This document shows, piece after piece, positions 1 to 64,000 of a stretch of 64,000 nt of DNA. The translations under genes were made by a program, and so were the position numbers. The stretch comes from Geoalkalibacter subterraneus (GTDB lineage Bacteria > Desulfobacterota > Desulfuromonadia > Desulfuromonadales > Geoalkalibacteraceae). The notes beneath the pieces were generated by a model. It searched no databases. It was not told the DNA's origin and worked only from the letters and a program-made list of their open reading frames with translations. Each line of letters opens with the position of its first letter. Position 1 is the first letter of the stretch. The stretch is from positions 1,550,001 to 1,614,000 of the forward strand of contig NZ_CP010311.1 of assembly GCF_000827125.1 (NCBI RefSeq), written 5' to 3'.

Positions 1-1074
1 GACAACCGGGCCGATATCGCTCTGCAGGCGGAAAACCTGTTCGGCACCCCGATCCGGGTGAAAAACAGTGTGACTTCCGAGCGCTTCCTGATCGATCCCC
101 TGCTGGCCGGTCCTGCCGCGGCGGCTGCGGCAGACGATAACAAGTCAATCGGCACGGAAGGAAAAAAAGCGCCGGCTGAAGAAATCGGGCCTTTCGATAT
201 TCCTGTGCAGGCTGAAGGAACGGTGAAGATCGCCGAGGCGCTCTACAAGGGGCTTTCCATCAACAATTTCGATATGGCGTACCGCCTGGTCGACAACGTT
301 TTCACCATCGATAAAATGACCGGTGAGATGGCCGGCGGAACCTTCAACAACACAGCCCGGGTCGATCTGAGGCAGAAAGGCCTTGTCTATCAAACCAATA
401 TCGACGTGGAGCGGCTCGGAGCCGATTCCTTCATGCAGGCTTTTTTTCCCAAGGCGCGGGGTACGGTTTTCGGCGATCTGTCCCTGGATCTGGCGATGCA
501 GGGCAAGGGAACTCTGGTCGAGACAATTAAGAGGAACATCTCCGGCAAGGGGGATTTCGCCCTTTTTGACGGCCGTATTACAGGCTCCGGCCTTGTCGAA
601 GGATTGTCGCAGTTTCTCTCCCTTGACGAGTTGAAGGAAATCCAGGTCGGCCAGGCCAAGGGGAATATCGTCATCGAGCAGGGCAGGGTGAAGCTCAACA
701 GCTCCTTCACCGGTGATCGCGTCAAGGCCAGCCCGCAGGGCACCATCGGCCTTGACGGCGGACTCGATCTCAGCCTGAACGCACTGCTCGCCCCGGCACT
801 GGCGCAGAAACTCGACAGCAAAGGGCAGATCTCCAGTTTTCTTGCCGATGAAGAAGGGTGGACCCAGTTGCCCTTGAAAGTGGCCGGCACGTTCACCTCA
901 CCCCGCTTTGCTCTTGATACGTCCGGTGTCCAAGAACAGGTCAAGCAGAAAGCCCGGGAGGAAATCGAGAAGAAGGTTTTCGAAAAACTGCTTCCCAAGG
1001 ATGGAGCGGAAGGGGAGCAGGATTCCGGGCGGCAACAGCTGAAAGATGCGGTGAAAGGCCTTTTCGGCCGTTAA
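1..1074 (+). CDS. AsmA family protein, C-terminal part (5' end outside window)
   Basis: The reading frame is open from base 1, so this is the C-terminal 357 residues of a longer protein cut by the window edge. The pattern of alternating beta strands, the segment around GDLSLDLAMQGKGTL and the run GLDGGLDLSLNALLAP are typical of the C-terminal AsmA/TamB-like repeat region. These inner-membrane-anchored periplasmic proteins affect outer-membrane lipid or protein homeostasis. The tail is rich in K, E and Q and reads as a coiled or disordered end. The next gene starts 88 bases on in the same direction. Family assignment is good; specific role unknown. Confidence 0.75.
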   Translation, partial: DNRADIALQAENLFGTPIRVKNSVTSERFLIDPLLAGPAAAAAADDNKSIGTEGKKAPAEEIGPFDIPVQAEGTVKIAEALYKGLSINNFDMAYRLVDNVFTIDKMTGEMAGGTFNNTARVDLRQKGLVYQTNIDVERLGADSFMQAFFPKARGTVFGDLSLDLAMQGKGTLVETIKRNISGKGDFALFDGRITGSGLVEGLSQFLSLDELKEIQVGQAKGNIVIEQGRVKLNSSFTGDRVKASPQGTIGLDGGLDLSLNALLAPALAQKLDSKGQISSFLADEEGWTQLPLKVAGTFTSPRFALDTSGVQEQVKQKAREEIEKKVFEKLLPKDGAEGEQDSGRQQLKDAVKGLFGR

Positions 1075-1162
1075 ACATTACCGTGCCGGACTTGACAGCC
1101 TCAATGGCACCGTTAAAGTTTTCGGATACAGTCAAGATTCCAGCAGAAGCGAGGTGTAAAGA

Positions 1163-1678
1163 ATGAACGTTTTTGACTTTGCCATGAAAATGGAAACGGA
1201 CGCGGAAACCTATTATAAAAAACTGGCCGAACAGTCACAGGTCGAGGGGATCAAAAATATTTTTCTTGATCTGGCGGCCGATGAGAAAAAACACCATGAA
1301 ATGTTTCAGACGCTTAAAGACCGAACCGGAAATACGGCCATGGAAGAGAGTGCAGCCCTGGAGAACGCCCGCAACGCATTCTCCCGGATGCTCGAACAGA
1401 AGCCGTCTGCAGATCAGCTGCAGGGCGATCTTGAGGCCTATCGTCATGCCATGAAGATGGAAGCCGAGGGTGCCCGGGTTTATGAAAAGGCCCTGGCCGA
1501 GGAAACTGATCCTGAGGTCAAGACTCTGCTCGAGCGCATCATCAAGGAGGAACAGAAGCATTTCAATATCGTTGAGAACGTTTACAATTTCGCCAATGCA
1601 CCCAACGAACATCTGGCCTGGGCGGAGTTCAGCAATCTGGAAGAATTCCGCAATTTCGGCCGTGATGTGGGGGCGTGA
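1163..1678 (+). CDS. Ferritin-like / rubrerythrin-type diiron protein
   Basis: 171 residues, all helical. Two ferritin-like halves are visible. The first has METDAE near residue 10 and DEKKHHEMF near residue 40; the second has MEAEGARVYEKA and KEEQKHFNIVE. This gives the paired E...ExxH ligands of a diiron four-helix bundle. There is no rubredoxin CxxC domain, so it is an erythrin-like single-domain protein. Such proteins usually handle peroxide or iron in anaerobes. AGCGAGG-like bases lie before the ATG. A terminator follows, so it is probably monocistronic. A second ferritin-like protein lies at 24628. Confidence 0.8.
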   Translation: MNVFDFAMKMETDAETYYKKLAEQSQVEGIKNIFLDLAADEKKHHEMFQTLKDRTGNTAMEESAALENARNAFSRMLEQKPSADQLQGDLEAYRHAMKMEAEGARVYEKALAEETDPEVKTLLERIIKEEQKHFNIVENVYNFANAPNEHLAWAEFSNLEEFRNFGRDVGA

Positions 1679-1698
1679 TTCCTGGTGTGCATGAATTG

Positions 1699-1740
1699 GA
1701 AAAACAGGGGGGACCGGCAGCGGTTCGCTCCTGTTTTTCT
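1699..1740 (+). terminator. Rho-independent terminator after the ferritin-like gene
   Basis: GAAAAACAGG pairs with CTCCTGTTTTTC across a GC-rich loop, and the 3' arm ends in a T run. It lies about 20 bases after the stop codon. Confidence 0.7.
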
Positions 1741-1799
1741 TTCCAGACCTGCTACATTGATTTGCAATTCTGGCTGGAAGGAGCAGATTGGAGGCGCAA

Positions 1800-2612
1800 A
1801 TGCGGAATTTGCCGCTTTTAGTGATGATTTTTATTGCCATGCTGTTTTTCAGTCCGGTGATCGGATATGCAGAAGTTCGCTCCATTGTCCTCGAACATGC
1901 CCAGGCGCGCGAGCTGGTGCCAGTGCTCGAACAGCTGTTCGCAGGTGAGGTCAGGATTGCCGTCTCGGGGAATACCGTGATTCTGCGGGGAGATGCTGCG
2001 GAGTTGGCTGATGCGGCGAAAATCATCGAAGATCTCGATGTCGAACGGGAGGTGTTGCGGGTTGCCGTGCGACAGGATTCCCGCTCGATCGACAGCGGAG
2101 TGCACTATGGGGAGGATAGTACAGGGGCAGGGAAAGACGGCGGGCTTAAACGGCTCGGCAATGCTTCTGAAACCGTCAATCAGTTCGTACGGGTTCTTGA
2201 TGGAGGACAGGCCATGATCACGGTGGGGCAGGAGGTTCCCTATACCGCTGAAATGGCCGTGTGGGTCGGAAAGTATGGCGGACGGGGCATGGCCAGACGG
2301 ATTGATTTCCAGAGCGTGGAAACCGGTTTTTTTGTCAGCCCCAGGTTGCACGGCGACCAGGTCCTGCTTGAAGTTACACCCTATTTGCGTGAGTTTGCCG
2401 GCGATGCGGCAGAATCCTCCGGTGCCCGGCCGGTCTTGTTTCAGGAGGCGATGACGCGGGTTCCTGTACCCCTTGGTCGCTGGGTCGACCTGGCCGGTCA
2501 TTTTTACGGTGGAAGTGATATTGGCGGAGATTTCGTGCGTTTCAGTACCGGGCAGCAGACAGGGCAGCGCGCTATTCAGATCAGGGTGGATCGGGAGAGT
2601 AAAAGTCCTTGA
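1800..2612 (+). CDS. Short secretin-like exported protein
   Basis: 270 residues from the ATG at 1800, which has GGAGG six bases upstream. A TTG at 1788 would add four residues. An N-terminal hydrophobic stretch ends near VIGYAE and looks like a signal peptide. Next is an N1/NolW-like segment (VLEHAQARELVPVLEQLF, then IIEDLDVERE). The C-terminal half has secretin beta-domain features (GQEVPYTAEMAVWV, VSPRLHGDQVLLEVTPYL). It is far shorter than a full GspD or PilQ (550-750 residues) and has no partner secretion genes beside it. It may be a stand-alone secretin-like protein or a reduced homologue. Confidence 0.6.
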   Translation: MRNLPLLVMIFIAMLFFSPVIGYAEVRSIVLEHAQARELVPVLEQLFAGEVRIAVSGNTVILRGDAAELADAAKIIEDLDVEREVLRVAVRQDSRSIDSGVHYGEDSTGAGKDGGLKRLGNASETVNQFVRVLDGGQAMITVGQEVPYTAEMAVWVGKYGGRGMARRIDFQSVETGFFVSPRLHGDQVLLEVTPYLREFAGDAAESSGARPVLFQEAMTRVPVPLGRWVDLAGHFYGGSDIGGDFVRFSTGQQTGQRAIQIRVDRESKSP

Positions 2613-2654
2613 CACCTGCCGCAGGATTCTGATATTCATACGCCTCACAAGTTC

Positions 2655-2728
<74 letters not shown>

Positions 2729-2736
2729 GTTCCAAG

Positions 2737-2765
2737 AAAAAGCCGGTTTCGTACCGGCTTTTTTC
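2737..2765 (+). terminator. Terminator downstream of tRNA-Cys
   Basis: The hairpin AAAGCCGGT / ACCGGCTTT has a short loop and is followed by a T tract, nine bases after the tRNA 3' end. Confidence 0.85.
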
Positions 2766-2804
2766 ATTTCTGCTTCCGAGTGAATTTCGGTTACACTCAC
2801 TCCC

Positions 2805-3626
2805 ATGCATCTCCTCACTTTTGAAAGTCTCAGCCTGTTTCTCGTCCTCGGCTCTCTGGCCGGGTTTACGGCCGGTCTTTTCGGCATCGGCGGCGGCGTT
2901 ATCCTGGTTCCTCTTTTCCTGTGGGCGTTCGAGGTCGCCGGATTTTCTTCCGACCTGATTGTTCATATGGCTTTCGGCACCAGCCTGGCGATTATCGTTC
3001 CGACCGCTTTCAGCAGCACTCTCGGTCATCGCAAAAGAGGCAACGTCGACTGGCATCAGGTCGTTTATCTCGGGCTTGCCGCCATATTCGGCGCTGTTAT
3101 GGGGGCAATGGCGGCGGTCAATCTGCCGGGAGAAGTCCTCAAGGCCTTATTCGGTATCATGCAGGTGGGAGTCGGGTTGAAGATGTTTTTATATCATCCT
3201 CATCTACCTCCGGAAGAACGGAAAGGCATTGCGGTCTGGAAGTTTTTTGTGGTCGGTGGCTGCGGCGGTTTTTTTTCGGCATTCTTCGGTATCGGGGGAG
3301 GAGTTGTCGCAGTTCCCCTGATGGTGGTTCTGCTGCGTCTTCCCATCCATCTGGCCGTGGGCAATTCCAGTGCGCTGGTTATGGTTTCCGCGCTGTGGGG
3401 TACGCTGTGCTATCTCTCCCTGGGATGGAGCGAGGCCCATCTGCCGCCATTTTCCCTGGGGTACGTCAACCTGCTGGTGGCGGTGCTGGTGGCGCCCCTG
3501 AGCATGATTTTCGCACGTGTTGGAGCCCGGGTTGCTTCACATACGCGGCATGATAGACTGATGAAGATCTTCGCGGTATTTCTGATTTTCATTGGTTTGC
3601 GGATTGCTTACAAAGTCTGGTTCTAA
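2805..3626 (+). CDS. TSUP family permease (TauE/SafE type, sulfite/organosulfonate exporter family)
   Basis: 273 residues with about eight membrane segments. The two-fold internal repeat of the family is clear: FGIGGGVILVPLF near residue 26 and FGIGGGVVAVPLM near residue 164. DUF81/TauE-SafE members move sulfite, sulfoacetate or similar anions across the inner membrane; the substrate cannot be read here. The gene follows the tRNA terminator and is separated by 19 bases from the MEMO-family gene, so the two may share a transcript. Confidence 0.88.
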   Translation: MHLLTFESLSLFLVLGSLAGFTAGLFGIGGGVILVPLFLWAFEVAGFSSDLIVHMAFGTSLAIIVPTAFSSTLGHRKRGNVDWHQVVYLGLAAIFGAVMGAMAAVNLPGEVLKALFGIMQVGVGLKMFLYHPHLPPEERKGIAVWKFFVVGGCGGFFSAFFGIGGGVVAVPLMVVLLRLPIHLAVGNSSALVMVSALWGTLCYLSLGWSEAHLPPFSLGYVNLLVAVLVAPLSMIFARVGARVASHTRHDRLMKIFAVFLIFIGLRIAYKVWF

Positions 3627-3645
3627 AGACCTGAGGAGATCTGCC

Positions 3646-4446
3646 ATGGTGCGTAAACCTGCCGTTGCTGGACAGTTCTACCCCGGTGAGGAACAATCCC
3701 TGCGCGAAACCGTTGCGGCCCTTGTCCCGGAAGGGGAACAGCGGCATGCGTTGGGCGTTGTTTCCCCTCATGCCGGCTACGTCTATTCCGGCGCGATTGC
3801 CGGTGCCGTTTTCAGCTGTGTTCATGTTCCCGAGACCGTTGTGATCCTGGGCCCCAACCATCAGGGTGCCGGGCACCAAGCCGCCGTCTACCCGGGGAGA
3901 GCCTGGGAAACCCCTCTGGGGCGCAGTGAAATCGATGCCGAACTGAGCCGGAGACTTGTTCAATCCTGCGATCTTCTGCAGGAAGACGAAGCGGCACATC
4001 GGTTTGAGCACTCCCTTGAGGTTCAACTCCCGTTTCTTCAATATCTCAATCCTTCCCTCCGAATCGTTTCCATCTGCCTGTCCCATGCCCGTCCCGATGA
4101 ACTGGTCGGGTTGGGTGAACAGATGGCCGAAGTTCTTCGGGAAGATGGTCGAGAGATCCTGCTGGTGGCCAGTTCGGATATGACCCATTACGAATCCGCG
4201 CAGGATGCGCAGAGAAAAGACATGGCCGCCATCGATCAGATCCTCGCCCTAGACCCGGTAGGGCTTTACCGGGTTGTCGCCGAACAGGGGATCACCATGT
4301 GCGGTGTCGTGCCGACAGTGGTCATGCTCAGCGCCTGCAACCGCCTGGGAGCCAAAAAGGCCACCCTGGTGCGATACGGCAACAGCGGGGATGTCACCGG
4401 CGACCGGCGTGAGGTCGTGGGATATGCCGGCCTTGTGGTCGAATAA
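3646..4446 (+). CDS. MEMO-family protein (AmmeMemoRadiSam system protein B)
   Basis: 266 residues from the ATG at 3646, chosen because GAGGAG sits seven bases upstream; an in-frame start at 3592 would overlap the upstream permease. Family marks are RKPAVAGQFYPG at the N-terminus, VSPHAGYVYSG, LGPNHQG, and HSLEVQLPFLQ. The His/Asp set resembles extradiol dioxygenases. In many anaerobes it is found with an AMMECR1 protein and a radical SAM enzyme, but neither is in this window. The protein is cytoplasmic; its reaction is not settled. Confidence 0.9.
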   Translation: MVRKPAVAGQFYPGEEQSLRETVAALVPEGEQRHALGVVSPHAGYVYSGAIAGAVFSCVHVPETVVILGPNHQGAGHQAAVYPGRAWETPLGRSEIDAELSRRLVQSCDLLQEDEAAHRFEHSLEVQLPFLQYLNPSLRIVSICLSHARPDELVGLGEQMAEVLREDGREILLVASSDMTHYESAQDAQRKDMAAIDQILALDPVGLYRVVAEQGITMCGVVPTVVMLSACNRLGAKKATLVRYGNSGDVTGDRREVVGYAGLVVE

Positions 4447-4478
4447 GCCCCCGGCGATCAGGTGAGATTATAAAATCC

Positions 4479-4507
4479 TTGGCATATTGCGGGTTTTGCA
4501 GTATATA
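4479..4507 (+). promoter_or_regulatory. Sigma-70-like promoter candidate upstream of gltX
   Basis: TTGGCA (4479-4484) and TATATA (4502-4507) are separated by 17 bases. Transcription would start near 4514, exactly at the foot of the hairpin at 4513-4543, so this could be an attenuated leader or a chance match. Confidence 0.4.
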
Positions 4508-4512
4508 AGACG

Positions 4513-4543
4513 GGGTCGCTTACTTACGAGGCGGCCCTTTTTT
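4513..4543 (+). terminator. Hairpin with T tract between the MEMO gene and gltX
   Basis: GGGTCGC (4513-4519) pairs with GCGGCCC (4531-4537, one G-U) and is followed directly by six T. It may end the MEMO transcript or attenuate a gltX leader. Confidence 0.55.
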
Positions 4544-4573
4544 ATGTAAAAACGTAGTAGCTATTCACCTCGC

Positions 4574-4676
4574 GGGATCGCAACTCCCATGACAAGGGCG
4601 TTTGGCGCCAGGGAGGGCGCCAATCGAACGGCCAGGGATGGCGAAAAGTGGCCCTTGTCATGGGAGTTGCGATCCC
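4574..4676. repeat. Palindromic intergenic repeat, copy 1
   Basis: Outer arms of about 26 bases are perfect inverted repeats, beginning GGGATCGCAACTCCCATG and ending in its complement. The core holds a second hairpin, GGCGCC AGGGAG GGCGCC, and the motif CCAGGGATGGCG. The same element recurs at 16205, 21367, 28497 (divergent) and 31622. Copy 1 has its core in the opposite orientation to the copies at 16205, 21367 and 31622. It lies in the gltX leader. Confidence 0.85.
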
Positions 4677-4715
4677 ATGCTGGACAGTTACAAAACGTAT
4701 TTCAAGGAGTGACTT

Positions 4716-6116
4716 ATGTCTGACCTGCGAGTCCGTTTCGCGCCCAGCCCGACCGGGTATCTCCATATCGGCGGCGCACGAACCGCACTGTTCAACTACC
4801 TGCTGGCACGGAAGGAAAAAGGCACCTTTGTCCTGCGCATCGAGGATACCGACGTGGCGCGGTCCACCCAGGAATCCACCGATGCCATCCTCAATGCCAT
4901 GGAATGGCTTGGACTCAGCTACGATGAAGGGCCGTATTACCAGTCGGAACGTTTCGACCTCTACCGTGAAAAAGTCGAAGAGCTTCTCGAAAAGGGACTG
5001 GCTTACCGCTGCTACTGTACTCCGGAGGAGTTGGAGGAGAAGCGTAAAAAGGCCCAGGAGGAGGGGCGCAAGCCCAAGTACGACGGCACCTGCCGCGAGC
5101 GGGCAGATCAGCCGGAGGATCAGCCGTATGTCGTGCGCTTTCGCTCTCCCCAGCAAGGCGCGGTGACGTTTGTCGATCGCATCAAAGGGGCGATCACCTT
5201 CAGCAACGATGAGCTCGATGATCTCATTATTCAGCGCACCGACGGGACGCCGACCTATAATTTCGTGGTTGTCATTGACGATGCGACCATGGGGATCAAC
5301 CTGATTATTCGCGGCGACGATCACATCAACAATACACCGCGCCAGATTCTGCTTTACCAGGCGCTGGGCTACGACGTGCCGACATTCGCCCATGTCCCGA
5401 TGATCCTCGGCGAGGACAAAACACGTCTATCCAAGCGTCACGGCGCCACGTCGGTAATGGCTTACAGGGAGATGGGCTATCTGCCCGAGGCCCTGGTCAA
5501 TTACCTGGTGCGCCTGGGGTGGTCCCATGGCGATCAGGAAATTTTTTCCATGCAGGAGCTGATCGAGAAGTTTTCCCTGGAGCATGTCGGCAAGGCGGCA
5601 GGAGTCTTCAACCCCGGCAAGCTGTTGTGGCTCAATGAGCATTACATCAAGACCGGCGATCCGGCGCGTCTGGGAGAGTTGCTGCGTCCGTTTCTTGAAG
5701 CCAAGGGGCTCAGCCCTGAAGGCGGACCCGCTCTGCCGGAGGTTGTGACCACCCTGCGCGACCGCGCAAAGACGTTGGTGGAAATGGCCGATGGGGCCGC
5801 CTTCTATTACAAAAAAGAGCTTGAATTCGATGGCAAGGCCGTCGCCAAGTTTCTTACGGAGGACAAAGTTCCCGTCTTTAAGAGCCTCATTGCAGGTTTG
5901 GAGAAAGCCTCCGACTGGAACCACGACAGCATCGAGGCGGTTTTCAACAAGGTGATGAAAGATTATGAGCTCAAGCTGGGGAAAGTGGCTCAACCGGTCC
6001 GTGTTGCGTTGACCGGAGGCACGACCAGCCCGAGCATTTTTGAAGTCATCCAGGTCCTTGGGCGGGAAACCACTTTGCGTCGACTGAAAGAGGTTTTTCC
6101 TCTTTGCGGGGCGTAA
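4716..6116 (+). CDS. gltX: Glutamyl-tRNA synthetase
   Basis: 466 residues, the normal bacterial length. It charges tRNA-Glu (and in some bacteria tRNA-Gln) in the cytoplasm. Seen in sequence: the HIGH-type signature [13 protein letters not shown] near residue 15; a CYC...C zinc-like cluster (YRCYCTPEE, then GTCRE) near residues 100-125; [12 protein letters not shown] as the KMSKS-type loop near residue 235; and a helical anticodon-binding C-terminus. AAGGAG sits before the ATG. The leader carries a long palindromic repeat. Single gene with a weak terminator after it. Confidence 0.97.
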
Positions 6117-6142
6117 TATAAGGGATTTTTCATCGTTTTCGA

Positions 6143-6175
6143 ATGGCCTCCAGGTGGGGGCCTTTCGATTTTTAA
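6143..6175 (+). terminator. Possible terminator after gltX
   Basis: GGCCTCC pairs with GGGGGCC over a four-base loop and is followed by a broken T-rich stretch. Weaker than the other terminators listed. Confidence 0.4.
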
Positions 6176-6179
6176 CAAG

Positions 6180-6648
6180 AACTGTTCATGAACATTTCAG
6201 CTTCTGATTTTTCCCCTGAAAAAAGACGATACGACTTGTCCACAGAAGCTGTGGAAAAGTCCTTGGAAAACCCTGAAAAGGTCGCCGCGAGGGGCGAGAT
6301 CACGGGCTGAATAACGAAATGCATAAAAAATGTGCAACGAAAAAACACAATAAAAACAATAGCTTATCAAAAAGTGTCGACAGTTCGCTGGTTTGTGAGC
6401 AATAAGGAAATCCCCTGATGGTCACTTTCGACCAGATCGGGCGCGCTGTTTAATTGTTGTTGAAAAGTCCAGGCTGAACCCCGCCTTCGAGTGTGGGTTT
6501 AGATCATAAGGAGAAGCCCTGTTCTGTGACAAAGACGATCCTCGAAAAGGCTTTGCGCGATATCATCTTGCCCGCGAATCCAAAACCCATTACCATAGGA
6601 ACTTCACCTTCTGAAATATTCCTGTAACTGATCCAGTACGGTAGGCAT
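6180..6648. other. Intergenic region without a recognised gene
   Basis: About 470 bases between gltX and the RelA/SpoT-like gene. It is AT-rich between 6310 and 6380. It holds two inverted DnaA-box-like 9-mers, TTGTCCACA (6236-6244) and TTTTCCACA on the minus strand (6250-6258). No convincing ORF on either strand; a small RNA could be hidden here but I cannot assign one. Confidence 0.5.
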
Positions 6649-8091
6649 ATGCCTGAGTTTGATGAACGAACACAACAACGCATGATTTCTGAAATCATGG
6701 AGCTGCTGGTGACTCACTACGGTGGGGGCATGAGCGAGCAGCAACTCGATTCGTCCATCACCCTCCTGCAGAAAGCCATCGATCTCGCCCGCACCAGCCA
6801 CGAGGGGCAGTTCCGCAAGTCCGGCGAACCCTATTTTTTTCATCCTCTGCGGGTTTCGCATCTGGCCGCCAGGCACTGGATGGATTTCAATTCCGTCTTT
6901 GCCGCACTACTTCATGATGTGGTTGAAGATACGCCCGTCACTCTTGAAGAGGTGCAGGATGAGTTCGGCGAAGAAGTTGCCGTTCTGGTCAACGGCCTGA
7001 CCAAAGCATCCGATGAAAACCTCAGCCGTGAAACCCTCAAAGCCAAGACCTACCGTAAGACCGTGCTTCTGGCCATCGAAGATGTCCGCGTTCTATGCCT
7101 CAAATTCTGGGACCGTATCGACAATCTTCAAACCATCGGAGCACTGGCGCCCAACAAACAGAAGCTGATCGCTGAAGAGACGCGGGCTATTTATGTTCCC
7201 CTGGCCCGGCATCTCGGAATGGGGCGGGTTTCCTCTGAGTTGGAGGCGCTCTCCCTGCGCATCCTCTATCCCCGCCGCTACCGTCGTTATCGCAACACCA
7301 TGGATCATCTGCGTGAGCGGGTCGATCCGAAGCTGCGCCGCATCCGTTCCAAATTTCAGAATGCGGCTGAAAAGCAGAAGCTCGACGTTCTTATTCGCGA
7401 CCGCTGGCGTCCTTTTTCCATTCCTGCCGCCAAGGTGCTTGGCCGTGGCGTTTCCACGCTCTACACCCTGGAGATCCAGGTTGACCGAACTATGGACGCC
7501 TACCTCGCACTGGGCCTTCTGCACAGCCTTTTCCCGCCCATCCCAGGAAAGCTGCGCGACCATCTTCATTTTACCTCCCAGTTCGGCTACCAGGCGATTA
7601 AAACAACCGTTCAGGCGAACGAATATCGCATGCGGGTTGAAATCACCACGCGTAAGCTTGCGCGATTCAATGATTCCGGTGTGCTTGCGCCCGGATTCGA
7701 GTTCAGGGCCACCAATTTCCGCGGCTTGATGAAATCGCTTCTGGAGGGAGAGTCGCCTTTTGATACCGAGAGCCTGCGTTTGGCTTCGGCCTCCATTCAG
7801 GTTTATACGCCGGCCGGCGATATGCGTACGCTTCCCGAAGGAAGCAGTGCCCTTGATTTTGCTTTCGAGATCCATGAGGAGTTGGGACTTTATGCCCGAC
7901 GTGCCCGCGTCAATGGACAAACGCGCCTGCTGCGTTACCGTCTGCTCGATGGCGACCAGGTCGCCATTGAAGCCAGTGCGGCCCCCGAGGTCCTGCCAAA
8001 ATGGCTCGACTGGGCTGTGACACCCAAGGCGCGTAACGCAATCCGTCGCTTCCTGCGCAGTAAAGTTAAAGGAGATGGCAAAAATGATTGA
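6649..8091 (+). CDS. RelA/SpoT-type HD hydrolase with degenerate (p)ppGpp synthetase domain and TGS domain
   Basis: 480 residues against about 700 for full RelA or SpoT. The N-terminal HD hydrolase domain looks intact: HPLRVSHLA, LLHDVVEDT and KFWDRIDNLQT (residues 60-165) match the metal-binding and catalytic motifs. The following synthetase-like domain keeps the fold (LLHSLFPPIPGKLRDHL, GYQAIKTTV), but STLYTLEIQVD and RVEITTR replace the acidic metal and substrate motifs. A TGS-like domain (YTPAGDMRTLPEGSSALDFAFEIH) follows near residue 385. The C-terminal ACT/zinc-finger region is missing. I infer a (p)ppGpp hydrolase-only enzyme or a regulator. Confidence 0.8.
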   Translation: MPEFDERTQQRMISEIMELLVTHYGGGMSEQQLDSSITLLQKAIDLARTSHEGQFRKSGEPYFFHPLRVSHLAARHWMDFNSVFAALLHDVVEDTPVTLEEVQDEFGEEVAVLVNGLTKASDENLSRETLKAKTYRKTVLLAIEDVRVLCLKFWDRIDNLQTIGALAPNKQKLIAEETRAIYVPLARHLGMGRVSSELEALSLRILYPRRYRRYRNTMDHLRERVDPKLRRIRSKFQNAAEKQKLDVLIRDRWRPFSIPAAKVLGRGVSTLYTLEIQVDRTMDAYLALGLLHSLFPPIPGKLRDHLHFTSQFGYQAIKTTVQANEYRMRVEITTRKLARFNDSGVLAPGFEFRATNFRGLMKSLLEGESPFDTESLRLASASIQVYTPAGDMRTLPEGSSALDFAFEIHEELGLYARRARVNGQTRLLRYRLLDGDQVAIEASAAPEVLPKWLDWAVTPKARNAIRRFLRSKVKGDGKND

Positions 8092-9145
8092 TGGAAGGAA
8101 ATGGAGGCGACGCACAGTCGCCTTTTTTATCGGACTCGTATTGTTGTGCGGTACGGCCTGGGCCGATCAGGCGAATATCTTTGTTTATCATCGATTCGGT
8201 GATGACCGTTATCCCTCGACCAATATATCGCTGGAAGTGTTCCGGCAGCAGCTGACCTACCTGAAGGAGAACAGTTATCAGGTTCTGTCTTTGAGTGAGG
8301 TGGCGAAGCGCTTGCGGCTCGACAAGCCCCTGGGGGATAAGACTGCCGTCATCACCGTTGATGACGGTTACCAGAGCTTTCTTGAAGGGGCGGTGCCCCT
8401 GTTGCAGGAGTTTGGCTATCCCGCCACCCTGTTCGTTCAGGTTGAAAGCGTGGGAGGGCGTGGTTATCTGTCGTGGGATGAACTCAAAGAGGTAAAAGCG
8501 GCCGGGGTGGAAATCGGTAACCACTCCTACAGCCATCTCCACATGGTCAACCGCCTTGATGGTGAAAGTCGTGAGGAATGGCTGGGTCGGCTCAGAGCCG
8601 ATATTGTGCGTGCCCAGCAGGCCTTCCGGAAGAACCTCGATTGCGAGCCGGAACTGTTTGCTTATCCCTACGGCGAATGGTCTCCGGAAGTTGTGGAATT
8701 GATCCGTGATCTCGGATTCAAGGCTGCGGCAGTGCAGACCTCCGGTGTGGTTGGTTCAGGGAGTGATGCTTTGCGGTTGCCTCGTTTTCCCATGGGTGGC
8801 CCATACGCGACCCTCGATGGTTTTCGTGAAAAAGCTCGGATGAAGCCCCTGCCGGTTCTTTCGATTGTTCCTGAAAACCCTGTGGTTGGTGACGCAAATC
8901 CCCCCAGCCTTGAAATTCAGATAGATCCAGCCGCAGGAATCGATCCCGGCCGTATCAATCTTTTTGTCGGTGGGCAGCCTCAGGGCGAGGTGCGCGTCGA
9001 TCCGGACAACCCTTGGCGAATTGTTGTTCAGGCGAAAAATCCGCTGCAGGGACGACGGACTCAGTATACTCTGACGGCTCAGGGGGCCGACGGTCGGTGG
9101 CATTGGTTCGGGCGCCTGTGGCTTCGCCCCGAAGTGCCTGAGTAG
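8084..9145 (+). CDS. Exported polysaccharide deacetylase (NodB fold)
   Basis: 353 residues from the ATG at 8084, which is nine bases after AAAGGAG; the ATG at 8075 abuts that ribosome site and is less likely. A signal peptide ends near GTAWA. The NodB domain follows: FVYHRFGD, TVDDGYQSF (metal Asp-Asp), GNHSYSHLHM (metal His pair) and AYPYGEW. Family enzymes remove N-acetyl groups from cell-surface glycans. The C-terminal 80 residues form a beta-rich extension. Its start overlaps the upstream gene by eight bases, which implies co-transcription. A strong terminator follows. Confidence 0.88.
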   Translation: MIDGRKWRRRTVAFFIGLVLLCGTAWADQANIFVYHRFGDDRYPSTNISLEVFRQQLTYLKENSYQVLSLSEVAKRLRLDKPLGDKTAVITVDDGYQSFLEGAVPLLQEFGYPATLFVQVESVGGRGYLSWDELKEVKAAGVEIGNHSYSHLHMVNRLDGESREEWLGRLRADIVRAQQAFRKNLDCEPELFAYPYGEWSPEVVELIRDLGFKAAAVQTSGVVGSGSDALRLPRFPMGGPYATLDGFREKARMKPLPVLSIVPENPVVGDANPPSLEIQIDPAAGIDPGRINLFVGGQPQGEVRVDPDNPWRIVVQAKNPLQGRRTQYTLTAQGADGRWHWFGRLWLRPEVPE

Positions 9146-9176
9146 ATATCTGGATAAGACAACGCTGGAAAAATAA

Positions 9177-9210
9177 AGAAGCCGGGAGATTATTTTTCTC
9201 CCGGCTTCTT
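9177..9210. terminator. Bidirectional terminator between convergent genes
   Basis: AAGAAGCCGGGAGA pairs with TCTCCCGGCTTCTT over a T-rich loop. A and T runs on both sides allow it to serve the deacetylase gene and the convergent minus-strand gene. Confidence 0.85.
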
Positions 9211-9257
9211 ATTGACTGATGGCTGCTATGCCATGGGCCCCCTTGGGTCGATCCGCA

Positions 9258-10217
9258 TCATGACCCGCGCAGGCTGGCCTGACTGAATTTGTTGAGTCGA
9301 TTGTAGCGGATCATTTCGGCAATTTCCGCGACGTAGGCTTCGCGTCGGGTTGAATAGGCCAGAAGGCCCTTTGCCAGTTCCGTGCCTTGCAGCGGCTCAT
9401 CCTGCATGCGCATCTGTGCGCGCAACTCGCGCAGCGGCGCGTAGGCCCCGTTGGTGTTGAGGTTGGCCATGTAGGATTTCAAAGAATCGTAGATGCTTGG
9501 AAATTTACGCACCTCGTAGCTCTCACCTTCAGGGCGATCTTCGGGGACGATCCCCGTTCCGGGAGTAAACGTCCATTCACCGAAGATATTGTTGGCCAGG
9601 CGGGCAAAGCGGGAGGTGCCCCAGGCGGATTCATTCGCGGCCTGAGCCAGCACCAGTGACGGCGGCAATATGTCGACCCGCGTGAGAAGTTTCTGTCGCA
9701 CCGCCTCGTCCGTCAGGGGATCGCCTTTGATTTTGTAGCGGCGCTGGATGCTGGCCAAGCGTTCCAATTCTGACGCCCCAGGCAGTTTCCCTTTGTCAAA
9801 TGAGTCAAAAAGCGAGATCAGTGTATCCCGTTCGGCCTGGATTTCTTCGTTGGCCATCAGAATCATGGGGAGCAGGGTCAGGAAAAAAAGCCGTTTTTTT
9901 TCACTCACAGCGCCAACTTCCTTAAGATCATCAGGCAGATTGTGAATGATGATTTTAGGTACGCCATGTACGTGGAGCGTGTCGAGATCATAGTTGTTCA
10001 GCGCAAAAAGGCGCTCGAGATCCTCCCGCGAATCCGGCGAGACATCAACTGGATCTTCCTTTTCCGGCTGCTGCTCCGCCGGAAAAGGAGGGGTTGGGGG
10101 CACATCAATAAAGGTGGTTCTGGCCTCCTTGGGTTCGGATGACTGATGACATCCGCCAAGCCCGAGCATGACCAGAATGAGGGTGAAAAAAGCGATGTAA
10201 GAGTAGAGAATCTTCAT
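9258..10217 (-). CDS. Bax-like glucosaminidase lipoprotein
   Basis: 319 residues from the ATG at 10217, which has GGAAG four bases upstream; an alternative start at 10262 lacks this. The N-terminus MKILYSYIAFF...LGLGGC is a lipoprotein signal with Cys 23. The C-terminal half matches the Bax/FlgJ-type glucosaminidase fold: LVLAQAANESAWGTSRFA with the catalytic Glu, NNIFGEWTF, and SLKSYMANLNT. It would cleave peptidoglycan glycan strands in the periplasm. Monocistronic on the minus strand with its own promoter candidate. Confidence 0.85.
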   Translation of the reverse strand: MKILYSYIAFFTLILVMLGLGGCHQSSEPKEARTTFIDVPPTPPFPAEQQPEKEDPVDVSPDSREDLERLFALNNYDLDTLHVHGVPKIIIHNLPDDLKEVGAVSEKKRLFFLTLLPMILMANEEIQAERDTLISLFDSFDKGKLPGASELERLASIQRRYKIKGDPLTDEAVRQKLLTRVDILPPSLVLAQAANESAWGTSRFARLANNIFGEWTFTPGTGIVPEDRPEGESYEVRKFPSIYDSLKSYMANLNTNGAYAPLRELRAQMRMQDEPLQGTELAKGLLAYSTRREAYVAEIAEMIRYNRLNKFSQASLRGS

Positions 10218-10273
10218 TGTCTTCCGTAATAAAATTGTTTTAACTGTTTGAACTGGCTGCATTTTTCGCTTTC

Positions 10274-10301
10274 ATTATAAAAGATAGAATGCCACGCGCA
10301 A
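10274..10301 (-). promoter_or_regulatory. Promoter candidate for the Bax-like gene
   Basis: On the minus strand TTGCGC (10296-10301) and TATAAT (10274-10279) are separated by 16 bases, about 55 bases before the chosen ATG. Confidence 0.45.
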
Positions 10302-10379
10302 CTCTATGATTGCCAAACCATGAGTTGCGGTGGCGGAAGCGGTTCTTGCAAACTTGGGGCCATAACGTATGGGGAAAGT

Positions 10380-11276
10380 TTAACGCAGGCTGGGTTGTGC
10401 GAGGGAGCCGCTGAGGCGAAGATTAAAAGTGCCGTTGCGGTCAGGAGTTACGCCGCTGAGGGTCAACAGGTCGCGCAGGCCGGGGTCAAGATCCGGACCG
10501 GGAGTCAATGCGATCTGGGCATTGATTCGGCTCTGCTGTGGTGTTGTTGCAACAAGAATTGTGGCTTTTCCATCAACCTGTATTTCTCCTCCGGCAGCGG
10601 AGAGATTTTCAATTTTGAGATTTCTGCCCTGCAGCTTTCCTTCAATGCGGACTGTGCCGAGGCTGAGCCGGTCCCGGGAGATGCCGAGCCGTTCAAGTCC
10701 GGTGACGGCAGCCTGTTCAAGCTGCAGATCGAATACCGATTCGGTGGATTCAGCGGAGGGATCCCCGTCGGAAGAAAAAGTCCCGGACAGAACCCCTTGA
10801 GCCTTGTAATCCATCTCGCCGGGAAAATACGGAGCGATGGAGGCGCCGATGATTTCCGTTTTCGTGTCTGCTCCCGTGATGAAGAAACCTTCAATGCTTC
10901 CATCCGCCAGTTGAGCGGTGAAATTCACACCGCTCTGAGCCGTCATAAGCGCACCCCAGCGCGGAGACAACTTCACTTGAGGAATATTCACCGGCGGCCA
11001 GGGGTCGGCGGCTGGAGACCAGATGATGTCGGAGAGCTGCAGTGACAACAGGGGCCGCAGGGAAAGTCGGCCGATTGAGACGGACTCTCCCGTCTCACGC
11101 TGAATCATCTGTTCTGCACGCACACGCAGGGCTTCGGTTGGGAAAAAGGCCAGAAGAGCGGCGAAGAAGGCAACTATCAGCAGTAGAAATGCGCCAAGAT
11201 GCAGCCCCAGGGTGTTTTTATCTTTCGGTTTCCTGTCGCTGGATTCGGTACGAAAAGAACGGATTGAAAATTTCAT
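10380..11276 (-). CDS. gspN: Type II secretion system protein GspN
   Basis: 298 residues, the last gene of the gsp operon. One N-terminal membrane helix (LGAFLLLIVAFFAALLAFF) follows a charged cytoplasmic tail. The rest is beta-rich periplasmic sequence of the AsmA-like type used for GspN (RLSLRPLLSLQLSDI, GVLSGTFSSDG). It overlaps gspM by four bases. GspN is an accessory protein of the secretion envelope machine, present in only some lineages, including Deltaproteobacteria. Assigned from position and fold. Confidence 0.8.
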   Translation of the reverse strand: MKFSIRSFRTESSDRKPKDKNTLGLHLGAFLLLIVAFFAALLAFFPTEALRVRAEQMIQRETGESVSIGRLSLRPLLSLQLSDIIWSPAADPWPPVNIPQVKLSPRWGALMTAQSGVNFTAQLADGSIEGFFITGADTKTEIIGASIAPYFPGEMDYKAQGVLSGTFSSDGDPSAESTESVFDLQLEQAAVTGLERLGISRDRLSLGTVRIEGKLQGRNLKIENLSAAGGEIQVDGKATILVATTPQQSRINAQIALTPGPDLDPGLRDLLTLSGVTPDRNGTFNLRLSGSLAQPSLR

Positions 11277-11803
11277 GATGCTCTCTGATACGAGGAAATG
11301 ACCAGAACGGTGTCGAAGCGGGATCGATCGTCAAACCGAGACTTGATGCGCAGGGAACGGGTCGTGAGAAACGCATCAGCCTGTTCCAGCGCATGAAGCA
11401 ATTTGACCAGTTGCGGCAATTCCAGGCGCTCCAGGCGCATCTCCACCGACTCTTCACGGTATTCACCGCGTGTGGACGTATTTTGCGGCCGCATGGAAAC
11501 CAGCCGGTCCCGCACGCCCGACCGGGTGGTGACCTCTTCGAGAAAAGAAAACAGGGAAAAATCGCGTGCAGCATTACCCAGGCGCCGCTCTGAAGTGTCG
11601 AGTTCCTTTTTCAGAGTCAGGTATTCCCGGCGTAGCTCATGGATGTTCTGCAGTTGCTTCTGCCGGCTCTCGATGCGGGTTTCGTGGCGTTCAACCGCCG
11701 CATGGTACGGGGCGAGTACGCCGAACCACAACAGCGCCAGAACAACGCAGATTCCGCCCCCGAAGACAAATATTTTTTCACGTTGGCTCAAAGAGCTGAT
11801 CAT
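11273..11803 (-). CDS. gspM: Type II secretion system protein GspM
   Basis: 176 residues with a short cytoplasmic start, one membrane helix (VFGGGICVVLALLWFGV), a coiled-coil segment of Glu/Arg/Lys, and a small ferredoxin-like periplasmic domain. GspM pairs with GspL in the inner-membrane platform. It overlaps gspL and gspN by four bases each (ATGA-type junctions), so the three are translationally coupled. Confidence 0.85.
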   Translation of the reverse strand: MISSLSQREKIFVFGGGICVVLALLWFGVLAPYHAAVERHETRIESRQKQLQNIHELRREYLTLKKELDTSERRLGNAARDFSLFSFLEEVTTRSGVRDRLVSMRPQNTSTRGEYREESVEMRLERLELPQLVKLLHALEQADAFLTTRSLRIKSRFDDRSRFDTVLVISSYQRAS

Positions 11804-13197
11804 GGCGCAGGCTCCTGTGTCGAGAGTGTCAGGTTGAGCCTGAAATCGACTTTTTGACCGTCAAGGCTCATTTTCGCATTGGAAATCTTGCTCTCGGAAA
11901 ACAAGGGAGACTCTTGAAGTTTCTGTGAAATCCGGTTGATCGCTTCAAATGATTCGGTGACACCTTCAATTCTGATCTCATTGTCGCCATAGACCAGTTC
12001 CCGTACATCGATCGTCAGGTCCGTTGGTGTCCGCAACGAGATCTCACGCAGAAGGTTAAGGGCCGAGCGATCCTTGCCGATACCGAGGATCAGGCTCTTT
12101 TCCCGCAGCTCCGCAAGTTTTGCCTGCATCTGGGCGGAAACATCGACAATCACCGTTGAACCGGGGAAGGTCTGCCGGTAGACCCGGTTCATCTCTTCAC
12201 CCAGATTTTTGGCGCGGGATTCGAGATGTGAAAGTCTGAAATAACTTCCGGCAGCCCAGACGGTAACAAGCAGGCCGAGAATCACTCCAAGAGTGATCAT
12301 CTGCCGCCGGAACCCGGCCCATTGCCCACGGGGGGCCAGGTCGCCCTGCAGAAAGTTGAACTGCCGCTCCCGTGCCGGGATCGCCGCCCGCAGCGCCAGT
12401 GTCGCGGCGGGAAGCATGGCCGGCGTCAGAGCGGTTTCGCCCGCCTTGAGTTGCGGGAAATGAACTTTCATCCCGTCATTCTCCAACCGGCTCCGCAGTG
12501 CATCATTGACGCCACTGCCCATCAGGGCAATGATCGGTTGCTGATCCTTGTGGTTGGACGCGGCAAGTGAGAAATAGTCGCGCGCAATGAGCTGCGCCAG
12601 CTTCTCAACCGGAGGCTCTTCCCGGAACAGGTGGCAGCGAAAATCTCTGACCTGCCCGTTTTCAACCAGGGATACCGTGCCCTGGGACTTTTCTATCGAA
12701 ACAAGAACCCCGTCCGGAAAATCCTTTTTCAAGCCGGCTGCATAGCAGAAAGGCGCAAGATCCACGATCTGGGGAAGGTGTCCGGTCTCCTCGAAAGGTG
12801 TGATGCACGCACGCACCGCCTCTTGCCTGACGGCCGCAGCTGGAATCCTGAACTGGCCATCCACAGGCTGTCCTGAAAGAAAATCAGTCACCAGTTCGTC
12901 ATTGACCGGGATCTGGCTGCCCAGGGTCAGGGGCAGTGCCGAAGCGATTTTCTTGGGATCATTGAAGGGAAAGTCCAGGTAACGGAAAAAACCCTCATTC
13001 GCCGGAAGATTGAGGGCGAGACGGTCCCCGAACGCCGGTTCAGGCAGCGCTTTTTCGATCACTTCGCTCAGCGCCTCGGGCATGGGCACTTCGTAGCTGC
13101 CATGGTCGGTCAGTACCGGGCCGCCCTTGGCAGCCTCCGCGACCGCCACGCGCAGGAACTCTCCGTCAAAATCGATGCCGATAAATTTTTTGGCCAT
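11800..13197 (-). CDS. gspL: Type II secretion system protein GspL (PilM-like actin fold)
   Basis: 465 residues from the ATG at 13197; a TTG at 13215 would add six. The N-terminal 290 residues form an actin-like cytoplasmic domain (FIGIDFDGEFLRVAV). A single membrane helix lies near residues 298-318, and a periplasmic domain with coiled coil follows. GspL recruits the GspE ATPase to the membrane. A four-base overlap joins it to gspM, and a 52-base gap separates it from gspK. Confidence 0.88.
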   Translation of the reverse strand: MAKKFIGIDFDGEFLRVAVAEAAKGGPVLTDHGSYEVPMPEALSEVIEKALPEPAFGDRLALNLPANEGFFRYLDFPFNDPKKIASALPLTLGSQIPVNDELVTDFLSGQPVDGQFRIPAAAVRQEAVRACITPFEETGHLPQIVDLAPFCYAAGLKKDFPDGVLVSIEKSQGTVSLVENGQVRDFRCHLFREEPPVEKLAQLIARDYFSLAASNHKDQQPIIALMGSGVNDALRSRLENDGMKVHFPQLKAGETALTPAMLPAATLALRAAIPARERQFNFLQGDLAPRGQWAGFRRQMITLGVILGLLVTVWAAGSYFRLSHLESRAKNLGEEMNRVYRQTFPGSTVIVDVSAQMQAKLAELREKSLILGIGKDRSALNLLREISLRTPTDLTIDVRELVYGDNEIRIEGVTESFEAINRISQKLQESPLFSESKISNAKMSLDGQKVDFRLNLTLSTQEPAP

Positions 13198-13249
13198 TAC
13201 TTTATGCACTCGCAAAACTCAGAGAATGGCTAAGCCATCATTATTGCCG

Positions 13250-14203
13250 TCAATGAACCCGTAGAAAAAGAATATTATTCTGAGGTTTCGCCACCACAGC
13301 CTCGATCACGCGGGTGCCTTCATTGACCCAGGCCTGGGAGCGTACCCGATAAAAATCACTTCTGAAACCGATACTGTAATCCAACTCTGCACTGGTAGGA
13401 AAAAGCTGCCACAGGCCGGGAAACTTCTCCTTGAAATCTTCCAGATCACGAAAGGGCTCGATGTCCCGTGCCGATGCGATATCCCGCGCTTCCTCCAGCG
13501 TAATGCGATCTTCTTCGTCGAAATAAAGAGTCGCAATTACTTCAGGGGTCGCGGTATTGAGGTTGACGCCGCTGTCGCCGTAAATGGTGACATGGGGCTT
13601 GAGCTGTGCGACGACCTCCGGGGTAAAGCCGCGAACCAGGGATAACTCCTCAAAGCTCTTCAGGGGGCCGTTGCGGGCGGAATACCCGGGATCGCGCGAA
13701 AGGTATTCATTGCTTTCGGCGCCGAGCAGACCATCCTGTACGTACTCCTCGTCGTCAGTGTCGATCCAGTCGATGAGCGCCGCGACCAGGTCCGGGCCGT
13801 CGGGGAATTCGAGAATTTCGAAAAGCCGCAGAAAGCGCTCTTTCTGTACACTCTGCGGGTTGTTTCCAATGACAAGAGAATTGATCGCCAGGCGCCCGTC
13901 CTCGTCGGTAATATCAATCGTCAGAAAACCTTCTCCCACCGGGAAGTTGGCAACCCCCTGGCTCCACATCTCATCTTGGCCGTCATAATTGTTCTGATCT
14001 TCCTGCAGAATCATCTGTCCGGCGCGAATTCCGCCCCGCGCCAGGTAATAGGCGCGGCTGCGATCGCGAAAAGTCTCAGCCAGGCGCAGGTCCACCAGCG
14101 TGGAAAAGGCGAAATCGCTTAAAAGCGCCGAAAGCAGCGCCATCACGACAAGGACCAGCAACAGAACCATGCCGCGCTGTTGACGCAGGGGGCTGACTAT
14201 CAT
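13250..14203 (-). CDS. gspK: Type II secretion minor pseudopilin GspK
   Basis: 317 residues, the largest pseudopilin as expected. The N-terminus QQRGMVLLLVLVVMALLSALL is a class III prepilin leader and helix; it lacks the Glu 5 found in the other pseudopilins, normal for GspK. The helical domain with DWIDTDDEE and NLNTATPEVIATL fits the GspK alpha domain that caps the pseudopilus tip. Starts in a four-base overlap with gspJ. Confidence 0.92.
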   Translation of the reverse strand: MIVSPLRQQRGMVLLLVLVVMALLSALLSDFAFSTLVDLRLAETFRDRSRAYYLARGGIRAGQMILQEDQNNYDGQDEMWSQGVANFPVGEGFLTIDITDEDGRLAINSLVIGNNPQSVQKERFLRLFEILEFPDGPDLVAALIDWIDTDDEEYVQDGLLGAESNEYLSRDPGYSARNGPLKSFEELSLVRGFTPEVVAQLKPHVTIYGDSGVNLNTATPEVIATLYFDEEDRITLEEARDIASARDIEPFRDLEDFKEKFPGLWQLFPTSAELDYSIGFRSDFYRVRSQAWVNEGTRVIEAVVAKPQNNILFLRVH

Positions 14204-14856
14204 CGATTGCTCTCGAAACGAGGGATCTCAAAGGCGGTTCTAAAAGACTGCCGGACCTCGTCGACTTCAAGTTCAAGGAACAGTTCCACCATGCGGGGTG
14301 GAGATGACTGAAACTGAGTCCATTCATCCTGCCATTCGCGCCCATCATGAAAGCGCACCAGAAAAGCGCGAATCCCGCCGAATAATCGGTTCTCCATGAC
14401 TTCGCTGTCCGCCCCCGGCAGCAGGGACTGTTCTTCACGTATCAGTTCCGGCAGCGCGTAACGGTCCTCGGGGTCATCGCGAACCTCGTAGCGAACACGG
14501 GAAAAACCGGTGGCACGGGGAAGCGAGGGAGACGTGACGGAGGTCGTCAATTCCAGGAAAAAACGACCGTCCGTATTTTCCCCGCCGAGAAAAGTTCCTT
14601 GCTCCCCCGAGGCATGGAAACTGCGGATCTCCCGCCCCATTCGATCGAACAGCACTCTCGCCTGATGAAATGCAAGGGCGTCGCTTTCAACGCGTTCCTT
14701 CGAGGCGACCACACCTGAAAATATCCCGTAAACCGTCGTCAGGACGATGGCCGTTACAGTCAGGGCAATCAGCACCTCAAGAAGGGTGAATCCGCGCTGT
14801 CTGTTGTCAGAGAGCGCTTTCGCGGAAGACAAAACTGTTGATCTCCACATATTCAC
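14200..14856 (-). CDS. gspJ: Type II secretion minor pseudopilin GspJ
   Basis: 218 residues. The prepilin cleavage motif RQRGFTLLEVLIAL is near residue 20. The C-terminal part is beta-rich, typical of GspJ (VLFDRMGREIRSF, LTTSVTSPSLPRA). The start overlaps gspI by about 50 bases; a later start is possible but would shorten the leader. It forms part of the GspH-I-J-K tip complex. Confidence 0.9.
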   Translation of the reverse strand: MNMWRSTVLSSAKALSDNRQRGFTLLEVLIALTVTAIVLTTVYGIFSGVVASKERVESDALAFHQARVLFDRMGREIRSFHASGEQGTFLGGENTDGRFFLELTTSVTSPSLPRATGFSRVRYEVRDDPEDRYALPELIREEQSLLPGADSEVMENRLFGGIRAFLVRFHDGREWQDEWTQFQSSPPRMVELFLELEVDEVRQSFRTAFEIPRFESNR

Positions 14857-15226
14857 TCTTTTCGATCGGCCCCCAGCGCACCATCACATTGACCTGCTGT
14901 ATCGAGGGGAGCATGGTGTCTGCGAAAGCGATCTCCCATCGATAAACTTCAAAAGGTTCTTCAAAAACGCCTTCATTCTCGATTTCACGTCCGCGGCCAA
15001 GCTGATAAAATGTTTCCACCTCGGTCATTTTCTGCTCGGCCAGCAGCGTGGCGTGGGTGACCCGCTGAACTTCCGAGCGCACCCCGATGGAGCGGTTGGC
15101 CAGAGAAAGCAGGGCGACCAGTGCCGTGCCCATAATGACCAGGGCGATCATGACCTCGAGCAGGGTGAACCCCCTGTCTCCGTGCCGGTCGATGCGCTGC
15201 TCAGCGTAATTCACGATGGCCATCAT
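14807..15226 (-). CDS. gspI: Type II secretion minor pseudopilin GspI
   Basis: 139 residues with the leader motif DRGFTLLEVMIALVIMG near residue 18 and the GspI pattern LANRSIGVRSEVQRVTHATLLA following it. Overlaps both gspH and gspJ. Acts in the pseudopilus tip. Confidence 0.9.
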   Translation of the reverse strand: MMAIVNYAEQRIDRHGDRGFTLLEVMIALVIMGTALVALLSLANRSIGVRSEVQRVTHATLLAEQKMTEVETFYQLGRGREIENEGVFEEPFEVYRWEIAFADTMLPSIQQVNVMVRWGPIEKSEYVEINSFVFRESAL

Positions 15227-15731
15227 AAAATTCCGCCGTGCCGGTCAACGGCGAGAACCGCAGGGTCATTTTCTTCTCGCCGTCAATAAGATGCAGGGTC
15301 GTTTCATCGAGCCAGCCCACCGGATGAATGACCATCTCCGCAGTGCCCGATGAAATGGTTCCTCGCCCCTCAACCCTGATCCGGTGCATGCGTACCGAAC
15401 CCGGCAGCTTGGCCGGCTTGTAACGTCCGGTGACCTCTTCCCATTCACCATTCTCCAGGCGTTGCTGCTGCGCGGTGATCAGGTTGTCGTCCAGGTCGAA
15501 CTGCAGGCGGAAAGGCAGCCCTTCCAGTGCCGATTCGTTGTACAGGTATTTCACACTGCCGGCAAGCCGTCGTCCGGCGCGGTTGAGGTCGGCGTCGCCG
15601 ACATGCCCGAGCAGGGGGATGGAAAGGGCAGACATCAGGGCGATCAGCAGCACCACGATGGCGAGTTCCGCCAGGGTGAACCCCTTCTGATTGCGCGTGA
15701 TGATGCTATTCGATATTCCAGCTTTCGACAT
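15201..15731 (-). CDS. gspH: Type II secretion minor pseudopilin GspH
   Basis: 176 residues from the ATG at 15731, which has AAGGA five bases upstream; a start at 15764 would add 11 residues inside gspG. Leader motif [19 protein letters not shown] near residue 17. The soluble part is a small beta sandwich. Overlaps the end of gspG by 26 bases and gspI by a similar amount. Confidence 0.88.
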
Positions 15732-16146
15732 CCGCGTCCTTGCCTTCGCCGCCGGGTTCGCCATCGGCGCCGTAGGAGATCAGATCATAGTCGCCGTGGA
15801 TGCCGGGGCTGAGATAAATGTAAGGATTGCCCCAGGGATCGAGCGGAATCTTGCCGATGTAGCCGCCTTCTTTGTAATTGTTGGGAATGCGGCCTGTTTC
15901 AGGTTTGTCCACCAACGCCTGCAGTCCCTGCTCGGTGGTCGGGAAATAGCCGTTGTGCAGCTTGTACATGGCAAGGGCTTCCTCAAGGCTTTTGATCTGC
16001 ACCTGAGCCTTGGTGCGACGCGCTTCTTCGGGTTCGTCGAGCAGACGCGGGACCACGATCCCTGCCAGAATCCCGAGGATGATGACGACGACCATGATTT
16101 CAATAAGGGTAAAGCCGCGCTGACACTGTCTGAGATATTTGTTCAT
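15706..16146 (-). CDS. gspG: Type II secretion major pseudopilin GspG
   Basis: 146 residues, standard length. Cleavage motif [20 protein letters not shown] at residue 10. The GspG signature is complete: [25 protein letters not shown] and [14 protein letters not shown], which carry the calcium-site loop. This protein forms the bulk of the periplasmic pseudopilus. It starts a subgroup separated from gspF by an insertion of repeat copy 2. Confidence 0.97.
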
Positions 16147-16204
16147 CGTTTTCCTCTCGTTGATTGAATTTATGGTGCAATAAATCGGATTTGTAACTGT
16201 TCAG

Positions 16205-16313
16205 CATGGGACCGCAACTCCCATGTCAAGGGACGCTTTTCGCCATCCATGGCCGCTTGACTGGCGCCCTCCATGGCGCCAGACACCCTTGCCATGGGAG
16301 TTGCGGTCCCATG
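16205..16313. repeat. Palindromic intergenic repeat, copy 2 (inside the gsp operon)
   Basis: Arms beginning CATGGGACCGCAACTCCCAT are inverted with one mismatch over 28 bases. The core carries TTCGCCATCCATGGCC and GGCGCC...GGCGCC. It separates gspF from gspG in the middle of the operon and would fold into a long hairpin in the transcript. Confidence 0.85.
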
Positions 16314-16338
16314 CCCGACCGTCCCCAATTCCCTTCAG

Positions 16339-17559
16339 CTATCCGATCCCCTGGCTGGCCTGGAAGATCGGCAGCAGAATCGCCAGAACGATGAATCCAA
16401 CCACCGTCCCCATCAGCAGGATCATCACCGGCTCAAGCAATGAAAGCATAGCATTGATGGCGGAATCTACCTGGTGTTCGTAAGCATCAGCCACTTTGAA
16501 CAGCATCTCTTCCAGTTCACCGCTTTTTTCTCCGACAGCCGCCATCTGGCTGACCATCGGTGGAAAAACGCCGGCTCGCTTCAGCGGCTGGGCCAGGCTC
16601 TCACCCTCTCGCACAGCGACGATCGTGTCTTCGATGGTTTCGACCAGCACGCGGTTGCCCATCAGGTTTTTGACGATCTCGAGGGCTGCAAGCAGGGGAA
16701 CCCCGCTGCGCAGCAGCGTGCCTAAAGTGCGGGTGAAGCGGGCTGTCGCCAGCAGCAGATTGAGTTTCCCGAAAACCGGTGCGGTCAACTTGCGTTTATC
16801 AAAGTTCAGACGGCCTTTTGGTTTTTTAACATATTGCTGGAAAATAAACAGTCCCGCCGCCAGGATAACAAGCATCAACCACCACCAGGCGGATAAAAAA
16901 TCACTCACACCAATCAGGGCGCGCGTTGCAAAGGGGAGGGTCTGGCCCAAATCTTCCAGCATGCGTGTCACTTTAGGCACCACGAACGCCATCAGGAAGA
17001 ACAGAACCCCTGTGCCGATCAGAGCCATCAGCACCGGGTAGGCCATGGCCGCCTGAATGCGGGAGCGCAGCCGGGCCTGCTCCTCGAGAAAATCAGCCAG
17101 GCGGTGCATGGCCTGGTCGAGGGTGCCGCTGCTTTCACCCACCTGGATCATGTTGACGTAGAGATCGGAAAACAGCCGTGGATGCTGGCTCATGGCATAG
17201 TACAGAGATTGTCCTTGAACGATCTCTTCGCGAACCTGGTTGAGGGTCTTGCCCAGCAGGGGGTTCTCCAACTGCCCGGCAATGGTGGCCAGTGTTTCGT
17301 CCAGGGAGATGCCTGCACTCAGAAGGGTTGCCATCTGCCGAGAGGCAACGGCAAGATCGGCTGCAGAGACCTTTCTCCGGCTAAAAGAAAAATTGAATCT
17401 GCCGCTGTTGCGGGTCTCGGCGGACTGCTGCGACACCTCGGTGACAATGATGCCGCGGGACTTGAGCTGCTGAATAATTGCCCGGCGGCTGGTGCCTTCG
17501 GCGACACCGCGGACTTTTTTTCCCCGGTTGTTGAATCCGTCGTACTCGTAAAGCGCCAA
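16339..17559 (-). CDS. gspF: Type II secretion inner-membrane protein GspF
   Basis: 406 residues with two GspF/T2SSF domains. The first ends in a membrane pair near residues 170-230 (AYPVLMALIGTGVLFFLMA, then LSAWWWLMLVILAAGLF). The second ends in the C-terminal helix PVMILLMGTVVGFIVLAILL. GSGESSGTLDQAMHRL-type platform motifs are present (VGESSGTLDQAM, VGEKSGELEEML). It is the inner-membrane platform that meets GspE. One base separates it from the end of gspE. Confidence 0.95.
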   Translation of the reverse strand: MALYEYDGFNNRGKKVRGVAEGTSRRAIIQQLKSRGIIVTEVSQQSAETRNSGRFNFSFSRRKVSAADLAVASRQMATLLSAGISLDETLATIAGQLENPLLGKTLNQVREEIVQGQSLYYAMSQHPRLFSDLYVNMIQVGESSGTLDQAMHRLADFLEEQARLRSRIQAAMAYPVLMALIGTGVLFFLMAFVVPKVTRMLEDLGQTLPFATRALIGVSDFLSAWWWLMLVILAAGLFIFQQYVKKPKGRLNFDKRKLTAPVFGKLNLLLATARFTRTLGTLLRSGVPLLAALEIVKNLMGNRVLVETIEDTIVAVREGESLAQPLKRAGVFPPMVSQMAAVGEKSGELEEMLFKVADAYEHQVDSAINAMLSLLEPVMILLMGTVVGFIVLAILLPIFQASQGIG

Positions 17560-17560
17560 C

Positions 17561-19258
17561 TCAGCCTTCCTCCTGGGTCACGCGCATGACCTCTTCCAGA
17601 GTGGTCTGCCCGGCAAGGGCTTTGGCCAGGCCGGCCTCGCGCAGTGCCACCATCCCCGCCCGGCAGGCGGCATTCTTGATGGTGGCCGAATCGCTTTTTT
17701 TCAAAACCAGGTCGCGCACCTGCTCATCCACCGTCAACAGTTCGTAAATGCCTGATCTGCCGCGGTAGCCGATGTCCATGCACTTTTCGCAGCCCCGCCC
17801 GCGGTAGAACGTGGCGCCGTTGGGGAATGCGGCGGAAAGTCCCATCTCCTCCAGCGCTTCCGTCGAAGGCTGGTAACTCTCCTTGCAATGCGGGCAGATG
17901 GTTCGCACCAACCGTTGCGCCATGACGCCGACAACGGATGACGCAATCAGAAACGGCTCGATCTGCATCTCCACCAGGCGCGTGAGGGCACCGGCGGAAT
18001 CGTTGGTGTGCAGGGTTGAAAAAACCATGTGGCCGGTCAACGCCGACTGCACGGCAATCTCCGCTGTTTCACCGTCGCGAATCTCACCAATCATGATGAT
18101 GTCCGGATCCTGTCTCAGGATCGAGCGCAGTCCGTTGGCGAAGGTCAGGTTGATCTTGGGATTGACCTGAATCTGCCCGACGCCGTTGAGCTGATATTCG
18201 ATGGGATCCTCAACCGTGATGATATTTTTTTCGCGGCTGTTGAGCCGGGTCAGGGCCGCGTACAGGGTCGTGGTTTTACCCGAACCGGTGGGGCCGGTCA
18301 CCAGGAAGATGCCATGGCTTTTGTGAATCATGGGATTGAGACGCTGAAGCAGAGCCTTTTCCATGCCGATGTCTTCCAGCGTCAGGACGTTGGAGCTTTT
18401 GTCCAGCAGGCGCATGACGACCCGCTCGCCGAATGCGGTCGGCAGGGTCGAGACGCGCACGTCCACATCTTTGCCTGCAATGCGGACCCGGAAGCGCCCA
18501 TCCTGCGGCAGCCGCTTTTCGGCGATATTGAGGTTCGACATGATCTTGACGCGGCTGATGATGCCGGCGTGAGCCTTGATCGGCGGCTTGAGAACCTCGT
18601 AGAGGATGCCGTCGATGCGGTAGCGCACGATCATCTCCCCTTCAAACGGCTCAATATGAATGTCGCTGGCGCGTTCGCGGTAGGCCTGGGTCACCAGGCT
18701 GTTGACGAAACGGATGATCGGTGCTTCATCCGACGTATCGATCAGGTCCGCCGGTTCCAGATTGCCCGCAAATGAATCGGCGCCGCTTCCACCGATGTCG
18801 GCGATGATTTCTTCGGTTTCTCCGGCCCGTGTCTCATAGGCCTGGTTGATGGCGCGCAGGATTTCAGTCGGGGTCGCCACGGAGGCCTCGACCGGCTCGC
18901 CGGTCAAAGCGGAGAGGTCGTTAAGAGGGCGGTTGTCTCCAGGATCCGCCATGACAAGGACGATGTCACCGTCACTCCGGATCGGGAAAACTTTGAATTC
19001 CTTGGCAAAGCCGATGGGCCATTGGTCCAGCAGATCGTGGTCGATGGAACCCGTGGAGATCGACTCGACAAAGGGCAGATCGTGCTGGCGGGCGAGGGCG
19101 CGCGCAAGCTGCTCGGAGCTGATGACTTTGCGCTCGAGCATAATCTCGCCGAGGCGGCGCTCGTCGTTTTCCTGCGCGGCGAGGGCCTGCTCGAGGGCTT
19201 CCTCGGAAAGCCCGGCGTCCTCACGCAGTATTTGACCGATATGTTGCCAGGAGGTCAT
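17561..19258 (-). CDS. gspE: Type II secretion assembly ATPase GspE
   Basis: 565 residues from the ATG at 19258, eight bases after the gspD stop; a start at 19300 would overlap gspD. An N-terminal MshEN-like domain (GQILREDAGLSEEALEQALA) is followed by the ATPase core: Walker A GPTGSGKTTT, Asp box and Walker B (RQDPDIIMIGEIRD), and a four-Cys zinc loop (CPHC ... CEKC). Powers pseudopilus assembly from the cytoplasmic face. Confidence 0.96.
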   Translation of the reverse strand: MTSWQHIGQILREDAGLSEEALEQALAAQENDERRLGEIMLERKVISSEQLARALARQHDLPFVESISTGSIDHDLLDQWPIGFAKEFKVFPIRSDGDIVLVMADPGDNRPLNDLSALTGEPVEASVATPTEILRAINQAYETRAGETEEIIADIGGSGADSFAGNLEPADLIDTSDEAPIIRFVNSLVTQAYRERASDIHIEPFEGEMIVRYRIDGILYEVLKPPIKAHAGIISRVKIMSNLNIAEKRLPQDGRFRVRIAGKDVDVRVSTLPTAFGERVVMRLLDKSSNVLTLEDIGMEKALLQRLNPMIHKSHGIFLVTGPTGSGKTTTLYAALTRLNSREKNIITVEDPIEYQLNGVGQIQVNPKINLTFANGLRSILRQDPDIIMIGEIRDGETAEIAVQSALTGHMVFSTLHTNDSAGALTRLVEMQIEPFLIASSVVGVMAQRLVRTICPHCKESYQPSTEALEEMGLSAAFPNGATFYRGRGCEKCMDIGYRGRSGIYELLTVDEQVRDLVLKKSDSATIKNAACRAGMVALREAGLAKALAGQTTLEEVMRVTQEEG

Positions 19259-19265
19259 GACGGGA

Positions 19266-21299
19266 TCAGTTCTCCATAAGCTCGGGGACTGCCCCTTCAA
19301 GGTTGAACTGCTGGTCGGTCCAGGTTTCCCTGGTGGTCTCGTCGGTCATGTCAAGATCCTGGAATTCATTCATGCCTCTGCGGGCGCGGCGGGTCACCCG
19401 CTCCAGGTCTTCCGCGTTCTGAATGATATGAGGCGTGATAAAGATCAACAGGTTGGTTTTGTTCTCCTGGGTTGAGGTCCGTTTGAACAGCCAGCCGAGC
19501 ACAGGGATATCGCCAAGCAGAGGCACCTTGGTGACGGATTCTTCGACCTTGGTATCGATGAGCCCGCCGAGGACAACGGTGCGGCTGTTTTCTGCAAGCA
19601 CGGTGTTGCGCAGCAAACGTTTGGTGAAGGTCGGCCCGACCTCGTTGTTGGTCGACTGAACAGAGGTGATTTCCTGATAGACGTTGAGCCGGACCAGGTC
19701 CCCCTCGGTAATCTGCGGGGTGAAGCGCAGAGTCAGGGCCGCATCCTGCCGCTCGACGGAAACGCTCTGCGCCAGGCTGTCGCTGCCGCCGCGATCGGTC
19801 AGGCGGGAGGTGATGATCGGCACGTTTTCGCCGACGATGATTTCAGCTTCCTCGTTGTCCGAAGTCAGCAGGCGAGGTGCTGAAAGGATGTTGACGTCGC
19901 CGTCGGTCTTGGACAGATCGATCAGGGCCGACAGGGCAGGCACCTGGACTTCATTGCCCTGTGCATCAATCACGGTAATCATGTTGAACAGACCGCCGAG
20001 CAGGATCCCTTCGATGGTTTGGGTCAGCATGTTGGAGGGGTCCGAGATCGAGGCGAACCCCTCAGGGCGGTTGGTGCCGCCGAAAATAGCACTCTCATCG
20101 CCGGTGGCGACCGCCCCCTGCAGGGTGGCGCCGAGTCTCTGCGTCGCGCCCATGGACAGTTCCATAATCAGCGCTTCGACATAAACCTGCTTTCTCTTGA
20201 TGTCGAGTTGCTGAATAATTTTGCGGATGGTGTCGTAATCTTCCGGGGTGCTGTTGATAATCAGGGAATTGGTCGGTTTGTCCGCCGTGATAGTGACCGC
20301 CTCCAGGGTTTGTTCTTCGGCCTGGCCGGAGGCAGTCCGGCGGGCGGCGGCGGTTGTGTTCTGCGTCTTGATGCCGGTCAGGATCTGGTTGAGGGTCTCC
20401 GCCAGGGTTTCAGCGTCGGCATTTTCAAGATAATAGACCTGAATCCCGGAACGTGTCTGCGAAGGGCGCTGGTCCAGGCGTTTCACCAGGCTCTTGATCA
20501 TCTCCATTTCTTCGGCCGCGGCCAGCGCGACCAGGACATTGGTCGGCTTGAAGGGGATGATCTTGCCGGGCTCTTTGCCGCCCGCTGCGGCCACATTGGC
20601 CGCTGTCCGACGTCGTGTCTGGGTGGTCTGCTGTTCAATGAACTGCGTCACGAGGGCGGCGATTTCTTCCGCTTCGGCATGATCAAGCTGTATAACCTCG
20701 AGGTTGTCCACCTTGCTGGGAACATCGAGCCGGCGCAGAATTCCCGCCAGTCGGTCTATATTGGCTGCACTGTCTGTAATGATCAGCGTATTGGAGGGCG
20801 GATAGGCCACGATGTTGCTGGTCTTGGGCACCAGGGGGGCAAGGACCGTAGAGGCGATTTCGGCGGCATCGACGTTCTCCAGGGTGATCAGCCGGGTCAC
20901 ATACTGCTCTCCGCCGCCGGTCGGCCGTCCCTGAGTGATGATCGGCAGATTGCTCTCTTTGGCGTCTTTGATCATGACGATCTTGTGGACCTTACCGCTG
21001 GGGACGACGGTGTATCCCTTGACGTTGAGCACGCTGAGAAACACGTTGTAGGCCTCATCCAGCGTCATGCGCCGCGGCGAGATGATGGTGACCTTGCCGC
21101 GTACGGTTTCGTCATAGACGAAATTCCGCCCGGTCAGTTCGCTCATGGTCTGAATCAGGTCAGGCAGTTCGATATCTTTAAAATCGACGGCAATCCCTTC
21201 GCCGGGCGGGGAACTCTGAGCCAGTGCCGGAAGGGGCGGAGCGGTCATTGCCAACAGCGCAACGGCAAGGATGGAGAAAATGATCGATCGGACAGTCAA
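19266..21299 (-). CDS. gspD: Type II secretion outer-membrane secretin GspD
   Basis: 677 residues with a signal peptide ending near LPALA. N0 (GIAVDFKDIELPDLIQTM), N1 to N3 domains (VDNLEVIQLDHAEAEEIAAL, NADAETLAETLNQIL) and the secretin core (VNILSAPRLLTSDNEEA; VPLLGDIPVLGWLFKR) are in the usual order. The C-terminus ends a few residues after the core with no clear S-domain, so the pilotin type cannot be inferred. Forms the 15-mer outer-membrane channel. Confidence 0.96.
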   Translation of the reverse strand: MTVRSIIFSILAVALLAMTAPPLPALAQSSPPGEGIAVDFKDIELPDLIQTMSELTGRNFVYDETVRGKVTIISPRRMTLDEAYNVFLSVLNVKGYTVVPSGKVHKIVMIKDAKESNLPIITQGRPTGGGEQYVTRLITLENVDAAEIASTVLAPLVPKTSNIVAYPPSNTLIITDSAANIDRLAGILRRLDVPSKVDNLEVIQLDHAEAEEIAALVTQFIEQQTTQTRRRTAANVAAAGGKEPGKIIPFKPTNVLVALAAAEEMEMIKSLVKRLDQRPSQTRSGIQVYYLENADAETLAETLNQILTGIKTQNTTAAARRTASGQAEEQTLEAVTITADKPTNSLIINSTPEDYDTIRKIIQQLDIKRKQVYVEALIMELSMGATQRLGATLQGAVATGDESAIFGGTNRPEGFASISDPSNMLTQTIEGILLGGLFNMITVIDAQGNEVQVPALSALIDLSKTDGDVNILSAPRLLTSDNEEAEIIVGENVPIITSRLTDRGGSDSLAQSVSVERQDAALTLRFTPQITEGDLVRLNVYQEITSVQSTNNEVGPTFTKRLLRNTVLAENSRTVVLGGLIDTKVEESVTKVPLLGDIPVLGWLFKRTSTQENKTNLLIFITPHIIQNAEDLERVTRRARRGMNEFQDLDMTDETTRETWTDQQFNLEGAVPELMEN

Positions 21300-21366
21300 G
21301 GCAGCTACTCCCGAAAAAAATTTAAGCTGAATATGGAAAAAGGAATCCGTGTTACAACCTGTTCAG

Positions 21367-21450
21367 CATGGGGTCGCATCTCCCATGATAAGGGACACTT
21401 TTCGCCATCCCTGGCGCCAAACACCCTTTTCATGGAAGATGCGACCCCAC
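21367..21450. repeat. Palindromic intergenic repeat, copy 3 (internally shortened)
   Basis: Same family as copies 1, 2 and 5, between gspC and gspD. About 24 core bases are missing compared with copy 5. The ends of the gap are two CCCTGGC motifs, which fits a deletion between short direct repeats. The arms retain two compensated changes. Confidence 0.8.
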
Positions 21451-21493
21451 GGGCCGGAAAGATACTCCGTGTTTACAATGGAACATGAAGAAA

Positions 21494-22447
21494 TCAATTG
21501 ATTTCATAATTGAAAGTCGTCGGCTCGCCGCCGCGCAGCAGGTCAACCGAAATGCTGCGCGCCTCGCGCAACTGCTGAAAAATCTGCAGCGCTTTTTCGG
21601 GGCTGTTCAGATCGATGCCGTTGATCTTCATCAGAACGTCTCCACGCCGGATGCCCAGCATGTCGAGCAGCGTATTGGGCCGGATCATGCGGACCACAAA
21701 ACCCTGGGTCTGGCCGTCAACGATGCGCGGCTCCACCCGTGCCTGACGCAGCAGTTCGTTAAGATTGCCGCGCGCGCCATCGGCGGACTCTCGCGGAATG
21801 ACCCAGCGGTTTTCGCCGACTTCTTCGATGTTGTAAGGGTTCTCTTCTTTACCGTTCTTCTGTGTCGCAGCGGCCGTTGCTTTTTGAGCTTCGGCGGGCG
21901 GGGGTGCGCCGTTCATTTCAGCGACCAGCGTTTTCGTGTCGCCTTCGCCATATTTGATGGTCACCGAATGTCTGTAAATCCGGTCCACCACGCCGCCGTC
22001 AGGCAGCTCTGCCCCCAGCGCATAAACATCGGTGTTGCGGCCTTCCTGCAAAACAGCCAGTGAGGCGTCGCCGCCGACCACAGTGCCGATCAACGTGTAG
22101 TCTTTACGATTCTGAGTTGAAGGGGCGGTCTCTGCCGATCCCTGCGTGACCTCAGCTCTTCTGGCTGTGGTTCGTGACGGGGCCGTATCCTCTTCAACCA
22201 GAACAGATGTGACCGGTGCAGTGGAATTAAAAATATTGCGATCAAGAATGACCTGATAATCAGACAGCGGGCGTTTTCCGGCGACTTCGCTGCGACCGGC
22301 AACGGCCTGCACGTCAAGCTGGGCGGGAGGGGTCAGCAAAATCCCGAGAACCAGTGCGGCCAGCCAGCCCAGGGCGATTCCCAGCAGAGCGATGAAAAAA
22401 AGATAAATCCCGGGGAAATAGCGATGAAGCAGGGCCGCAGCCGTCAT
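21494..22447 (-). CDS. gspC: Type II secretion protein GspC
   Basis: 317 residues. An N-terminal membrane helix (LFFIALLGIALGWLAALVLGI), an HR domain (VILDRNIFNS; YTLIGTVVGGDASLAVLQ) and a C-terminal PDZ domain (VRMIRPNTLLDMLGIRRGD, VLMKINGIDLNS). It links the inner-membrane platform to GspD and is the first gene of the operon. The repeat at 21367 lies in the 194-base gap to gspD. Confidence 0.93.
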   Translation of the reverse strand: MTAAALLHRYFPGIYLFFIALLGIALGWLAALVLGILLTPPAQLDVQAVAGRSEVAGKRPLSDYQVILDRNIFNSTAPVTSVLVEEDTAPSRTTARRAEVTQGSAETAPSTQNRKDYTLIGTVVGGDASLAVLQEGRNTDVYALGAELPDGGVVDRIYRHSVTIKYGEGDTKTLVAEMNGAPPPAEAQKATAAATQKNGKEENPYNIEEVGENRWVIPRESADGARGNLNELLRQARVEPRIVDGQTQGFVVRMIRPNTLLDMLGIRRGDVLMKINGIDLNSPEKALQIFQQLREARSISVDLLRGGEPTTFNYEIN

Positions 22448-22590
22448 GAATTGTTCCGTTTGCGATAGAAGGAGGCGATCATGATCCGGTAATCGGGCTT
22501 AAAGGTGAAAATCTACAAAAATTAACCGTTCTTTTTTATCACAAGATAAGGTTCGCGGTAAACCCAAAGCGTCATTTTATAGCGCCGATT

Positions 22591-22648
22591 CGCGAAAGGT
22601 CGCGAAAGGTGCCAGACGTACCCGACGTACCCGACGTACCCGACGTTT
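22591..22648. repeat. Short tandem repeats before the DUF3187 gene end
   Basis: CGCGAAAGGT is repeated twice (22591-22610), then GACGTACCC about three and a half times (22615-22645). They lie directly beyond the 3' end of the minus-strand DUF3187 gene. Confidence 0.7.
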
Positions 22649-23668
22649 TCAGAAGCGATGCTTCCAGGCGATATGAAAGACAACATCGGAGGCGGTGTCC
22701 ACCACGACATCTTCGGTGACGCACAGGTCAACGCTGTCGGTATCGCCCAAGTGCAATGTCCCGCCGATGGCCAGCTGGGCGGAAGCCGAATCGATCTGGT
22801 CAAGGGCGCTGTCCTTATAGAATGAGCTGTGACCGTCGAGCTGCAGCTTGAAGGAGACGAGGCGCCAGGGTGCCCAGTCGAATCCCAGGCTGCCGAATCC
22901 CACCATATCACGCTGCTGGTCCGCGAGGATGTCACCCTCGGTCAGCCACAGAACTCCCCCCGAAGCGAACAGGGTCAGATTGTAGCGGGACAGGCTCTGC
23001 GCATCCGTCAGGGCCAGGCCCAGGTGCAGATCCGTTGCGCCGCTGCCGCGCAGGCGGTCCGAATCGCCGGTCGGCAGCTTGATTCCGCCCCTGAGAGCCA
23101 GAGCGCGACGGTTGCCCGGGCTGCTCTGGATCAGCTGGTAGCCGAGGTGCAGGGTCAGGTCACCGATGCCGGTGCCGGTATCGCTCATGCTCAGTTCGGA
23201 GGTTGAGCCTCCTCGATCATAGCTGTAGTCGATCTGCCCGCGCGGCGTATCTTTGCGACCGTTCTGGGGCAGGCCGAACGCGTCGTGCCAGTTTTCGATA
23301 AAGCCATCGAAAATCCCCGTATTGTGTGAAACAATGGGAACCTCAAGACCGATCTCCCAACGCGGTGCGATGCCGTGACTCAGAAAAAGAGTCGCGCGGC
23401 TGGTTTCACCGTCGAACCAGACCGATTCTTCCCCTTTTTGATCCCAGGTGAAATTGTTGGCGGTTTCCAGGGCCAGAGTTGAGTCGGTGTGCCCCGCCGG
23501 GGTCAGGTCGCCGCCTTGTGCGGCGGGCAGCCCGAAAATCTGGATAATCGGCGACATGTTGCGGGTGAAAAATGGAGAGGCGAAGGTGGACTGAGCATCG
23601 GAAATCGAAGGCAGTGCAAAACTCAATAAGAATAGAATCCCAGTGATTTGATATGAAAACCTGCGCAC
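22649..23668 (-). CDS. DUF3187 family outer-membrane beta-barrel protein
   Basis: About 339 residues from the GTG at 23668, preceded by GGAGG; a GTG at 23686 is the longer option. A signal peptide ends near SISDAQ. The body is a run of amphipathic strands with the DUF3187 pattern (NMSPIIQIFGLPAAQGG, RWEIGLEVPIVSHNTGIFD, GGIKLPTGDSDRL) and a C-terminal aromatic, WKHRF, as in outer-membrane barrels. Role unknown; substrate pore or structural protein are both possible. It is transcribed towards the gsp operon but is separated from it by a 200-base gap. Confidence 0.8.
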   Translation of the reverse strand: MRRFSYQITGILFLLSFALPSISDAQSTFASPFFTRNMSPIIQIFGLPAAQGGDLTPAGHTDSTLALETANNFTWDQKGEESVWFDGETSRATLFLSHGIAPRWEIGLEVPIVSHNTGIFDGFIENWHDAFGLPQNGRKDTPRGQIDYSYDRGGSTSELSMSDTGTGIGDLTLHLGYQLIQSSPGNRRALALRGGIKLPTGDSDRLRGSGATDLHLGLALTDAQSLSRYNLTLFASGGVLWLTEGDILADQQRDMVGFGSLGFDWAPWRLVSFKLQLDGHSSFYKDSALDQIDSASAQLAIGGTLHLGDTDSVDLCVTEDVVVDTASDVVFHIAWKHRF

Positions 23669-23907
23669 AGTACCTCCCCGGATCACTCCTTGGCGTGAAA
23701 AAGGTGTTGGAAAACGCCTATGAATCTAAACGATTTTTAAAATTTGTCAAAGTGTTTTTCTGCTGATCAATCAGGGTAATTCTACATACAAGGGGTTGCC
23801 CGGGAAGGCATGACATTTTAATCTTTAATGGCAACTGTTGAGCATGAACCGCAGGGCATGTCCGGTGAGTAATAATCTTCAGGAAATATTTCAAGGAGGT
23901 TTGATTC

Positions 23908-24327
23908 ATGAAGTCCTACCGTAAGGAGTTGTGGTTTGAAATCCCGTCCCGCCGCGGCTTTGTCAACATCACCGGCGAGGTAGAAGACTGTCTGCGCGAG
24001 AGCGGCATCACCGAAGGGCTGTGTCTCGTCAACGCCATGCACATTACCGCTTCGGTTTTCATAAACGATGACGAGCATGGGCTGCACCAGGATTTTGAAC
24101 GATGGCTCGAGCAGCTTGCCCCGCATGAACCCCTGAATCTCTATAAACATAACAACACCGGGGAGGATAATGGCGACGGGCATCTCAAGCGCACGATCAT
24201 GGGGCGTGAAGTGGTGGTTGCCATCACTGATGGTAAACTTGACTTCGGCCCGTGGGAGCAGATCTTTTACGGGGAGTTTGACGGACGGCGCCGCAAGCGG
24301 GTGCTGGTCAAGCTCATCGGCGAGTAA
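23908..24327 (+). CDS. YjbQ / UPF0047 family protein (secondary thiamine-phosphate synthase enzyme)
   Basis: 139 residues, the normal family length. Signature segments are [17 protein letters not shown] near residue 40, [10 protein letters not shown] near residue 86 and [18 protein letters not shown] at the C-terminus. The family is a small trimeric fold; E. coli YjbQ has weak thiamine-phosphate synthase activity, but the true role is debated. AAGGAGG is eight bases before the ATG. Followed by two small genes in the same direction. Confidence 0.9.
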
Positions 24328-24364
24328 CCTGACCCTTCTGTCGGGAGCTTCGAAGAGGCCCCAG

Positions 24365-24376
24365 ATTGTATACAAT
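24365..24376. promoter_or_regulatory. Perfect 12-bp palindrome, possible operator
   Basis: ATTGTATACAAT lies about 70 bases before the small gene at 24448. The form TTGTATACAA resembles sites of GntR-type regulators. No such regulator is in the window. Confidence 0.35.
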
Positions 24377-24447
24377 AAGCTTGTGCCGTATTTCCAAGTG
24401 TGCTAGAAAAATTGAAATTCTCGGGATTTCCAATTTTGGAGACGGCC

Positions 24448-24612
24448 ATGGAAACGATCAAAACGGCTTCTTTTGAATCACTCATCGATGCTGCCGAAAA
24501 GCAGCCGGATGGGGGATACATTTTTCGACTCGAGGGCGCCGAATATCGCATCAAGGATGTCCTCGAAATTTCCAGAATTGCGGAAAAGCATGGCTATATC
24601 GTGATCTACTGA
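24448..24612 (+). CDS. Small conserved-looking protein, 54 residues
   Basis: Starts at the ATG at 24448 with GGAG six bases upstream. The product begins METIKTASFESLIDAAEK and ends KHGYIVIY. It is acidic with no membrane segment or cysteine. I do not recognise the family. Only 15 bases separate it from the ferritin-like gene at 24628, so it is probably in the same transcript and may be a partner of it. Confidence 0.6.
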   Translation: METIKTASFESLIDAAEKQPDGGYIFRLEGAEYRIKDVLEISRIAEKHGYIVIY

Positions 24613-24627
24613 AATGGAGGAGAAGAC

Positions 24628-25104
24628 ATGAGCGACGATTCCCAAGTTTGTTATACCTATGAAGCTGCCCTTGAAAAAGCCGTGGAGATGGAAGACGGCG
24701 GCTTTCGCAATTATCTCGATGCCATGCGCAAGGTCAAGGACCGGCAGGCCCAGAAAATCCTGAAAGACGCTGCGCTGGACGAGCTTGATCACAAGCATGC
24801 CCTGGAGAAAGCCATGCTCGAAGGCACCATCGAAGGGCGCCATGCCATGGATCAGCCGGTTAAAACCATGAATCTCGATTATGTGCTGCACCAGGAAGAG
24901 CTGCCCCCCAATGCCGATGCGCGGCAGGCCTTGGCCTACGCCATTCACCTGGAGAAAAACGCCATCGATTTCTATAAAAAGATGCAGTCCGGCTGCGAAG
25001 GCGCGCCCATGGCGTCGATTTTCGAAAAGCTGCTCAACGACGAAACCCGCCATCTTCAGCAGCTTGAAGATTTGTATGAAAAAATCTTTATGACTGAAAA
25101 CTAG
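24628..25104 (+). CDS. Ferritin-like diiron protein (rubrerythrin family)
   Basis: 158 residues, all helical. Diiron-type ligands are seen in two halves: KAVEMEDGGFRNYLDAM with ALDELDHKHALEKAM, and AIHLEKNAIDFYKKM with LNDETRHLQQLEDLYEK. No rubredoxin domain. A ribosome site GGAGG precedes the ATG. Cotranscribed with the 54-residue gene, ended by a strong terminator. Related in fold but not close in sequence to the protein at 1163. Confidence 0.8.
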   Translation: MSDDSQVCYTYEAALEKAVEMEDGGFRNYLDAMRKVKDRQAQKILKDAALDELDHKHALEKAMLEGTIEGRHAMDQPVKTMNLDYVLHQEELPPNADARQALAYAIHLEKNAIDFYKKMQSGCEGAPMASIFEKLLNDETRHLQQLEDLYEKIFMTEN

Positions 25105-25157
25105 CTGCGTAGAATGTCAGGAAATTCTGGATAATGATGTTTTTTTTTGGTTTCTTC

Positions 25158-25197
25158 AAGCCGCCGCAGGGATCTTCTTGCGGCGGTTTTCTTTTTA
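25158..25197 (+). terminator. Terminator after the ferritin-like gene
   Basis: AAGCCGCCGCA pairs with TGCGGCGGTTTT around a short loop; the 3' side continues as a T-rich tract. Confidence 0.85.
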
Positions 25198-25338
25198 GTC
25201 TCATGGTGTGAAAAAGCTAGTTTAATACCATATTTTTTAATTTTTTCGCAGACTTTCCAGTTTTGAAAAACAGTGTTATATAAATAATACAGGCAATAGA
25301 GTTGCTGCAGGTTGACAAACAGATCATAGGGGGAAGAA

Positions 25339-25575
25339 ATGACACCTTCAGAGTTCGTGATGGGTCTGTTCGCCTTGTTTGTTGCGCTGTTTTCACTGGG
25401 GCGCGGATTGTCGGAGGAGGAATTCTACCGGCTGACCAAGCTCAAGAAGGCCCTGGGGCGCACTCACGGGATCCTCTGTTTTTTCCTGACCGATGTCGCC
25501 CTGCCACTGGTGGTCGGCATCATGTACCTGAGCAAGAGTGCCGCGGATTCGGGTGTTCTCTACATGGTACCCTGA
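25339..25575 (+). CDS. Small membrane protein, 78 residues, unknown
   Basis: ATG preceded by AGGGGGA. Two hydrophobic segments (FVMGLFALFVALFSLG and FFLTDVALPLVVGIMYL) flank a basic loop with LTKLKKALGRTHG, suggesting a small inner-membrane hairpin. No family recognised. Isolated by the upstream terminator and a downstream CCCT array. Confidence 0.55.
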   Translation: MTPSEFVMGLFALFVALFSLGRGLSEEEFYRLTKLKKALGRTHGILCFFLTDVALPLVVGIMYLSKSAADSGVLYMVP

Positions 25576-25642
25576 GCCTACGCCGTAACCGCTCTGCAAA
25601 GATCTGAATAATCCTTAAAGGAATCGGTGCTTTTCTCTGATC

Positions 25643-25666
25643 CCCTCCCTCCCTCCCTCCCTCCCT
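25643..25666. repeat. (CCCT)6 tetranucleotide array
   Basis: Six perfect CCCT units about 130 bases before the glutaminase start. Arrays of this kind are prone to slippage. Confidence 0.9.
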
Positions 25667-25798
25667 CTGTGTTTTCTATATAGCCCCCGATTTACCCGTA
25701 CATGTCTTCCCCGCCTTATTTCTGGTCTTGCGTCTTTTAATCAATACCGCTCTCGGGTAGGATTGAAGTTTATCAACCCCCTGTTGGAAACAGATATT

Positions 25799-26710
25799 AT
25801 GAAACTTGGTAAAATTCTCAAGCAGATCGGCGAGGAGATGGCTTCGCGGGAGGAGCGGGGCAGGGTGGCCGGCTACATCCCCGAACTTGCCGCCATCGAC
25901 CCCCACCAGTTCGGCATGGCGGTGGCGCTGGCTGACGGACGGGTGCTCAGCGTGGGGGACGCGGATGAGCCTTTTTCCATCCAGAGCGTTTCCAAAGTAT
26001 TTACCCTGGCCCTGGCCCTCGGGCGTTACGGAAATCAGCTCTGGCGTCGCGTGGGACGTGAACCGTCCGGGAGGTCGTTCAACTCGATCCTGCAGCTCGA
26101 ACAGGAGAACGGCATCCCGCGCAACCCCTTTATCAACGCCGGGGCCATTGTGGTCACCGATGCCATCCTGGCCGGCAGCACTCCGCGTGAAGCGCTTGCG
26201 ACCCTGATGACCTTTATCCGCACCGCGACGGACGACGATACCATCTATATCAATGACGAGGTGGCACGTTCCGAACGGGAAACCGGCCACCGCAATTATT
26301 CCCTGGCGCATTATCTGCGCAGCTGCGACAACCTGCTGCATCAGCCCGACTGGACTCTCGGGACTTATTTCCATCAATGCGCGGTGGAGATGAGCTGCCG
26401 GCAGCTGGCCAGGGCGGGACGATTCCTGATCAATTCATCGGGTATGCCGCAGATGATCTCTTCCATGCGCGTGCGGCGCATCAATGCGCTGATGATGACC
26501 TGCGGTCACTACGACGGCTCGGGAGATTTTGCCTACCGGGTCGGTCTACCGGGGAAAAGCGGTGTCGGCGGCGGAATCCTGGTGATCGTTCCGGGGCGCG
26601 CCTCCATCGCGGTCTGGTCGCCGGGCCTCAACAACCTGGGTAATTCCAAGCTGGGCACCGAAGCGGTCGAGATGCTGGCGCAACGCACGCACTGGTCAGT
26701 CTTCGGATAA
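25799..26710 (+). CDS. glsA: Glutaminase (GlsA family)
   Basis: 303 residues from the ATG at 25799; an in-frame TTG at 25763 would add 12. Hydrolyses glutamine to glutamate and ammonia in the cytoplasm. The beta-lactamase-like serine motif SIQSVSK (Ser-x-x-Lys) is near residue 62, followed by [39 protein letters not shown], and [17 protein letters not shown]. All match the family. Single gene. Confidence 0.93.
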
Positions 26711-26735
26711 CCCTCCCGCAGGAATCAGCCGTTTT

Positions 26736-26978
26736 TCAGAACCAGAAACGAATCCCCGCGACCAATCCGGATGAGCTTGTGTTGCCGCCTTCCTTGCCGA
26801 TCTCATGGGCCGTTTCGCCGACCTTGCGGTTCCAGGTGACCCCGACATAGGGGGCGAATTTGCGGCTGATCTGATACATCAGGCGGGCGCCAAGCGTGAC
26901 ATCGGTGATCCCTTGCCATTGTTCATGATCATGTTCACGCCACTGATGTTCGAAGCGGTCAGCCTTGAAGGTGGCTTT
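26736..26978 (-). pseudogene. copB: Remnant of copB (copper resistance protein B), C-terminal 80 codons
   Basis: Too short for a full gene. Reading the minus strand from 26978 gives an open frame that ends in KFAPYVGVTWNRKVGETA and then SGLVAGIRFWF before a TGA at 26736-26738, which is the characteristic end of the CopB outer-membrane barrel. An in-frame TAA lies immediately upstream (26979-26981), so the rest of the gene is absent. A His-rich stretch (HQWREHDHEQW) is kept. No other copper genes are near. Confidence 0.75.
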
Positions 26979-27165
26979 TTAATCGCCGATCACTGCCACA
27001 AAGAGGATGGGCGAATTTACAGAAAAGATGTTGCTTTATCACCGGGAGGTTGTTTTTCAGTGGCGGGATGTCCTTTATTCGGCGTTTCGATCATGGTAGG
27101 GTATCTTGATTTTGTTGGTATCTGTGCTGTTTTGCATCTCGTATCATGGGGATTTGTTTTTATAT

Positions 27166-28473
27166 ATGAATCAAATAGATAGGCTTATCATCTTCACCCG
27201 TTTTCCAGTTTCTGGACGTGCCAAAACACGCCTGATTCCCACCCTGGGCGCTGATGGCGCTGCCGATCTGCAGCGCCGCATGACGGAGTACACCCTGAAG
27301 CAGGCGCTGGCCGTTGGGATCCAGGTCGAGGTTCGCTTCACCGGCGGCAGTGTTGAACAGATGCAACAGTGGCTTGGGGACCGACCCACCTATATCGATC
27401 AAGGGGAGGGCGATCTGGGGGTGCGGATGAACCGTGCTGTTCAGGAGCATTTCGAGCAGGGTGCGCGACGGGTGGTCATCATCGGTTGTGACTGTCCCGA
27501 GAACCGCAGCGACACGATCGCCCGAGCTTTCGAACTGCTGGAAAATGAACCCTGCGTCATCGGCCCCGCCCATGACGGCGGTTATTACCTGATCGGCCTC
27601 AATCACCCGCAGCCGGATCTTTTCCGAGAAATCGAGTGGGGTACGGCGCAGGTTCTCGAACAGACCCTCGCTGCATCTTCCCGGCAGATAAAACTCCTGC
27701 CGACACTTGCCGATGTGGATGAAGCCGAAGATCTGCCCCTTAAGATTTCAGTCATCATTCCCGCCCTCAACGAAAAAGCGCATGTCGGAAGGGTGATTTC
27801 GGAGGTTCTGGAAGGATTCAATGTCGAATGCCTGGTGGCTGACGGCGGCAGCGATGACGGCACCCGTGAACTGGCGCAAACGGCTGGAGCCGTAGTCTGC
27901 CACAGCAGCCCTGGCCGCGCGCGACAGATGAATGCCGGCGCCGAACAGGCTTCCGGCGATATCCTGCTGTTTCTGCATGCCGACTCCCGCCTGCCCAAAG
28001 AGTGGGACACGCAGGTGCGCCGCACCCTGATGCACCCAAAGGTGTCACTGGGAGCCTTCCGTTTTGCGGTCGATAAAAACTCAATGGGATTTAACCTGAT
28101 CACCTGGGGTACGAACCTGCGTTCCCGCTGGTTCAAGCGGCCTTACGGCGACCAGGGGCTGTTTCTTAAACGCGACCTGTTCAAAAGGATCGGCAGGTTT
28201 GCAGACGTTCCCATCATGGAAGATGTGGCTCTGGTCCGTAAAGCACGCCGGGAGGGGAAGGTTGTCACTCTGAACCAACCGCTGATCACCTCGGCGCGAC
28301 GCTGGAAAAAGCACGGCCTGTTCAAAACCACCCTGTACAACCAATACGTTCTTCTCGCCGCATCCACCGGAGTTGATCCGGTGGAACTGAATCAAGCCTA
28401 TCGGCAGGGGAGGAATCCTCTGCCGTTGATTTTCAAGCGGTTGAAGGCGCGGGGAGTGAGGAGTGAGGAGTGA
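27166..28473 (+). CDS. Fused TIGR04282-TIGR04283 glycosyltransferase-like protein
   Basis: 435 residues from the ATG at 27166; the frame extends upstream to 27106 without a good start. Residues 1-195 form a DUF2064/TIGR04282 nucleotidyltransferase-like domain (IIFTRFPVSGRAKTRLIP, GCDCPENRSDTIARAF, GPAHDGGYYLIGL). From about residue 200 a family 2 glycosyltransferase of TIGR04283 follows (ISVIIPALNEKAHVGRVI, LVADGGSDDGT, FLHADSRLP, YGDQGLFL). Both are known as rSAM/selenodomain-associated transferases, linked in other genomes to arsenosugar-type radical SAM genes; here they are one protein without those neighbours. A 7-bp tandem repeat crosses the stop codon. Confidence 0.85.
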   Translation: MNQIDRLIIFTRFPVSGRAKTRLIPTLGADGAADLQRRMTEYTLKQALAVGIQVEVRFTGGSVEQMQQWLGDRPTYIDQGEGDLGVRMNRAVQEHFEQGARRVVIIGCDCPENRSDTIARAFELLENEPCVIGPAHDGGYYLIGLNHPQPDLFREIEWGTAQVLEQTLAASSRQIKLLPTLADVDEAEDLPLKISVIIPALNEKAHVGRVISEVLEGFNVECLVADGGSDDGTRELAQTAGAVVCHSSPGRARQMNAGAEQASGDILLFLHADSRLPKEWDTQVRRTLMHPKVSLGAFRFAVDKNSMGFNLITWGTNLRSRWFKRPYGDQGLFLKRDLFKRIGRFADVPIMEDVALVRKARREGKVVTLNQPLITSARRWKKHGLFKTTLYNQYVLLAASTGVDPVELNQAYRQGRNPLPLIFKRLKARGVRSEE

Positions 28474-28482
28474 GGAGTGAGG
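28453..28482. repeat. Heptanucleotide tandem repeat (GGAGTGA)4 at a gene end
   Basis: Four units from 28453 to 28480; the TGA of the third unit is the stop of the glycosyltransferase gene. Copy changes would only alter the last few residues. Confidence 0.85.
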
Positions 28483-28496
28483 CAGGTTCGGAAAAG

Positions 28497-28602
28497 GAGA
28501 TCGGAGCCCCACTTCGCCAAGGGTATTTGTCGCCAGGGATGGCGACAACTAAGCGCCAGGGATGGCTTCATGCGGCCCTTGGCGAAGTGGGGTTCCGATC
28601 TC
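28497..28602. repeat. Palindromic intergenic repeat, copy 4 (divergent)
   Basis: Arms beginning GAGATCGGAGCCCCACTTCG are inverted with one mismatch. Arm bases differ from the other four copies, but the core keeps CGCCAGGGATGGCG twice and the overall size and design. It represents a second subtype of the family. Confidence 0.75.
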
Positions 28603-28619
28603 CGGATTGAGACGGTGGG

Positions 28620-28666
28620 AAAAACACCCCGCGACAATACAGTAACGTCACGGGGGTGTTTTTTTC
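28620..28666. terminator. Bidirectional terminator before the nitroreductase stop
   Basis: AAAAACACCCCG pairs with CGGGGGTGTTTTTT over a loop of about 19 bases. T runs on both strands; it lies just after the stop of the minus-strand nitroreductase. Confidence 0.8.
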
Positions 28667-28669
28667 GAT

Positions 28670-29497
28670 TCACTTTTGTAAGCGCGCTATCAGCGCAGGA
28701 GAGTGCTGCACCGTGCGCGGATAAGTGACCGCCGGCGGACCGAAAGCCATCATGTAGCCGATCTCGTGATCCTCGGGGATGCCCAGACGGCTCTGCAGAT
28801 GCGGCACCAGCTCGGTGTAGGCCCACATGGCCAGACCGTCCCAGACCGTGCCGACGCCCAGGCTCTGGGCGAAAAGCTCGAAGTAGGAGAGGGCGATCAG
28901 ACCATCCTCCTTGGGAGCCGGACATTTCTTCGGCGTCGAAGTGATCAGCAGGTGCGGTGCGCCACGGAACAGGATGTCGACGCCCTTGTCGCGCCATGCC
29001 GCGACAAATGCAGCAAACATCAGCCGGTTGTTGGGCAGCGCGTCGCGATCGACCACCTCGCCCAGCGCCTCCATGGTCTCTTCGCGGATCGCCTGCATCA
29101 CCTCGCGGTCATCGATCACCGTCAAACGCACCTGGCGGGCATTCACCCCCGTGGGCGCATGCCAAGCCACGTCCAGCAGGCGTTGCAGAAGCTGCGGATC
29201 AAGATTTTCATCCCGATAGCGCCGCACCGAGCGCCGCCCCTTGATCAGGGTCTCCAGCTGATCCGGATCGGGCAGATGCCCTTCGACGGGCTGGCTGTCC
29301 TCGGGGACCTTGCCGAGAATTGAAACAGCCGCCGTCGGGCAGATCGCCATGCAGTGCTGGCAGCCGATGCAGGCGGACTCCTTTTCCTCCGGGATATGCG
29401 GGAAATCATCCCCCATACGGATGATGCCCACCGGGCAGTCATTGACGCACAGTTCACAACGGGTACATTTTTTCTGGTCGATTTTGAAATCAAGCAT
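28670..29497 (-). CDS. Nitroreductase family protein with N-terminal 2x[4Fe-4S] ferredoxin domain
   Basis: 275 residues. Residues 1-60 hold two clusters, CTRCELCVNDCP and CIGCQHCMAICP. From residue 85 an FMN-binding nitroreductase fold begins (IKGRRSVRRYRDENLD, WHAPTGVNARQ) and ends with GYMMAFGPP. This architecture is common in anaerobes and likely passes electrons from ferredoxin to the flavin; the natural substrate is unknown. Cytoplasmic. Divergent from the hydrolase gene 50 bases away. Confidence 0.9.
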   Translation of the reverse strand: MLDFKIDQKKCTRCELCVNDCPVGIIRMGDDFPHIPEEKESACIGCQHCMAICPTAAVSILGKVPEDSQPVEGHLPDPDQLETLIKGRRSVRRYRDENLDPQLLQRLLDVAWHAPTGVNARQVRLTVIDDREVMQAIREETMEALGEVVDRDALPNNRLMFAAFVAAWRDKGVDILFRGAPHLLITSTPKKCPAPKEDGLIALSYFELFAQSLGVGTVWDGLAMWAYTELVPHLQSRLGIPEDHEIGYMMAFGPPAVTYPRTVQHSPALIARLQK

Positions 29498-29547
29498 GTA
29501 TACTGTCCTCCTTTTTTGGGAAAGAGATGAGGGGCAAGGGATAAAAA

Positions 29548-30864
29548 ATGCGATTACCAGTAAAAATCAGCTTGCTTGGAATACTCGTGCCAGCGCTTCT
29601 GCTTCTGGCTGGTCCAGTCAGCGCGAAAGAAGCCCGCAGCTACGATTATCCCTTTGACAACCCCTTTGAGGCCACCGTCGTTGGCACGCCGGATGAATAC
29701 CAGCCCGAACTCCCCAAAGAGATCCCCAGTGAGATTTTCAGCATAAAGACCTTCGTCCGGCGGCCGGTGCCGAAAATCTTCTGGTACCAGAAGGGTATGG
29801 ATTTCTCCCTCGTAGCTCAACCCCGAAAAGCGCCGTTGGTTTTTCTCATCGCCGGCACCGGCGGTGCCCACGATTCAGGGAAAATGCGGGTCCTGCAGCG
29901 TGCCTTGTATCAGGCAGGGTTTCATGTGCTCTCCCTGTCCTCGCCCACGCATATGAACTTTATCATATCCTCGTCCGAAACCATGGTGCCTGGCGACCTG
30001 CGCGATGATTCCCGCGATCTTTATCGCTCCATGGCGCTGGCCTGGCAGAAGGTGCGGAGCACGGTCGAAGTCAGCGCCTTTCACCTGGCCGGGTACAGCC
30101 TCGGCGCCGCCCAGGCCCCTTTTGTCGCGCAAATCGATGATGAACGGCAGCTGTTCAATTTCGAAAAAGTGCTGATGATCAACCCCCCCGTTGACCTGTA
30201 CAAATCTGTCAAACGCCTCGACCGCCTGCTGGAGGAGAATATCCCCGGAGGTCCGGAGAACTTCAACGTCTGGTTTCGCGACGTCATGAACCATCTGTCA
30301 AAAATTAACAGGGAGCTGGATCTGTTCAAGCTCAGCGAAAATGCTTTATATACCGTCTACAAACACTACCCGGTCACGGACGAGTTTCTCGCCGCGCTGA
30401 TCGGCATCTCCTTCCGCATCTCCGCCGCCAATATGGTGTTTACCTCCGATGTGATGCACGGCGGCGGCTTTATGATCCCACCAGGGGTCGAGTTGAGCCC
30501 CTACCAGCCCCTCGAGGATTACTTCATTGTGGCTCACCACACCCCCTTTAGCGACTATTTTCGTGAATTCATGCTCCCCTACTACCAGGAGCGGGAAGCA
30601 GGGCTCACAGGGGAGGAGCTGCAAAGAAGGCAGACCCTGCAAAGCATTGGGGATTACCTGCGGCAGAATCCCCGCCTGGGCCTGATGCATAATCGCGATG
30701 ATATTATCGTTTCACCCGAAGAAGTCGACTGGCTGGAAGAAACAATGGGCGAGAGAGCGCGAATTTACCCCCATGGCGGCCACTGCGGCAACATGGCCCA
30801 TTATGACAACCTGGCCGCGATGGTGGCCTTTTTCACCGGGCAGGATCAGTGGAATGAGAATTGA
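29548..30864 (+). CDS. Exported alpha/beta hydrolase, cotranscribed with mlaA
   Basis: 438 residues. Signal peptide ends near GPVSA. An alpha/beta hydrolase core is visible: APLVFLIAGTGGAHDSG near residue 95, the nucleophile elbow GYSLGA near residue 182, HNRDDIIV for the acid, and PHGGHCGN for the histidine. The last 11 bases overlap mlaA, so the two are probably translationally coupled. This pairing suggests a periplasmic lipid-related role, for example handling phospholipids moved by MlaA. That is inference. Confidence 0.75.
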   Translation: MRLPVKISLLGILVPALLLLAGPVSAKEARSYDYPFDNPFEATVVGTPDEYQPELPKEIPSEIFSIKTFVRRPVPKIFWYQKGMDFSLVAQPRKAPLVFLIAGTGGAHDSGKMRVLQRALYQAGFHVLSLSSPTHMNFIISSSETMVPGDLRDDSRDLYRSMALAWQKVRSTVEVSAFHLAGYSLGAAQAPFVAQIDDERQLFNFEKVLMINPPVDLYKSVKRLDRLLEENIPGGPENFNVWFRDVMNHLSKINRELDLFKLSENALYTVYKHYPVTDEFLAALIGISFRISAANMVFTSDVMHGGGFMIPPGVELSPYQPLEDYFIVAHHTPFSDYFREFMLPYYQEREAGLTGEELQRRQTLQSIGDYLRQNPRLGLMHNRDDIIVSPEEVDWLEETMGERARIYPHGGHCGNMAHYDNLAAMVAFFTGQDQWNEN

Positions 30865-31606
30865 GCGCCGCCTTGGGCTGGCCGTCATTGCGGCGGTTGT
30901 TTTTATGTGTTCGGGCTGCGGCCCCCTGGTGCCCTCCGCTCCCGAGCCGATACGCCCGGTCGCGCAATTTGTTGCACCGGAGAAAGAGTATGCCATCAAG
31001 GTGTTCGACCCCCTGGAGCGGGTCAATCGCCTGGTCTACCAGTTCAACTACTATTTCGATGTCTATGTTTTTCTGCCCGCCGTCGACGGCTATCGCTGGG
31101 TGATGCCCGATTACGCCGAGGACCGGGTCAGCAATTTCTTCGATAACGTTCTCGAAATCAACAACCTCGCCAACTGCATCCTGCAGCTCAAACCAAAGGC
31201 AACCGGCATTACCGCTGCACGTCTGGTGGTCAACTCCACCGTGGGCGTGCTGGGGTTGTGGGATCCTGCCAGCGGCTGGGGCCTGCCGCGCCAGGAGGAG
31301 GACCTGGGGCAGACTTTAGGGTACTACGGCATCGGCAACGGCCCCTACCTGGTTCTGCCAGTGCTCGGCCCCTCAAACCTGCGCGATGCCATCGGCAAAG
31401 GGGGCGATCTCTTGATTTTCAACGAGATCGACCCCTTCAACTTCGAAAACAACTCGTTCCTGCTGCCCCTGACCTACAACACCCTCAACGCCATCGACAC
31501 CCGTAAGCGCACACCATTCAGGTACTACAGTACCGGATCACCCTTCGAATATGAATGGATCAGGCTGCTCTATACCGAGAAGAGATTTCTGCAGATCATG
31601 CAATAG
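30854..31606 (+). CDS. mlaA: MlaA (VacJ) family lipoprotein
   Basis: 250 residues from the ATG at 30854. The lipobox is around CSGCG, with the lipidated Cys near residue 22. MlaA marks: DPLERVNRLVYQFNYYFD, YRWVMPDYAEDRVSNFFDN, GVLGLWDPAS, GLPRQEEDLGQTLGYYGI and GPYLVLPVLGPSNLRDA. It extracts mislocalised phospholipids from the outer leaflet of the outer membrane as part of the Mla pathway; the MlaBCDEF transporter is not in the window. Confidence 0.95.
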   Translation: MRIERRLGLAVIAAVVFMCSGCGPLVPSAPEPIRPVAQFVAPEKEYAIKVFDPLERVNRLVYQFNYYFDVYVFLPAVDGYRWVMPDYAEDRVSNFFDNVLEINNLANCILQLKPKATGITAARLVVNSTVGVLGLWDPASGWGLPRQEEDLGQTLGYYGIGNGPYLVLPVLGPSNLRDAIGKGGDLLIFNEIDPFNFENNSFLLPLTYNTLNAIDTRKRTPFRYYSTGSPFEYEWIRLLYTEKRFLQIMQ

Positions 31607-31621
31607 GGGCAAGGTAGCAGT

Positions 31622-31728
31622 GCGGGATCGCAACTCCCATGACAAGGGACACTTTTCGCCATCCCTGGCCGTTTGATTGGCGCCCTCCCTGGCGCCAAAC
31701 ACCCTTGTCATGGGAGTTGCGACCCCAC
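31622..31728. repeat. Palindromic intergenic repeat, copy 5
   Basis: Arms beginning GGGATCGCAACTCCCATG are nearly identical to copy 1 (the right arm ends GACCCC rather than GATCCC). Core has TTCGCCATCCCTGGCC and GGCGCC...GGCGCC. Located 15 bases after the mlaA stop. Confidence 0.88.
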
Positions 31729-31741
31729 ACCGAACACCAGG

Positions 31742-31925
31742 AAAAAAATAAAAAAAACCGGCACCCAGGGGAGGCAATTCCTGGTGCCGGTCAATGCTTT
31801 GAGGGAGGGAGTCCTCAAAATGAAGAAGTTTTTGTTCTCAAGATTTCGCCTGCCACAACGAAACCTTGATGATTTGTACTCTATCGAACCCCGTCCATAA
31901 AAAACAGCGCCATCCCCGCAGAAAA
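31742..31925 (-). ncRNA. Candidate structured RNA element, copy A
   Basis: Read on the minus strand it ends in an intrinsic-terminator-like hairpin (ACCGGCACCAGG with CCTGGGTGCCGGT) and eight T. Further hairpins are TTGAGG/CCTCAA here and CTGTGC/GCACAG near 31960. About 75 bases (31845-31919) are identical to copy B at 32824-32898. A 26-codon ORF on the plus strand is not conserved in frame in copy B, so RNA is more likely than protein. No known RNA family recognised. Confidence 0.4.
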
Positions 31926-32139
31926 ATCAATATATAACCACCTTAGTCATCTGTGCGGATGCACAGTCTGGAAGATTTGAAAGATTTCTCTCCGCCTCGC
32001 TCTTCCTCCCCGCCTCTCCGTTAAAACCCGTTTAGAAGGAAGTCAACGCTCGCAAGAATCTCGACACGCGTTTGACACAATCATTTTTAATCACTATAGT
32101 TCAAGTATAATCAAACCCAGTAGAATCAGGAGTTCTGCC

Positions 32140-32409
32140 ATGCCACAGGTAAAAACCAAAGTCCTTACAGCACATGTGCCTATCCCGTTGGCCGAAAAGG
32201 TCGATCAGATGGCCGAGCGCCTCGACCGGTCCCGTGGTTGGATCATGAAGCAGGCCCTGTCGGCCTGGGTCGACCAGGAAGAAGAACGCAGTCGCCTTAC
32301 CCGGGAGGCCCTGGCTGACGTGGATGCCGGCAGCGTTATCGACCATCAGGCCGTGCAGGCATGGGCCGAAAGTCTGGATAACGACAAACCGTTGCCCGTG
32401 CCGCGGTGA
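32140..32409 (+). CDS. Ribbon-helix-helix antitoxin (CopG/ParD type)
   Basis: 89 residues. The N-terminal ribbon-helix-helix is clear (TAHVPIPLAEKVDQMAERL, then RSRGWIMKQAL-like spacing), followed by an acidic C-terminal tail for binding the toxin. The stop overlaps the toxin ATG by one base. Upstream sequence is AT-rich and probably carries the autoregulated promoter (TATAGT-like bases at 32093). Confidence 0.88.
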   Translation: MPQVKTKVLTAHVPIPLAEKVDQMAERLDRSRGWIMKQALSAWVDQEEERSRLTREALADVDAGSVIDHQAVQAWAESLDNDKPLPVPR

Positions 32410-32684
32410 TGGTGCTGAAGTGGACAGGAAGAGCAGTTTCTGACCTGGAGCGGCTTTATGAATTTTTGGCGTTGGTGAACCGGGAAGCGGCTGCGCGCAC
32501 GGTGCAGGCCCTCACCAGGGCCCCGACCAGCTTGTTGGCAAACCCACGCATCGGCGAAAAGCTCGAAGAATTCGAGCCACGCGAAGTTCGCCGAATTCTC
32601 GTCGGGCACTATGAGCTGCGCTACGAAATTCAGGAATCCACGATCTACGTGCTACGGTTGTGGCATACCCGCGAGGATCGATAG
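32409..32684 (+). CDS. RelE/ParE family toxin
   Basis: 91 residues from the ATG at 32409 (TGATG overlap with the antitoxin). The fold pattern is VLKWTGRAVSDLERLYEFL, NPRIGEKLEEFEPREVRRIL and GHYELRYEIQESTIYVLRLWHTRED with the segments in the order expected for ParE/RelE toxins. Probably attacks gyrase (ParE-like) or ribosomes (RelE-like); the sequence does not decide. The module lies between the two copies of the structured element. Confidence 0.9.
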   Translation: MVLKWTGRAVSDLERLYEFLALVNREAAARTVQALTRAPTSLLANPRIGEKLEEFEPREVRRILVGHYELRYEIQESTIYVLRLWHTREDR

Positions 32685-32731
32685 CGGCCTTTCCGTCAAC
32701 AGTAATGTTTTCGCAAAAGGCCTCGCTGGGC

Positions 32732-32960
32732 AAAAAAAACCGGCACCCAGGGGAGGCATCCTGGCGCCGGTCACGTTCGCTTGAGGGAGGGAGCCCTCAA
32801 TGAAGAAGTCTTGTTATCAAGCCTTCGCCTGCCACAACGAAACCTTGATGATTTGTACTCTATCGAACCCCGTCCATAAAAAACAGCGCCATCCCCGCAA
32901 AAATTTCCATATCAAACCACTCTCCTCATCTGTGCAGATGCACAGTCCTAATTTTGAAGT
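32732..32960 (-). ncRNA. Candidate structured RNA element, copy B
   Basis: Second copy of the element at 31742, offset by 979 bases. On the minus strand the terminal hairpin ACCGGCGCCAGG with CCTGGGTGCCGGT is followed by eight T. The second hairpin is TTGAGGG/CCCTCAA, one pair longer than in copy A by a paired change, and CTGTGC/GCACAG (32934-32953) is kept. Sequence outside the 75-base core has diverged while hairpins persist. Confidence 0.4.
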
Positions 32961-33244
32961 GCCCTGAAAGATTTTATAGATTTTTTCGATTTACCATAAA
33001 GATTTCAAGCCTTTCTCTCCGCCTCTCTCTTCCTCTCCACCTCTCCGTTAAAAACCCGACCCAACAGCTCGTAATAGATATAAAAACCCAATCAATCTGC
33101 GCGATGGGTGGGGGATATAACCCACAATTGGGCTAAGACCCCCATATTCAATTAATGCGATTATATGATCCTACAGGTCTCACCTAAGTCATAAAATCAA
33201 TGAATTCAATGGCTAATGAGAGTGTTGGAAACGCTTAAAGTTAG

Positions 33245-33261
33245 CTGGCACGCGGGGTGCA
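33245..33261 (+). promoter_or_regulatory. Sigma-54 (RpoN) promoter before the NHL-OmcS genes
   Basis: CTGGCACG-N4-GTGCA fits the -24/-12 consensus with GG and GC 12 bases apart; the only departure is G for T in the -12 box. The 180 bases upstream (33061-33244) hold no gene; an inverted TGGGT...ACCCA pair near 33105-33124 could be an enhancer-protein site. Transcription would begin near 33272. Confidence 0.7.
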
Positions 33262-33355
33262 CTAGGAGGTGCCCGGAACGAACGAATGCAATCAGGACCG
33301 GTGGCACGCACGCTCTTCACCACCCGGACAACAAAAATTGGGGATGGCGACCAGG

Positions 33356-34390
33356 ATGAACACACAGCACCGCAGAAAACTTGCTTCAAACCCCGGACCG
33401 ATGCTGTCGGCCCTGGTGCTGGTGCTCTCATCGCTGCTGGCCTCCACGGCGTGCGCCGGTGTTGAAGCCGCCTTTGCCTACAAGCTCTCTGACTTTTCAG
33501 GCCCGGTGCCTTCCCTGTGGGCCAAGGTGGATGTGGACAGCCGCTTTGATGAGGCCTATGCCCTCAATATCGGAGATGGCTTGATCCAGATCTACAACGA
33601 ATCTGCCATGCAGGTGCACAGCTACGGTGAAGATTACGGGCTGGCCTCGGCGGTCGACCTGGCCGTAGCCGAGGAGGGCGAGGTGTACGTGCTCTTCTCC
33701 CGCCGAACCTCCGGTCAGCTGCTGCGGCTTGATTACCGGGGCGAGTTGATCGAGCCCGTGACGATTACCGATGTGCCGGAAGAGTATCTTCCTCTCCACC
33801 CGACCTTCATGGACTACCGTGACGGTGAAATTTACCTGGCAGACAGCCGGAGCATGACGATGGTGGTGGTCGACCTGGAAGGGCGCTTTCAGCGCGGACT
33901 CGATCTGCGCAGCTTTCTTCTCTCGGCCTCGCAGGAAGAACTCAATCGGGATGATCTGCGCGAGTCGCAGCGCAGGATGATCGAGGAAGAAATCGAATCT
34001 CTCAAACAGGCCGCGCTGGGTGGCTTCAGCGTCGACGCCCGCGACCAGATCTATTTTACCGTGCCGACCCTGTTCAGCGCCTACCGCATGCAGCCCGACG
34101 GCCAGTTCGAGGTGTTCGGCACTTCCGGCGGCGCCAGGGGCAAGTTTGGGGTTGTGGCCGGCATCGAGGCTGATGAGCACGGCAATATCTATGTCGCCGA
34201 CCGTCTTCGCAGCGTGGTGTTGATTTTCGACGATGAATTCAATTTTCAGACCGAAATGGGTTATCGCGGCGGCGCCCCCCACAACCTGGTGGTGCCCGAT
34301 GACCTGGCGGTCGACGCCCGCAACAACAAGCTCTATGTGTCGCAGGCGGCCAATCTCGGTGTCAGCGTTTTCAAGCTCCGCTTCAACTGA
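33356..34390 (+). CDS. Exported NHL/beta-propeller repeat protein (OmcS-locus type)
   Basis: 344 residues from the ATG at 33356; ATG 33344 is an alternative. A signal peptide ends near STACA. The body is a beta-propeller with repeated units such as EEGEVYVLFSRRTSGQLLRLDYRGE, YRDGEIYLADSRSMTMVVVD-type strands and DEHGNIYVADRLRSVVLIF. An acidic helical insert (SQEELNRDDLRESQRR) lies near residue 205. In Geobacter sulfurreducens an NHL-repeat gene also precedes omcS (recalled, not checked). Probably a periplasmic or surface scaffold. First gene after the sigma-54 promoter. Confidence 0.8.
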   Translation: MNTQHRRKLASNPGPMLSALVLVLSSLLASTACAGVEAAFAYKLSDFSGPVPSLWAKVDVDSRFDEAYALNIGDGLIQIYNESAMQVHSYGEDYGLASAVDLAVAEEGEVYVLFSRRTSGQLLRLDYRGELIEPVTITDVPEEYLPLHPTFMDYRDGEIYLADSRSMTMVVVDLEGRFQRGLDLRSFLLSASQEELNRDDLRESQRRMIEEEIESLKQAALGGFSVDARDQIYFTVPTLFSAYRMQPDGQFEVFGTSGGARGKFGVVAGIEADEHGNIYVADRLRSVVLIFDDEFNFQTEMGYRGGAPHNLVVPDDLAVDARNNKLYVSQAANLGVSVFKLRFN

Positions 34391-34526
34391 GCGGGAAGCG
34401 CGGTCACTGGAGAAATGAAGAAGAGACAAACAGATTTCGATCCGGAGAGGAGGTGAGGGTCAAAGGTAATCAAGGATCATGGCAACACCCTGTCACGGGT
34501 CTTCCGGAACTGCCAACGGAAGCCCA

Positions 34527-34608
34527 CATTCTCCGTAAAGGGTAAACTCATCGCAAGGTGGGGACACAAAGCCTACGGGTCCCACAGGGACGGCCGGGTT
34601 GTCGGAGT
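34527..34608 (+). promoter_or_regulatory. GEMM-I riboswitch (cyclic dinucleotide) in front of the OmcS-like gene
   Basis: The core reads GGGTAAACTC, then a stem closed by the GCAA tetraloop (34553-34556), GGGGACACAAAGCC, and a second stem ending GGCCGGGTT. A closing helix CTCCG/CGGAG brackets it. This matches the GEMM-I pattern, with AAAGGGTAAAC aligned to the Vc2 region that contacts the ligand. The position I align with Vc2 G20 is G, which would favour c-di-GMP over cGAMP, but my alignment is by eye. GAATTTT and AAAATTC downstream can pair just before the GGAGG ribosome site, a plausible expression platform. Confidence 0.85.
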
Positions 34609-34643
34609 GAATTTTCCCCAAAAAAATTCGGAGGATGTACAAA

Positions 34644-35849
34644 ATGAAGAAGTTTTTCACTGTTTCACTTGCGGTTGCCGGCGCTCTGCTGCTCGTCAGC
34701 GGCTCGGCCTTTGCCTTCCACGGCGGCGGTGTCGGGCATTGCGATGGCTGCCACACCATGCACAATTCGCCGACGGATAACGGCGCTCCCCCTGGCACGC
34801 CTGGTCCTTCCCTGCAAAAAGGCTCCGACAACAGCTCAACCTGCCTTAACTGCCATAATGGCGCCGATCGCTACCATGTCAACAGCGCCGACGGCAGCAA
34901 CACCAACGAAGGCGGAGATTTTCATTGGGTCAACGATAATGGGTATGCCTTCCAGGTTCGCCCGGGTGTTTTCAAAACTGTTGATTACAATAATTTAGGA
35001 CATAGTGTTGTCGCAGCAGATTTTGGTATGTCTGCTGATGAAAACTTGACTACTGCACCGGGCGGTTCTTTCCTGGCGGCTGAGTTGGGTTGCTCCAGCT
35101 GCCATGACCCCCATGGTCAGGCTCAGGGCGGCACCATCGGTGGCGCTGCGCCGATTTCGGTGTCCGGTTCCTATGGCGAGGTGCCGCCTGAAGGCACCAT
35201 CGCCGGTAACTACCGCCTTCTGTATGACAGCAACAAGGTGGGCTTCAGTGAAGATGCTCCCATCGCCCGCGCCAGCGGCTATGATGGTAAATCAACTCAG
35301 TATGGTTCCGGCATGAGCGGCTGGTGCGCCAACTGCCATGGGCAATTTTATTCCCAGAGCGCTTCCGGCGGCATGCACCCCACTGATGTGTCTGTACCTA
35401 CGGTCTACAACAGCTATGTGGCAACCGGTAATTTCACCGGCGACATTTCCAGCGCGTATGATCCGTTGGTCCCCATCGAGCGCGGCGTGACCACCGGTTC
35501 CTGGGATCTGCCCTCTCCTGGTTACGATAGTGAAACTGGGCAAGCTTTAGAGGCAGCCGCGACGGCTGGTGTCGACGGCAGCTCCCAGGTGATGTGCCTC
35601 TCCTGCCACCGCGCCCATGCGTCAGCTTTTGACAATGCTCTGCGCTGGGATTACACCACCAGTGAGTTCATTGCCGAAAGTTGGATGTACAAGCCTCAAA
35701 CAGGAACCCCTGTGGCAGAAACTGCCGCGCCTTACTACAAGCATGGTGAGGCAATCGACGTTGCCGATCCCGGCAGTGGCAATCCCTTCACCGATGGTTA
35801 CGGCGAATATCAGCGTTCGCTGTGCAACAAGTGCCACGTGCAGGACTGA
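34644..35849 (+). CDS. omcS: OmcS-like hexaheme c-type cytochrome (filament-forming type), paralogue 1
   Basis: 401 residues from the ATG at 34644, nine bases after GGAGG. Signal peptide ends at AFA. Six CxxCH sites: CDGCH, CLNCH, CSSCH, CANCH, CLSCH, CNKCH. The mature start FHGGGVGHCDGCHTMHNS and the end YQRSLCNKCHVQD match G. sulfurreducens OmcS closely in pattern. The His in TMHNS (mature residue 16) corresponds to the OmcS residue that ligates a heme of the neighbouring filament subunit. Likely an extracellular electron-conducting filament. Controlled by the GEMM element just upstream and ended by a strong terminator. Confidence 0.88.
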   Translation: MKKFFTVSLAVAGALLLVSGSAFAFHGGGVGHCDGCHTMHNSPTDNGAPPGTPGPSLQKGSDNSSTCLNCHNGADRYHVNSADGSNTNEGGDFHWVNDNGYAFQVRPGVFKTVDYNNLGHSVVAADFGMSADENLTTAPGGSFLAAELGCSSCHDPHGQAQGGTIGGAAPISVSGSYGEVPPEGTIAGNYRLLYDSNKVGFSEDAPIARASGYDGKSTQYGSGMSGWCANCHGQFYSQSASGGMHPTDVSVPTVYNSYVATGNFTGDISSAYDPLVPIERGVTTGSWDLPSPGYDSETGQALEAAATAGVDGSSQVMCLSCHRAHASAFDNALRWDYTTSEFIAESWMYKPQTGTPVAETAAPYYKHGEAIDVADPGSGNPFTDGYGEYQRSLCNKCHVQD

Positions 35850-35898
35850 TCCTCAGCTGAACACTCAAAGCTGTTAAAATTCTGTTATGCCTGATTTT

Positions 35899-35936
35899 CG
35901 GGCCGGCGGTTGTACACCACCGCCGGCCCTTTTTCG
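35899..35936 (+). terminator. Terminator after OmcS-like paralogue 1
   Basis: GGGCCGGCGGT pairs with ACCGCCGGCCC around a short loop and is followed by five T. It isolates the first OmcS-like gene from the rest of the locus. Confidence 0.9.
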
Positions 35937-36023
35937 GCCTGCACTTCTCTTTTGTTGAATCCTGAAATGATCGAGCGCCCAAACCCGGAGAGTTATAATG
36001 AAAATTAATTTCGGGAGTTCCTT

Positions 36024-37298
36024 ATGAGGCGTGATGGTTGCATTAATAAGTCAAGATTTCTGACACGCAACCGGGGGATTGATCGTTTGCGACTTCAGAT
36101 AGGCATAGGAACGAGATGGGCGTGGCGCTTTGTTCTGCTGCTGGCGCTGTCCACAGGCAGTCAGATCGCGGTATCTGCGGTTGAAGCTGCGTCTTTTCAC
36201 CGTGGCGGGGTCGGCAACTGCGGCGGGTGCCATACCATGCACAATTCGGAGGGCGGCTTGTCGATTCGCTCCGGTGCCACGGTCAGCCTGCTGCGTGCTT
36301 CCGATCCCGGTTCCATCTGCCTCAACTGCCATGCCGGCGCCGGTGGGCCTGCCAGCCCTTCGGTCTTCAGTTTCGACGGGTCGGCCCTGACCCCGGGGGG
36401 CGACTTTTACTGGGTGACCCGCACCTTCAGTTGGAATGGCGGCACCAGCCCGGCCGAACAGCACGGTCACAACGTGATCGCCCGCGATTTCAACCTCTCG
36501 GCCGACCCTCAGCGTATTTCTTCTCCCGGCGGCAGCTATCCTGCCTCTCAACTGTCCTGCATCAGTTGCCATGATCCTCATGGCGGTCTTTCGCAATCAG
36601 CATCGAATGGTCTCCCGGTCTCCGTCTCCGGTTCCTATGGCGAGCCGATTGCGGCCGGAACGGTGGGCGGCAACTATCGGCTCCTGGGCGATTCAAGCTA
36701 CGCCGTTCGCGGCTATTCCTTCAGGGAGGATGCACCCATTGCCCGGCAGAACCCTTCGCGCCCCTTCGTCGAATCCGATGATTCCCATGTGGACTACGGT
36801 TCGGGCATGAGCGAGTGGTGCGGCAACTGTCATAGACGCATGGTCACCAGCAAACATAATTCAGGGGGCGGGCCGGGCTTCCGTCATCCTTCAGGTAGCC
36901 AGACCCGTTTCGATCAACAGACTCTGTCCCGCTACAATGCCTACATCCGCAGCGGCGACCTGTCCGGTACCGCCGATTCCTCTTACCTGCAATTTACCCC
37001 GTTTGAGCGGGGGATCAGTGACCCGCAGCTGCTTGACCCGACCAGTACCCGCGGACCCGACGCCAATTCCAACGTGATGTGCCTGACCTGCCATCGTGCC
37101 CATGCTTCGGCTTTCCCCTATGCCGGACGCTGGGATTTCACTGCCAACCTGCTGGCTGATTCACACCCCGCGTTGGGGGATGGCGGCGCAAGTGCGAGCG
37201 ATGTGTCCAACAGTTATTATGGGCGGGATATTGGGTTTGAGTTTGGAGCGGATCAGGGGTCGTTTTGCGGGAAGTGTCATGAAGGGGGGGGGAAGTGA
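36024..37298 (+). CDS. OmcS-like hexaheme c-type cytochrome, paralogue 2
   Basis: 424 residues with a long basic leader before a signal peptide ending near VEAAS. Six CxxCH sites: CGGCH, CLNCH, CISCH, CGNCH, CLTCH, CGKCH. The mature start FHRGGVGNCGGCHTMHNS keeps the inter-subunit His. CHDPHGG and CHRAHASAF are shared with OmcS; the C-terminus ends CGKCHEGGGK rather than the usual CNKCH end. GGGAG precedes the ATG. The stop overlaps the start of the next gene, so it begins a long operon. Confidence 0.85.
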   Translation: MRRDGCINKSRFLTRNRGIDRLRLQIGIGTRWAWRFVLLLALSTGSQIAVSAVEAASFHRGGVGNCGGCHTMHNSEGGLSIRSGATVSLLRASDPGSICLNCHAGAGGPASPSVFSFDGSALTPGGDFYWVTRTFSWNGGTSPAEQHGHNVIARDFNLSADPQRISSPGGSYPASQLSCISCHDPHGGLSQSASNGLPVSVSGSYGEPIAAGTVGGNYRLLGDSSYAVRGYSFREDAPIARQNPSRPFVESDDSHVDYGSGMSEWCGNCHRRMVTSKHNSGGGPGFRHPSGSQTRFDQQTLSRYNAYIRSGDLSGTADSSYLQFTPFERGISDPQLLDPTSTRGPDANSNVMCLTCHRAHASAFPYAGRWDFTANLLADSHPALGDGGASASDVSNSYYGRDIGFEFGADQGSFCGKCHEGGGK

Positions 37299-38785
37299 TG
37301 ATGAGGGACGCGGGACGCGGGACGCGGGACGCGGAAAACCCGAGGCTTTGGGCTTTGGGCTTTGGGCTTGGGGGGAGAGGCCGAATTTCTTGGCTTTTCT
37401 GGGTGATGGTGCCTGTATTGCTGCTGGCTGGCTGTTCTTTGCCCTCTCGGCCGGTGCCGGTTGTGCGTGATCCGGGGGCGGGGGTGCGGGTTTATCTGCA
37501 GCCTTTGCCGCAGGAAACTCATCGCTTGAAGTTCGTGATTTCTTCGATCACCGCGCGGCGTGCGGATGGGGGGGAGGTTGCTCTCCTGGACGATCCGAGA
37601 GAGATTCGTCCTGACGATTTGATCGGGCATCAGCACCGCCTGGTGGCCGCTAATCTTCCACCGGGCGATTACCTTGGGCTGAATCTGCAGATCGAGGATG
37701 CGACCCTGATGACCGACGAGGGGGAGAACGATCTGCTGGTCCCGGAGGAACCGATTGCCATCGATGAGGCGTTTCGCGTCCGTGCCGACCAGACGACGGC
37801 TTTGTTCCTGTCTCTCTCACCCGACCGGATCGTTACGGCCGGCTACCGTTTTACGCCGCGTTTTTCTTTATGGGGTTCGCGTCCCGTATTGCCCGGTCTC
37901 AAGGGTGTGGTGACCAACAATGCCGCCGGGACCCTGACCCTGTTTGAAAAGAAGACCCCGACGGTGACCAACGTTGTGGCATTGGGGCGCGGGCCGGGGG
38001 AGGTGGTCTTCGACGCGGCTCGCTCACGCGCCTACATCGCTTTGTCCGGAGAGGATGCCGTTGCCGTATTCGACCTGGTCAACGAGTCCGTGCGGGCCAT
38101 GATCACCCTGCGCCCCGGTGACGGGCCTGTTGAAATGGCTCTCTCCCCGGATGGCAGCATCCTGGTCAGCGCCAACGCCGGATCGCGCAGCATCAGCGTG
38201 ATCGATGCCGTTTCGTTCGTGGAGCGTGAACGTCTGCTGCTCAACGACCGCCCCTCCTCGGTCTTCTTTGATCCGCAAGGGGAAAGGGCCTACGTCCTTC
38301 AGGAATCATCCGGCATGCTGACTCACGTCGACGCGCACCAGGGGCGGATCATCGACACCGTGCACCTGGAAGAATCCCCCGTGCGCGGGGCGGTCAGCGA
38401 TGATGGGAAGGCTCTTTACCTCATCACCGCCGATTCGGCCGACCTGCTGGTGGTGAATGCCGCGACGCTCAGGGTTCAGGGGCGCAAGTATGTGGGGCAC
38501 GGGGCGCTGTGTATTGAAGTCGATCCTTTTGATGGACTGATCTACGTCGGGTTGAGCAGTGGCGACGTGATGGTTCTCGATCCCGGCTTCGATCTGCCGG
38601 TGGACACCTTATCCACCTCCGGCGGGGTTGCCTATCTTTCTCTGGATACTGAGGAAAACACCCTGTTCGCCCTGATCCCCGAGCACAGGCGCCTTGAAAA
38701 GTTCGACCTGGTCAGCAAGAAGCTGCTGGGGGCGATCGAGGTGGATGAAGGAGGCTATGCCGTTTCCGTGACAGGTGAGCGGTAA
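37298..38785 (+). CDS. Beta-propeller lipoprotein of the cytochrome locus
   Basis: 495 residues from the ATG at 37298, which overlaps the upstream stop. The lipobox LLLAGC is near residue 46, after an unusual leader coded by heptanucleotide repeats. Residues 60-190 are a beta-rich domain (LKFVISSITARRADGG). From about residue 210 there are YVTN-type propeller blades (GEVVFDAARSRAYIALSGED, ALSPDGSILVSANAGSRSIS). Probably anchored to the outer membrane and placed next to the barrel and cytochromes. A downstream start near 37406 would avoid the repeats. Confidence 0.75.
   Translation: MMRDAGRGTRDAENPRLWALGFGLGGRGRISWLFWVMVPVLLLAGCSLPSRPVPVVRDPGAGVRVYLQPLPQETHRLKFVISSITARRADGGEVALLDDPREIRPDDLIGHQHRLVAANLPPGDYLGLNLQIEDATLMTDEGENDLLVPEEPIAIDEAFRVRADQTTALFLSLSPDRIVTAGYRFTPRFSLWGSRPVLPGLKGVVTNNAAGTLTLFEKKTPTVTNVVALGRGPGEVVFDAARSRAYIALSGEDAVAVFDLVNESVRAMITLRPGDGPVEMALSPDGSILVSANAGSRSISVIDAVSFVERERLLLNDRPSSVFFDPQGERAYVLQESSGMLTHVDAHQGRIIDTVHLEESPVRGAVSDDGKALYLITADSADLLVVNAATLRVQGRKYVGHGALCIEVDPFDGLIYVGLSSGDVMVLDPGFDLPVDTLSTSGGVAYLSLDTEENTLFALIPEHRRLEKFDLVSKKLLGAIEVDEGGYAVSVTGER
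37305..37367. repeat. Two heptanucleotide arrays in the 5' end of the lipoprotein gene
   Basis: (GGGACGC)4 at 37305-37332, then (TTTGGGC)3 at 37347-37367. Both lie in the coding sequence just after the start. A change of one unit would shift the frame. Confidence 0.9.
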
Positions 38786-38788
38786 ACG

Positions 38789-40945
38789 ATGATGCAGCCC
38801 GGCCTTATCGCATGCTCGGTGTTGTGTTTCGCGGCGATGATGCTGACGCCTCTGTCGGCGGTTGCCGATATTCGGCTGATGGGCGATTGGACCTGGTCTT
38901 ACAGTGAATCGGACACCACGCGCCTTGAGACGAATGAAAAAACGCAGAGCGACAGCCGCCGCTTTCGCCAGTTGTACCGCGCCGATCTCAGTCGCCAGGT
39001 CTACCCGACCCTGCTGGTCAATGGCGGCATCCTGTTCGAAAGAAGCGATCTTGATAGTGACATCGACGGACAAAGCACTGACACGACGGGAGAACTGCTG
39101 CGCCCCTATGTCGATGTCGAACTCGGTAACGACCTCTACACCCTGGCGGGAGGGTACCGGGAGAGCGAGACAACCCGCTCCGGCACCGGCCTTGAGACCA
39201 GCAAGCAATTTGTCGAGGAATACGACGCCCGCGCCGAGTGGAGACCGGTGGATCTGCCCGGCATTGAGACCACCTACACCCGTACCCTGCGAAACAGCGA
39301 TCCGGAAACGACCGACCAGGAATCCCATTTTTATCGGACCACGGTTGATTATGCCTATCGCAATTACGAATTTCTCTACAATTACATGCGCAGCGACGAC
39401 GAACAGAAAACCGAAGATACCCGCACCCGCACCCTGACGCAGACGCACAACGGTCGGGTGCGCTATTCGCGCGGATTTTTCGACAATCGCCTCACACTCA
39501 ATGCGCGGGTGCAGGCCGAGCGGTCGACGGTGGAGTTTTCCGGGACAGGTGAACGGATTGTTCCGACCACCTCATCCGGCAGTTCCTTTTATATTAAAGA
39601 AGATCTTGCCCCTGACAGCAACCTCCCCGACGACTTTACCTCGGATGCCGAGGGGCCACTCTCCGAAGTGGACCTGGGAGGCGGCGGCAGCGGGAATCGG
39701 GTCAGTATCGGTATTGCTTATGCGGAGGAGGTGGAAATAGATCGTCTGCGCGTCTTCCTTGCCCCAGGGCTTGATGTTTATGAAATCGACCGGATTGAAA
39801 ACAAATGGAAATGGGAAATTTACATCAGCGATGACCAGCTTAACTGGACATCGGTTCCGGTCACGGCAAGCGACTACGACCCGGTCGATAATTATTTCGA
39901 GATCCGCTTTGCGCGACAGCAGGAGGTCCAATACATCAAGGTCGTCACCAGCGCAGTTCTGCGCGATCCGGTGACCCAGCTCCCGCTCGACTCGATTCCA
40001 GTCTCCAGGATCGCCGGATTTTTCGCCCTGGCCCCCGATGACGACGACGAGATCGTCTCCATCTCCCGCAACCTCAATTTTGGGGTTGGGTGGAAGATGA
40101 CCGACAAGACGCGGGTCGGCTATGACCTGGCTTATCAGGACCAGGAGGTTGATGCGTTCGATATCGAGAACCGGCAGATGTCCAATATCTTCAACATCAG
40201 CCATATCATCAACCAGGTCTTTTCAACCTCGGCCCGTTTTCTGCGCAACGACCGCTGGCGCAACGGCGATCACGATTTCGAGTCGCACCAGTTTACCGCC
40301 CAGATGAGCGCACGTTGGCTTGAGACCCTGCGGCAGAGCCTGACCTACAGCGGACAGCGCGTCGACGAAGACGAAGGGCGCAGCACCAGCCATGCCGTTT
40401 TCCTGCGCACTAATGCGGAACTCTACCGCGGCTGGGATGTGGCTTTCGACCAGGGCTACACCTGGCAGGATCAGGCCGAACAGGGGGAGATGGAGAGTTT
40501 TTTCGTGCGGGTGGCCAACAGCATCGTGCCGCATCGGCGCTTGAATTTCATCGTCGACTACTCCGTGCGCTGGACCCGGCAGGAAGAGCGCGACAACCGG
40601 CAGGACCAGACCGGGCGGGTGCGTGCCTTCTGGACGCCCACCGACACCCTGTCGCTCAACGGGGAATATAAAATTCGTGATACGGACCTTGAAACCTTTT
40701 CCGAATGGGAGTTCGGCGCAGGCTGGCTGCCGTTGCGCGACGGAACCCTGCAGCTCAACCTGCGCTACAGCGAAGAAGGGGATTCGGACGACGAGCGGCT
40801 GCGGAGCTTTTCGCCCAGCCTGACCTGGGCGCTGGCCCGCAACACCGACCTGACCCTGACCTATACCCTGGGGCGCAACAAGGATCGCGTTGAAGAGGTG
40901 GACTACCAATCCTTTCAAGCCAATCTGCGCTTTTATTATAACTGA
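38789..40945 (+). CDS. Outer-membrane beta-barrel porin-like protein of the cytochrome locus
   Basis: 718 residues, signal peptide ending near SAVADI. Long runs of amphipathic strands with conserved spacing (RQLYRADLSRQVYPTLLVNGG, DYAYRNYEFLYNYMRS, LSLNGEYKIRDTDLETFSEW) suggest 20 or more barrel strands. Between residues 305 and 395 sits a segment that resembles a discoidin (F5/8C) domain (WEIYISDDQLNWTSVPV, VQYIKVVTSA), probably a surface loop. It is in the place where MtrB/OmbB-type porins are found in electron conduits, but I see no clear sequence match to those. No heme sites. Confidence 0.72.
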   Translation: MMQPGLIACSVLCFAAMMLTPLSAVADIRLMGDWTWSYSESDTTRLETNEKTQSDSRRFRQLYRADLSRQVYPTLLVNGGILFERSDLDSDIDGQSTDTTGELLRPYVDVELGNDLYTLAGGYRESETTRSGTGLETSKQFVEEYDARAEWRPVDLPGIETTYTRTLRNSDPETTDQESHFYRTTVDYAYRNYEFLYNYMRSDDEQKTEDTRTRTLTQTHNGRVRYSRGFFDNRLTLNARVQAERSTVEFSGTGERIVPTTSSGSSFYIKEDLAPDSNLPDDFTSDAEGPLSEVDLGGGGSGNRVSIGIAYAEEVEIDRLRVFLAPGLDVYEIDRIENKWKWEIYISDDQLNWTSVPVTASDYDPVDNYFEIRFARQQEVQYIKVVTSAVLRDPVTQLPLDSIPVSRIAGFFALAPDDDDEIVSISRNLNFGVGWKMTDKTRVGYDLAYQDQEVDAFDIENRQMSNIFNISHIINQVFSTSARFLRNDRWRNGDHDFESHQFTAQMSARWLETLRQSLTYSGQRVDEDEGRSTSHAVFLRTNAELYRGWDVAFDQGYTWQDQAEQGEMESFFVRVANSIVPHRRLNFIVDYSVRWTRQEERDNRQDQTGRVRAFWTPTDTLSLNGEYKIRDTDLETFSEWEFGAGWLPLRDGTLQLNLRYSEEGDSDDERLRSFSPSLTWALARNTDLTLTYTLGRNKDRVEEVDYQSFQANLRFYYN

Positions 40946-40979
40946 TCTCACTGAGCAAAGCATACGCAAGGGGACGCTT

Positions 40980-41558
40980 ATGTCGATGATACGCTGCTTT
41001 CTACTTCTGGGATGGGTGCTGTTGATCGGGACTCTTCTGTCCGGTTGCGGCGGCAATGGCCGGACCTACAAGAATCTCAACATGAACTTCGCCGCTGTTC
41101 AGAGTATCGCCGTCATGCCGTTCGAGAACCTGACCAGTGACGACGATGCGGCAGACCGGGTGCGCGACGCCTATATGGGGATGCTGCAGGCCACTGAAGC
41201 CATGTATGTGCTGCCGCCGGGAGAGGTGCAGCGGGGTATTGAGCGGGCCAACGTGCGCGTACCGGAAGCGCCCACCGCCGACGAAGTCAAAACCCTGGGT
41301 AAAATCCTGAACGTCGAAGCGGTGCTGACCGGCGTGTTGCGTGAGTACGGGACGGTGCGCTCGGGACAGAGCGAAGCGAACATTGTGTCGCTGAGCCTGC
41401 AGATGATAGAGACGGAAACCGGCACCGTGGTCTGGTCCGGCTCGTCTACCCAGGGGGGGATTACCCTGTCGGACCGCATGTTCGGCGGAGGCGGTGAACC
41501 TATGAACAAGGTGACGGAAAAGGCGGTTAATGATCTGCTGGATCAACTGTTTGAATAA
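40980..41558 (+). CDS. GNA1162/CsgG-like lipoprotein
   Basis: 192 residues from the ATG at 40980 with AAGGGGA upstream. Lipobox LLSGC near residue 22. The rest has the CsgG/GNA1162 pattern: VQSIAVMPFENLTSDDDAAD, VEAVLTGVLREYG, and METETGTVVWSGSSTQGG-type strands. Related lipoproteins either form outer-membrane assemblies or are accessory to them. The gene after it appears to hold two more copies of this fold. Confidence 0.78.
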   Translation: MSMIRCFLLLGWVLLIGTLLSGCGGNGRTYKNLNMNFAAVQSIAVMPFENLTSDDDAADRVRDAYMGMLQATEAMYVLPPGEVQRGIERANVRVPEAPTADEVKTLGKILNVEAVLTGVLREYGTVRSGQSEANIVSLSLQMIETETGTVVWSGSSTQGGITLSDRMFGGGGEPMNKVTEKAVNDLLDQLFE

Positions 41559-42756
41559 ATTTCTGTTCTTCCTGCTGGTCCTTGTCAGCCTCACCGGCAC
41601 GGTTCGGGGTGAGGAAGTGGCCGAAGCGTTTCCCACGGATACGGGGTGGAAGCGGGCGGGCGAAGTTCATCCCGGTTTTGGACGCGACACCCTGTTGGCC
41701 TACCTGCCGCCGGAAAATCTCAGCGGCGTCAGGGCGCCAGTGACGGAGATCGGCCGGAAAATCATGGAAAATCTTCGTGGACGGGAGTTTCGCCTGCTCG
41801 CGGAAACCGAACTCGAATCGTTCATGAAAAAGTATCGCATGCGGCATACCGGCGGCATCGGGTCGCGCATGGGAAGATTGCTGCGTGACGAAACTGGGGC
41901 CCAGGCTGTTTTCGTCACGTCACTGGAGAGTTTTCAGGAGCAGGGGCCTCCGAAAATATCGTTGATCTGCCGTATCGTGACAACGGGACTCAACCCTGAA
42001 ATCGTGTGGATAAAGAGCGTCGGCCTTTCCGGGGATCAATCGCCGGGTTTTCTCGGCCTGGGGCTGATCGATGACAGCGAAGAACTGATCGACATGGCGG
42101 TAGAAGCGCTGCTCGATGATTTGGACAATTTTCTGCACAGCGGCTTTAAATCACGATCGCCGGCCTCTCTTGTTCGCTATGAACCAGCAGAATATGGCGA
42201 TCCTACGCTCGATGAACAAGATCCGCTGCTCTTTTCACACAGGTCTAAATACGATCCGCGGGAGTATTACCGCGCATCCTGGTTCAATCCTGAAGGGGAG
42301 TACGCGGTGGCTGTTGTGCCATTCCTCAATAAATACGCGCGTGCCCATGCCGGTTTTGTCGCGGCTCTGCATTTTACTGAAATCCTCCATGGTTTTGAAA
42401 ATCTGCATGTTTTCGAGCCCGGCCTGGTCCGGGAGCAGCTGCTCAGATATCGACTGATCATGCCGGCGGGACCGTCGTTGGCTGTGTCGGATGTTCTGGC
42501 AAGCCGCACGACCTTATCCGCAGACCTGATTCTGTCAGGCCAGGTTTTTGATTACCAGGGATTGAGGGGGGTACCCAAGGTCGATTTTTCCGTTCAGATT
42601 TTTGATGGGCCGGCTCGGGATGTGGCCTGGTGGTCACGCAGCGACGCGCGGGGAGATAAGAATGTCTACTTTTTCGATTTCGGCAGAATTCACACCGCTC
42701 ATGGATTGATGCATCGATTGGCCGACAGGGTCGGCGCCATGCTTTTAAGCCATTGA
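41530..42756 (+). CDS. Periplasmic protein, apparent tandem CsgG/GNA1162-like domains
   Basis: 408 residues; a TTG at 41551 is an alternative start. Signal peptide ends near GTVRG. Two halves each show the same motif order: DTLLAYLPPENLSG, TGAQAVFVTSLESF, PEIVWIKSVGLSGD in the first (residues 55-195), and AVAVVPFLNKYARAH, SADLILSGQVFDYQG, RDVAWWSRSDARGD in the second (residues 255-395). I infer a duplication of the fold seen in the upstream lipoprotein. No named family recognised with certainty. The start lies 29 bases inside the upstream gene. Confidence 0.6.
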   Translation: MICWINCLNKFLFFLLVLVSLTGTVRGEEVAEAFPTDTGWKRAGEVHPGFGRDTLLAYLPPENLSGVRAPVTEIGRKIMENLRGREFRLLAETELESFMKKYRMRHTGGIGSRMGRLLRDETGAQAVFVTSLESFQEQGPPKISLICRIVTTGLNPEIVWIKSVGLSGDQSPGFLGLGLIDDSEELIDMAVEALLDDLDNFLHSGFKSRSPASLVRYEPAEYGDPTLDEQDPLLFSHRSKYDPREYYRASWFNPEGEYAVAVVPFLNKYARAHAGFVAALHFTEILHGFENLHVFEPGLVREQLLRYRLIMPAGPSLAVSDVLASRTTLSADLILSGQVFDYQGLRGVPKVDFSVQIFDGPARDVAWWSRSDARGDKNVYFFDFGRIHTAHGLMHRLADRVGAMLLSH

Positions 42757-42784
42757 GTTTTACCTACATCAGCAAGGAGTTGTC

Positions 42785-44800
42785 ATGCACGTATTTTTTA
42801 GACTTTTTTTGATCGGATTGTTTCTTGGGGTTGGAGTTTCTTCCGCGTTCGCTTTTGGTTCAGGAATGGAACAGGGGATGGACGATCATGGGGCGCCGGC
42901 GCTGCCCACCGACCAGGCTTATACCCTGAGCGTGCCCGTGTTTTCGCCCCTGTTCGAGCAGACGCCGGTGGCGCTGGTTAAAGGGCGCCCCATTGCGTTG
43001 GGGGAGGTAACGGCTGCGCTGCCGGTGGAGGTCCGGAAAAGTTCCGACATCGCCGGCCTGAACAGCAAATTCAACGAGGTTCTTGACCGTCTCGTTGCGG
43101 CCCGTCTGGATGGAGGGGAGCGCAAAGAGGTGGACGTTTTTGTGGATGGGAAGATCGACAAGGATCAAGTGCTGACCCTGAAGGTTCCTATTTTTTCACA
43201 GCATTTTCTTTTTACGCCGGTCGCCGAAGTTGACGGTGATGCCATCCCCATGGGGGAGTTTATCCGTGAACTCAACGCCATGCATGCCGAAAGCGGCGGG
43301 GATCACCATCATGACAAGCCGGGGGAACTGCTCGACCGGCTGGTCACCATCCGGCTGGTGGAACGCGAGGCGCGCAACATCGGTTTCGACCAGACGGATT
43401 CCTTTAAGAAGCAGGTCAAGGACTTTGCCGAGCGCACGCTTCTCTATGAACTGCTGGACCGTCGCATTGAAGGGTTGGTGCTGGACGATGAAGAGGTGGA
43501 CCGCATTTACCACGACATCTCCCTGGCCGCCAAGCTGCGCAGCTACCAGTTCACCAAGCAGGAACATGCAGCCGCCTTCATGCAGGCGCTGGAAGAGGGT
43601 GCGGACTTCGACAAATTGATCAAGGAAAAGGTTGAAGAAGGCCTGGCTTCAGGCGGCGAGGATGAGGATTTTGTTCCGTTCAAGGAGCTGAGGTCGCAGG
43701 TGGCGAGCCACGCCAAGGACATGGAGGTCGGCGAAGTCAGCAAGATGTTCAAGGTCGACGACAATTTCATCGTGTTCAAGCTCGAAGATCGCAAGTTTAT
43801 CGAAGATCCCGCCGCCCTGGAGGTGGCTCGCAAAATCGCCTGGGATCGGAAAGTGGCGCGTGAAACGGAAAAATACATCGATGAAATCATCGATGAATAC
43901 GCGGTTTTCGATGAAAAAGCCCGCGAAGATTTCAATTTCACTGCGTTCAAAAAAGAAAACCCGGACGCGAAGCTCTCCGATGCCCTGCTGACCTTTTTCG
44001 ACGACCGGCGCACCCTGGTGACGGTCGAAGCCCAGGGACAGGTTCACAAGATGCAGGTCAGGGAGCTGGCCGACAAGGTGAAAGAAACCTATTTTCACGG
44101 CACCGACATCGATCTGAACGGTCCTGAAGCCGACAAGCGCGCCGAGCAGATCCTCGATGACTGGATCTTCCGGATTGCCGGCAAGGCGGAGGCGCTGGAT
44201 GCGGGGCTTGATCAGACGCAGCGCTACCAGCTGAAAGTGGAGGAATTCGAACGCCGCACGCTGTTCGATACCTTTATCCAGAAAGCCGTGGTCAACGATA
44301 TCAAATTGACCGAAGAAGAAATTCGCGCCGGCTATGATGACAACATCGAAGATCATTCCACCCCGGCCATGGTGAGGATGAAGAGCCTGGCGTTTCACAA
44401 GAAAGATGATGCACTCAATGCGCTTGATAAGCTCAAGCGCGGCAGTGATTTCAAATGGGTCTCGGGCAATTCGGAAGGACTTGCGCCGTCGGATGACAAG
44501 GACCTGCTCGACTTTGAGAGCGGGATTATCAGCATGACGTCCCTGCCCGAAGAGTTTCAGGAAAACTCAGAGAATATCCGCAGCGGCAGTTCCATGCTGT
44601 ATTCCGATCCGGGTAAACTTCACTACGTCATCTTCTTTGAAAAGGTCTATCCGCCTGAGCCCAAACCCTACGACCAGGTGCGCAGCCAGATTCTCAAAGA
44701 GGTGTTTCAGAAGCATGTGATCGATGGGCTGGAGAACTATGTGGCACAGCTCAAGCAGCATTATCCGACAAATATCTTTCTCTCGTTTGAAAAAAATTGA
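42785..44800 (+). CDS. Large periplasmic PpiC/SurA-like chaperone with two parvulin-type regions
   Basis: 671 residues, AAGGAG before the ATG, signal peptide ending near SSAFA. SurA-like N-terminal helices recur in duplicate (SVPVFSPLFEQTPVALVKG, KVPIFSQHFLFTPVAEVDG). A first PpiC-like region lies near residues 250-340 (GADFDKLIKEKVEEG; VGEVSKMFKVDDNFIVFKLED) and a second near residues 520-620 (ALNALDKLKRGSDFKWVS). Probably folds or escorts the barrel or the cytochromes of this locus. Active-site residues of parvulin are not obvious, so it may act as a chaperone only. Confidence 0.8.
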   Translation: MHVFFRLFLIGLFLGVGVSSAFAFGSGMEQGMDDHGAPALPTDQAYTLSVPVFSPLFEQTPVALVKGRPIALGEVTAALPVEVRKSSDIAGLNSKFNEVLDRLVAARLDGGERKEVDVFVDGKIDKDQVLTLKVPIFSQHFLFTPVAEVDGDAIPMGEFIRELNAMHAESGGDHHHDKPGELLDRLVTIRLVEREARNIGFDQTDSFKKQVKDFAERTLLYELLDRRIEGLVLDDEEVDRIYHDISLAAKLRSYQFTKQEHAAAFMQALEEGADFDKLIKEKVEEGLASGGEDEDFVPFKELRSQVASHAKDMEVGEVSKMFKVDDNFIVFKLEDRKFIEDPAALEVARKIAWDRKVARETEKYIDEIIDEYAVFDEKAREDFNFTAFKKENPDAKLSDALLTFFDDRRTLVTVEAQGQVHKMQVRELADKVKETYFHGTDIDLNGPEADKRAEQILDDWIFRIAGKAEALDAGLDQTQRYQLKVEEFERRTLFDTFIQKAVVNDIKLTEEEIRAGYDDNIEDHSTPAMVRMKSLAFHKKDDALNALDKLKRGSDFKWVSGNSEGLAPSDDKDLLDFESGIISMTSLPEEFQENSENIRSGSSMLYSDPGKLHYVIFFEKVYPPEPKPYDQVRSQILKEVFQKHVIDGLENYVAQLKQHYPTNIFLSFEKN

Positions 44801-44872
44801 TGGAAAGCACAGTGACTGCAAGGTCGACTTCTGTTGCTCAACAGTAGGCTTTTCTCAAGTGAGGTCGCTATC

Positions 44873-46852
44873 ATGTTGCATGGATCGGAAAAAAAAGTCT
44901 GTGTATTAAGCCTGGCATTGATCCTGATGCTTGGCACGGTTATGGGTTGGAGCGGTTCTGCCGATGCGGCTAAAAGAGGCTTTGCCCGGCAGGGCTGCAT
45001 CGACTGCCATCAGGATTTTGAAAAAGAATATCTGGATAAGAAAAATGTCCATCCGGTGGTCAAGGAGCTGAAGTGCGAAGAATGCCATCTGCCCCATGGC
45101 ATCGTCCCGAAACTGCTGATGAAGGAATCGGGCAGTAAGCTCTGCTTCACCTGCCATGATCGGGAGAAGATGGGGATGAAAGAAAAGGTGGTGCATGGCG
45201 CTCTGCGCAGTGGAGAATGCAGCAGCTGCCATGACCCCCATGCCTCGGACCACGGCGCGTTGCTGAAAGCGCAGGGGAAGGAGGTCTGCTTCAGCTGCCA
45301 TGATCGGACCCCTTACGAGCGCAGGAATGTGCATGCGGTGATTGAGGAAACGGGCTGCAATGCCTGCCATAAGCCCCATGCTGCGTCCCAGCTGGATCTG
45401 CTGACCCTGGAGGCGGTCGAGCTTTGCCTCTCCTGTCACGACAAGGGTAAATCCTCCTTCCAGAAAAGCCATGGCGGATACCCGGTCGACCAGAGGTCGT
45501 GTACCGTCTGCCATGATCCCCATTCATCCGAACAGAGCGTGCTGCTCAAAAGCAGTATTCACTCACCGACCGCCGAAGCCATGTGCGATGCCTGTCATAA
45601 TCCCCCTGCCTCTGCCGAACCTTTCGGTGTCACGCAGAGCGGCGAAGGGTTGTGCATGGGCTGTCACGACGCTGAAGAGGTGGAGGGGGCCGACGCGGTC
45701 AAGCATGCGCCTTTCGAAGGCGGAGAATGCCTGAGTTGTCACGACCCCCATGTGTCGGATCACCCCACTCTGCTGGCCGCGACCGGCAATGACCTGTGCT
45801 TCGGCTGCCACGATGACAAAAGCGGCACCAGGCGCTACCCCCATGCGCCGGTTCAGTCCGAACGCGGCTGCCTCTCCTGTCACGGCGCCCATTCGGCCGA
45901 AAAACCCGGTCTGGTGGATAAGAGCGACGGCGACCTGTGCTACGAATGTCATTCCGGCGTGAAGGATGATCTGGCCAAGCTTAACCAGACCCATGCACCG
46001 GTGGATGATGATATGTGCGTCACCTGCCACAACCCGCACGGCTCAAGCGCGAGCGGCATGCTCGACGGCCGCGCGGACCTGATCTGTTACCAGTGCCACG
46101 CGGAGCTGGAGAGCGAATATGTTCAGCGCGTGGTTCACCAGCCGGTGCGGTCCGGCAGCTGCACCACCTGTCATAATGGCCACGGCGGGAGTGACCGCAG
46201 TTTTCTGAAGGCTCAAGGAGCTGAATTGTGTGCAGATTGCCACGGCTCCATGCTGGAAACCGGTCGTGGCGAGAACCTGCATGAACCCTTTGCCGACAAC
46301 GACTGCATGACCTGTCACGATCCCCATGCCAGCCGTCACCAGGGGATGCTGAGTCAGGAGCAGGGAGCGCTCTGCGCCGAATGTCATTTTGATATGGAAG
46401 ACGGATTCGTCCAGGCGCGAAGCACTCATCAGCCTGCTGCCGAGGGCGAGTGCAGCAAGTGCCACAACCCGCACAAGGCGGCGTTGGAGACCCTGCTGCG
46501 GGCACCGGGCGTCGATCTGTGCCTGGGCTGTCATACGGACATGAAGGAGAAATTCGCTTCGCAGCGTGTGCATTCGCCTGCGGACCGCGATTGCCTGCAG
46601 TGCCACAAGCCCCATTACGCTGCGGAACCTTCATTGACCAACGAGCCGCTCCATCAACTGTGCGGGCAGTGCCATGAACCGGATTCCGAATCTTTCAGCC
46701 GGGGGCATATCGGGATCAAGGCCGCTGACATGAACTGCAATTCCTGTCACAACCCGCATGCATCCAAAGACCCGAATTATTTCAAGGATGTCATGCACGC
46801 ACCCTTTGCGGCCGGCTCCTGCGAACCCTGCCATGTTGTCGAGAAGCAGTGA
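44873..46852 (+). CDS. 26-heme c-type cytochrome
   Basis: 659 residues from the ATG at 44873, nine bases after GAGG. Signal peptide ends near GSADA. I count 26 CxxCH sites from GCIDCH to SCEPCH, spaced about every 25 residues, many in the form CHDPHAS or CHNPHG. This is the repeated doubled-CxxCH cytochrome type. It has no membrane anchor, so it is probably periplasmic or surface. Eleven bases separate it from the 16-heme gene. A 26-heme cytochrome is also known from the omcS neighbourhood of G. sulfurreducens (recalled). Confidence 0.93.
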   Translation: MLHGSEKKVCVLSLALILMLGTVMGWSGSADAAKRGFARQGCIDCHQDFEKEYLDKKNVHPVVKELKCEECHLPHGIVPKLLMKESGSKLCFTCHDREKMGMKEKVVHGALRSGECSSCHDPHASDHGALLKAQGKEVCFSCHDRTPYERRNVHAVIEETGCNACHKPHAASQLDLLTLEAVELCLSCHDKGKSSFQKSHGGYPVDQRSCTVCHDPHSSEQSVLLKSSIHSPTAEAMCDACHNPPASAEPFGVTQSGEGLCMGCHDAEEVEGADAVKHAPFEGGECLSCHDPHVSDHPTLLAATGNDLCFGCHDDKSGTRRYPHAPVQSERGCLSCHGAHSAEKPGLVDKSDGDLCYECHSGVKDDLAKLNQTHAPVDDDMCVTCHNPHGSSASGMLDGRADLICYQCHAELESEYVQRVVHQPVRSGSCTTCHNGHGGSDRSFLKAQGAELCADCHGSMLETGRGENLHEPFADNDCMTCHDPHASRHQGMLSQEQGALCAECHFDMEDGFVQARSTHQPAAEGECSKCHNPHKAALETLLRAPGVDLCLGCHTDMKEKFASQRVHSPADRDCLQCHKPHYAAEPSLTNEPLHQLCGQCHEPDSESFSRGHIGIKAADMNCNSCHNPHASKDPNYFKDVMHAPFAAGSCEPCHVVEKQ

Positions 46853-46862
46853 GGTGAACGAC

Positions 46863-48137
46863 ATGAGACTGCATAATCAACGGATATTCATGCTGATTGT
46901 CTTTTTGGCCTCCCTGTCGGTTGCCTCCATGGCCGCTGCACAGGGGAAATTCAAGCTCGCTGAAGGCGCACGCGGCAAGATGTGCCTTGAATGCCATGAG
47001 ACATTCTCGGATGTAATGAAGAAAAAACACATTCATTCCCCGCTGGCTGAAGGCAACTGCACGGGTTGCCACAGCCCCCACACCACTGATCACGGGCGCC
47101 TGATGGCGGCTGATGCCAACAGCATCTGCCAGAGCTGCCACGAGGATATCGTGCCGCAGGATGCCGCAAGCACCCACCAGGTTGTGCTTGAGGGCAACTG
47201 CACCCTGTGTCACGACCCTCATGCCTCCAATAACCGCAACAACCTGATCGAGGCCGGCAGCGCGCTATGCTTCGGCTGCCACGTCGAACTGGGCGAGGAT
47301 ATCGCCGACAACCGCTACCCGCATACGCCGGTGCAGCAGGATTGCCTGACCTGTCATAATCCCCATGCGTCGCAGGACAACGACCATCTGCTAACCGCAA
47401 GTGCCCCGGCCTTGTGTGTGGAGTGCCACGATACGAGCAAGGGAACTTTCAAGGACCTCCACATGGGCTATCCCGTGGAAACGGCGGATTGTTCCTCCTG
47501 CCACAATCCGCATGGCTCCGGGCAGAAGTCGATCCTGCACGACGTGGTGCATGAACCGGTCAGCAACCGCATGTGCAAGCAGTGCCATGACGCGCCGGAT
47601 TCAGCCGAGCCGTTTGCGCTGATCAGAGACAGCTACGAACTCTGCCGGGGCTGCCATTACGACATGGTCAACGAGACCTTCAACCAGGAGCGGATTCACT
47701 GGCCGCTGGTGGATGGCGCCGGCTGCATCAACTGCCATTCGCCCCATGCCTCGTCCGTGACGGGACTGCTCGAAAAGCCGATGCTGGAGCTGTGCGGCAC
47801 GTGCCACGCGGATACCGTTTCGCGCCAGGAGCGATCTCAGACGCCACATCCGCCCATTGCTGAAGGTGAATGCGCGACCTGCCACTCGGTGCACAGCTCC
47901 AACAACATGTTCCTGCTCAACAACGCCTCTTCCTTCGATCTGTGCGGGGAGTGCCACGAATGGCAGACCCACTCGACGCATCCCATCGGCGAAGGCATTG
48001 TCGACCCGCGCAATCGTAATATGGAACTGGACTGCATGAGCTGCCACCGGACTCACGGCACGGAATACAAGCATTTCATCTATTACGAAACCATCAACGA
48101 CCTGTGTGTCCAATGCCACACCAAATATCGGAGGTAA
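46863..48137 (+). CDS. 16-heme c-type cytochrome
   Basis: 424 residues from the ATG at 46863 with GAGGTG upstream. Signal peptide ends near SMAAA. I count 16 CxxCH sites from MCLECH to LCVQCH, in the same doubled-repeat style as the protein before it (CHDPHAS, CHNPHGS). It was probably derived from a common ancestor by repeat duplication. Followed five bases later by an NHL protein. Confidence 0.93.
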   Translation: MRLHNQRIFMLIVFLASLSVASMAAAQGKFKLAEGARGKMCLECHETFSDVMKKKHIHSPLAEGNCTGCHSPHTTDHGRLMAADANSICQSCHEDIVPQDAASTHQVVLEGNCTLCHDPHASNNRNNLIEAGSALCFGCHVELGEDIADNRYPHTPVQQDCLTCHNPHASQDNDHLLTASAPALCVECHDTSKGTFKDLHMGYPVETADCSSCHNPHGSGQKSILHDVVHEPVSNRMCKQCHDAPDSAEPFALIRDSYELCRGCHYDMVNETFNQERIHWPLVDGAGCINCHSPHASSVTGLLEKPMLELCGTCHADTVSRQERSQTPHPPIAEGECATCHSVHSSNNMFLLNNASSFDLCGECHEWQTHSTHPIGEGIVDPRNRNMELDCMSCHRTHGTEYKHFIYYETINDLCVQCHTKYRR

Positions 48138-48142
48138 AGTTC

Positions 48143-49042
48143 ATGAAAGCAGCCCGTTTGATCCTGATCACGGTTTTCGCTCTCCTGGTCGCATTGCCGT
48201 GCTGGTCGTCCGAACAGGTCAGGTTGAAATACGTCGGGACCATCTATACCGATGAATCCGGAGTGCAGTTGAAGTCTCCGGAGGGGGTCACCGTGACTGA
48301 CAACTTCATCTATGTCGCCGACAGCGGAAACCAGCGGATTCTGCGCTATGAACTCAGTGACGGAAGACCTGTGTCGGAAACCATCTTTCCGGTGGCTAAA
48401 TCCTACCCGCTGATGGTGCGCCCCGATTCCAAGGGGAACATGTATGTGCTGGACGGCAAGAATCGCCGGATCGACCTGCTCAGTCCCGAAGGCGCACCCC
48501 GCGGCAGCCTGGACCCCAAGGGCCTGCCTGATGACGGCAAGGTCGTCCCCCGCAGTTTTGCTCTTGGCGGCGACGGAACCATCTACCTGCTCGACATCTT
48601 CTCGCAAAGGGTGTTGGTGCTTGATGGGAGAGGGCAGTTTGTCCGCGGGATCCCGTTTCCCCCCAAGCATGGCTTCTTCTCCGATGTCACGGTGGACCGG
48701 CAGGGCAATGTTTATCTGCTCGACAGCGTCGAAGCGGTTGTTTATCGGGCATTCAAAGGCGAGGAGGAGTTTTCCGCCCTGTCCGAAAGCATGAAGGACC
48801 TCATGAATTTCCCGACCAGCATTGCGGTCGACAATTCAGGGCGCATCTATCTGCTCGATCAGTATGGCAGCGGATTGGCGGTGGTCAGCAGTGATGGGTC
48901 TTTCCTGGGGCATAAACTGTCTATGGGATGGAGTGACGGGATGCTCTATTACCCCTCGCAGATCAGCATCGACCAGGAGGGAAATGTCTTTATCGCCGAC
49001 CGCAACAACAACCGCGTGCAGCATTTTTCCGTGGTGGATTGA
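48143..49042 (+). CDS. Exported NHL-repeat beta-propeller protein
   Basis: 299 residues from the ATG at 48143 with GGAGG upstream. Signal peptide ends near LPCWS. NHL repeats are regular: VTDNFIYVADSGNQRILRYE, DSKGNMYVLDGKNRRIDL, DRQGNVYLLDSVEAVV, DNSGRIYLLDQYGSG and DQEGNVFIADRNNNRVQ. Last gene of the long operon; companion to the NHL protein at 33356 but simpler. Confidence 0.88.
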   Translation: MKAARLILITVFALLVALPCWSSEQVRLKYVGTIYTDESGVQLKSPEGVTVTDNFIYVADSGNQRILRYELSDGRPVSETIFPVAKSYPLMVRPDSKGNMYVLDGKNRRIDLLSPEGAPRGSLDPKGLPDDGKVVPRSFALGGDGTIYLLDIFSQRVLVLDGRGQFVRGIPFPPKHGFFSDVTVDRQGNVYLLDSVEAVVYRAFKGEEEFSALSESMKDLMNFPTSIAVDNSGRIYLLDQYGSGLAVVSSDGSFLGHKLSMGWSDGMLYYPSQISIDQEGNVFIADRNNNRVQHFSVVD

Positions 49043-49117
49043 TTGGTCTCGCTCACCCTCCCTCACCCTCCCTCACCCCCGGCCCGCTGGGGAGAGGGGA
49101 GTATTCAAGGGAGGGGG

Positions 49118-50197
49118 TTAATCCTGGACGTGGCACTTGTTGCAGAGTGAACGCTGGAAGGTGCCGTATCGCATTTCAATGTCGTCGCCGTAGAAAGCCT
49201 GTGCGCTGTCGGCTGAAGAGAAAACCGGCGAATCTGCGATGAACTGCGTCTGGAAATCCCAGCGGCCGATATTGGCGAAGGGTGTGGCGTGGGCGCGGTG
49301 GCAGGTGAGGCACATGACGCGGCTCTGGGAGTCCGGCCCGTGGGTGCTGTAGGGGTCGAGGAGGTTTTCATCCACCCCGCGCTCAAAGGGCACAAAGTGG
49401 TCGTAGGCGCTGTCGGCGCTGCCGGTGAAATCGCCGGTGGCGACGTAGCTGTTGTACAGGTCGGCGTATTGATTGAGGTAGGCGTTGTTGCCTGCCGCGT
49501 GACTGTGCTGGCTCGAATTGGTGTAGCCGACATGGCAGTTGCTGCACCACTCGGACATCCCTTCGCCGTAGTCGGTGTGGCGCTGGTCGGTTTCGGTCGG
49601 CCAGTCGCCGCCCTGGCCGGAATAGGAGACGGCGGTGGGGGAGGGGTTGGGGAAGTAATAACTGACCCCGGCGCGGTTTTCGATCCAGCCGGTAGAGCGC
49701 AGCATCCGGAAGTCATAGCTCGGGTAGCTCAGCCCGTGGGGATCATGGCAGCTGGTGCATTCCAGCCAGTTTGAACTGAAGACACCGCCGCCGCTGCTGG
49801 GGGCCCTGTCCTTGAAGGCGTCGCGGGTCAGACCGTAATCGACAGCGATGATGTTGTGCCCGTGGCTGTCGGCCCGGTCTTCATAGCCGTTTTGGGAATA
49901 TTCGCGGGTCAGCCAGTAGAAATCCCCGCCGGGGGAATGGCCGCCGCCGTTTTCGGTGAGTACGCGATGCGTATCGTCATGGCATCGCAGGCAGGTGGAG
50001 CTGGCGTCACCGCCGAGAAGCCCCAGGGTCGAAGAGGATGTGTCCTCGCCGATGGCGCCGTGGCACCCGCGGCAGTAATCACCGCCACCCCAATGAAAGG
50101 CATCTGCGTCTGAAGAAAATAGACAAAATCCCAGACAGAGCATTGCTGAGAAGAAAAGAACGGAACTTCTCCGGTGCTTCAGAGCTGTCATCATCAT
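49118..50197 (-). CDS. OmcS-like hexaheme c-type cytochrome, paralogue 3 (lacks the bridging His)
   Basis: 359 residues on the minus strand, converging with the operon. Signal peptide ends near SDADA. Six CxxCH sites: CRGCH, CLRCH, CTSCH, CSNCH, CLTCH, CNKCH. The end FQRSLCNKCHVQD matches paralogue 1. The mature start FHWGGGDYCRGCHGAIGED has Ile where OmcS, paralogue 1 and paralogue 2 have the TMH histidine. Own promoter region; the sequence TTGGCAAACGCCAA at about 50244-50257 is a palindrome upstream. Confidence 0.88.
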   Translation of the reverse strand: MMMTALKHRRSSVLFFSAMLCLGFCLFSSDADAFHWGGGDYCRGCHGAIGEDTSSSTLGLLGGDASSTCLRCHDDTHRVLTENGGGHSPGGDFYWLTREYSQNGYEDRADSHGHNIIAVDYGLTRDAFKDRAPSSGGGVFSSNWLECTSCHDPHGLSYPSYDFRMLRSTGWIENRAGVSYYFPNPSPTAVSYSGQGGDWPTETDQRHTDYGEGMSEWCSNCHVGYTNSSQHSHAAGNNAYLNQYADLYNSYVATGDFTGSADSAYDHFVPFERGVDENLLDPYSTHGPDSQSRVMCLTCHRAHATPFANIGRWDFQTQFIADSPVFSSADSAQAFYGDDIEMRYGTFQRSLCNKCHVQD

Positions 50198-50330
50198 CCC
50201 CCCATGCTTGGTTGTGACACCCTATTAAATAACATTAAGATTGGCGTTTGCCAAGGAAAAAGTTAAATAAATTTTAAAATATGGCTATCTATCTAATTTT
50301 TCTATTTGAAATCTCCCCGGAAGATGCGTG

Positions 50331-51152
50331 ATGTCTGACTGTGTCGGGAAAAAATGTGCGACATCCCTCTTGATTTTGAGCCTTTTGCTCTTCTCTGCAA
50401 TTCTCGCAAGAGGGGAATCGGTCATGGACGTCTCCCCCCGACCCATGACGACGGCCCAGTGCGGGAGTTGCCATCCGGGCCAGTTTTCCGATCTGAAAGC
50501 CCGCGGCGGCGGGCATCGCCTCGACTGCCGCCAGTGTCACGAAGTTTTTCATGTCCCGCGGCGCAGCGAAGACGAATTTGTCAATCGAATGCCACGCTGT
50601 GCCGGATGTCATGGGCATCCCCATGAAAATATCGAGATGCCCTGCTTCTCATGCCACCGCAACGCCCATGCGCCGACGGTGCCAATTAAAAACGATCTGT
50701 TGAAAGACACCTGCCAACAATGTCATCCGCAAGCCGCGGGGATCTTGAATGAAGGCTCAAACGCCCACGGCGCAATGAGTTGCGACGCCTGTCACATTGA
50801 AGAACATAGAATGATTCCAGATTGTTTCCAGTGTCACGTTCCCCATTATCCTTCTCAGGATAAAGAACAATGCATGAACTGCCACCAGCCGCACCGCCCT
50901 CGAAGCGGTGAGTTGCCCATCGCTGCTGATACGCAGTCCTGCAAGAGTTGTCACAGCTCGGTTTACGCCGTATGGGCAAGAACTCCCAGCCGACACGGAG
51001 ACTGGGCCTGTTCCGTCTGTCATGTCCGTCACGGGGAGGCGCTGGCCTGCCGCGACTGCCATGATCCGCCGCATGAGACTGCCATGCTGGAAAAATTTAA
51101 AAGGTGCACCGGATGCCATTTCGACCCTCACGATCCCTCGACAACCCGATAA
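50331..51152 (+). CDS. 12-heme c-type cytochrome
   Basis: 273 residues from the ATG at 50331 (GTG at 50328 possible). Signal peptide ends near LARGES. Twelve CxxCH sites: CGSCH, CRQCH, CAGCH, CFSCH, CQQCH, CDACH, CFQCH, CMNCH, CKSCH, CSVCH, CRDCH, CTGCH, closely packed for a small protein. Histidine-rich linkers supply distal ligands. Divergent from OmcS-like paralogue 3 with a 130-base gap. The stop overlaps the next gene by about 40 bases. Confidence 0.9.
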   Translation: MSDCVGKKCATSLLILSLLLFSAILARGESVMDVSPRPMTTAQCGSCHPGQFSDLKARGGGHRLDCRQCHEVFHVPRRSEDEFVNRMPRCAGCHGHPHENIEMPCFSCHRNAHAPTVPIKNDLLKDTCQQCHPQAAGILNEGSNAHGAMSCDACHIEEHRMIPDCFQCHVPHYPSQDKEQCMNCHQPHRPRSGELPIAADTQSCKSCHSSVYAVWARTPSRHGDWACSVCHVRHGEALACRDCHDPPHETAMLEKFKRCTGCHFDPHDPSTTR

Positions 51153-52309
51153 AGAAGACTCTCCAGGTGGTGCGGATTCTGTCGGCCCTGGTCTTTTTCT
51201 GCGTCCTGTGTCTTTCCACGTCCAATGCCGTGGCGGAAGATCTGGAGGAGGTCCGGCGCATGGCTGAGCACGGCAGCCACCCCTTTCAGCTGCGCTTGTG
51301 GGAGGTCTATTCCCGGGGTGAAGGGGTCGCGCGCGATGAACAGCAGGCCATGCGGTGGCTGACAAGGGCCGCCGAGGGCGGATATGGACCCGCGCAGAAC
51401 GTCCTGGGTGTTTACACCCTCGAACATGCACGCTACCGCAGCGATATTGAGCGCGCCAGGCATTGGCTGGAAAAAGCGGCAGCAAACCGGCAGGCGGAAG
51501 CTCAGTATGGGCTGGGACTTCTCTACCTGGAAGGTGCTCAGGGCCTGCGCGCCGACATTAACAACGCCCTGCACTGGCTGCAGATGGCGGCAGACGCAGG
51601 CTATGGCGATGCCCTGTATGTCCTGGGATGGATATACGAAAAAGGACGTGGTGTTGAGGTGGACAGAGAGCGGGCATTTGAATTGTTCTCAGCCGCTGCC
51701 CGGAAAAATCACCCAGGCGCCACGCACCAGATGGGGCGCATCGCGCTGGAGCAGGACGCTCCAGATGCTGCAGCACAAGCTCTGGCATGGTTTCAGCGCG
51801 CCGCCGATTCGGGAGAGGCGGATGCCCTGAACGACCTGGCGGTGCTTTTCCTTCGGCACCAGGGCCGCATTGGCGAACAATCGGCGAGTCGGGATCTTAT
51901 CCTCTCCTGGCTGCGTCAGGCGGCCAAAGCTGATAGCGATGTGGCTTCGTATAACCTGTGGCGCCTTTATGTCCGCGGCATGATAACGCCCTCAAGCGAA
52001 AAAGAGCTTGTTCAGTGGCTGCATACCGCAGCCCGCCAGGGAGAGAGCGGCGCACAGCGGCAGCTGGGGTGCCTGTGGCGTGAATGCGCGGTTTTCCCTC
52101 AGCATGTGAGTGACTACGGCTGTCGCCGGATGGCGGATTACTGGCTGGCGTTGGCGGAGGGAGAAAAGACCTTGCAGTCGCTGGCTGAGCCCCAGCCGGA
52201 ATGTACCACCCCGACCGCCCCCGGGGGAGAAGTTGAGGAGGGTGAACTGGAGCAGGTGGCGGAAGACTCAGTGGTTTTCAGCTTTTCGATGAAGAGTAGC
52301 TTTGAATAG
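51113..52309 (+). CDS. Sel1-repeat (SLR) exported protein
   Basis: 398 residues from the ATG at 51113, coupled to the 12-heme gene by overlap. A hydrophobic N-terminal segment (VVRILSALVFFCVLCLST) precedes at least seven Sel1 repeats: AMRWLTRAAEGGYGPAQNVL, ALHWLQMAADAGYGDALYVL, AFELFSAAARKNHPGATHQM and similar. Such solenoids bind other proteins. Likely a periplasmic adaptor for the cytochrome encoded before it. The 3' end overlaps the convergent response regulator gene by 32 bases. Confidence 0.85.
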   Translation: MPFRPSRSLDNPIKKTLQVVRILSALVFFCVLCLSTSNAVAEDLEEVRRMAEHGSHPFQLRLWEVYSRGEGVARDEQQAMRWLTRAAEGGYGPAQNVLGVYTLEHARYRSDIERARHWLEKAAANRQAEAQYGLGLLYLEGAQGLRADINNALHWLQMAADAGYGDALYVLGWIYEKGRGVEVDRERAFELFSAAARKNHPGATHQMGRIALEQDAPDAAAQALAWFQRAADSGEADALNDLAVLFLRHQGRIGEQSASRDLILSWLRQAAKADSDVASYNLWRLYVRGMITPSSEKELVQWLHTAARQGESGAQRQLGCLWRECAVFPQHVSDYGCRRMADYWLALAEGEKTLQSLAEPQPECTTPTAPGGEVEEGELEQVAEDSVVFSFSMKSSFE

Positions 52310-54467
52310 GGGAGATTTTTGAATTCGTCGAATTCCGCTGTGGATTCCAGTGTTCGAGGAAAGCAAGCAGTTTGTTGAATCCGATCGGTTGGGAGTAGTG
52401 GAACCCCTGGGCCTGAAGGCAGCCGGCCTCGCGCAGGTAGGCATCCTGGACGCCGGTTTCCACCCCCTCGGCGATAAAATTAAGGTCCAGGCCTTTGGCG
52501 ATGGCCAGAATGGCAGTGATGATGGTGTTCTGCCCCTCGCCGCCGGGGACGATGTTCCTCACGAATGAGCGATCGATCTTCAGGGTATGGATCGGCAGTG
52601 TCTGCAGATAGCTCAGCGAAGAGTAGCCGGTGCCGAAATCGTCCACTGCGATACGTACGTCATGGGTCGCAAGAGTCGTAAGAATACGCATGGACTTGTC
52701 CATGTCCTGCATCAGGTTGCTTTCGGTGATTTCGATTTCAAGGCGGGTGGGGTCGAGAGGAAATTTGCCGAGAATATTGAGAAAGTCTCGATCGAAGTGC
52801 CCCAACTCCAGCTGCTGGGCTGAAACGTTGATCGCCATTTTGAGGTCGGAATAGCCTGCTTCGGCAAGTCTGACGGCATCACGGCAGGCCTGTTCCAGAA
52901 CCCAGTTGCCGATGGAGCAGATCAGTTTGGTCTGTTCGGCGACAGGGATGAATTCGCTGGGATAAAGAAGACCGCGAACTGGATGCTCCCACCTGACCAG
53001 AGCCTCCACCCCCACGACCTTGTGCGTGCTTAGATCGAGCTGCGGCTGGTAGAAGAGCCTCAGTTCATTGTTTTCGATGGCGCGATGCAGGGAATTTTCG
53101 ATGTCGAAGTGGTAGGAGTTGATTCTGTTCATCTCCTCCGTGAAACAGCAGTGCCCGTTCCGTCCTTTTCCTTTGATCCGATACATCGCCAGGTCGGCAT
53201 TTTTTAGCAGCATTTCCCTGGTCTGCCCGTGATGAGGATAGACCGCATAACCAATACTGAACGTGACTCTGACGGTTTGACCATGGAGCTGGAAAGGCTG
53301 CTCGAAAACAGACTGGATTTTGCGACAGATGATGTCGGCCGCATCGACCCCGCCGATATCCGGCGCCAGCAGTGTAAATTCGTCGCCGCTGATGCGCGCC
53401 AGGGTGTCGCCTTCGCGCAGGCTCTCCTTGAGGCGCTGGGCAACTTTCTGCAGCAGCTCATCGCCGGCGAGGTGGCCCAGGGAATCGTTGATCATCTTGA
53501 AACGGTCGATGTCGAGGAACATGACGGCCAACTGCTGTTTTTTGCGCCTGGCCTGGCCGAGGGCAATCTGTAACCGGTCGGTGAACAGGGCACGGTTGGG
53601 CAGGTTGGTCAGTTGATCGTGGTAGAGATGGTAGCGGCGCAGTTCCTCAGACTGTTTGCGGTCGCTGATATCGCGGGCCACGCCGTATATCCCGACCATG
53701 GGGCGGCCCTGGTCGCGCTGGGTCGCGTACACGCCGAGAGAGTTCATCTCAACTGAAATGGCCCAAACTTCCACATGGCGGACTTCTCCCCCGTTGCGCG
53801 GTCGCAGCCTGAGTTCCATGCTGCGGGTGGCCTGATGGCCGCCGCGGTTGAGGTAGCGGAACGCCTGGGACACTTTTTCGAAATCCTGGCTGAGTACGAT
53901 TTCAGAAAAATGCCTCCCGAGAAAATCCTCGCCCTGGCAACCGAGAAACTGGCGGGATTTCTCGTTGAGAAAAGAGAAGTAGCCCTGATCGTCCAGCATG
54001 AAAATAAGATCGGGAGAGTTGTCCACGATGAAGCGGTGCAGCTCTTCCGATCCCTGCAGCCGCTCCTGGATCTTGAGATACTCTTTTTTGCGTTGACGTT
54101 TTTTGAGTACGGCGGAGACTGTGTCGAGAAGTTTCTGGGGGTCGTAAGGCTTGGCGATAAAGTCTGCAGCACCCTTGCGCAGTGCGGCGGTGGCCTGTTC
54201 GAAGGTCGATTCGCCGCTGACCATGATGACGGAGGTGTCGATCTGGCGGCGCCGGATGAAATCAAGAACCTGCTGTCCGCTGACGTCGGGCAGGTTGATA
54301 TCGAGAAGCGCCAGGCCGAAATCTTTTTTGCTCAGCAGGGTCGTCGCGTCGCGGCCGTTCGCCGCGCAGGCGATCTCGTAGCCGGCCTGCAGTAAAACCG
54401 CACTCAGGCCCGAGCGGATTCTTTCTTCATCATCGACGATCAGAATTTTCGAGGATCGAATCAACAT
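52278..54467 (-). CDS. Response regulator with PAS, GGDEF and EAL domains
   Basis: 729 residues. REC domain with phospho-acceptor Asp 56 (LALLDINLPDVSG) and Lys 106 (IAKPYDP). PAS near residues 140-260. GGDEF domain near 290-440 with SGDEF in place of GGDEF (ARISGDEFTLL), a variant often still active. EAL domain near 470-715 (VGVEALVRWEHP; DDFGTGYSSLSYL; ITESNLM). May make or break c-di-GMP in response to phosphorylation. Nine bases after the kinase gene, so the two form a pair. Confidence 0.93.
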   Translation of the reverse strand: MLIRSSKILIVDDEERIRSGLSAVLLQAGYEIACAANGRDATTLLSKKDFGLALLDINLPDVSGQQVLDFIRRRQIDTSVIMVSGESTFEQATAALRKGAADFIAKPYDPQKLLDTVSAVLKKRQRKKEYLKIQERLQGSEELHRFIVDNSPDLIFMLDDQGYFSFLNEKSRQFLGCQGEDFLGRHFSEIVLSQDFEKVSQAFRYLNRGGHQATRSMELRLRPRNGGEVRHVEVWAISVEMNSLGVYATQRDQGRPMVGIYGVARDISDRKQSEELRRYHLYHDQLTNLPNRALFTDRLQIALGQARRKKQQLAVMFLDIDRFKMINDSLGHLAGDELLQKVAQRLKESLREGDTLARISGDEFTLLAPDIGGVDAADIICRKIQSVFEQPFQLHGQTVRVTFSIGYAVYPHHGQTREMLLKNADLAMYRIKGKGRNGHCCFTEEMNRINSYHFDIENSLHRAIENNELRLFYQPQLDLSTHKVVGVEALVRWEHPVRGLLYPSEFIPVAEQTKLICSIGNWVLEQACRDAVRLAEAGYSDLKMAINVSAQQLELGHFDRDFLNILGKFPLDPTRLEIEITESNLMQDMDKSMRILTTLATHDVRIAVDDFGTGYSSLSYLQTLPIHTLKIDRSFVRNIVPGGEGQNTIITAILAIAKGLDLNFIAEGVETGVQDAYLREAGCLQAQGFHYSQPIGFNKLLAFLEHWNPQRNSTNSKISPIQSYSSSKS

Positions 54468-54476
54468 GATAGCAAA

Positions 54477-56651
54477 TCATTCTTCCCGTGGATCGGAGAC
54501 ATCGCCACTTTCATTGCTGGAATCTGTGTCTACTGTCCGGCGTGGCATCAGAATGTCGAAAATGGTTCCGGTCTCCGGGTCGCTGACGCAAGAGATTTCC
54601 CCACCCATGCGATCGACCAGGTTTTTGACGATGGACAGGCCCAGTCCGCTGTGATCTTTTTTGGTGCTGACCACAGGCTGAAATAAATTTTTCAGAATGT
54701 CCGGAGGAATTCCCGGACCATTATCTTCAATTTTCATCCCCACGAAGACCTGCCCGTTCTTATAGATCCCGTCGCGGGTCGTAATCCGCAGCAGCCCGTC
54801 GTCCGGCAGAGCTTCCACGGCGTTTCTGACAAGGTTTATCAGAATTTGTTTGACCGCGGCGCTGCCGATGGCCAGAGGCGGGATGCGATCATCGAGAGAA
54901 ATTTCAGTCTGAATCACTTTCCCCTTGAACAGGGTCTGATTGAAGAGTTTGATCAGATCCTCAATCGTCTGGTTGAGTTGCAGGGGGCTCTTTTCATCCT
55001 CTGTTGCTGTGCCGAGATCTCTGAGCCGGGCAAGTATGCCGCCGATACGCAGGATTTCTTCGCGGATGACGGAAATCTCATCCGATGCAGCGTGATTCTC
55101 GCCAAGCTTGGTGGTCAAGGCAAACAGGTAGGTGTTGATGATGGAGAGAGGATTGTTGATTTCGTGAGCCAGCTTGCGGGCTTCAACCCGCATCTCCTCC
55201 TGCTGATCGGTGAGCATTTTGCGGTGGATGTCCAGCAGCCTCAGGGCGCGCGCCATGTAGCGCGAAATATGCTGCGAAAACAGCTCAATACCAATGGCGG
55301 GCGGTTTTATGCGTCGCCAGCGCGGTTCCGAAACCCCTGCGAAAAGGACGCCGAGAAATTTTTCCCCGTCGCGCAGGGGCAAAAACAGCAGGCCGTCCTG
55401 ATGAAGCAGACGGCAGAGCTGCTGATCGATGACAGCGGCGGGATCGTCCTCCTCCACGGAATCGAAGGTGCAGTGGATCCGGCCTGTTTTCAGGGCCCTG
55501 GCGGCAAGGCTGGCTGATTTGTCGACATTGATATGAAGCTCGCGCAATAAATCCTGCCCATCATCCACTGTCGACAGGGGGTGAAGCGAGTGATTCTCTT
55601 CGTCGTAAGTCAGGAAGTGGATATCCTGCAACCCAAAGGCGATGGTCAGCTCCTGCCGGATGCGATCGAAGATCTGCTCGGGGGTGTCGGCCGGAGACGC
55701 ATCGAGTTCACTGCTTCCGGTCAGGGCTGCATGGCGTACGTACTGCGAAAGTTTGTGCCGCATCTGCTGGTGCGTCGCGGTTTTCTCTTCCCGGTTGGGT
55801 TTGTCGGTTGAAGGGAAGATCAGACTCGAATGGATGCCGAACTGCTGGGCGCACTCAAGAACCGTTCTCCGTGCGCAGTCGCGGCATTCAGCCAGTAGCG
55901 CTTCATCCAGTCCGAACAGGTCGTCATGAGGGCGGGTGTCCGGGGTGTCCGGCCCGTGCAGCACGCTCTGGGTCAGTCTTGCCGCCAGATTAAGCAGCTT
56001 GACCAGATTCGATGCATCGCTCAAGGCGGCCTGAGGAGTATTCTGGAACAGAATCGCGTCGGCGACGAAAGGGTGCAGCGGCCACTGCCGGATCACCGCG
56101 GCGCCGACCTGCGCATGAGATGCGTTGAAAAGTTTTTTCTCGGCCCGCTCCACGGCCGAATCCGGATCGTCCATGAAAAGGATATCGAGATAGCTCTCCG
56201 GGTGGTTCTTCAGCAGCACAAGCTGGCCGAAACGGGAGAGCAGGCCGGTTGTATAAGCTTCATCAGGAAAGGGATAGCCGACCAGACGGGCCAGCTCCTG
56301 GGTGATATGCCCACAGAGCAGCGAGCGCGCCCAGATCGCGGTGACGATATCCTCCTGATGTTCGGAAAATTGACTGAAATACTGGTAAATAGCGCTGGTG
56401 ACCGCGATATGGCGGACTTCATCGATGCCCATGACCACCAGCAGGCGGCGGATATGCTTGATTTCTGACCACTGGCGATAGAAGGAGGTATTGGCGATAT
56501 GCAGGATTTTGGCGGAAATAACCGGATCTTGTTCGATGATGTGGGCGATATCGCCAAATTCCACCGTCGATTGGTGGAAAAGACGCAATAGCTCCAGCAG
56601 AACCTGCGGAACGGAGGGGATTTCCTCGATGTGGACCTCTGCATATTCCAT
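54477..56651 (-). CDS. HDOD-GAF sensor histidine kinase
   Basis: 724 residues, no membrane helix. N-terminal HDOD domain (IPSVPQVLLELLRLFHQST; VISAKILHIANTSFY) to about residue 270. GAF-like region near residues 330-480. Kinase core has the phospho-acceptor His in KLAHEINNPLSIINTY, the N box NLVRNAVEALP, and DNGPGIPPDIL with GLGLSIVKNLVDRMGG. Likely phosphorylates the REC protein encoded next. HDOD plus kinase fusions are common in Deltaproteobacteria. Confidence 0.92.
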   Translation of the reverse strand: MEYAEVHIEEIPSVPQVLLELLRLFHQSTVEFGDIAHIIEQDPVISAKILHIANTSFYRQWSEIKHIRRLLVVMGIDEVRHIAVTSAIYQYFSQFSEHQEDIVTAIWARSLLCGHITQELARLVGYPFPDEAYTTGLLSRFGQLVLLKNHPESYLDILFMDDPDSAVERAEKKLFNASHAQVGAAVIRQWPLHPFVADAILFQNTPQAALSDASNLVKLLNLAARLTQSVLHGPDTPDTRPHDDLFGLDEALLAECRDCARRTVLECAQQFGIHSSLIFPSTDKPNREEKTATHQQMRHKLSQYVRHAALTGSSELDASPADTPEQIFDRIRQELTIAFGLQDIHFLTYDEENHSLHPLSTVDDGQDLLRELHINVDKSASLAARALKTGRIHCTFDSVEEDDPAAVIDQQLCRLLHQDGLLFLPLRDGEKFLGVLFAGVSEPRWRRIKPPAIGIELFSQHISRYMARALRLLDIHRKMLTDQQEEMRVEARKLAHEINNPLSIINTYLFALTTKLGENHAASDEISVIREEILRIGGILARLRDLGTATEDEKSPLQLNQTIEDLIKLFNQTLFKGKVIQTEISLDDRIPPLAIGSAAVKQILINLVRNAVEALPDDGLLRITTRDGIYKNGQVFVGMKIEDNGPGIPPDILKNLFQPVVSTKKDHSGLGLSIVKNLVDRMGGEISCVSDPETGTIFDILMPRRTVDTDSSNESGDVSDPREE

Positions 56652-56913
56652 AAAATAAAAAATCGTCGTCCAATCAAAGGGTTTGAGTTGGAAAATCAGA
56701 CATTAACATATCATAAAAAAATGACATTTCCACACAAATGTATTTTACAAAGCGAAAAGACCAGAAATTTCTTCTGTTGGAATGTTGGCTTTGCAATAAA
56801 AATGCCGCAAGATTTAAAATATGCAATAAAGGGATGATAGTGAAAAGAAGTACAGGAATTAATGGTTTTTTTGAAGAAATCAGGGAAAAGTTGATTTTTT
56901 TTAAACAGCAGAT

Positions 56914-56948
56914 AAAAAAAGGCCGGCTCCTGAAAGGAACCGGCCTCG
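56914..56948 (-). terminator. Terminator after rpsU
   Basis: On the minus strand GAGGCCGGTTCC pairs with GGAGCCGGCC and is followed by seven T. It starts nine bases beyond the rpsU stop. Confidence 0.88.
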
Positions 56949-56956
56949 AAACAGCC

Positions 56957-57163
56957 TTAGAAACGGCTGCTGAAACGCGCCATTTTGCGTGCTTTTTTGC
57001 GCAGGCGACGTGCAGCCTCCGCCTCTTTGCGCTTGCGGCGGACGCTGGGCTTCTCATAGAAGCGGCGACGCTTCATGTCGCGGAAGAAGCCGTCCTGCTG
57101 CAGCTTGCGTTTCATCACTTTCATTGCTTTGGCCAGATTGTCGTCATAGACCTTGATCTCCAT
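56957..57163 (-). CDS. rpsU: 30S ribosomal protein S21
   Basis: 68 residues from the ATG at 57163 with AAAGGAG eight bases upstream; the longer frame to 57193 has no such site. MEIKVYDDNLAKAMKVMKRK, FYEKPSVRRKRKEAEAARR and the basic C-terminus are typical of S21. Joins the small subunit near the platform and aids initiation. Located between kamA-type and kinase genes, with its own terminator. Confidence 0.96.
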   Translation of the reverse strand: MEIKVYDDNLAKAMKVMKRKLQQDGFFRDMKRRRFYEKPSVRRKRKEAEAARRLRKKARKMARFSSRF

Positions 57164-57255
57164 AACTACACTCCTTTCATAGAATGAGGGCATTAAAAGA
57201 TACCTGCCGGCCCGCAGGCGCAGTGCGCCCGCAGGAGACCGGCAGGGGGTGCGTT

Positions 57256-58332
57256 TTATTCAGGCACGTTGGGAATGGTCGTAGTCTGGCCCTTATGGTT
57301 GCGCAGGGTGTATTCCTTGTCATCGTGCCCCACGATGTAGTAATCGGGCATCAGCGGGATCTTGCCGATGTTGGTGGCGATGACGTACATGGGCTGCGCA
57401 AGCCCGGTCGTGTGTCCGCGCAGGGCGTCGCGGATCAGCTCCGCGCCTTTTTCCACCGGCGTACGGAAGTGGTCGATGCCCGGCGCCGGTTCGCAGTAGA
57501 ACACGTAGTAGGGGCGGATGCGCACGCGCAGAAGCTTCTGATGCAGCTCGCGGAAGGTCTCCACATCGTCGTTGATCCCCTTGAGCAGGACGGCCTGGTT
57601 GCCGACGTTGACGCCGCAGGAGAGCAGATCGTACACGCCGCGCGCGGTCTCTTCAGTCAGCTCCTTGGGGTGGTTGCACTGGGTGTTGACCCAGATCGGC
57701 ACCTTGTGGAAACCGCCCAGTACCTTCTTGAGCCCCGGTGTGATGCGTTGCGGAAGCACAATCGGCGCACGTGAACCGAAGCGAATCATCTGTACATGGT
57801 CGATCTCGCGCAGTTTGCTGATCAGGTAGTCGAGCTTTTCGTCAGAGAGCAGAAACGGGTCGCCGCCCGTCACCAGGACGTCGCGCACCTTAGGATGGTC
57901 GGCGATCCAGCGCAGACCGTCGTCCACGTTGAAGTCGAAGCTCAGATCGCCGTCGACTACCAGCTCCTTGCGGAAGCAGTGACGGCAGTAAACGCCGCAG
58001 TTCTGGGTGACGGTGAAAGCCACGCGATCTTCGTACTGACGCGCGATGCTGTCAGGGCGCACCTCTTCCGTGGCGCGGTTTTCCTTCCACATCAGGTAGT
58101 CGGTTTTGCCGTATTTATTGACCTTCTCCTGGGGAGAGGGGATGACCTGCTTGCGGATCGGACAATTGGGATCGTCGGGGTCCATCAGCGAAGCGAAATA
58201 GGGTGTCGTGCCCCAGGTGGTCCTGTTATCCTCCAGCGCTTTGCGTTCTGCGTCTGTGAGGTTGACGAATTTTTCGAGAGATTCAGTGGTGTTGACGAAT
58301 TGGCGCAACTGCTGCTGCCATTCTTGCTGCAT
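57256..58332 (-). CDS. KamA family radical SAM protein (lysine 2,3-aminomutase type)
   Basis: 358 residues, somewhat shorter than clostridial KamA (about 416). The iron-sulfur motif is C112-x3-C116-x2-C119 (CGVYCRHCFRKE). GGDPFLLSDEKLDYLI and RFGSRAPIVLPQRITPGL match the LAM barrel. Lys 324 in NIGKIPLMPDYY aligns with the PLP-binding lysine. The reaction would be lysine to beta-lysine; in related organisms beta-lysine feeds osmolyte synthesis (N-acetyl-beta-lysine), but no ablB-type acetyltransferase is adjacent. The C-terminal Cys-rich zinc tail of classic KamA is missing. Confidence 0.88.
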   Translation of the reverse strand: MQQEWQQQLRQFVNTTESLEKFVNLTDAERKALEDNRTTWGTTPYFASLMDPDDPNCPIRKQVIPSPQEKVNKYGKTDYLMWKENRATEEVRPDSIARQYEDRVAFTVTQNCGVYCRHCFRKELVVDGDLSFDFNVDDGLRWIADHPKVRDVLVTGGDPFLLSDEKLDYLISKLREIDHVQMIRFGSRAPIVLPQRITPGLKKVLGGFHKVPIWVNTQCNHPKELTEETARGVYDLLSCGVNVGNQAVLLKGINDDVETFRELHQKLLRVRIRPYYVFYCEPAPGIDHFRTPVEKGAELIRDALRGHTTGLAQPMYVIATNIGKIPLMPDYYIVGHDDKEYTLRNHKGQTTTIPNVPE

Positions 58333-58959
58333 GACTTCTCCTTTGTCGTTGGGGGGCGCACGGCAATGCCCCGGTTATTTATGTGGTTGCGCTTGCGCGC
58401 CTGAGTCTTTTCTGTACGGTCGGCCGATGCATGAAACGCGATCAGCCAGACGGATCAACCGCAGATGACGATCAGGTGGTGATGAAGATAGGTGCTTGCG
58501 GGAGTGGACGAGAGGGGAGTCGTGCGGCGTGGATGAGCATCGAACAAATCCAGCGCATGGTTGTAGAACATTTCGTGTTGAACAAAATAAAAAATGGACT
58601 ATAAAAAAACATGACTCACTTTCGTCTGAAATTATTTTTCACGGGCGGGAGACCCGCCGAAAATCGAAGACAGCCAAGAAACTAACATGAACCTTGGGTG
58701 ATGTCAAAAAGCCGGTTCACGACAGGAAATATTTCAATCTGTAAATTACTGATTTCAATAAGAATTTCCAGGGCTATTTTTCTGGATATTCTACCTGATA
58801 TTCAGCGTCTCATCGGATTTTCCCAGACCAATGAAAAATCAGGTGCCACCGGCAGCACGATGCGTTATGATCGTGGACCGTTGAGTCTCTGGTCTGCGCC
58901 CGCTAACCCGGGTTAAGGCGTACAGGGCGATTTCATGTCAGGAGAGGAACGGGATTACG
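58333..58959. other. Intergenic stretch with no convincing gene
   Basis: About 625 bases between kamA-type and kinase genes. Several short frames exist on the plus strand but none has both a ribosome site and protein-like composition. One GC-rich hairpin (GGCGGGAGACCCGCC at about 58643-58657) lacks a T tract. AT-rich from 58570 to 58620, where the promoter for a minus-strand gene might lie. Confidence 0.5.
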
Positions 58960-59952
58960 ATGGAAAAACTGTGGAGAAAAATTTTATGGATCGAGGGCGG
59001 TGCTTTCGCCGTGATTATCGGCTTTATCTGGCTCAATGAATATCTGGATCTGCCCCACGTGCTGTTCAAGGCCCCGCTGACCCCCTTCAATTTTACCGAA
59101 GCTCTGTTTGAGACCGCGCTGATTGTCGTTCTGGGCGGCAGCGCCACCATTTATACCATGGTGCTGGCCGGGCGTCTTCAGAAGTCGGACAGGGAGAAGA
59201 ATCGGCTGCTTGAAGTCATCGCCCACGATCTGCGAAGCCCCTTTACTACCTTGCTCGGTAACACCGAACTGCTTCAGAACCCCCCTGAGGATCTCTCCGA
59301 AGAAGACCGCGCGACACTGATTTCCGATGTCCACCAAAGCGCCGCAAACACTTTCCAGATGCTTGAGAATCTTTTGAACTGGGCCCGCTTGCGTCGCCAG
59401 CACGCAGCCCCTGAACCGGAATTGATCGAGGCGCGGGAGCTGATCGATGAGATCGTCAATGACCTCGCCGATCAATGGCGCGATAAAGAGGTCACCATCA
59501 CCAACAACCTGGAGAATGACACGCGCATATTTGCCGACCCCACCGAGTTGCGCTCCATCCTGCGCAACCTGATCAGCAATGCGATCAAATTTTCGCGACC
59601 CCAGGGCAAGGTTGAACTGACCGGTCGCAAGCGCGGCGGCAAAACGCGTATCGAGGTGATCGACCATGGCGTCGGCCTCACCCGCAAAGAACAGAAATTG
59701 CTGATGAGCAAGTATTTTGCCTTCTCCAAGCGTGGAACGAGGGGAGAGAAGGGCAGCGGCATCGGCCTGATGCTGGTGCGGGAGCTGACCCGCCGCAACG
59801 GCGGCACGCTGAAGCTGCGCAGCGCGCCGGATAAGGGCTCGGTGTTTACCCTGCAACTGCCACGGACGGTGCGCCGCCCACCCAAGGTAGAGAAGAAAAA
59901 GAAACGAAATACCTCAGCCAAATCTGCAGCTAATCCGCCCGGAGAAGCGTAA
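58960..59952 (+). CDS. Membrane sensor histidine kinase
   Basis: 330 residues. Two membrane segments (residues about 13-27 and 52-70) flank a short periplasmic loop. HisKA with His 89 (VIAHDLRSPFTTLLGN), N box NLISNAIKFSRP, DHGVGLTRKE and GSGIGLMLVRELTRRNGG form a complete ATPase. The C-terminal tail is very basic (KVEKKKKRNTSAKSA). No response regulator next to it, so an orphan. The loop is too small for a classical sensor domain. Confidence 0.9.
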   Translation: MEKLWRKILWIEGGAFAVIIGFIWLNEYLDLPHVLFKAPLTPFNFTEALFETALIVVLGGSATIYTMVLAGRLQKSDREKNRLLEVIAHDLRSPFTTLLGNTELLQNPPEDLSEEDRATLISDVHQSAANTFQMLENLLNWARLRRQHAAPEPELIEARELIDEIVNDLADQWRDKEVTITNNLENDTRIFADPTELRSILRNLISNAIKFSRPQGKVELTGRKRGGKTRIEVIDHGVGLTRKEQKLLMSKYFAFSKRGTRGEKGSGIGLMLVRELTRRNGGTLKLRSAPDKGSVFTLQLPRTVRRPPKVEKKKKRNTSAKSAANPPGEA

Positions 59953-60119
59953 TTCCAGGTTGTGGCCCGCTAAAATGAGATAAATTATTTTGGGCGAATG
60001 TCTTTTTTCCTGTTGCGTTTTTTTGTTTTCCGGTTAAACATTAGTTAATTGCTTGGTTCCATCGGTTTATCGGTGGGATCCCGAAGATTCCAGAACGGAG
60101 AACAAGGAGAAAAAAGACA

Positions 60120-60320
60120 ATGGCTCAAGGTACAGTCAAATGGTTCAACGATGCCAAGGGGTTCGGTTTTATCGAGCAGGACAACGGACCTGATGTTTTC
60201 GTGCATTTCAGTGCAATTGGTGGCGACGGGTTCAAAAGTCTCGCCGAAGGGGAGCGCGTTGAATTTGACGTTTCCCAGGGACAAAAAGGTCCCCAGGCAT
60301 CGAATGTGCGTAAAATCTGA
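60120..60320 (+). CDS. Cold-shock domain protein
   Basis: 66 residues, standard CspA family. RNP motifs [10 protein letters not shown] and DVFVHFSAI are intact. Binds single-stranded nucleic acid and melts RNA structure. AAGGAG is 11 bases before the ATG, and the leader is about 100 bases long, as is common for cold-shock genes. Strong terminator follows. Confidence 0.95.
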
Positions 60321-60340
60321 TCGGTTTTCACCGACGTTTC

Positions 60341-60376
60341 AAAAGCCCCGGAGAGCTTCTTTCCGGGGCTTTTTTA
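60341..60376 (+). terminator. Terminator after the cold-shock gene
   Basis: AAAAGCCCCGGA pairs with TCCGGGGCTTTTTT over a nine-base loop. Confidence 0.9.
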
Positions 60377-60487
60377 GTATCCGGCACGTTGCGTTTATAA
60401 CGGTTTTTTAAAAATGGGTTGCTTTATGCGTTAACTTGTATAATGTTAAAAAATAAAGGTTTTTTGTCGGCAGAAAAGGAGCTTGAA

Positions 60488-60916
60488 ATGGGATTTTTTA
60501 ACAAATTGTTCGGCAGCAAAAACGATTATCCCGAAATCAATCCTTCCAGCCCCGTTGTGAACCGCCTGGAGAAATTCAAGGATCACATCGAAACCCTGTC
60601 CGACGAGGCCAAGCAGCCCTTGGAGGTTGTCCCGGGCGATGACCGCGCCTTTGTCTTTATCGGCAAGCCGCCCAAGAAGTTCGGCATTGCCTGGATCGAG
60701 GACGGGCAGATCAACAACCTTAAAACCCTGGTGGAACGCGACAACGTCGAGCCGCCGAAAGTACAGGCCATGGCCGATCGCCTGCGCCAGATCTACGAGA
60801 ACTACCAGCAGACCGATCGTTTCAAGGCCCATGTCGGCAAATGCGACGTTGTTGTCACGCCATCGGACAAGTTCCGGAAGGAAGTCAGAGAGGCGATCGC
60901 GCAAGTCACCCATTGA
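60488..60916 (+). CDS. Conserved-type cytoplasmic protein, 142 residues, unknown
   Basis: Start at the ATG at 60488 with AAAGGAGC upstream. Begins MGFFNKLFGSKND and ends EVREAIAQVTH. Mixed alpha/beta composition with FVFIGKPPKKFGIAWIEDG in the middle and a helical C-terminus. No cysteine pair or membrane segment except one Cys near the C-terminus. I do not recognise the family. Stands alone between the cold-shock gene and the transposase unit. Confidence 0.65.
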   Translation: MGFFNKLFGSKNDYPEINPSSPVVNRLEKFKDHIETLSDEAKQPLEVVPGDDRAFVFIGKPPKKFGIAWIEDGQINNLKTLVERDNVEPPKVQAMADRLRQIYENYQQTDRFKAHVGKCDVVVTPSDKFRKEVREAIAQVTH

Positions 60917-61152
60917 CTGCCCGATCTCCCGGTTGCCGCACCACGCATGCAGCCGCCACCCACAAAAGAGCGTCCTGCCCTGCCGCACCAGGCCCGAGCC
61001 TGTTTGATAATCTGGTCAGGCCGACGAAAAACCTGCTTCCACCGGGCCGCCGGGGCAGGCGCTCATTCCTTCTCTCGATCCACTCAAACCGTTATTGGTG
61101 ATTTGCTCAGGAGCCCAGCAGTGCCTCCATTTCGGGTCAGGCTTCGCATTTC

Positions 61153-62138
61153 GGGTCAGGCTTGACAAATGGGGAAACCCTTGTAGGATTGCGCTATGCC
61201 CCGAAAACCTCGCATTCATTTTCCAGGTGCTGCCTACCACGTCATCCTCCGCGGAAACGATGGCCAGGATACTTTCCTTGACGAAGCGGACCGATCCCGC
61301 TTTTTCTTTCTGCTTCAAGCCGGCACTGAACGATTCGGCCACCGCATCCACGCCTTCTGCCTGATGAGCAATCACCTTCATCTTGCCGTACAGGTCAAGG
61401 AAATACCTCTTGCCCGCATCATGCAGAATCTCGGCTTTCGATATACACAGTATTTCAACCGGCGATATAAAAGAACCGGTCATCTTTTCCAGGGGCGCTA
61501 CAAGGCGCTGCTAATCGATGCTGACAGTTATTTACTCGAACTGATGCGCTACATTCATCTCAATCCCATTCGAGCCGGCATGGTGGCGCGTCCGGAGAGC
61601 TATCCATGGTCAAGCCATTGTGCTTATCTCGGCGGTGAGAAACCTCCCTGGCTGACGACCGACTGGGTCCTCGGTCAATTCCCCGACGCTGAACGCTACC
61701 ATCGCTTTATTGAAGATGGTATGGAAGAGGGGTATCGCAAAGAATTCCATACTGGTTCATTTGAGGGCAGGGCACTGGGTGACGACAGGTTTATCGAAGA
61801 GGCACTGTCTCAAGCCGAAGAGCCCGCGAGAGGAAAGCTGACTCTTGAAACCTTAATCGAAGCTGTATGCCGCGCTTATGGCTTGAGAAAAGCCGAACTT
61901 GCCAGTCGCAGCCGAGTGCGTAAGATCTCGGAAGCGCGTGCCATGGCGTCTCTGCTTGTGCGAGAAACTGAGATGTTGACGATGGTCGATCTTGGAAGGG
62001 AGATCAAGCAGGATGTGTCGAGTTTGAGTCAGGCGGCTCGAAGGCTTGAGATGCGGATCGAGAGTGATTCACCCCTGGAGGAGCGCTTTGAAGCAATTCA
62101 GGGAATGATTGCGAATCCCCATTTGTCAAGCCTGACCC
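61153..62138 (+). mobile_element. Inverted-repeat-bounded Y1 transposase unit
   Basis: A 22-base inverted repeat, beginning GGGTCAGGCTTGACAAAT at 61153-61174, has its exact complement at 62117-62138; one further inner base also pairs. The left end has a second, partial copy of its outer sequence (CATTTCGGGTCAGGCTT at 61128-61144 and 61147-61163). The unit is about 986 bases and contains a single gene. No direct target duplication is evident at the edges. Confidence 0.75.
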
Positions 62139-62149
62139 CTTGTGCGTAA
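61196..62149 (+). CDS. Y1 (IS200/REP-type) transposase with DnaA-like C-terminal domain
   Basis: 317 residues. N-terminal Y1_Tnp domain: IHFPGAAYHVILRGND, FCLMSNHLHLAVQ with the HUH pair, the predicted catalytic Tyr in LGFRYTQYFNRRYKRTGHLF, and GRYKALLIDADSYLLELMRY. From about residue 215 a region resembling DnaA domain IV follows (LETLIEAVCRAYGL, KISEARAMASLLVRE, DVSSLSQAARRLE). It makes single-strand cuts at hairpins in related elements. The last residues (LSSLTPCA) are coded by the right inverted repeat, so the gene reads through the element's edge. Confidence 0.88.
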   Translation: MPRKPRIHFPGAAYHVILRGNDGQDTFLDEADRSRFFFLLQAGTERFGHRIHAFCLMSNHLHLAVQVKEIPLARIMQNLGFRYTQYFNRRYKRTGHLFQGRYKALLIDADSYLLELMRYIHLNPIRAGMVARPESYPWSSHCAYLGGEKPPWLTTDWVLGQFPDAERYHRFIEDGMEEGYRKEFHTGSFEGRALGDDRFIEEALSQAEEPARGKLTLETLIEAVCRAYGLRKAELASRSRVRKISEARAMASLLVRETEMLTMVDLGREIKQDVSSLSQAARRLEMRIESDSPLEERFEAIQGMIANPHLSSLTPCA

Positions 62150-62181
62150 CAGTAGGTCAACCGGATGGAAGAGAGGAGCCC

Positions 62182-62550
62182 ATGCCGAAAAACACCACTG
62201 ATGAACAACGCGAACGTCTCGTTGCTGATATGCGCAAGGAAGAAGCGCAGCGGCAAGCCAGTTATCGGGAGAAAGCACTGAAATTGTTTCCTCACGTCTG
62301 CGGGCGTTGTGCTCGCGAATTCGAAGGGAAGAAACTGCGTGAGCTGACCGTACACCACAGAGACCACAATCACGACAACAACCCGCCCGACGGCAGCAAT
62401 TGGGAACTTCTGTGCATTTATTGTCACGATCACGAACATACCCGGGGCATACAGGAGCAGCGGGACGCGGATAGTTCTCCGAACGAGACGGGGGGCGCCT
62501 CGTTGGTACATTCACCCTTTGCGGCCCTTGCGGAGCGGTTCAAGAAGTAA
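62182..62550 (+). CDS. YajD-type HNH nuclease family protein
   Basis: 122 residues from the ATG at 62182, close after GAGGAG. HNH motif: CGRCAREF, then LTVHHRDHNHDNNPPDGSNWE, LLCIYCHDHEH, with CxxC pairs for zinc and the HH...N...H core. Length and order fit YajD proteins of unknown role; DNA nicking is inferred from the fold. Lies 33 bases after the transposase gene and could have been carried with it. Confidence 0.88.
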   Translation: MPKNTTDEQRERLVADMRKEEAQRQASYREKALKLFPHVCGRCAREFEGKKLRELTVHHRDHNHDNNPPDGSNWELLCIYCHDHEHTRGIQEQRDADSSPNETGGASLVHSPFAALAERFKK

Positions 62551-62841
62551 GTCGGCGGTGAGTCTGCTGTTTTATCTGGTCCGGATCGGTCCGGGGGCAG
62601 ACCAACCCAGGTATTTGAAACTAGGCTCAAAGAACCGTTTTTGCACCTTTTTTCAGGCTTTAAGCGGCCCATTTTGGCTATGAAATGAAATGTTAAAGGG
62701 GGGGGATGGAATGCCATGCAAGCGCATCTCGTACTTTTTGCCGGGGCGCGTCTGGCACATTATGCTATGTTATGCAGGTCCGACCCAGCTCATTGGCCCG
62801 ACCTGGCTTATTATTGAACATCATTTGAAGGGTAGTGCCTG
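62551..62841. other. Intergenic gap with short palindromes
   Basis: About 290 bases without a gene. An 8-G run lies near 62698. CAGGTCCGACC and GGCCCGACCTGG at 62774-62806 form an imperfect palindrome just before the SGNH lipoprotein gene. No promoter I can assign. Confidence 0.5.
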
Positions 62842-63447
62842 ATGTATCGTATTTTCCTCCTGCTGTTCTTGGTTCTGTTGTTACCCTTTTTTGTCGGCTG
62901 TCAGCGCGACCTGGAGGCTCTTCCCGAAGACGCAGTCATCCTGGCTTTCGGTGATGATTATACTTACGGCACCGGCGCCGAAAAAGGAGAAGGGTACCCC
63001 GCGGTGCTCGAGCGATTGATAGACCGTAAGGTGGTCAACGCCGGGGTGCCCGGGGAGACCACCGCAGAAGGGCTGGAGCGGCTGCCCGGGGTTCTCGCCG
63101 AGGTGCGTCCCGACCTGGTGATCCTTTGCCATGGCGGCGCAGACATGAGGCAGGGACTCAAGGCGAAGAAGCTCGTCGCTAATCTCGAAGCGATGATTCG
63201 GCTCATCAAGGAAGCCGATGCCGAAGTTCTTCTGATCGCTGTTCCCCCGCCGGCCCATTTCCTCCAGCCGGCAACGTTCTATTCAGAGATTTCCCGCGAA
63301 ATGGACGTCCGCATTGAGATCAACTCACTGACCAATATCCTCTCTCGGGAGGAGTTGAGCACGGAAGAGACCTACCCCAACGCCGAAGGATACGCCAAGC
63401 TGGCCAAGGCGATTTCCAAGCGCCTCAAAATGACTCCGTTAAAATAA
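62842..63447 (+). CDS. SGNH/GDSL-fold lipoprotein lacking catalytic residues
   Basis: 201 residues. Lipobox region LLPFFVGC places the lipidated Cys near residue 20. The fold matches TesA-type esterases: VILAFGDDYTYGTG (block I), NAGVPGETTAEGLERLP (block II), LVILCHGGADMRQG (block III) and TYPNAEGYAKLAKAI (block V). In block I the Ser of GDS is Asp; in block III the Asn of GGND is Ala; in block V the Asp-x-x-His is replaced by E..Y. So Ser, Asn and His of the active site are absent; probably not an esterase. Confidence 0.8.
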   Translation: MYRIFLLLFLVLLLPFFVGCQRDLEALPEDAVILAFGDDYTYGTGAEKGEGYPAVLERLIDRKVVNAGVPGETTAEGLERLPGVLAEVRPDLVILCHGGADMRQGLKAKKLVANLEAMIRLIKEADAEVLLIAVPPPAHFLQPATFYSEISREMDVRIEINSLTNILSREELSTEETYPNAEGYAKLAKAISKRLKMTPLK

Positions 63448-63525
63448 CGGGTGTCAAATGGGATTACCCCGCACCTTGAGCAAGGAAAGCTTCAGGCTCT
63501 GAAACGGCTCTCTTGGAGCAGATAT

Positions 63526-63861
63526 TTACTTTCTCTTTGTTGAGCGCCGCGTGCGCCGGGGTTTTTCCTGAGCCGTCTCCATGACAGATGCAGTGTTTTT
63601 TTTGGGACGCGCCGGTTTGATGCGGATGCAGCGATCGACCAGGCGGGCACCGTCGAGCATGTTGAGGGCATCCCGGGCTTCGTCTGCAGTGCTCATGCAC
63701 ACAAAAGCGCAGCCCTTGAACTGCCCCGAGACACGATCATTGATCAGGTGAACCGAACGCACCGTCCCGCAGATCGCAAAAAGTTTCTGCAGGTCGTCTT
63801 CTGTGGCGTTGAATGAGATGTCGGACACGAAAAGATCTTTGTTTGTTGAAATATCCTTCAT
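63526..63861 (-). CDS. RRM-type RNA-binding protein
   Basis: 111 residues. A single RNA recognition motif: DLFVSDISFNATEDDLQKLF (RNP2-like), VRSVHLINDRVSGQFKGCAFV (RNP1-like), ARDALNMLDGARLVDRCIRI. The C-terminal tail is basic and Arg/Lys-rich. Small RRM proteins occur in Deltaproteobacteria and cyanobacteria. The start overlaps the stop of the gene upstream (ATGA). Confidence 0.9.
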   Translation of the reverse strand: MKDISTNKDLFVSDISFNATEDDLQKLFAICGTVRSVHLINDRVSGQFKGCAFVCMSTADEARDALNMLDGARLVDRCIRIKPARPKKNTASVMETAQEKPRRTRRSTKRK

Positions 63862-64000
63862 TCAGAGTCGCTTTCCTGCTCTCCATCCGTCTCGTCGTTT
63901 GCTGTGTCTTCAGCAGTTTCTGTGTCTGGACGCTTGCGTAGCCGCTTTTCCTCTTTTTTGGCCTTTTTCGCCAGTTCTTTTTTTCGTTTTTCAAAATTGT
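63858..64000 (-). CDS. Lys/Glu-rich protein, C-terminal part (rest outside window)
   Basis: Minus-strand frame open from the window edge to a TGA at 63858-63860. The visible 47 residues are NFEKRKKELAKKAKKEEKRL and then an acidic tail ending QESDSE. It overlaps the RRM gene start by the ATGA pattern, so both are coupled. Low complexity; likely a small charged protein acting with the RRM protein. Confidence 0.6.
   Translation of the reverse strand, partial: NFEKRKKELAKKAKKEEKRLRKRPDTETAEDTANDETDGEQESDSE

Follow-up and report, generated by a model that had tools for sequence, protein, structure and literature searches.

An osc-type locus predicted to serve OmcS-family cytochrome filaments in Geoalkalibacter subterraneus

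Analysis of a window of 64,000 nucleotides from Geoalkalibacter subterraneus (NZ_CP010311.1, positions 1,550,001-1,614,000, forward strand; all coordinates below are those of the window) suggested, with a probability of about 0.8, that this is an osc-type locus whose products see to the folding, export and upkeep of OmcS-family cytochrome filaments. As judged from their sequences, the genes at 33269-49042 agree in heme number, in size and in their succession with those of the osc (omcS companion) cluster of Geobacter sulfurreducens. That cluster is GSU2504-2493 (Shen et al., 2025, as given in the citing papers PMC13194489 and PMC12977616). The identification follows from order, size, heme counts and shared relatives, such as the locus of Citrifermentans bremense (L107), OmcS being the sole G. 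sulfurreducens sequence compared; C. bremense is named among the species with an osc block in section 6 of PMC12977616. The grouping of these modules was therefore less novel than the earlier note had made it appear, as the osc cluster and roles for OscD to OscH are already in print (PMC13194489; PMC12977616, section 6). Two findings of which our literature searches gave no published account are a class of hexahemes lacking one ligand histidine, His16, and a second osc-type cluster.

Gene content, order and recurrence

The features of the region, with the evidence for each, are as follows.

33269-34390, + strand: NHL/6-bladed beta-propeller protein, the 5'-most of the cluster (Pfam DUF5128/NHL; relatives in the equivalent place)
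34531-34606, + strand: c-di-GMP-I (GEMM-I) riboswitch aptamer (Rfam RF01051, 55.6 bits against a gathering threshold of 35)
34635-35849, + strand: OmcS-like 1, hexaheme, predicted filament subunit (OmcS 6EF8, E 8e-52 over residues 28-404)
36024-37298, + strand: OmcS-like 2, in the place of OscC (GSU2501), hexaheme, predicted filament subunit (OmcS 6EF8, E 4e-73)
37295-38785, + strand: OscD-like beta-propeller lipoprotein (Pfam and NCBIfam propeller matches; lipobox by eye; position conserved in relatives)
38789-40945, + strand: OscE-like outer-membrane barrel, 718 residues (AlphaFold2 mean pLDDT 88; Foldseek top match MtrB 6r2q_B)
40890-41558, + strand: OscF-like lipoprotein, one GNA1162-type domain (Pfam GNA1162-like; 42-66% identity to 21 relatives)
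41530-42756, + strand: OscG-like, two tandem PelC/GNA1162-type domains (AlphaFold2 mean pLDDT 86; Foldseek)
42785-44800, + strand: OscH-like chaperone, two PpiC-type stretches (Pfam Rotamase_2 twice, E 3e-16; relatives in 46 of 277 class genomes)
44834-46852, + strand: OscI-like 26-heme cytochrome (26 CXXCH; DmsE-type decaheme model above cut-off)
46758-48137, + strand: OscJ-like 16-heme cytochrome (16 CXXCH; 3' of the 26-heme gene in relatives)
48104-49042, + strand: second NHL protein, closing the conserved block (Pfam NHL; relatives in the equivalent place)
49118-50197, - strand: OmcS-like 3, hexaheme with Ile in place of the His16 equivalent (OmcS 6EF8, E 1e-39; 11 of 12 axial His)
50328-51152, + strand: 12-heme cytochrome, divergent from OmcS-like 3 (12 CXXCH; relatives near osc genes)
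51104-52309, + strand: Sel1-repeat protein (Pfam Sel1, E 1e-32), link to the cluster uncertain

Gene sizes and order were as the earlier note had described, and its CXXCH counts for the cytochromes (6, 6, 6, 26, 16 and 12) were reproduced, as were the 718-residue barrel, which AlphaFold2 modelled as a large beta-barrel, the two NHL proteins, the double-PpiC chaperone and the Sel1 protein. The beta-propeller protein at 37295 was also borne out, its match being weak in Pfam and above the cut-off for an NCBIfam beta-propeller repeat. Judged by eye, the first-start open reading frames of OscF, OscJ and the second NHL gene begin too early, and the true starts probably lie near 40980, 46863 and 48143, respectively. 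The reading frame of OmcS-like 2 overlaps the start of the OscD-like gene. OmcS-like 3 lies outside the co-directional run, converging with the second NHL gene and diverging from the 12-heme gene, and the 12-heme/Sel1 pair is likewise outside it.

With genes assigned from their order, their size and the number of hemes, the conserved block reads propeller, barrel, OscF, OscG, PpiC chaperone, 26-heme, 16-heme and, last, NHL; GSU2495 is reported to be a 26-heme protein in G. sulfurreducens. A block with an OscC-type hexaheme directly 5' is described in section 6 of PMC12977616, and such a hexaheme directly precedes the eight genes here (36024-37298) and likewise in relatives. As in G. sulfurreducens, hexahemes, propeller, barrel, OscF, OscG, chaperone and the 26- and 16-heme genes lie in one run and the hexaheme operon has a riboswitch; the region differs in that its hexahemes fall on another branch than OmcS and that it has, further downstream, a His16-less third hexaheme as well as genes for the 12-heme and Sel1 proteins.

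Blocks of this kind are found across many phyla and almost always have an OmcS-type hexaheme beside them. Among 277 genomes of the class, 46 carried OscH (E up to 1e-30) and 51 carried a hexaheme of the OmcS type (E up to 1e-20), where at most six candidates per genome were scored and copy numbers are thus lower bounds. The two occurred together in 44 genomes, that is in 44 of the 46 OscH carriers; in the two genomes with OscH only (G053 and G134) the locus is on short contigs, and seven genomes gave a hexaheme match without OscH. The same search gave no OscH match in the five genomes of the family to which G. subterraneus belongs. A fragmentary OscH in G017, found by a search of the order only, is absent from the 46, and no hexaheme match is listed for that genome. 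Similarly, 54 of the 59 named loci that carry OscE, OscG, OscH and a 26-heme (or fused 42-heme) gene also carry a hexaheme; four of the remaining five start inside the cluster, and the fifth (L143) shows no six-heme gene upstream. Barrel, CsgG-like and PpiC genes thus co-occur with OmcS-like genes elsewhere, the opposite of what the earlier note had named as refuting its reading. All six of OscD, OscE, OscG, OscH, the 25/26-heme and the 16-heme gene were present in 40 of 47 class loci, in that order in all 40, and in 52 of 70 named loci, in order in 50 (the exceptions being L141 and L145); most loci without the full set are truncated where a contig ends, or are rearranged. With the six genes ordered in 40/40 and 50/52 loci, the arrangement is not due to chance.

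The computations made here cover gene content and order, co-occurrence, the ligand pattern, the riboswitch and predicted folds, and from them we infer all functions in G. subterraneus, including export, polymerisation, a 26/16-heme relay, a PelBC-like arrangement and an end-piece role. OmcS-like 1 and 2 would each receive six hemes in the periplasm, be held by the OscH-like PpiC chaperone and leave through the outer membrane by way of the wide OscE barrel, with the PelC-like domains of OscF and OscG beneath it. Head-to-tail polymerisation would follow, since the His16 of each subunit would ligate heme 5 in its neighbour. The surface or its vicinity may be where the OscD propeller lipoprotein and the NHL proteins act; the 26- and 16-heme proteins could together make up a single long relay of hemes that supplies the filament base, and the c-di-GMP-type riboswitch would set expression of the filament genes. 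Work on G. sulfurreducens cited in PMC13194489 links OscH with folding, OscE/F/G with secretion of OmcS and OscD with morphology. The earlier suggestion that the locus codes the whole route from periplasm to filament, together with export, was sound as far as an OmcS-type filament locus with co-occurring chaperone, barrel and outer-membrane accessories is concerned, but the whole route is too strong a claim; a Pfam scan of 15 gene products (33269-58332) gave no inner-membrane quinol oxidase or small periplasmic carrier.

Hexahemes and the inter-subunit ligand

We take the inter-subunit ligand of OmcS to be residue number 16. OmcS is described as having 11 intra-subunit and one inter-subunit axial His (PMC6584659). 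OmcS-like 1 and 2 resemble the OmcS filament protein (6EF8, 6NEF) in having six CXXCH motifs and all 12 ligand His, His16 included, whereas OmcS-like 3 has Ile at position 16 and His at the other eleven. The three genes that had been grouped as OmcS-like hexahemes are indeed all six-heme but are not equivalent, as the third lacks the inter-subunit ligand. In an unrooted tree, 26 rows, all from the order of G. subterraneus, were split from OmcS and 59 others with an SH-aLRT support of 100, which rules out strict OmcS orthology of the hexahemes described here; one row of that order (L072) falls on the OmcS side.

Hexahemes in the OscC place retained the inter-subunit ligand in 37/37 cases among open reading frames of 300-560 aa with exactly six CXXCH, and in 49/49 among those of 280-720 aa with six CXXCH and more than 60 bits in the HMM search, other heme numbers being left out; named and class loci overlap in species, and the two sets are not independent. 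As they keep this ligand, these proteins should be able to polymerise. Section 6 of PMC12977616 treats as open whether the OscC-type hexaheme GSU2501 forms a wire, and according to a passage of a 2025 review (PMC12307469) secretion and membrane anchoring of OmcS nanowires are still speculative, with little known of assembly. The ligand pattern offers a simple test for both the wire question and that of assembly and anchoring.

His16 was the ligand lost in a whole class of these proteins. The 169 OmcS-family rows compared were OmcS, 118 class rows and a further 50, hand-picked against most species repeats, that came from 33 of the 70 named loci; the class rows had numbered 120, from 48 of the 51 hexaheme genomes (G026, G230 and G231 not included), before two pieces cut by contig ends (L218 and L228) were dropped from the trees. 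Exactly His16 was missing from 35 rows, and none of the 169 lacked any other ligand His. On the tree the pattern needs four changes, and one protein carrying His16 (L207) sits among the His16-less rows. In the latter the donor arm is lost (V6, M15, H16, N17, S18, L37), with segment 14-46 eroded throughout, and the heme 5 segment is kept. Gains of His, Met, Lys or Cys that might replace His16 were sought in 12 His16-less rows, and none covers the class, the columns noted being Met at 37 (8/12) and His at 255 (6/12). At least one His16-less hexaheme is present in 28 of the 30 class genomes outside the order of G. subterraneus (none in G140 and G162); G145, also outside the order, showed a truncated piece only. 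Among the 17 genomes of that order, G. subterraneus itself is the one with such a protein. Downstream hexahemes kept His16 in 9/21 cases in the 300-560 aa set and 11/17 in the 280-720 aa set. A search by title and start of abstract found no published account of the class, although Shen et al. (2025) and Wang et al. (2019) may contain one.

OmcS-like 3 and the other His16-less proteins would be donor-less subunits, perhaps filament end-pieces. With its heme 5 segment kept, OmcS-like 3 could accept the His16 of a neighbour and has none to donate, and so may act as a chain end-piece or as an adaptor at the base; paralogues of this kind should not polymerise and may cap. An end-piece would not be universal, since 16 of the 17 genomes of the order show no His16-less hexaheme. 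We give about even odds to a different explanation, that these are ordinary monomers, serving as soluble carriers or as enzymes with an open heme, which gave up the filament role once duplicated, with no end-piece involved. Some of them are encoded away from the cluster, two carry an extra N-terminal heme motif, the erosion of the whole of segment 14-46 is as expected under relaxed selection, and the heme 5 motif would be required for heme binding in any case. However, simple departure from the filament fits less well with the repeated loss of one and the same ligand, for which the 12 rows examined show no consistent substitute, and with the retention of at least one copy in 28/30 genomes. Returning to the end-piece reading, we would extend it only tentatively, and with some doubt, to nanowires in general having dedicated end subunits, a His16-less cap or base adaptor at one end, and Osc-type machines forming a larger family.

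Export parts and the large cytochromes

The AlphaFold2 model of OscE has about 26-28 long strands and a beta-rich insert at about 256-414, and the barrel is predicted to be wide and MtrB-like. The first Foldseek match was MtrB (6r2q_B, E 4e-10); in a second structure comparison large barrels tied in Z, and MtrB had the lowest rmsd among the matches listed with at least 350 aligned residues. The likeness is one of fold; Pfam gave no MtrB_PioB match at E 0.01. OscG gave no Pfam match at E 0.01 and showed no lipobox by eye; its model consists of two alpha/beta domains, for which PelC (5t10) and GNA1162 (4hrv) rank before CsgG (4uv2) in Foldseek. The alpha/beta core is common to OscG and the curli exporter CsgG, but the model has no membrane-spanning beta-hairpins and a CsgG-type pore was rejected for this reason. 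Of the proteins first described as GNA1162/CsgG-like lipoproteins, OscF is therefore GNA1162-like, by Pfam, whereas OscG has neither a lipobox by eye nor CsgG hairpins. The related proposal that the barrel and the CsgG-like proteins are exporter candidates needs the amendment that OscG is nearer PelC/GNA1162 than CsgG; work cited in PMC13194489 does tie OscE/F/G to secretion. Another parallel is the PelBC exopolysaccharide exit (PelC 5t10, PelBC 9h80), which has in common with the locus an outer-membrane barrel close to a protein with PelC-type fold, here OscG, and differs in that OscG has two such domains; PelB was not among the matches listed for OscE.

An MtrB-like barrel would suit electron conduction no less than export. 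OscE and the 26- and 16-heme proteins might then form an Mtr-like conduit across the outer membrane, with the hexahemes as outer terminal cytochromes and export taking place elsewhere, a reading that we consider rather unlikely. It draws on the first rank and low rmsd of MtrB and on the DmsE-type decaheme model (NCBIfam), which OscI matches above and OscJ below the cut-off, as well as on the fusion of the 26- and 16-heme genes into a 42-heme gene in two loci (L114 and L159). Against it, OscF, OscG and the chaperone are kept alongside the barrel, large barrels are tied in Z, and the work cited in PMC13194489 links OscE/F/G with OmcS secretion; 26 and 16 hemes in place of 10, and the missing Pfam match, are further differences from MtrCAB. 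Export through OscE, as preferred here, and a conduit role could coexist.

Riboswitch, downstream genes and a second cluster

The aptamer at 34531-34606, which had gone unnoticed in the earlier note, is a predicted c-di-GMP-type riboswitch, as known for OmcST, and ends 28 bases before OmcS-like 1. In c-di-GMP-I riboswitches G20 goes with c-di-GMP and A20 with cGAMP; the base at position 11 of the aptamer model presumably corresponds to position 20 and to ligand choice. Read by eye, it is G in G. subterraneus, L042 and L043, A in L044, L045 and L084, and C in L081. A riboswitch was found upstream of the first hexaheme in 6/14 class loci and 4/7 named loci, one of the latter (L104) stopping short of the first hexaheme. 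The riboswitch of the G. sulfurreducens OmcST operon is reported to sense both cGAMP and c-di-GMP (PMC6456294).

It seems doubtful that OmcS-like 3 and the 12-heme and Sel1 genes form a separate unit, unrelated to the osc-type locus beside it: they lie outside the co-directional run and the Sel1 protein matches Sel1 proteins near relatives at repeat level only, but a hexaheme downstream of the cluster is common, and in sister loci 12-heme relatives (27-34% identity) precede the first NHL gene on its 5' side, with another between the NHL and barrel genes of a second osc-type cluster (29%, 7e-28).

This second cluster is divergent, lies 1.3 Mb away in the G. subterraneus genome and has its own OmcS-superfamily cargo. 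Malonomonas rubra (G074) likewise has both clusters. A search by title and start of abstract gave no account of the second cluster, nor did the passages covered in PMC12133095, a paper that mentions neither PpiC nor '26 heme'. The His2 equivalent is present in 0/17 cargo proteins, and the third heme motif is unaligned (0/17 at 144), so that the cargo is not simply OmcS; two second-cluster proteins searched against solved structures did not reach OmcS. The His16 equivalent was present in 17/17 cargo proteins chosen by motif, a circular figure because the selecting motif contains that His, and in 21/21 when they were chosen by similarity. The second cluster offers candidate filament proteins, and a second divergent machine with its own cargo may mean that cytochrome filaments of several kinds have assembly systems still to be described.

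Layout of the locus and its identity with osc

Counts of CXXCH motifs and open reading frames bore out the heme counts and gene sizes that the earlier note had given for 33269–52309. The gene run, part of a 3.7 Mb genome, begins with genes for an NHL protein, two hexahemes, a propeller lipoprotein, the 718-residue barrel, OscF (GNA1162-type) and OscG, and continues with those for the PpiC chaperone, 26-heme and 16-heme proteins, a second NHL protein, a minus-strand hexaheme, a 12-heme protein and a Sel1 protein. Features used below are as follows.

32406–32684, ParE-type toxin gene, immediately 5' of the cluster
34531–34606, c-di-GMP-I riboswitch, 28 bases upstream of the first hexaheme gene
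34635–35849, first hexaheme
36024–37298, second hexaheme, in the OscC place
42785–44800, OscH-like protein
49118–50197 (−), third hexaheme
52278–54467 (−), response regulator-PAS-GGDEF-EAL protein, adjoining the cluster
54477–56651 (−), HDOD-GAF-histidine kinase, adjoining the cluster

Order, size and heme number agree with those of osc, the omcS companion cluster of Geobacter sulfurreducens, and by sequence the stretch from 33269 onward is an osc locus whose core is an ordinary member of the published system. PMC13194489 gives oscC, oscI and oscJ as GSU2501, GSU2495 and GSU2494; with reference to Shen et al. 2025, it assigns OscH to OmcS folding, OscE, OscF and OscG to secretion and OscD to morphology. 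PMC12977616 describes GSU2495 as a 26-heme protein within an eight-gene block (GSU2500–2493) downstream of the GSU2501 hexaheme, which was present in 12/12 genomes with the block, OmcS being absent from some.

The earlier proposal that barrel, OscG and chaperone belong with an OmcS-type hexaheme was upheld by gene-neighbourhood comparison. We scanned named genomes using an OscF alignment and obtained 70 loci, spanning Desulfuromonadales, Geobacterales, Anaeromyxobacter, Nitrospirae, Acidobacteria, Rokubacteria, Schekmanbacteria, Krumholzibacteria, Calditrichaeota, Planctomycetota and others; 54 of the 59 having OscE, OscG, OscH and a 26-heme (or fused 42-heme) gene also had a hexaheme. Among 277 genomes of the class Desulfuromonadia, OscH relatives occurred in 46, OmcS-type hexahemes in 51 and both together in 44. 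Where all six markers (OscD, OscE, OscG, OscH, 25/26-heme and 16-heme) were present, the window's order was kept in 50 of 52 named loci and in 40/40 class loci (from 47). In loci L114 and L159 a single gene (about 1060 aa, 42 hemes) combines the 26-heme and 16-heme genes, which suggests that the two proteins function as one unit. In L132 and L138 an ORF of ~1000 aa, by eye a spermidine-synthase-like membrane protein, lies between OscF and OscG.

The riboswitch had gone unnoticed in the earlier note. One precedes the first hexaheme in 6/14 class loci (L042, L043, L044, L045, L081, L084) and 4/7 named loci (L092, L094, L095, L114); L092 and L044 appear to come from one organism. The window riboswitch has G at model position 11, which we take to be G20. 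That of the OmcST operon of G. sulfurreducens is reported to respond to both cGAMP and c-di-GMP (PMC6456294). It is possible that the adjoining GGDEF-EAL protein and histidine kinase are a source or sink of the ligand. L042 (1098–1181, −) and L043 (18825–18903) each have another riboswitch, of the c-di-GMP-I-GGC type, downstream of the osc block.

Predicted folds of the barrel, OscG and OscH

The OscE model (mean pLDDT 88) has a beta-rich insert at about 256–414, with 11 long strands before it and 17 after; the insert appeared discoidin-like by eye, for which Pfam gave no support. Its first Foldseek match was the Mtr complex protein MtrB (E 4e-10, TM 0.36–0.39), and in a second structure comparison many large barrels tied. 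OscG was modelled (mean pLDDT 86) as two alpha/beta domains in tandem, nearest in Foldseek to PelC and GNA1162, then to LpoB, TolB and CsgG among others. The model has no CsgG-type hairpins, and a CsgG-type pore was on that ground rejected for OscG. Our proposed picture from these single-chain models is therefore an OscE barrel atop PelC-like OscG domains in place of a CsgG pore.

Tandem Ig-like repeats, absent from the window's OscG, precede the OscG core in L102 (= L054), L114, L147, L042, L043, L051, L052 and L044. These proteins are 760–1442 aa long, and Pfam scans of those from L102 and L114 showed Big_13 and Y_Y_Y. The window's OscH-like protein has ~130 additional N-terminal residues, by eye resembling a repeat of the stretch that follows, and matched nearly full-length in only four other searched class genomes (G107, G108, G074, G089).

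Hexahemes lacking His16

Of the 12 axial histidines of OmcS, 11 are intra-subunit and one, which ligates heme 505, is donated by an adjacent subunit (PMC6584659; PMC12203936). We aligned 85 six-heme rows, including the window's three, to OmcS. The neighbour-donated ligand is reportedly His16 (Wang et al. 2019). The eleven other ligand positions were His in 85/85 rows, and position 16 was His in 27/27 first-place, 37/37 OscC-place and 9/21 downstream rows; in the window's third hexaheme this residue is Ile. Among the 98 rows of the named set, the eleven positions were His throughout (98/98), and position 16 was His in 81/81 upstream and 11/17 downstream rows. With unlinked and edge copies added (120 rows), 84 had all twelve ligands, 34 lacked His16 only and two were truncated at contig ends. 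Genomes with one or more His16-less copies numbered 28/30 outside the window's order, Desulfuromonadales, and 1/17 within it, the window's own.

A joint set of 169 rows included 35 that lacked His16 alone and none that lacked any other ligand. A tree of this set, built with segment 14–46 excluded, required four changes, of which well supported branches force at least three; a 119-row tree gave three. The best match of the third hexaheme in L104 (41%) is likewise His16-less, with a riboswitch of its own immediately upstream. His16-less relatives in L209 and L210 have seven heme motifs, the additional one being N-terminal. No published account of the His16-less class or its repeated origin was found in the literature searched.

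For each segment we scored what fraction of the positions conserved in 80% or more of the His16 rows was retained. Two His16-less clades retained 0.82–1.00 outside segment 14–46 and just 0.26 and 0.41 inside it; the third hexaheme retained 0.44 in 14–46, 0.61 in 151–238 and 0.83–1.00 elsewhere. V6, M15, H16, N17, S18 and L37 fell below half in both clades and the window protein. The heme 5 segment (328–345) was kept (0.98–1.00 in the clades, 0.90 in the window protein) and the donor positions lost, so that a His16-less subunit could accept a neighbour without donating. Such a protein might thus tentatively be a filament end-piece or base adaptor (probability roughly 0.3). We hold it likelier, at about even odds, that it is a monomer that has left the filament.

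A second, divergent cluster

Paired-CXXCH matches in the genome led to a second osc-type cluster outside the window (contig 1, 2858003–2880778; L232, L233). Its order begins with NHL, 12-heme, barrel and OscF-like genes and an ORF (at most 584 residues) that weakly matches OscF/OscG. It continues with a small OscG-like gene, then PpiC chaperone, 26-heme, 16-heme, NHL and five- to eight-heme genes, an OscD-like gene among the last of these. Identity with the window was 22% for the barrel, 28% for OscF, 33% for the 26-heme and 35% for the 16-heme protein; the chaperones matched by profile (87 bits) and not by blastp. Stretches from nine other genomes, some incomplete, were much alike in order, L242, L245 and L246 differing upstream. 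Of the 277 class genomes, 29 have this chaperone, 35 have the seven-heme family that partners it and 28 have both.

All 21 cargo rows, chosen by similarity, have His three residues past the first CXXCH. OmcS has a His there too, at position 16, but the cargo lacks a His2 equivalent; two cargo proteins searched against solved structures gave no match to OmcS at E ≤ 1. The cluster is a divergent osc-type machine with its own OmcS-superfamily cargo of five to eight hemes. The literature searched held no published account of it; together with the His16-less class it makes two open questions testable. Six class genomes have both machine types.
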